Assembly (NCBI GenBank): GCA_003491925.1
Contig: DNAU01000032.1
Coordinates: forward strand, 1-14,402
From: Chloroflexota bacterium
GTDB lineage: Bacteria > Chloroflexota > Dormibacteria > Aeolococcales > Aeolococcaceae
Direction of reading: 5' to 3'
DNA length: 14,402 nt
Shown here: piece after piece, positions 1 through 14,402 of the stretch
Layout of the letters: every line of letters starts with the position of its first letter
How positions within the stretch are numbered: the stretch's first letter is position 1
The notes under the pieces: model-generated
Told to the model about the DNA's origin: nothing
Databases searched by the model: none
Seen by the model: only the letters and a program-made list of their open reading frames with translations
Program-made: the position numbers and the translations under genes

Positions 1-27
1 GATCCGACCGATCCGACCGATCCCGCC
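1..27. repeat. Tandem 9-bp repeat, 3 units
   Basis: Three consecutive units of GATCCGACC, the third with two changes, lie directly before the first gene and are followed by TCCC and the ATG. A short related stretch (GATCCGACCGATC) recurs at 7962-7974, after the tail terminator gene. The period is 9, unlike the 7-bp arrays elsewhere in the window, but the position (spacer, abutting the start codon) is the same. Confidence 0.8.
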
Positions 28-31
28 TCCC

Positions 32-892
32 ATGAAAGCCGCCCTCGCGATCTGCGTGATCGTCCGCGACGAGGCCCCGTACCTGGCCGAGTGGATTGAA
101 TTCCATCGCCTGGTCGGAGTCGAGCGCTTCTTCCTCTACGACGACCGGTCGGAAGACGACACGCTCGCGATCGTCCAGCGGCATTCCCGCGGCGACATTA
201 CGGTCCACCCCTACGACGAGGCCTGGCACTCCGCCCGCTACAATTCGCCGCAGGCCTGCACCTTCAACGACACCCCGCAGGTCTGCGCGTACAACCACTG
301 CGTCCAGAACCACGCCGGCGACGCCCGCTGGTGCGCGTTCATCGACGTCGACGAATACCTTTACCACGAGGACCTCGACGACCTCCGCGTCGCCCTGGGC
401 CGCTACGAGCGGCACGTCGGCGTGTTCGTCCCCTGGCTCATCTTCGGGCGCAACGGCCACGCGACGCGGCCGGCGGGGCTCACGGTCGAGGAATACACCC
501 GCCGCGGGTACCCGGGAGAACCGCTCGGCTACGGCAATCAGGGAAAGCAGATCGCCCGTCTCGATCAGCTCGCCTTCTGGGGGCCCTTCGGCTCGCACAA
601 CGCCGTCTATCACTTCGGCCTGCCGGTGGACTCGTTTGAAGATCCGGTGCCCCGGTTCCACGCCCCGATTTGCCGCCTGAACGCCTTTCGCCTGAACCAC
701 TACTACAACCGCTCGCTGGCCGAGGCCCGCGCCAAGGCCGAGCGCTGCGACCGCAACGCCAAGCCCGGTTTCCAGCCCGACATGCGGCGGATGGACCTCC
801 ACGACCTGAATCACGTCGAGGACCGCGGCATCCTCCGCTTCCTGCCGGCATTGCAGAAGGTGTTAGGTGAGAGGTGTCAGGTATTAGAATGA
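32..892 (+). CDS. Glycosyltransferase, GT92 / Glyco_tranf_2_4-like
   Basis: The 286-residue protein has the features of GT-A-fold glycosyltransferases of the GT92/DUF23-like group: the N-terminal strand with RDE (residues 12-14) and EWIEFH (20-25), LYDDRS near 35-40, a metal-binding DVD inside FIDVDEYLY (DVD at 105-107), and HYYNRS (223-228). It should transfer a sugar from a nucleotide donor; acceptor unknown. There is no signal peptide or membrane segment, so it is probably cytoplasmic. ATG 32 follows GATCCCGCCTCCC with no Shine-Dalgarno sequence. The stop overlaps the next ATG (ATGA, 889-892). The last 10 residues (277-286) are encoded by heptamer repeats at 859-886, so the native C-terminus was probably near residue 276. 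Family call is fairly secure; substrate is not. It may modify the virion or the host surface, or be a passenger gene. Confidence 0.8.
   Translation: MKAALAICVIVRDEAPYLAEWIEFHRLVGVERFFLYDDRSEDDTLAIVQRHSRGDITVHPYDEAWHSARYNSPQACTFNDTPQVCAYNHCVQNHAGDARWCAFIDVDEYLYHEDLDDLRVALGRYERHVGVFVPWLIFGRNGHATRPAGLTVEEYTRRGYPGEPLGYGNQGKQIARLDQLAFWGPFGSHNAVYHFGLPVDSFEDPVPRFHAPICRLNAFRLNHYYNRSLAEARAKAERCDRNAKPGFQPDMRRMDLHDLNHVEDRGILRFLPALQKVLGERCQVLE
859..886. repeat. GGTGTCA-family heptamer array inside a gene 3' end
   Basis: Four consecutive degenerate heptamers (GGTGTTA, GGTGAGA, GGTGTCA, GGTATTA) encode the C-terminal tail of the first glycosyltransferase and end 2 bases before the next ATG. The orientation is the G-rich one, which contains no stop codon in the perfect repeat. 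The opposite-orientation partner seen in other spacers is missing here. Confidence 0.85.
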
Positions 893-1482
893 TCGAACGG
901 CAGTGGCTTGAATCGCACTTCGCCGGCCGCGCGGGCCGCTTCCTGGAGATCGGCGCCTTCGACGGGTTCACCGGCTCGCTGACGTTCGGCCTGATCCAGG
1001 CCGATTGGCGAGGCGTCCTGGTCGAACCCGACCCCCGCGCATTTTGCCGGTTGAAATCGCTCTGGGGCAACGGGACGCCGAACCTCGATCTGGTGAACGC
1101 CGCCGTTGCCGCGCGCGGCGGCCTGAGATGGTTCTACCAGGACGTCGGCGCCGCGGGCGACGGCCAGACGAGCACGCTGGTACCCGAAGTGGCCCAAGGT
1201 TTCGCCGAGCGGCGCGGCGCCCGCTACCGGACCCATTGGACGCACGCCGTCTCCGTAGCCGACCTGCTGGCCTGCTTCGGCACGGACTTCGACCTGGTGG
1301 TGATCGACGCCGAGGGTTTGGACTGGGAGATCCTCTCAGCCATGCCCCTGGCCGCGATGTACGGCACGGAGGTCATCGTCGCCGAGAACCCGGCCGCCGT
1401 CGCCGACCTCCTCGCGCCCTGGTACACCGAGGCGCTTCGCACCCCGGACAACCTGATCGCCGTGCGACGGTCCGACACCTGA
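889..1482 (+). CDS. FkbM-family SAM-dependent methyltransferase
   Basis: The 197-residue protein has the SAM-binding motif I LEIGAFDG (19-26), the acidic end of strand 2 VEPDP (45-49), and the FkbM signature VVIDAEGLDWEIL (137-149), which corresponds to the family's usual K-I-D-x-E-G-x-E stretch. FkbM enzymes typically O-methylate sugars or small molecules, so the partner may be the glycan made by the glycosyltransferase next door. The ATG at 889 overlaps the upstream stop (ATGA), suggesting translational coupling. An in-frame GTG at 874 would add five residues but lies inside a heptamer repeat, so ATG is preferred. At about 200 residues it is compact for the family but all core motifs are present. 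The stop codon TGA (1480-1482) is supplied by a CACCTGA repeat unit, and the final DT residues are repeat-encoded. Confidence 0.82.
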   Translation: MIERQWLESHFAGRAGRFLEIGAFDGFTGSLTFGLIQADWRGVLVEPDPRAFCRLKSLWGNGTPNLDLVNAAVAARGGLRWFYQDVGAAGDGQTSTLVPEVAQGFAERRGARYRTHWTHAVSVADLLACFGTDFDLVVIDAEGLDWEILSAMPLAAMYGTEVIVAENPAAVADLLAPWYTEALRTPDNLIAVRRSDT

Positions 1483-1501
1483 CACCTCTCACCCGACATC
1501 T
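1474..1501. repeat. GACACCT heptamer array, start-proximal orientation
   Basis: Four heptamers (GACACCT twice, CTCACCC, GACATCT) are followed by TCCC and the ATG at 1506. The array begins inside the methyltransferase gene and supplies its stop codon. The stretch closely matches the leader of the tail-tube gene (8011-8040). Confidence 0.85.
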
Positions 1502-1505
1502 TCCC

Positions 1506-2231
1506 ATGCGTCACACGCAATTCCTCGTGTTCGAGATCTCCGACCGTTGCAACCTGGCCGGGCGGCATGCCGGCCGCTGCCCGGTTTCCCTGGCCGACCG
1601 CTACGGCGCGCTCGACACCAGCCGGCCCTTAACCGACGAGCTGATCATCGAGTGCTGCGAGAAAGCGTATCACGAGCTCGGTTTTCAGGGCCGCATCGCC
1701 TGGCACTACTACAACGAGCCCATGCTCTCCTGGGACCGGCTCCGCACGCTCATCCCGCGGATCAAGGCCCGCGTACACGAGGCGACTTTCCTGCTCTGGA
1801 CCAACGGCACGATCTGGCCGGCGAACCTCATGGACCTGGCCGTCTTCCGCGACATCGTGGTCACCGATTACGACGCCCAGGATTTCAAAGCGCTGGTGCA
1901 GGCCCTTCCCGGTACCCGGATCGTGGCCCTCCACCCGGGGCTCGACGACCGGGCCCTCTGCCGCTCGCAGTACGCCGAGGAGCGGTGCCAGCGGATGTTC
2001 ACGGAGCTCATCATCGACCACTACGGCAACGGCCACCTGTGCTGCATGGACTTCCGCGGCGCCTGCCCCCTGGGCAACGTCTGGGACGCCGGTTTCGAGC
2101 AGGTGGTCCTGAACTTCCTGGAGATTCGCGACCTGGTGAGCCGCTATCCGATGTCCGCCGCCGCGCCCCGCGTCTGCCGGTTTTGCACCCACCGCATGGC
2201 CCAAAAGGCCTACTGGGTGCACCTCGACTGA
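1506..2231 (+). CDS. Radical-SAM-like protein with SPASM-type C-terminus, atypical cluster motif
   Basis: The 241-residue protein begins MRHTQFLVFEISDRCNLAG, like the first strand of radical SAM enzymes. WHYYNEPML (67-75) resembles the GGEP region and LLWTNGT (97-103) the TNG strand. Its C-terminal cysteines C161, C179, C180, C187, C224 and C227 fit a SPASM auxiliary iron-sulphur domain. However, the canonical CX3CX2C that binds the SAM-cleaving cluster is absent: C15 is followed by H21 and C25 (C-x5-H-x3-C). It may be a divergent subfamily with a different ligand set, or an inactive homologue. An upstream reading-frame extension to 1005 overlaps the methyltransferase in another frame and is rejected. 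ATG 1506 has a TTCCC context without a Shine-Dalgarno sequence. Natural substrate unknown; peptide or sugar modification is possible. Confidence 0.65.
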   Translation: MRHTQFLVFEISDRCNLAGRHAGRCPVSLADRYGALDTSRPLTDELIIECCEKAYHELGFQGRIAWHYYNEPMLSWDRLRTLIPRIKARVHEATFLLWTNGTIWPANLMDLAVFRDIVVTDYDAQDFKALVQALPGTRIVALHPGLDDRALCRSQYAEERCQRMFTELIIDHYGNGHLCCMDFRGACPLGNVWDAGFEQVVLNFLEIRDLVSRYPMSAAAPRVCRFCTHRMAQKAYWVHLD

Positions 2232-2263
2232 TCCCACCCTTCACACCCTGCAGGCCCCCGCCC

Positions 2264-2554
2264 ATGATTTCCGCCGACCGTTTTTCGTTCCGCTGCGCTC
2301 CCGCGCCCCGCCCGAGGCCTCAGCGCGTCACGATCGACATCCTCCGCCCCGGCACGGAGGTCGAGCTCTCCGGGAGCGGCGTCCCCCCGATCCGCGCCCG
2401 CGTGAGCGAGGTCTGCCTGTCCGCCTCCGGCTATCGCGTCATCTACGTCTGCTCCTGGTGGGACTCCGGCCACCGTTTCTCCGCCGCCTTCGAGCCCCCC
2501 GAGATCGCCCCCGCCGAGGACCGCCCCGGCGACCGGATCACGCTGACCCTGTGA
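2264..2554 (+). CDS. Small hypothetical protein, possible SH3-like beta barrel
   Basis: The 96-residue protein has a proline/arginine-rich start (residues 10-21) followed by alternating hydrophobic strands: VTIDILRPGTEVELSG, IRARVSEVCL, YRVIYVCSWWDSGHRFSAAF and RITLTL. The pattern G-x-E-V-x-L followed later by Y-x-V-x-x-x-W-W-D-x-G suggests a small SH3-like barrel of the kind met in phage accessory proteins; this is an impression, not an identified family. The ATG at 2264 is preferred over in-frame upstream extensions that overlap the radical-SAM-like gene; context GCCCATG, no Shine-Dalgarno sequence. Codon usage matches its neighbours. Its function is unknown. It is the last gene before the capsid spacer. 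Confidence 0.6.
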   Translation: MISADRFSFRCAPAPRPRPQRVTIDILRPGTEVELSGSGVPPIRARVSEVCLSASGYRVIYVCSWWDSGHRFSAAFEPPEIAPAEDRPGDRITLTL

Positions 2555-2668
2555 GGTGCCGGGTGTCAGGGTACGAAAAGGGCGCTGGAATCGTTTATGC
2601 CGGCGGCCTGCGGGATTTTTCGGGATTTTTCCGCCTCCGGCACCTGACACCTGACGCCTGACGCCTGA
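2555..2668. repeat. Bipartite inverted heptamer array (GGTGTCA / CACCTGA)
   Basis: Immediately after the stop, GGTGCCG and GGTGTCA (2555-2568) are followed by a roughly 70-base spacer and then by CACCTGA, CACCTGA, CGCCTGA, CGCCTGA (2641-2668) in the opposite orientation. GGTGCCGG (2555-2562) is the exact complement of CCGGCACC (2637-2644). The spacer contains a perfect 10-bp tandem duplication, CGGGATTTTT, at 2611-2620 and 2621-2630. Confidence 0.8.
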
Positions 2669-2848
2669 TTTCCGACCTACACTCTCTTTATTCGGACGCG
2701 GACCGGTCACGCCACGGCGGGCCGGCCGCTTCCAGTCAGCGGCTCACTCTGAGCCCGATCCGACACGCCACGGCGGCCGGACAGGTTTCAAAGCGCTTGC
2801 TTCCAGCAACCTGATTCCCCCGACCCTTCTTCCCGCGTGGAGCCTCCC
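2669..2848. other. Non-coding spacer before the capsid gene with imperfect direct repeats
   Basis: No credible gene was found in this 180-base stretch. It holds two copies of CACGCCACGGCGG (2708-2720 and 2764-2776), each followed closely by CCGG and further on by GCTTCCAG (2728-2735 and 2799-2806), an imperfect direct repeat with a 56-base offset at its left end. The palindromes GACCGGTC (2701-2708) and AAGCGCTT (2791-2798) also occur. The only AT-rich patch is around 2679-2695. This is the longest spacer in the window and a plausible place for a late promoter or operator, but no convincing -35/-10 pair can be named. Confidence 0.5.
2839..2842 (+). promoter_or_regulatory. Shine-Dalgarno-like GGAG before the major capsid gene
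   Basis: GGAG is separated by CCTCCC (6 bases) from the ATG at 2849, a good distance for a ribosome binding site. It supports ATG 2849 over the in-frame GTG at 2837, which would overlap the site. The tail chaperone gene has the same GGAGCCTC arrangement (8465-8474), while most other genes here have no such site. Confidence 0.5.
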
Positions 2849-4255
2849 ATGGCCAAGAACTGGCGCATCGCCAAGTACCAGGACCGTCGCAACGCCCTGG
2901 TGAAGCAGTCCGAAACGATCCTCGACGCCGCCATGAAGGACGGCGAGCGGGAACCCACCGCGGAGGAGCAGGCCTCCCTCGATGCGAACAAGACCGAGCT
3001 GAAGGCGCTGAGCGAGAAGATCGCCCGCGAGGAGGAGATCGCCGCCTACGTCGCCGAGACGTCCGCCAGTGCCTCGACCGGTTTCGAGACCTCGGCCCCC
3101 GGCCAACCGGCCGAAGGGCGCAGCGTGGCCTCCCGCCAGACCGGCCCCCGCGGCGCCCGCCGCATCGGCCCGGTGCAGGCCGGCTTCGAGCAGGACCCGA
3201 ACTGCGGTTTCGAGCGGCCCCGCGACTTCATCCTCTGCGTGATGCAGCACGGCGATCGCGAGGTCCAGGCCGCGGCCGACCCCCGCCTCCGCTTCCTGGC
3301 CGCCGCCGGCAGCGACGAGCAGGGCGCCTACGCCGATCCCTACGGCGGCTTCCTGATCCCGCTGGGGTTTCACCCGGAGCTGATGGCCCTGACGCCCGAG
3401 GATGACCCGGTCGGCGCGGCCACCACCAAGGTGCCGATGGAGGTCCCCAAGGTCGAGATCCCGGCCAGGACCGACAAGGACCATTCCACCGGCTCCGTCA
3501 CCGGCGGACTCTTGGTCACCCGCCGGGCCGAGACCCAGAGCCAGCAGGCCACCCGCATGCAAATGGAGCGCGTGGCCCTGATGGCCACCAGCCTCTTCGG
3601 CCTGGCCTACGCCACCGAGGAACTGCTGGCCGACTCGCCCACGAGCTTCGCGGCCCTCCTGGCCCAGGGGTTCAAGGACCAGTTCACCGCTCACCTCTTG
3701 AACGAGCGGCTCTTCGGCACGGGCGTCGGCGAGTTCGAGGGCGTCATGAACGCCCCCTGCCTCGTGACGGTGGCCAAGGACTCGAACCAGACGGCCAAGA
3801 CGATCAGCTACACGAACGTCATCAACATGCGGAGCCGCTGTTACCGCTACCAGAAGGCCGTCTGGCTCTATAACCATGACTGCCTCCCGCAGCTCATGCA
3901 GTTGTACTTCAGTCCGGCCGGCGCCACCAACGCCCTGGCGGTGCCGGTGTGGCAGGCCTCGCTCCGCGACGGCGAACCCGAACGGCTCTTGGGCCGCCCC
4001 GCCTACCCGACCGAATTCTGCCAGACCTTGGGCACGACCGGGGACCTGATCCTCGGCACCTGGGACGAGTACCTCGAGGGGACCTACGAGCCCCTGAACT
4101 CGGCCGAGAGCATCCACGTCCGCTTCGTCAACCACGAGCGTACGTTCAAGTTCTGGCTCCGCAACGCCGGCAAGTGCTGGTGGAGGACACCGCTCACGCC
4201 GCGGCGCTCGGCCAGCACGCTCTCCCCGTTCCTGGCCCTGGCCACGCGGTCGTAA
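2849..4255 (+). CDS. Major capsid protein, HK97 fold
   Basis: The 468-residue protein has the layout of HK97-type capsid proteins: an N-terminal charged coiled-coil delta domain (about residues 10-70, with a low-complexity linker to about 110), then DPYGGFLIP (163-171), YATEELLADS (254-263), the E-loop/A-domain region with NERLFGTGVGEFEGVM (285-300), the loop ERLLGRPAYPTEF (378-390), GDLILGTWDEYL (398-409), and SPFLALATR at the C-terminus. It would assemble the icosahedral shell, with the delta domain acting as scaffold and being removed by a prohead protease. No protease gene lies in this window. ATG 2849 is chosen because GGAG sits 6 bases upstream. The basic end (about 444-468) is not obviously a frameshift artefact. 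Confidence 0.93.
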   Translation: MAKNWRIAKYQDRRNALVKQSETILDAAMKDGEREPTAEEQASLDANKTELKALSEKIAREEEIAAYVAETSASASTGFETSAPGQPAEGRSVASRQTGPRGARRIGPVQAGFEQDPNCGFERPRDFILCVMQHGDREVQAAADPRLRFLAAAGSDEQGAYADPYGGFLIPLGFHPELMALTPEDDPVGAATTKVPMEVPKVEIPARTDKDHSTGSVTGGLLVTRRAETQSQQATRMQMERVALMATSLFGLAYATEELLADSPTSFAALLAQGFKDQFTAHLLNERLFGTGVGEFEGVMNAPCLVTVAKDSNQTAKTISYTNVINMRSRCYRYQKAVWLYNHDCLPQLMQLYFSPAGATNALAVPVWQASLRDGEPERLLGRPAYPTEFCQTLGTTGDLILGTWDEYLEGTYEPLNSAESIHVRFVNHERTFKFWLRNAGKCWWRTPLTPRRSASTLSPFLALATRS

Positions 4256-4267
4256 GCTCGGTTCGCC

Positions 4268-4353
4268 GTCAGTCGTCAGTGGTCGGTTGTCACTCGCAAC
4301 GGGCCAGGGACGACGGACCACGGGCCCCTATCCCCCTGACCCCCGACCCCTCT
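4268..4353. repeat. Bipartite heptamer array (GTCAGTC-type, then GACGACG/CCCCTGA-type)
   Basis: GTCAGTC, GTCAGTG, GTCGGTT and GTCACTC form a clean period-7 run (4268-4295). After GCAACGGGCCAG come GACGACG and GACCACG (4309-4322), then C-rich heptamers CCCCTGA, CCCCCGA, CCCCTCT (4333-4353). Two repeat families meet in one spacer, as if two arrays had recombined. The next ATG is 16 bases downstream. Confidence 0.75.
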
Positions 4354-4369
4354 CTCCGAGGTTTTTCCC

Positions 4370-4858
4370 ATGGGTATCAGTCCCGCCAACGGTCCCTCCG
4401 CCGTCTCGACTCAGAAGCTCTTCGCCCGCGAGGCGATCCAGATGGGCCCGCACAGCCCGAGCGACACCAACGCCGACGTCTGCTCCAGCCTGGGCTGGGT
4501 GGACATGCAGGAATTCGACATCTTCGCCTGCCTGGCGATGGCCACGCACCTGGCGGCCAACTCCAACGGGATTACCCTGCTGGAGATCGTCGCCGCCACG
4601 GACACCAACGGCGATAACCCGACCCTCATCAAGACCTCGGGGGCCTGCAACACGGCCAACGCCAACCTGACCGACTACCAGTGCCTGGAGTGCCTGGCCG
4701 AGGAAGTCGATCAGATCGGCCAGGCCGCCGGCCTGTCGCTGCGTTACGTGGCCGCCGTCCTCACGATGGACAACGCCAACAGCCTGGCCGCGGTGACCTA
4801 CGTCCGCTCGGGCGCCAAGGCCCCGCACCTGAACCTGACCGCCCCGGTGGTCGGCTGA
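4370..4858 (+). CDS. Putative capsid decoration / minor head protein
   Basis: The 162-residue protein lies directly after the capsid gene, the usual place of a decoration or cement protein. It has no signal peptide or membrane segment. A helix-like segment TDYQCLECLAEEVDQIGQAAG (101-121) is followed by beta strands LRYVAAVLTM (124-133) and AAVTYVRSG (140-148), and another strand pair GITLLEIVAAT (67-77) lies in the middle; this mixed order is compatible with small structural head proteins. I do not recognise a named family, so the call rests on position and on the short, non-enzymatic sequence. GAGG at 4358-4361, 8 bases before the ATG, may be its ribosome binding site. Strong expression would be expected for a decoration protein. 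Confidence 0.5.
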   Translation: MGISPANGPSAVSTQKLFAREAIQMGPHSPSDTNADVCSSLGWVDMQEFDIFACLAMATHLAANSNGITLLEIVAATDTNGDNPTLIKTSGACNTANANLTDYQCLECLAEEVDQIGQAAGLSLRYVAAVLTMDNANSLAAVTYVRSGAKAPHLNLTAPVVG

Positions 4859-4864
4859 GAAGCA

Positions 4865-4942
4865 AGTGTCGGGTGAGAGGTGTCAGGTGTCGGCCTGCAC
4901 CGTCTGACGCCTGACCCCTGGCACCTGACACCTTCCGCACCC
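4865..4942. repeat. Bipartite inverted heptamer array (GGTGTCA / CACCTGA)
   Basis: The 5' arm (4865-4892) is AGTGTCG, GGTGAGA, GGTGTCA, GGTGTCG. The loop is GCCTGCAC (4893-4900). The 3' arm (4901-4942) is CGTCTGA, CGCCTGA, CCCCTGG, CACCTGA, CACCTTC, CGCACCC, followed by one C and the ATG. The loop GCCTGCACC recurs in the last array of the window (14357-14365), so the two spacers are related beyond the heptamers. Confidence 0.85.
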
Positions 4943-4943
4943 C

Positions 4944-5774
4944 ATGCACATCCTCCAGCCCGATGCCCGCAAGCAGATCGTCCTGGGCTTCCCCAGCCCG
5001 GGCGGCGCGTGCATGTCCTACGAGACCGCGCGGGCCCTGTACCGGGGCACGCAACGGCACGATCTGGCCCTCCTGCTCTCCGTGGGGAGCTGGGACGGTT
5101 TCAACAACCTGTGGGCCAGCGCCCTGAACCTGGCCGAGGCCGGCCAGGCCACGCATTTCGCGATGCTCCATGCGGACATCGCGCCGGAGGAGGGCTGGCT
5201 CGATCTGCTGGCCGACGAGCTCGACCGGCTCGGGGCGGACCTGGTTAGCGTGGCGGTGCCCCTGAAAGACGGCCGCGGCGTCACCAGCTCCGGGATCGGC
5301 GACCCGGCCGACCCGTGGCACCCGTATCGCCGGTTCACGGTGCGAGAGCTTTTCGACTCGAGCCTGCCGGAAACGTTTTCGGCGGCCGACGCGGGCCATC
5401 CCGGCGGGATCTTCCTCCACAACGACGGCTGCTGGATGTGCGACCTCCGCCAGGAGGCCTTCCGCAGCACGGATGCGGAAGGGCGCCTCATCGCCGATTT
5501 CCACTTCCCCCGCGAGGTGTTCCGCGACGGAGCCGACGGGAAGTTCAAGGTCCGCGCCGAGTCGGAGGACTGGTATTTCTCCAGAAAACTGCACGAGCTG
5601 GGCATCAAGAGCTACATCACCCGCAAGGTCCGCCTGACCCACGCCGGCGGCTACGCCTTTTCGAACGTCCTGCCCTGGGGCACCTACCGGCACGACCTCG
5701 ATACGCCGGGCGGCAAGGCCCTGGAGGAGGCGGCCGTTGCCCGCGGTCAGTTGTCCGTTACGACCGACAATTGA
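4944..5774 (+). CDS. Glycosyltransferase-like protein (GT-A/GT2-like), inserted in the head module
   Basis: The 276-residue protein resembles GT2-type enzymes: an N-terminal strand IVLGFPSPG (12-20), FAMLHADIAPEEGWLDLL (72-89) where LHAD stands in place of the usual DxD, GADLVSVAVPLKDGRG (97-112), and ESEDWYFSRKLHELG (206-220), whose ED is the usual catalytic-base motif. LTHAGG (231-236) resembles a C-terminal metal or acceptor contact. It lies between the decoration gene and the connector gene, so it is probably a cargo gene rather than a core head component. The last nine residues (268-276) and the stop (TGA 5772-5774) come from heptamer repeats. The ATG context is CACCCCATG with no Shine-Dalgarno sequence. 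The sugar and acceptor are unknown. Confidence 0.68.
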   Translation: MHILQPDARKQIVLGFPSPGGACMSYETARALYRGTQRHDLALLLSVGSWDGFNNLWASALNLAEAGQATHFAMLHADIAPEEGWLDLLADELDRLGADLVSVAVPLKDGRGVTSSGIGDPADPWHPYRRFTVRELFDSSLPETFSAADAGHPGGIFLHNDGCWMCDLRQEAFRSTDAEGRLIADFHFPREVFRDGADGKFKVRAESEDWYFSRKLHELGIKSYITRKVRLTHAGGYAFSNVLPWGTYRHDLDTPGGKALEEAAVARGQLSVTTDN

Positions 5775-5793
5775 CGACCGACAACTGACCACC
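5746..5793. repeat. Bipartite heptamer array (GTCAGTT / GACAACT)
   Basis: GTCAGTT and GTCCGTT (5746-5759) are followed almost at once by GACAATT, GACGACC, GACAACT and GACCACC (5766-5793), then G and the ATG. The first part and the stop codon of the preceding glycosyltransferase gene lie inside this array. GTCAGTTGTC (5746-5755) is the exact complement of GACAACTGAC (5780-5789). Confidence 0.85.
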
Positions 5794-5794
5794 G

Positions 5795-6448
5795 ATGCGC
5801 TACCAGCAGCTCGTACCGCCGGATCCCTGCCTGGAGGTCGTTTCCACGGAGGAGGCGGCCCGGCAGTGCTTCGTCAGCAACCCGCAGGAATTCCCGTACC
5901 TGCGGGGACTCGTGAAAAAGGCCGTCGAATGGATCGAGCGTACCCTCAGCCGCCAGCTCCTCACGGCCACCTGGTGCTGCTATCTCGACGCCTTCCCCAA
6001 CGAGATCGTGCTGGAGCGGTGCCCGGTCCAGACGGTAACGCAGATCGAATACACCGATACCGAGGGAAACTCGCAGATCCTGCCGCCGGACCAGTACCAA
6101 TTCGACGTGGCCAGCCAGAACTGGCCGGCCCGCGTCCAGCCGGCCTACGGACTGATCTGGCCGGTGACCCGCGGCTATAGCCGCACCTGGCCCACGATCG
6201 AAGCTAACCACCTGGGAGAACTCCCCGAGATCACCGGCTTTTACAATGCCGTCCAAGTCACCTTCACCGCGGGCTACGGCACGCCGGAAGAGGTCCCGCC
6301 CGGCCTGCGGCACGCGATCCTATTGGCCGCGGCCGGCTGGTACCGCGACCGCGAACCGACGACGATCGGCCCGGGGATCACCGTCAACCCGCTGCCCCAC
6401 AGCCTCGAAGCGCTTTTGAGCCTCGAGGACTGGGGCCAGTACGCCTGA
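5795..6448 (+). CDS. Head-tail connector protein, HK97 gp6 / phiE125 gp8-like
   Basis: The 217-residue protein matches the gp6-like connector family that forms a ring under the portal. The N-terminal part contains the helix LRGLVKKAVEWIERTLSRQLL (36-56), followed by strand TATWCCYLDAFPNEIVLERCPVQTVTQIEYTD (57-88), YQFD (101-104), and the hallmark AVQVTFTAGYGTPEEVPPGLRHAILLAAAGWYRDRE (152-187), which resembles the family's usual V-x-F-x-A-G-Y-G stretch and the helix after it. Its position between head and tail genes, before a head-closure and a gp10-like gene, is the standard order. At 217 residues it is of usual size for the phiE125 gp8 subgroup. ATG follows CACCG, with no Shine-Dalgarno sequence. 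Confidence 0.85.
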   Translation: MRYQQLVPPDPCLEVVSTEEAARQCFVSNPQEFPYLRGLVKKAVEWIERTLSRQLLTATWCCYLDAFPNEIVLERCPVQTVTQIEYTDTEGNSQILPPDQYQFDVASQNWPARVQPAYGLIWPVTRGYSRTWPTIEANHLGELPEITGFYNAVQVTFTAGYGTPEEVPPGLRHAILLAAAGWYRDREPTTIGPGITVNPLPHSLEALLSLEDWGQYA

Positions 6449-6455
6449 AGAACGG

Positions 6456-6518
6456 GGGATTAGGGACTGGGGATTAGGGATTGGCCTCTCTAATCCCCAA
6501 TCCCCAATCCCCAATCCC
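6456..6518. repeat. Long inverted heptamer repeat forming a 28-bp hairpin (GGGATTA / CAATCCC)
   Basis: Four heptamers GGGATTA, GGGACTG, GGGATTA, GGGATTG (6456-6483) face four heptamers TAATCCC, CAATCCC, CAATCCC, CAATCCC (6491-6518) across a 7-base loop GCCTCTC. By hand pairing the arms form 28 pairs with three A-C or C-A mismatches and one G-U. No T-run follows, so it does not look like a standard intrinsic terminator. The ATG of the head-closure gene is 4 bases downstream. Confidence 0.9.
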
Positions 6519-6522
6519 TCCT

Positions 6523-6864
6523 ATGCTCTACCGCCTCGACGCCGGCCGGCTCCGCCACCGCGTGAGCGTCCAGGCCCCGCAGCTCAGCACGCCGGGCCAA
6601 ATGGGCGACGCGGCCGAAGTGTTTCAAACGATCGAGGGCCTCTCGATGGTCCCGGCCGAGATCGAGTGGCTCGACGGCCGCAAGCTGTTGGCGGCCCAGC
6701 AGGTCCACGCCGAGGCCACCGTAACCGTCCTCGTGCGGTTCGACCCGCGGATCACCCAGAAGTGCCGCCTCCTGACGGACAACGGCCACACGCTCTATCC
6801 GGTCGCCTCGACGCCCGACACCCTGGAGCGGTGGATAACGCTGAGCTGCAAGGAGCATCCCTAG
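6523..6864 (+). CDS. Phage head closure protein (Phage_H_T_join / gp7-like)
   Basis: The 113-residue protein has the features of small head-closure proteins (SPP1 gp16 / HK97 gp7 group): GRLRHRVSVQAPQ at the N-terminus (8-20), AEIEWLDGRKLLAAQQVHAEATVTVLVRFDPRI (45-77) corresponding to the family's x-V-x-x-L-x-G-x-E and R-Y-x-x-x-I positions, CRLLTDNGHTLYPVASTPD (81-99) and a C-terminal ERWITLSCKE strand. It would close the head-tail channel beneath the gp6-like ring. The chosen ATG (6523) comes just after the CAATCCC array; an in-frame TTG at 6481 would add 14 repeat-encoded residues and is rejected. The stop TAG shares its G with the first unit of the next heptamer array. Confidence 0.85.
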   Translation: MLYRLDAGRLRHRVSVQAPQLSTPGQMGDAAEVFQTIEGLSMVPAEIEWLDGRKLLAAQQVHAEATVTVLVRFDPRITQKCRLLTDNGHTLYPVASTPDTLERWITLSCKEHP

Positions 6865-6911
6865 TCGGTTGTCCGTGGTCCGTTGCAGACAACTGACGAC
6901 TGACGACTGAC
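6864..6911. repeat. Bipartite inverted heptamer array (GTCGGTT / GACGACT)
   Basis: GTCGGTT, GTCCGTG, GTCCGTT (6864-6884), a GCA link, then GACAACT, GACGACT, GACGACT and GAC directly touching the ATG at 6912. GTCGGTTGTC (6864-6873) can pair with GACAACTGAC (6888-6897), with one G-U. The array fills the whole spacer, leaving no room for a ribosome binding site. Confidence 0.9.
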
Positions 6912-7445
6912 ATGTCCGCCGTTTCCTTCACCGTCCACGGCCTCGACGAGCTGAAGAGGTTCCTCGAAAAATTCCCGGGGCAGCTCTCGACGAAGATCGT
7001 CCGCCAGGCCTTGCACGACGCGGCGAAAGTCGGCGTCCGGAGCCTGAAGGCCGAGGCCCGGGAGCACGACGGCCGCGGCGAGATCCGCGTGAACATGCGG
7101 ACCCTGAAGCGGCGGATCGCGCACCTGAGCGATTCGGCCGTCGCGGTCACCCGGCACTACGCCAACGGGATCGAGTACACGGCGGTCGGCTTCGAGTGGC
7201 CCTTGGGCGCGGCCGGCTGGCTCGTCGAGCACGGCCACCGCATGGTGGTCGGCGGCACGGTCGCCCGCATCGCCGGCCGGGCCCCGAAGGCCGACAACAG
7301 GACCCTGACCGGCGCCGGCCGCGTAGTCGGCTTCGTGAAACCGCACCCCATCGCCCTGCCGGCCTTCGAGAAGTGCCGGGCGGCGATGGACGAAGCCTTC
7401 GAAGCGGCCGTGCGAGACGGCGTCGAGGAAAACGCCGCCGGATAG
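6912..7445 (+). CDS. HK97 gp10-like tail completion / neck protein
   Basis: The 177-residue protein starts with VHGLDELKRFLEKFPGQLSTKIVRQALHDAAKVGVRSLKAEA, the typical G-L-x-E-L motif and first helices of the HK97 gp10 family. In the second half, GWLVEHGHRMVVGG (102-115), GRAPKA and VGFVKPHPIALPAFEKC (139-155) match the family's E-x-G-H and H-P-x-x-x-P-A-F positions. The protein completes the head-tail joint. Gene order (gp6-like, head closure, gp10-like, terminator-like) is canonical. The ATG at 6912 directly abuts a GACGACT repeat array. The stop TAG overlaps the first G of the following repeat. Confidence 0.87.
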   Translation: MSAVSFTVHGLDELKRFLEKFPGQLSTKIVRQALHDAAKVGVRSLKAEAREHDGRGEIRVNMRTLKRRIAHLSDSAVAVTRHYANGIEYTAVGFEWPLGAAGWLVEHGHRMVVGGTVARIAGRAPKADNRTLTGAGRVVGFVKPHPIALPAFEKCRAAMDEAFEAAVRDGVEENAAG

Positions 7446-7502
7446 TCGTCAGTCGTCACTTGTCGGCTGCAACTGACGACCGGCCACTGAGCACTGAGGA
7501 CT
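7445..7502. repeat. Bipartite inverted heptamer array (GTCGTCA / GACGACC)
   Basis: GTCGTCA, GTCGTCA, CTTGTCG (7445-7465), a short GCTGCAACT link, then GACGACC, GGCCACT, GAGCACT, GAGGACT (7475-7502), CG and the ATG at 7505. The last unit has drifted to GAGGA (7496-7500), which could act as a Shine-Dalgarno sequence for the next gene. Confidence 0.85.
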
Positions 7503-7504
7503 CG

Positions 7505-7963
7505 ATGCTCCCACAGGCCAGACTCACCGCCCGCCTGAAAAAAATCCCCGCGGTTGCGGCGATCGTCGGCGAAAACGTCCTGCCGGTCCTCGTGCCCTCG
7601 CCGAGCCAATATCCGGCGGTGGTGTACCAGGTGCTCTCGAACGTCCCGTGGAACGACGCCGACGGCGGGAGCAATTCCTACACGATGCGGCTCCGCGTGA
7701 GCTGCGTCAGCCTCTCGCAGGGCAACCTGCGGCCCTACGAGACGGCCTGGTCGCTGGCCTCGGCCGTCGCCGGCGACGCCGAGAACCCTAATGGAAACGG
7801 CCCGACCGGCCTGTCCGGCTGGGTCGACGAGCATCACTCCGTCTGGCACCTCGCGGACGAGTTCGACGAGGCGGGCGAGATCCAGCTCGGCACGGATACC
7901 TTCTACGCCTACGTGGTCAATCAGCTCTACGACGTGCAGTACGTGCGGCATGCGCGGCCTTGA
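7505..7963 (+). CDS. Tail terminator-like protein (DUF3168 group)
   Basis: The 152-residue protein has the pattern of the DUF3168 family: a short N-terminal helix with LKKIPAVAAIVGENVLPVLVPSPSQYPAVVYQVLS (11-45), the strand SYTMRLRVSCVSLSQGNLRPYETAWSLASAVAG (57-89), and a C-terminal FYAYVVNQLYDVQY strand pair (132-145). Members of this family cap the tail tube and contact the head connector. Its position between the gp10-like gene and the tail-tube gene agrees. The start ATG at 7505 is preferred; the reading frame is open upstream into the gp10 gene but only as a shadow. GAGGA, 4 bases upstream, might be its ribosome binding site. Confidence 0.78.
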   Translation: MLPQARLTARLKKIPAVAAIVGENVLPVLVPSPSQYPAVVYQVLSNVPWNDADGGSNSYTMRLRVSCVSLSQGNLRPYETAWSLASAVAGDAENPNGNGPTGLSGWVDEHHSVWHLADEFDEAGEIQLGTDTFYAYVVNQLYDVQYVRHARP

Positions 7964-7976
7964 TCCGACCGATCAT

Positions 7977-8007
7977 CCCCGGGACGCGGTCCCGGGGCTT
8001 TGGCCCC
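7977..8007 (+). terminator. Strong hairpin(s) before the tail-tube gene; possible terminator or attenuator
   Basis: CCCCGGGAC (7977-7985) pairs perfectly with GTCCCGGGG (7989-7997) across a 3-base GCG loop. GGGGC (7994-7998) could instead pair with GCCCC (8003-8007) across TTTG, so the two hairpins are mutually exclusive. No run of T follows, so this is not a classic Rho-independent terminator. It could regulate or stabilise the tail-tube transcript, or be a dispersed palindromic repeat. Confidence 0.4.
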
Positions 8008-8038
8008 TGACACCTGACACCTCTTACCCGGCACCTTC
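8004..8038. repeat. CACCTGA heptamer array, start-proximal
   Basis: CCCCTGA, CACCTGA, CACCTCT, TACCCGG, CACCTTC, then CC and the ATG at 8041. It closely resembles the leader of the radical-SAM-like gene (1475-1505). The 5' inverted partner is missing here and the GC-rich hairpin 7977-7997 takes its place. Confidence 0.8.
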
Positions 8039-8040
8039 CC

Positions 8041-8415
8041 ATGTCCAATCCCGCCTGGCAACGCAATTTCAACGGCACCACCCTCACGCTCGGCGGCGTG
8101 AGCCAGGGCAAGATCACCTCGGTTTCCCTCAAGAAGGGCGGCGAAAAGATCCCCGTCTGGGAACCGGGCGACCTCATCAAGCTCTTCGAGCTGGGGATCC
8201 CCGACGCCGCGATCTCGATCGGCCTGGGCGGCGTCACCGGCCCGACGCAGGGCGCTGTCGGCGCCCTGGCGATCGTCCTGGGCAACGGCAGCTCGCTCGT
8301 CGTGCCCGGCAACACCTGGCAGTGCATGTCGGTCTCGACGAGCGGCCGCTCCGACGCCAACTGGACCGGCGACGCCGAATACGCCCCGACGACCGATACG
8401 AACAGCACGCCGTGA
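8041..8415 (+). CDS. Putative major tail (tube) protein
   Basis: The 124-residue protein sits at the tail-tube position, between the terminator-like gene and the tail chaperones. The pattern NGTTLTLGG (10-18), ITSVSLKKGGEKIPVWEPGD (25-44), KLFELGIPDAAISIGLGG (47-64), ALAIVLGNGSSLVVPGN (75-91) and QCMSVSTSG (94-102) suggests a compact beta structure resembling phage tail-tube subunits that carry a V-x-x-x-x-G-G-E-x-I-x-V motif. It is short for a tube protein, so a head/tail adaptor is an alternative. ATG follows CACCTTCCC; no Shine-Dalgarno sequence. Tube subunits are usually among the most abundant virion proteins, which a weak site alone would not explain. Confidence 0.6.
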   Translation: MSNPAWQRNFNGTTLTLGGVSQGKITSVSLKKGGEKIPVWEPGDLIKLFELGIPDAAISIGLGGVTGPTQGAVGALAIVLGNGSSLVVPGNTWQCMSVSTSGRSDANWTGDAEYAPTTDTNSTP

Positions 8416-8420
8416 TGCCG

Positions 8421-8458
8421 GTTGTCAACTGACAACTGACAACGGACGACGGACATAA
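8421..8458. repeat. GACAACT heptamer array with short hairpin
   Basis: GTTGTC (8421-8426), AACT, GACAACT, GACAACG, GACGACG, GACATAA (8431-8458). GTTGTC pairs with GACAAC (8431-8436) across a 4-base loop. Sixteen further bases, including GGAG, precede the ATG at 8475. Confidence 0.8.
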
Positions 8459-8464
8459 CCCTTC

Positions 8465-8468
8465 GGAG
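8465..8468 (+). promoter_or_regulatory. Shine-Dalgarno-like GGAG before the tail chaperone gene
   Basis: GGAG is followed by CCTCTC and ATG at 8475, a 6-base spacing identical to that of the major capsid gene (GGAG, CCTCCC, ATG). It is one of few recognisable ribosome binding sites in the window. Confidence 0.5.
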
Positions 8469-8474
8469 CCTCTC

Positions 8475-8912
8475 ATGTCCCTGCGCGATTCGCTGCTCGC
8501 CACCCGCAACGCCGCCGACGTCCCCTTGACGCCGGCCCCGCCCACGCCCGAGTGGCCGGCCGTCGACGGCCGGCTCTTCCTGGGCACGCTGTCCGAGGCG
8601 GACCTCGGCAGCATCTCCAGTTCCGGCGCGGGCCAGGAGGCCGACGAGGGCCTTTTTCGCGCGGGACTGGTCTGCAAGGTCTTGCGGGACGCCAACGCCA
8701 ACCGGGTCCTGCAGGACTCCGACGCCCCGGCCATGGCCGCCAAGGAAACCCTCGTCATGGAGCGGCTGTATCACGCCGCGCGTGAGGCCAACGGGCTGAC
8801 GGAGGAGAACCGCCGCGGTTTTTTGCCGACTGCCGCGAGCACGGCCCAAAATGGTTCGCCCACCTCCTCGCCCGCACCGTCGGCCGCACCGCCGACGTCG
8901 ACCGGTTCCTGA
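8475..8912 (+). CDS. Tail assembly chaperone, short form (gpG analogue)
   Basis: The 145-residue protein is the zero-frame product. Residues 27-109 (WPAVDGRLFLGTLSEADLGSI onwards, then FRAGLVCKVLRDANANRVLQDSDAPAMA and TLVMERLYHAAREANGLTEENRRG) are the mixed helical part expected of gpG-like chaperones; the last 28 residues after the slip site (118-145) are Ala/Ser/Pro/Thr-rich low complexity and look unselected. Gene position between the tail-tube and tape-measure genes (one gene removed) is right for gpG. The identification rests on that position and on the -1 frameshift architecture rather than on strong sequence similarity. It would help fold and align the tape measure protein during tail assembly. 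Confidence 0.72.
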   Translation: MSLRDSLLATRNAADVPLTPAPPTPEWPAVDGRLFLGTLSEADLGSISSSGAGQEADEGLFRAGLVCKVLRDANANRVLQDSDAPAMAAKETLVMERLYHAAREANGLTEENRRGFLPTAASTAQNGSPTSSPAPSAAPPTSTGS

Positions 8913-9202
8913 GAGAGATCCCGGCCGGGCAGTTCCGGCGGTGGAAGGACCTGTACGACCTCGAGCCCTGGGGCGAAGAGCGGACCGATTTCGCGATCGG
9001 CACGCTCATCATGCACCTGGCCGCGTTGCACGGGGTCGATCCCCGCGAGCCGGTCGAGTACATGCACTACCTCCGCGCGGCGCAGCCGCCGAAGCCCTTC
9101 CTCCCCGAAGACCGGGTCCTCGCCTTCTTCGAGGAGCTCTGCGAGCTGATGAAACCCAAAGAGGCGGTGTCGCCGGCCCCGCGCCCGGCTTCTAGCACCT
9201 GA
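8475..9202 (+). CDS. Tail assembly chaperone, frameshifted long form (gpG-T analogue)
   Basis: A -1 slip at TTTTTTG (8819-8825) joins the gpG reading frame to a second frame that continues to TGA at 9200-9202. By hand count the fusion is 242 residues: codons 1-117 in frame 0, then 125 codons in the -1 frame starting at 8825 (ADCREHGPKWFAHLL...). The second-frame part contains regular helices and acidic patches (DRFLREIPAGQFRRWKDLY, DFAIGTLIMHLAALHG, REPVEYMHYLRAAQ, RVLAFFEELCELMK), clearly protein-like, without its own credible start at the junction. This is the lambda gpG/gpG-T arrangement known across siphoviruses and their relatives. The stop codon belongs to a CACCTGA repeat unit. The last residues (ASST) partly derive from repeats. 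Confidence 0.82.
8801..8845 (+). promoter_or_regulatory. Programmed -1 frameshift signal
   Basis: The slippery heptamer TTTTTTG (8819-8825) is in the right phase, with zero-frame codons GGT TTT TTG, so P- and A-site tRNAs can re-pair one base back. GGAGGAG (8801-8807) lies 11 bases upstream, close to the spacing of the stimulatory internal Shine-Dalgarno in E. coli dnaX. Downstream, GCCG (8825-8828) with TGC (8831-8833) can pair with the stretch 8839-8845 as a small bulged stem, but this begins at the last slippery base and may be too close; a perfect 6-bp stem (8879-8884 with 8891-8896) is further away. Confidence 0.75.
9169..9195. repeat. 27-bp perfect repeat, copy 1 (3' end of chaperone gene)
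   Basis: This 27-bp stretch (GTCGCCGG ... CGGCTTCTAG) is identical to 14303-14329 at the end of the tape measure gene. Here it is read as SPAPRPAS; there it is read one frame away as VAGPAPGF plus the stop TAG. Both copies are directly followed by heptamer repeats. Confidence 0.92.
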
Positions 9203-9230
9203 CACCTGACACCTAGCACCTGACACCTCC
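9196..9230. repeat. CACCTGA heptamer array, start-proximal
   Basis: CACCTGA, CACCTGA, CACCTAG, CACCTGA, CACCTCC, then C and the ATG at 9232. The first unit supplies the stop of the frameshifted chaperone. The array fills the whole 29-base spacer, so no Shine-Dalgarno sequence can be present. The same CACCTAG/CACCTGA alternation recurs at 14373-14400. Confidence 0.9.
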
Positions 9231-9231
9231 C

Positions 9232-12192
9232 ATGTCCAACCCCTACGACCCGCAAGACTACTTCTGGTCCCTGTGGGACAACGGCACCTACGATTGCGAC
9301 TCGGCCCCCACCGCGTCGGGCTTCGCCACGGCGGGCTGCAAGCAGGGGCGGTTCTACGTCAAGCGGGCCGGCACGGGCGACACGAATTGGGCCTGGGCCC
9401 ATAAGAACGGTTCGAGCCAGCAACAGCGGCACTTGAAATTCACCTCGGGCGGCTCACCCAACAACAGCTTCGACCTCTTCCCGTACTGCGATGCCTCGGG
9501 AAACCCGCTCACCGTGTTTCCCTACGCGGGCACCTTCCTGCTCGCCCGATTCAAGCTCGCGCCCACCACGCACAATATCCAGTTCTACCTGACGGGCCTG
9601 CTGAACCCCGGGCTCTTCTTCGGCGCCCTGGGCGTCAGTTCGACGGCCCGCGCCTTTTATTGCCAGGACAACGCCCTGGGCGCCGGCGGCGAGGGCTGGG
9701 GCCAGGGGGGCGGCACGACGGCCGTCCCGCCGTGGCCGCAGCTCGATCTCGACACCACCACCTTCCGCGACGTCATCGGCATCAACGTCTGCCAGGTCCT
9801 CCGCGCCGTGGATTACGCGGGGACCGATCCGCGCAACCCGCTGGGCACGCCGGCGGTCCTGTGCGAAACCTGGATCCAGGCCCCGCCGATCGTCTTCGGC
9901 TGCACCTGTCCCACCGACGGCGCCAAGTGGTGGTGCCTGGCCGCCAAGTGGGTCCACAACGCCAACCTCGGCGCCTCGCAGAGCTCGCCGGGCACGGCGG
10001 CGATCAACGCCGAGATCGACCTCGGCCAGTACACCCTGACCGACACGCTGGTCAACACGACCTACCTCTACGAGGTGCGTTTCGGCATCGGCACGTTCGA
10101 TCCGGCCGCCGAGGGCTCGGGCATCCGCGCGTTGCCGCTGAGCTCGATCACCTATGCCTCCGGCTCCCTGATCCACTACTTCGGCCCCGACGTGGCGCAG
10201 CTCCCCGGCGGCCGCCTGATCTACGCCAGCGAGCAGACTTACGGCACCAGCTACGTCGAGCGGTGCTGCGAGGTGGCCCTGTCCGGCGGGGCCGTGGACA
10301 ACGTCGCCGCCGCCGCGCCGGTCCTGAACGACTGGACCTTCCAGCAGCCCGACGGCGCGGGCGTGGCCTTTTTCAAGGACACGGGGTCGCCGGGCGGTGC
10401 GATCGCCGGCAACGGCAACTATTACTCCGGCCGCGTCCTCCTCGATCCCGTCCGCGCGGCGGCCGGCCAGCCGAGCCTGCTGGTGGTCTCCACCCGCGGA
10501 TTCGGGGGCGAGGCCGGCAGCAATACCGCCTGGTGCGAGATGGCCGCCCGCGTGGGCACGATCGGCGGCTCGGGCACCACGGTCACCTGGGGCGCGGAGC
10601 AGTCCTCGAAGACCGGCAAGACGCCCGTCAAGGCCTACACCTGCGCCGGCGACTTCGCCGCGGATTACCCCACCGCCAACAACCTCTACGCCCAGACGAG
10701 CTACAGTTGCCCGGTCCTGACCCAGGGCAACGCCGCCGGCATGTGGCTCGTGCCGTGGACGATCTACGTCTACCAGGGCGCGTCGAACCTGGCCTGCCCG
10801 CTCGTCCTGACCTGGAGCGCGAATGCCGGCGCCGCATGGAGCTCCCAGAAATGGGACTTCACCGCCGCCGACGCCGACGGCAATACCGGCTGGGGCGAGG
10901 TCTCCGCGTCGGAGATCAGCCCCGATTCCTCGGGCAACTCCCGCGTAATGCTCTTCCTGCGGACGAACACCTACCTCCGCACCCTGATCCTCACCTGGAG
11001 CCCCACCGCCAACGGCTGGACGAGTTCCCTGGGGGCCACGCCCGCCAACCTGCAGGCCGCCACCGTCCAGCACGCCGGCGCCGTGAGCACCAAGGCCGAA
11101 GTCGTGTTCGCCGGCGGCCCGATCTGCTCGCTGCCGAACCTCGTCAACGGCCGCCTCTTCCTCCTCGTCGATGCGATGAACGAGTGGGAATACAGCGATC
11201 CGATGGACACCCGCGGCCGCCCGGCGCTCTACTACTGCGACGACGCCGGCTCGACGGCCAATCCCGGCGGCACCTGGCACCTCGACGCCAGGTCCCCGCT
11301 CTGGCAGGGCTACAACGCGTACCAGGCCGCCTTTGACGGCGCGCCGGCGATCCGCAGCGACGGCGAGGGCGGCCTGCTGGCCTGCCTCTTCCCCCAGAAC
11401 ACGGCCTGGCAGTTCCTGGTCCGCGAGCCCTTCTTTTTCGCCAAGGAAACGGCCTTGAACCTGGCCGCGCCGGGCAAGGTCGCCCTCGGCACCAACCGCG
11501 GCGATATGGTTTTGGGGACGCGGACGGATTGCCCCGCCGCCGACGCCCTGGCGGGCACCTCCTACGGCGACCCGGGCGCGCCGATCATCGGCAGCGGCCC
11601 GCAGTTCTACCCGTCGACCTACGACGTGCGGCTCGGCGTCAATCGCGGCGACGGCAACTCGGGCACCTGCGTCGTGCCCGCGGCCGCCGACGTGCGGCAC
11701 GCCGTCGCCGTCGACCATACCTTCGGCCAATGCTATGTCCCGCCGGCCGACAGTGTCTTGGTGGGAGTCCAGGTCGACGACAATTCGATGGGCTCCCTGG
11801 GCCTCGTCCAATTGGCGGACCTCCTGCCCATCGACCCGAACTCCGGCGCCATGACCCTGACCGTGGGCGACGACTACACCTCGAACACCGGCCAGGTCCT
11901 GCCGTTCTCCGACCCGGGCAACTGGCCGAACCTCTCCGCCAACGGCACCACCCTGACGCTCTACGTCCGCAACGCCGCCGGCCCGCAGTTGACGGTCACC
12001 GGCTCCCTGGTGGCCAACAGCAGCCCGCAAGAGATCGTCTTCCAGCCGCTCCACGCCAACACGGCTACGATGGCCGCCAGCAGCACGCTCGGCGACAACC
12101 GCTACGCCGTCGAGGCCGACCTGCCCGGCGGCCTGGTCCGCACGCTCCTCGACGACCTGCCCTGCACCGTGCGGCTCGGCCGGGCCCAGTAG
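9232..12192 (+). CDS. Large virion protein: probable tail adhesin / receptor-binding protein, beta-propeller-like with C-terminal repeats
   Basis: The 986-residue protein is rich in G, A, W, Y, T and N with little charge, like extracellular beta-structured virion proteins. Residues 1-740 contain blade-like repeats: PGGRLIYAS (325-333), PSLLVVSTRGFGGEAGSNTAW (414-434), LVLTWSANAGAAW (524-536, an Asp-box-like S-x-N-x-G-x-x-W) and NGRLFLLVDAMNEWEYSD (639-656); a sialidase-like propeller is possible but not proven. Residues about 749-855 hold tandem D-V-R-x-G-V repeats. Residues 864-986 (MTLTVGDDYTS ... VRLGRAQ) resemble a BppU-N or Ig-like domain of baseplate proteins. The cysteine count is high for a phage protein. 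It lies between the chaperone and the tape measure, an unusual place. Glycan binding or hydrolysis is inference. Confidence 0.6.
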   Translation: MSNPYDPQDYFWSLWDNGTYDCDSAPTASGFATAGCKQGRFYVKRAGTGDTNWAWAHKNGSSQQQRHLKFTSGGSPNNSFDLFPYCDASGNPLTVFPYAGTFLLARFKLAPTTHNIQFYLTGLLNPGLFFGALGVSSTARAFYCQDNALGAGGEGWGQGGGTTAVPPWPQLDLDTTTFRDVIGINVCQVLRAVDYAGTDPRNPLGTPAVLCETWIQAPPIVFGCTCPTDGAKWWCLAAKWVHNANLGASQSSPGTAAINAEIDLGQYTLTDTLVNTTYLYEVRFGIGTFDPAAEGSGIRALPLSSITYASGSLIHYFGPDVAQLPGGRLIYASEQTYGTSYVERCCEVALSGGAVDNVAAAAPVLNDWTFQQPDGAGVAFFKDTGSPGGAIAGNGNYYSGRVLLDPVRAAAGQPSLLVVSTRGFGGEAGSNTAWCEMAARVGTIGGSGTTVTWGAEQSSKTGKTPVKAYTCAGDFAADYPTANNLYAQTSYSCPVLTQGNAAGMWLVPWTIYVYQGASNLACPLVLTWSANAGAAWSSQKWDFTAADADGNTGWGEVSASEISPDSSGNSRVMLFLRTNTYLRTLILTWSPTANGWTSSLGATPANLQAATVQHAGAVSTKAEVVFAGGPICSLPNLVNGRLFLLVDAMNEWEYSDPMDTRGRPALYYCDDAGSTANPGGTWHLDARSPLWQGYNAYQAAFDGAPAIRSDGEGGLLACLFPQNTAWQFLVREPFFFAKETALNLAAPGKVALGTNRGDMVLGTRTDCPAADALAGTSYGDPGAPIIGSGPQFYPSTYDVRLGVNRGDGNSGTCVVPAAADVRHAVAVDHTFGQCYVPPADSVLVGVQVDDNSMGSLGLVQLADLLPIDPNSGAMTLTVGDDYTSNTGQVLPFSDPGNWPNLSANGTTLTLYVRNAAGPQLTVTGSLVANSSPQEIVFQPLHANTATMAASSTLGDNRYAVEADLPGGLVRTLLDDLPCTVRLGRAQ

Positions 12193-12291
12193 GTGAGAGG
12201 TGTCAGGCGTCAGGTGTCAGGTCTGATGCCGCCGGACTGTAGCCGTTGGCTATGTTTTCCCGACACCTGACACCCAGCACCTGACACCTGC
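12192..12291. repeat. Bipartite inverted heptamer array (GGTGTCA / CACCTGA)
   Basis: GGTGAGA, GGTGTCA, GGCGTCA, GGTGTCA, GGTCTGA (12192-12226) begin with the G of the TAG stop. After about 37 bases of other sequence, CACCTGA, CACCCAG, CACCTGA, CACCTGC (12264-12291) follow in the opposite orientation, then C and the ATG at 12293. Confidence 0.9.
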
Positions 12292-12292
12292 C

Positions 12293-14329
12293 ATGTCCGA
12301 CGCCGTAGCAAAATTGCGCTGGGACCTTCTGGCCGACGTGGCCGGCTTCACCGGCCCGCTCGAGCAGGGTGGCGCCGCCGTCGAAAAAATGGCCGCCCGC
12401 TTCGATCGGGCCTTCGACTCGATCCGGCAGTCCGCCGCGCGGGCGAGCCGCGAGCAGGAGGCCTGGTCCAAGTCGATGCAGGGCGAAGGCTCTTTCTTCG
12501 CCAGCTCGCAGACCGCCGGCGGCGAGACCTCGTCTAGCCGCCACCGCGGCCGCCTGGCCGACCAACTCGGTCTGGGGCAGTCCGCCCGGATCGAGCTCAC
12601 CCGCGAGGCGGCGCAAACGGCCGCGACGATCGGGGACGTGAAGAAGAAGGTTGCGGGCGAACTCGAAAAGGCCGTCACCGAGCTGGGGGAGAAGGCCGGC
12701 CTGGGGGGAATCTTCGGCGGCGCGGCCAAGTTCGTCAATGGAAATCCGCTCCTGGCCCTGGGCACCCTGGCCGCCGGCGGATACATCGAGCACGAGCGGG
12801 AGAGGCGGAATTACGTCCGCGAGGTCGGCCACGCCGCGGAGGCCTGGGGAGAGGGCACCCGCGGCGCAAGCCAGCTTTTGGGCGCGGGCGTCAGCGAGGA
12901 GATGGGCAGCCACTTTCAAAGGGCTGTTGCCGAGCCGAACGCCGTGTTCGGCGAAATGGGCCTCGACGCCGCGAAGCTCCGCGCCGAGCCCCTGAAGGAT
13001 GCGATGCTCGAAGTGGCCGACGCCTTCGGCAAGGTCCAGAACCCGACCGATCGCGCAAAGATGGCCGTCGAGCTGTTCGGCAAGGCGGGCGACGAGATGA
13101 TCCCCGCGCTCTCACACCTCCGGCAGAACATGGACGCCCTGGCCGAGTCGAAGCTCGTCACCGCGCTCGAGCGGGCCGAGATCGCCGCCAACGACGCCGC
13201 GTTCAAGGGCATGATGGACAGCCTCTCGGGCCTCGGGCACGCCGCCGCCGGCGGCGTCGGGTCGAGCGCGGGCCTGACCGGTACCCTCTATCGCGGTTGG
13301 GGCATGGCCGCGGACCTCCTGCACGGCGAGAACCCCTTCACGGCCGAGAAGGAGGGCCGCCGCCGCCAGCAGGATTACCGCGTCGAGCATGCGGATGAAT
13401 ACGAGGCCGCTCTCCTGGCCCAGCAGAAGCTCGACGCCGCCACGCGGGCCGACGCCCAGGCCCTCCAGGCGCAGGCCGAGGCCGTCGAGCGGGCCACCGC
13501 GGACATGAAGGCCATGGAGTCTTCGGCCTTCCAGGCGCGGGCGAACTGGGCCAACGCCGACGACCGGGGCCGCCCGGCGGACCTCGCCGGCGAGCAGCGA
13601 TACATCGATGCCGCCAAAGCGACCGGCCGCACCGGCACGCAGGTCCAGGAAGGACTCCTCCTGATGCGCCAACAGCGCCGGGAGGGTTCCGAGATCCAGG
13701 GGGCCTGGTCCCTCTTCGGCCAGTCCCAGACGGCCGCCGAGCGGCTCGCCGAGGGCGAACGGAACGCGGAGACCTACTGGCAATACTCCGACAAGGGGGA
13801 CGCCGCCAGGGACAAGTGGAGCCGCATGGACCGCCAGGTCGCCCGGAACTATTGGGCCGAGATGGGATTCGGCACGCCCCTCCAGAACGAGGCCGAGCGG
13901 CACGCGGCCGCGCTGGCGAAGATCGCCGAGGCCCAGCCCCAGGACGCCGCCCGCCGCCGCGAGGCCGAGGACCTGACCCACCGCCAGAACCTCGGCATCA
14001 AGGACTGGGCCGCCGATTTCAAGAAGTCCATGAGCGACCTCGAGGCCTCCCGCAAGGACTTTACTCCGGAGCAGTTCGCCAAGCGGGAGAAGGACCTCCG
14101 CCGTCAGGCCCTGGGCGAGGCCACCGCCGACGTCCAGACCGTCTCGCCCGTTGCCGCCATGGCCGCCGGCAGCCGCGAGGCCTACTCGATGATGGTCCAG
14201 TCTCAACTGAACGACCCCAAGACGCAGCTCGCCCGCCAGGCGAACCAGAAACTCGCGGACATCGAAAAGGCCGTCCGCGAGTCGGCCGTGAAAAACCCGA
14301 TCGTCGCCGGCCCCGCGCCCGGCTTCTAG
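12293..14329 (+). CDS. Tail tape measure protein
   Basis: The 678-residue protein has the tape-measure pattern: a charged N-terminal helix with repeated A/R/E (to about 130), a hydrophobic glycine-rich part with NPLLALGTLAAGGYIEHE (151-168), the conserved block VQNPTDRAKMAVELFGKAGDEMIPAL (248-273; V-E-L-F-G-K-A-G-D-E-M-I-P-A-L is a hallmark), a second Gly/Ala segment (314-345), and a long Ala/Glu/Arg/Gln-rich coiled coil (about 350-610). AAMAAGSREAYSMMVQSQ (621-638) is a typical end region. It sets tail length; with the usual about 0.15 nm per residue it predicts roughly 100 nm. It follows the large adhesin gene. ATG follows CACCTGCC without a Shine-Dalgarno sequence. The end of the gene (14303-14329) is the second copy of the 27-bp repeat. 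Confidence 0.9.
   Translation: MSDAVAKLRWDLLADVAGFTGPLEQGGAAVEKMAARFDRAFDSIRQSAARASREQEAWSKSMQGEGSFFASSQTAGGETSSSRHRGRLADQLGLGQSARIELTREAAQTAATIGDVKKKVAGELEKAVTELGEKAGLGGIFGGAAKFVNGNPLLALGTLAAGGYIEHERERRNYVREVGHAAEAWGEGTRGASQLLGAGVSEEMGSHFQRAVAEPNAVFGEMGLDAAKLRAEPLKDAMLEVADAFGKVQNPTDRAKMAVELFGKAGDEMIPALSHLRQNMDALAESKLVTALERAEIAANDAAFKGMMDSLSGLGHAAAGGVGSSAGLTGTLYRGWGMAADLLHGENPFTAEKEGRRRQQDYRVEHADEYEAALLAQQKLDAATRADAQALQAQAEAVERATADMKAMESSAFQARANWANADDRGRPADLAGEQRYIDAAKATGRTGTQVQEGLLLMRQQRREGSEIQGAWSLFGQSQTAAERLAEGERNAETYWQYSDKGDAARDKWSRMDRQVARNYWAEMGFGTPLQNEAERHAAALAKIAEAQPQDAARRREAEDLTHRQNLGIKDWAADFKKSMSDLEASRKDFTPEQFAKREKDLRRQALGEATADVQTVSPVAAMAAGSREAYSMMVQSQLNDPKTQLARQANQKLADIEKAVRESAVKNPIVAGPAPGF
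14303..14329. repeat. 27-bp perfect repeat, copy 2 (3' end of tape measure gene)
   Basis: Identical in all 27 bases to 9169-9195, and again directly followed by heptamer repeats, but read in a different frame. The final G of the repeat is also the first base of the following GGTGTCA array. Confidence 0.92.
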
Positions 14330-14402
14330 GTGTCAGGTGAGAGGTGTCAGGTGTCAGCCTGCACCCTCCTGACACCTAGCACCTGACACCTAGCACCTGA
14401 CA
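14329..14402. repeat. Bipartite inverted heptamer array at window end
   Basis: GGTGTCA, GGTGAGA, GGTGTCA, GGTGTCA (14329-14356), a loop GCCTGCACC (14357-14365), then CTCCTGA, CACCTAG, CACCTGA, CACCTAG, CACCTGA (14366-14400), where the window ends. Most likely a further gene starts just beyond, as in the other spacers. The loop is shared with the array at 4865-4942. Confidence 0.85.

Follow-up and report, generated by a model that had tools for sequence, protein, structure and literature searches.

The stretch of DNA analyzed here (the window; 14,402 nucleotides) corresponds to bases 1-14402 of contig C88 (27,151 bp), which belongs to a fragmented genome bin. A sequence-only reading of this DNA had recognized phage structural genes, and these are confirmed as a head-tail cluster with genes for capsid, head-tail adaptor, head closure, neck, tail terminator, tail chaperone and tape measure proteins. 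The major capsid protein gene (2837..4255, + strand; PF05065, E 1e-22; phrog_10) served as the query for relatives. Terminase, portal and maturation protease genes are carried by contig C221 of the same bin, and an integrase is encoded at positions 24915-25976 of C88. Two virus contigs from other metagenomes (L034 and L035) span the transition from C221 to C88 at 99.7-100% identity, and two more (L176, 100%; L177, 96.8%) run from the right end of C88 through ~400 nt absent from C88 and C221 into the other end of C221. Because these four contigs bridge both junctions, C88 and C221 can be assigned to the same phage which, judging from the overlaps, is one circular or permuted genome of ~42 kb. 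No link from the phage to the bin chromosome was found in the analysis of C88 and C221. Gene pairs overlap in the window at 889-892 and 8851-8912; genes outside the window were called by a simple purpose-written codon-usage caller, by which small genes are missed.

Heptamer arrays in the spacers of the window

Runs of degenerate heptamers are present in the spacers at the positions given in the sequence-only reading. Matches at lag 7 number 519 of 1007 in the window spacers (identity 0.516, versus 0.269 in coding sequence), compared with a mean of 276.9 (sd 14.6) and a maximum of 325 in 1000 dinucleotide shuffles. At lags 5, 6, 8, 9 and 10 spacer identity is 0.25-0.283, which amounts to no signal near lag 7. 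Twelve of the 15 non-coding stretches of at least 15 nt individually reach p <= 0.01 in this lag-7 shuffle test. The three that do not are 1-31, which carries a repeat of the 10-mer GATCCGACC instead, 1483-1505 (p 0.172), where a short array is nonetheless visible, and 2232-2263 (p 0.541), where there is no array. The three heptamer families proposed earlier are correct when written as GGTGTCA/TGACACC, GTYGTCA/TGACRAC and GGGGATT/AATCCCC.

The signal stands against other DNA as it does against shuffled spacers. Period-7 coverage is 4.4% of 41,208 nt for the phage, 0.00% of 38,397 nt for five other contigs of the bin (GC 0.708), and 0.00% of 184,761 nt for 12 chosen distant capsid relatives; one bin stretch consisting entirely of N was excluded from the coverage and inverted-repeat counts. 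Base composition is therefore not the explanation. A pattern representing two of the three families, GKYGTCAGKYGTCA, has 23 matches in the 2.65 Mb of the bin, all 23 of them on C88 and C221, and no match in any of six genomes of the same genus. Among 60 relatives of the bin, 23 have one or two matches each, and a reversed control pattern matches in seven of 61 genomes, so these stray matches are near background. The question of whether the repeats are restricted to the phage or shared with host spacers is thereby answered in favor of the phage as compared with bin DNA: the heptamers, as judged by the two-family pattern, are not spread over the bin chromosome, and the bin may not be the true host.

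All of the arrays in the window are given here as read on the + strand. The G-rich array GGTGTTA GGTGAGA GGTGTCA (859..887) forms the 3′ end of a glycosyltransferase gene ahead of the FkbM gene and contains the recurrent 16-mer GGTGAGAGGTGTCAGG. A C-rich array at the end of the FkbM gene (CACCTGACACCTCTCACC; 1474..1500) has the unit order of 859-887 inverted and provides the TGA stop; the FkbM gene and both of its flanks differ in strain L033. At 2555..2668, a G-rich arm (2555-2571) and a C-rich arm (2639-2668) are paired across a long tip (spacer 2555-2836, lag-7 p=0.002; fold z -2.84). GTCAGTC/GACGACG arrays and then a CCCCTGA array occupy 4268..4352 (p=0.001), where pairing is not significant (z -0.67).

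Hairpins with GGTGTCA arms lie at 4866..4934 (p=0.001; z -4.92), at the junction between the gene for a 986-aa protein and the tape-measure gene (12190..12292; p=0.001; z -5.82; inverted repeat 12198-12289), and at the right edge of the window (14326..14402; p=0.001; z -6.15; inverted repeat 14326-14393); the tip of the first, GGCCTGCACC, is similar to that of the last. The hairpin at 5745..5794 has GTCAGTTGTCC arms and supplies the TGA stop of the upstream gene (p=0.009 for 5775-5794; z -4.77), that at 6455..6519 has GGGGATT and AATCCCC arms (p=0.001; z -5.33; inverted repeat 6456-6518), and that at 6862..6911, with GTTGTCC and GACGACT arms, fills the entire stop-to-start spacer (p=0.001; z -4.70). 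Paired arrays with weak folds are present at 7443..7504 (GTCGTCA / ACTGACGAC; p=0.001; z -1.56), where the genes overlap in relative L040, and at 8416..8457 (GTTGTCA / TGACAAC; p=0.001; z -1.96). Two C-rich arrays stand alone: CCTGACACCTGACACC at 8003..8030, ahead of a start codon (p=0.004 for spacer 7964-8040; fold z -0.74), and CACCTGACACC at 9193..9228, which extends from stop to start without a fold (p=0.001; MFE 0, z +1.36).

Pairing of the arrays

Many of the arrays are inverted pairs in which a G-rich array follows a stop codon and its reverse complement precedes the next start codon. This feature is absent from the earlier description, where the arrays were not treated as pairs. When the 12 array-bearing spacers of the window were folded, six surpassed all 200 shuffles (z <= -4.7) and a seventh surpassed all but 3; the z values of the six that did not surpass all shuffles range from -2.84 to +1.36, and five of the 12 are above -2. 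About half of the window arrays are thus inverted pairs with a predicted hairpin, as in REPINs, while a strict gapless search finds only 3 inverted pairs in the window.

A pairing test was applied to 54 spacers (52 distinct) from seven contigs (C88, 16; C221, 2; L038, 12; L039, 7; L040, 7; L152, 6; L043, 4), restricted to spacers of 20-200 nt that contain no N and lie between genes both on the + strand; L042 was also entered and contributed no qualifying spacer. The pairing energy between the two halves of a spacer averages -25.2 kcal/mol for natural partners. Exchanging arms raises it to -15.3 (sd 0.92), and exchanging them only among the spacers of one genome to -18.0 (sd 1.1); none of 5000 permutations was as low in either case. 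The natural partner ranks first within its genome in 13 of the 54 spacers, and some natural partners rank last. We rejected the idea that each gene bears its own matching pair of inverted repeats, as by eye the families match within spacers, the FkbM gene excepted.

The arms of the period-7/8 phage hairpins are 18-52 nt long. All 42 period-7/8 inverted repeats of the virus sets have the G-rich arm at the 5′ side (a terminase hairpin shared by L038, L039 and L152 enters three times), and the same count in bacterial stretches gives nine G-rich, three C-rich and one tied. Because such a palindrome reads G-rich at its 5′ side on both strands, this is a property of the element and not of gene direction. 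A test of unit order in the two arms gives a mild excess (1143 vs 1074 identical positions of 1338, 43 hairpins). No intrinsic terminator (stem plus T run) coincides with an array, with 1 terminator-like site found elsewhere vs 7.0 expected, and Rfam returns no match at gathering score in the window, L008, L009, L038 or L039.

Variation among strains, relatives and other viruses

Searches with the capsid protein in 400 genomes of the bin's phylum gave eight matches, namely the window itself and others at <=35% identity. A scan of genome contigs confirmed one of 13 candidate capsid relatives (42% identical, in a Chitinivibrionales bin), and the named phage relatives, in 11 records, are every one below 60% identity. 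Among 57 capsid-related virus loci, period-7 coverage is 2.2-8.4% in ten (L033-L042, six of which are contigs of this phage), 0.6-0.8% in L043, L044, L050 and L058, and 0 in the other 43. No period-7/8 hairpin is present in 243,782 nt from 18 distant relatives that share the capsid type.

The same junction can have different content in different relatives. After the capsid gene, C88 has a GTCAGTC array, L038 a CCGCGGAT palindrome and L040 a CCTGACA array only. Genes 10 and 11 overlap in L040, are separated by 59 nt with paired arrays in C88, and by 67 nt with a hairpin in L038. Across these three genomes, one junction may be filled by paired heptamers, by a palindrome with a different sequence or by one arm alone, or may be empty, and the replacement at the same site is often another heptamer, an octamer or a non-periodic hairpin. 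The closest view of such replacement comes from L038 and L039, which derive from one metagenome and whose capsids are 72-73% identical to that of the window phage and 91% to each other. They differ at most junctions, with GGAGTTA hairpins in one and GTTGTCA or GGGGATT in the other. The alignment, which omitted two junctions with differing gene content, covers seven sites: TerL-g5 is 98% identical, and the other six (one intragenic) cannot be aligned as homologs, even though the ten genes flanking the compared sites are 82-96% identical. In nine of these ten genes the last 90 nt are somewhat above the mean divergence of the gene, and the first 90 nt are not.

Hairpins are also present within genes. 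The assertion that genes are clean of heptamers save at their 3′ ends holds in the window and fails in the rest of the phage and its relatives, as evident from the terminase and glycosyltransferase genes. An in-frame terminase insert of ~30 residues with 8-mer arms is present in L038, L039 and L152 and absent from C221 and five further relatives; the C221 terminase has its own GTCAGTG-type pair close to the C-terminus. One site in a glycosyltransferase gene carries an 8-mer pair of the GGAGACAA type in L038 and a 7-mer pair of the GTCAGTT type in L039. Between matching blocks the site spans 115 and 118 nt in the two genomes, and both stretches are open in frame. This insert is absent from two homologs at 28-30% identity in an alignment that excluded L183. 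In-frame palindromes that are missing in homologs, as known from the palindromic elements of Rickettsia, therefore occur in the terminase and the glycosyltransferase of related phages.

Near-identical strains differ little in their arrays. Against five strain contigs that are <=0.6% diverged, stretches of C88 of up to 12.75 kb show no insertion or deletion in an array, and the sole indel on this side (6 nt) lies in a coding stretch. Unit slippage resembling phase variation was rejected on this comparison. Substitutions relative to C88 affect 0 of 522 nt of arrays and 72 of 11,762 coding nt in L033, and 2 of 474 and 62 of 10,160, respectively, in L041; these two are not independent because they are 99.93% identical to each other. 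The three other strain contigs have no substitution in arrays and 0-7 in coding sequence. On the C221 side of the strain contigs, blastn gives a few gaps; the comparison of array indels covered the C88 side.

GGTGAGA occurs 10 times in the phage and is followed by GGTGTCAGG in nine of these, counting either strand, such that one 16-mer is found at nine places. This 16-mer is present in 14 IMG/VR stretches; seven contigs of this phage account for 12 of them, and L186 and L191 for one each. It is absent from the 399 other genomes of the bin's phylum that were searched. At the nucleotide level, the parts of L186 and L191 examined are not similar to the phage. By tblastn, L191 (5,682 of 21,218 nt examined) has no protein similarity to the phage, and L186 has only a terminase match at 26-28%. 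The spacer architecture of L191 is nevertheless the same as that of the phage, with GGTGTCA and TTCTTGG pairs. Among other viral contigs that were chosen for a GGTGTCA run and are unrelated to the phage, a period-7/8 hairpin is present in five of 27. Given the dispersed 16-mer and the stability of arrays among strains, it appears that whole elements are gained or replaced and that their units hardly slip.

Of 400 genomes from the bin's phylum, 20 contain matches to GGTGTCAGGTGTCAGG, the bin among them, with up to 69 in one genome. In genome G303, the matches listed (10 of 12) are all on one contig, whose first 20 kb have the look of a defence island, with matches to a helicase with an MrfA-type zinc-binding domain, a UvrD-like helicase and a methylase. 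BLAST searches of three hairpins against plasmids and one against phages, in which the low-complexity filter limits sensitivity, returned only a 30-nt match to two Streptomyces plasmids.

Origin of the hairpins

The pairing in many spacers, the copies, the tight or empty sites in relatives, the in-frame sites and the family differences at single sites are direct observations. The explanation we prefer, to which we assign a probability of about 0.5, is that the arrays are the arms of short palindromic insertion elements that are tolerated where they are harmless, and are not designed operon punctuation. Elements that survive at junctions and enter genes in frame fit better than the earlier picture of an operon built with arrays at every boundary. 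A full element would consist of degenerate 7-mers (sometimes 8-mers) arranged as a G-rich 5′ arm and a reverse-complement 3′ arm on either side of a variable tip, and some copies would by now have lost one arm. Such elements could have spread with the help of a host or phage activity that copies non-autonomous miniature elements in trans, or alternatively by fold-back copying during replication, and selection would spare them only at stop/start junctions and in tolerant protein linkers. The phage probably exchanges elements with a heptamer-rich host and with other viruses of that host, and recombination between relatives may move hairpins. No Y1 transposase (PF01797) is present in the bin (71% complete, and perhaps not the host) or in seven viral records, and the hairpins gave no sign of a transposase, a target duplication or an intermediate.

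Some observations speak against insertion. Not all arrays pair, as noted for the five window spacers with z above -2 and for the partner ranks in the 54 spacers, the excess in the unit-order test is mild, and the constant G-rich 5′ arm is not accounted for. Where different families of nearly equal length occupy a site, conversion in place or recombination seems a closer match to the differences than insertion does, and the extra divergence at the 3′ ends of L038/L039 genes would fit recombination reaching into gene ends. A host or phage activity that writes period-7/8 palindromes with the G-rich arm 5′ into junctions, and rewrites their units in place while pairing and frame are kept, seems to us a rather unlikely source of the arrays. 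If it were real, a concerted change of both arms at a site whose flanks are ~90% identical among relatives would be a signature of templated fold-back synthesis.

The main rival of insertion elements is a role at the RNA level, which we consider a serious contender though still unlikely: selected intercistronic hairpins would either be cleaved by a double-strand ribonuclease, or would protect or insulate the cistrons of a long mRNA. RNase III cuts stems between the early genes of phage T7. Only pairing would matter for such hairpins, so their sequence would be free to change, and pairing is indeed retained while sequences differ among relatives. The lengths of the arms, fold z values as low as -6.15, the several arms that adjoin stop and start codons, and the lack of intrinsic terminators at arrays also speak for this role. 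However, period-7/8 hairpins are missing from the 18 distant relatives that share the capsid type, the genes at one L040 junction overlap, some junctions have an unpaired single arm, and the in-frame copies within genes separate no cistrons. The transcript processing or stability role suggested earlier is possible because many array pairs fold as hairpins; hairpins are missing at some junctions of relatives.

Passive replication slippage in heptamer-prone DNA, combined with fold-back template switching and involving neither element nor function, would account for the period of 7 (and 8) and for the degenerate units. Among long simple repeats, heptamers form the most abundant class in most genomes surveyed, and slippage has been proposed for them (Mrazek 2007, as cited in PMC4679880). 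We regard this explanation as improbable, in that no unit was gained or lost between C88 stretches and the five strain contigs, one 16-mer recurs at nine phage places and in two other viruses, and near-identical strains are stable, yet other families are present in relatives with 82-96% identical genes. The proposal that the arrays are recombination joints for the exchange of gene modules, which was also raised in the sequence-only reading, appears very improbable despite a weak indication in its favor. Between C88 and L033, which are 99.4% identical elsewhere, the FkbM gene and its flanking arrays have been exchanged for another gene. This difference is bounded by arrays in C88, and the FkbM gene is flanked by inverted arms of the same unit order; the slightly elevated divergence at gene 3′ ends of L038/L039 points the same way. 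However, an array at the end of a gene swap is weak evidence because nearly all junctions bear arrays and any swap would end near one. Moreover, no array precedes the replacing gene in L033, six of seven L038/L039 sites changed with the flanking genes kept in place, and the in-frame copies are not at module borders.

Cyanobacteria, Xanthomonas and giant sulfur bacteria have long been known to carry heptamer arrays, for which we know of no agreed origin. The cyanobacterial STRRs, reportedly described by Mazel in 1990, are said to include STRR1 (CCCCART) and STRR2 (TTGTCAG) and to reside on the host chromosome, with hairpin pairing not a defining trait. We take these units to be two of the phage's heptamer families, and the resemblance to STRR-type heptamers that had been suggested is supported. 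To our knowledge, the palindromic elements of Rickettsia are not made of tandem 7-mers. As summarized in a later report, they are ~150 bp long, sit in frame in protein genes (Ogata 2000, via PMC10969869) and comprise ten families on bacterial chromosomes; both they and the phage elements are in-frame palindromes, and the phage arms are tandem 7/8-mers.

GGGNATC repeats of Xanthomonas and Nostoc prefer spacers between aligned genes (Rehm 2015, PMC4692102), with the G-rich strand either <=50 nt past a stop codon or antisense ahead of a start codon. They are chromosomal and, in the account given there, were studied as G-quadruplex-forming arrays with four units preferred, inverted-repeat stem-loops being named only as a possibility. 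Like the phage arrays, they have a 7-nt G-rich unit and vary in sequence and length between related organisms; the Nostoc unit GGGGA(C/T)T is the family at 6455-6519 (PMC4692102), and this GGGGAYT unit occurs in spacer 6449-6522 and at five more places on C88/C221. Unlike those repeats as described, the phage combines several families in one genome, many inverted pairs, site-by-site differences among relatives and in-frame copies (PMC4692102). The TAACTGA repeats of Beggiatoaceae, Cyanobacteria and Bacteroidetes are described as direct repeats of one unit with one inverted case among 170 sets (MacGregor 2015, PMC4679880). They resemble the phage arrays in having a 7-nt unit close to its AACTGAC arms, the same orientation by start codons and a patchy distribution across phyla, but, unlike those repeats as described, many phage arrays pair with an array after the upstream stop (PMC4679880), and TAACTGA itself has 0 occurrences on either strand of C88 and C221.

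REPINs, which are associated with RAYT transposases, are inverted pairs that form a hairpin, are scattered in extragenic space and have been proposed as a mobile unit; in contrast to the phage arrays, each arm as presented there is one conserved REP and not a tandem array (PMC3116915). A GTAG or CGTC tag at one end is also described (PMC3733652). Geobacter metallireducens has opposite-strand pairs of tandem hepta- and octamer runs with variable spacing. They fall into two classes, each of 16 to 48 chromosomal sequences, that were read as regulator-binding sites, and unlike these as described, phage sites can have one family replaced by another (PMC2700814). The tandem repeats of Borgs are found on an extrachromosomal element in spacers and genes, with virtually none reported in the host; unlike the phage arrays they are direct and A-enriched, with hairpins predicted for some only, according to that account (PMC9879509). 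A scattered heptamer satellite is noted for Chloroflexus aurantiacus (PMC6749651). In the library searched, we found no paper on heptamer hairpins in phages, nor on their combination there with differing families at fixed sites.

The compact genomes of these phages present orthologous sites that are empty, occupied or differently occupied, both between and within genes. Their comparison suggests that what appears or gives way to another sequence is often a whole inverted pair, and that the pair changes in sequence more quickly than the adjoining genes do. Heptamer hairpins therefore need not be regulatory, and the origin of heptamer repeats becomes testable through the comparison of close phage strains.

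Bin membership of the phage contigs

The two contigs of this phage, C88 and C221, may be mis-binned in GCA_003491925.1, because host flanks are absent from both, their GC content (0.68-0.69) differs from that of five other contigs of the bin (0.71), and no close capsid relative is present among 400 genomes of the bin's phylum.

Left edge of the window

A 10-mer repeat (GATCCGACC), which is a type distinct from the heptamers, lies at the glycosyltransferase junction (window 1-31), runs on across the end of C221 and is found again on that contig. The FkbM methyltransferase gene (window 889-1482) is replaced by another gene at the same place in a virus contig (L033, 3172-3999) that is 99.4% identical to the window phage across the following 12.75 kb. 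Judged by eye, the replacing gene is radical-SAM-like.

Palindromes and further arrays

In three related virus loci (L038 10252-10312, L039 8922-8997 and L040 3025-3181), palindromes without periodicity (CCGCGGAT.., CACGGATGAAACACGGAT.. and CCAAGAACC..) fill junctions at which relatives have heptamer arrays. Arrays are numerous in a long stretch of C88 where confident genes are scarce (17200-24900), and their families there (GTGGTCA, GCAGTGG and GGGGATT) are additional to the others. Heptamer arrays also cluster, at 5.75% of the sequence, within a helicase/methylase stretch of another genome of the phylum (L171, G303:C158:1-20000) that has the look of a defence island, several of them falling within called open reading frames.
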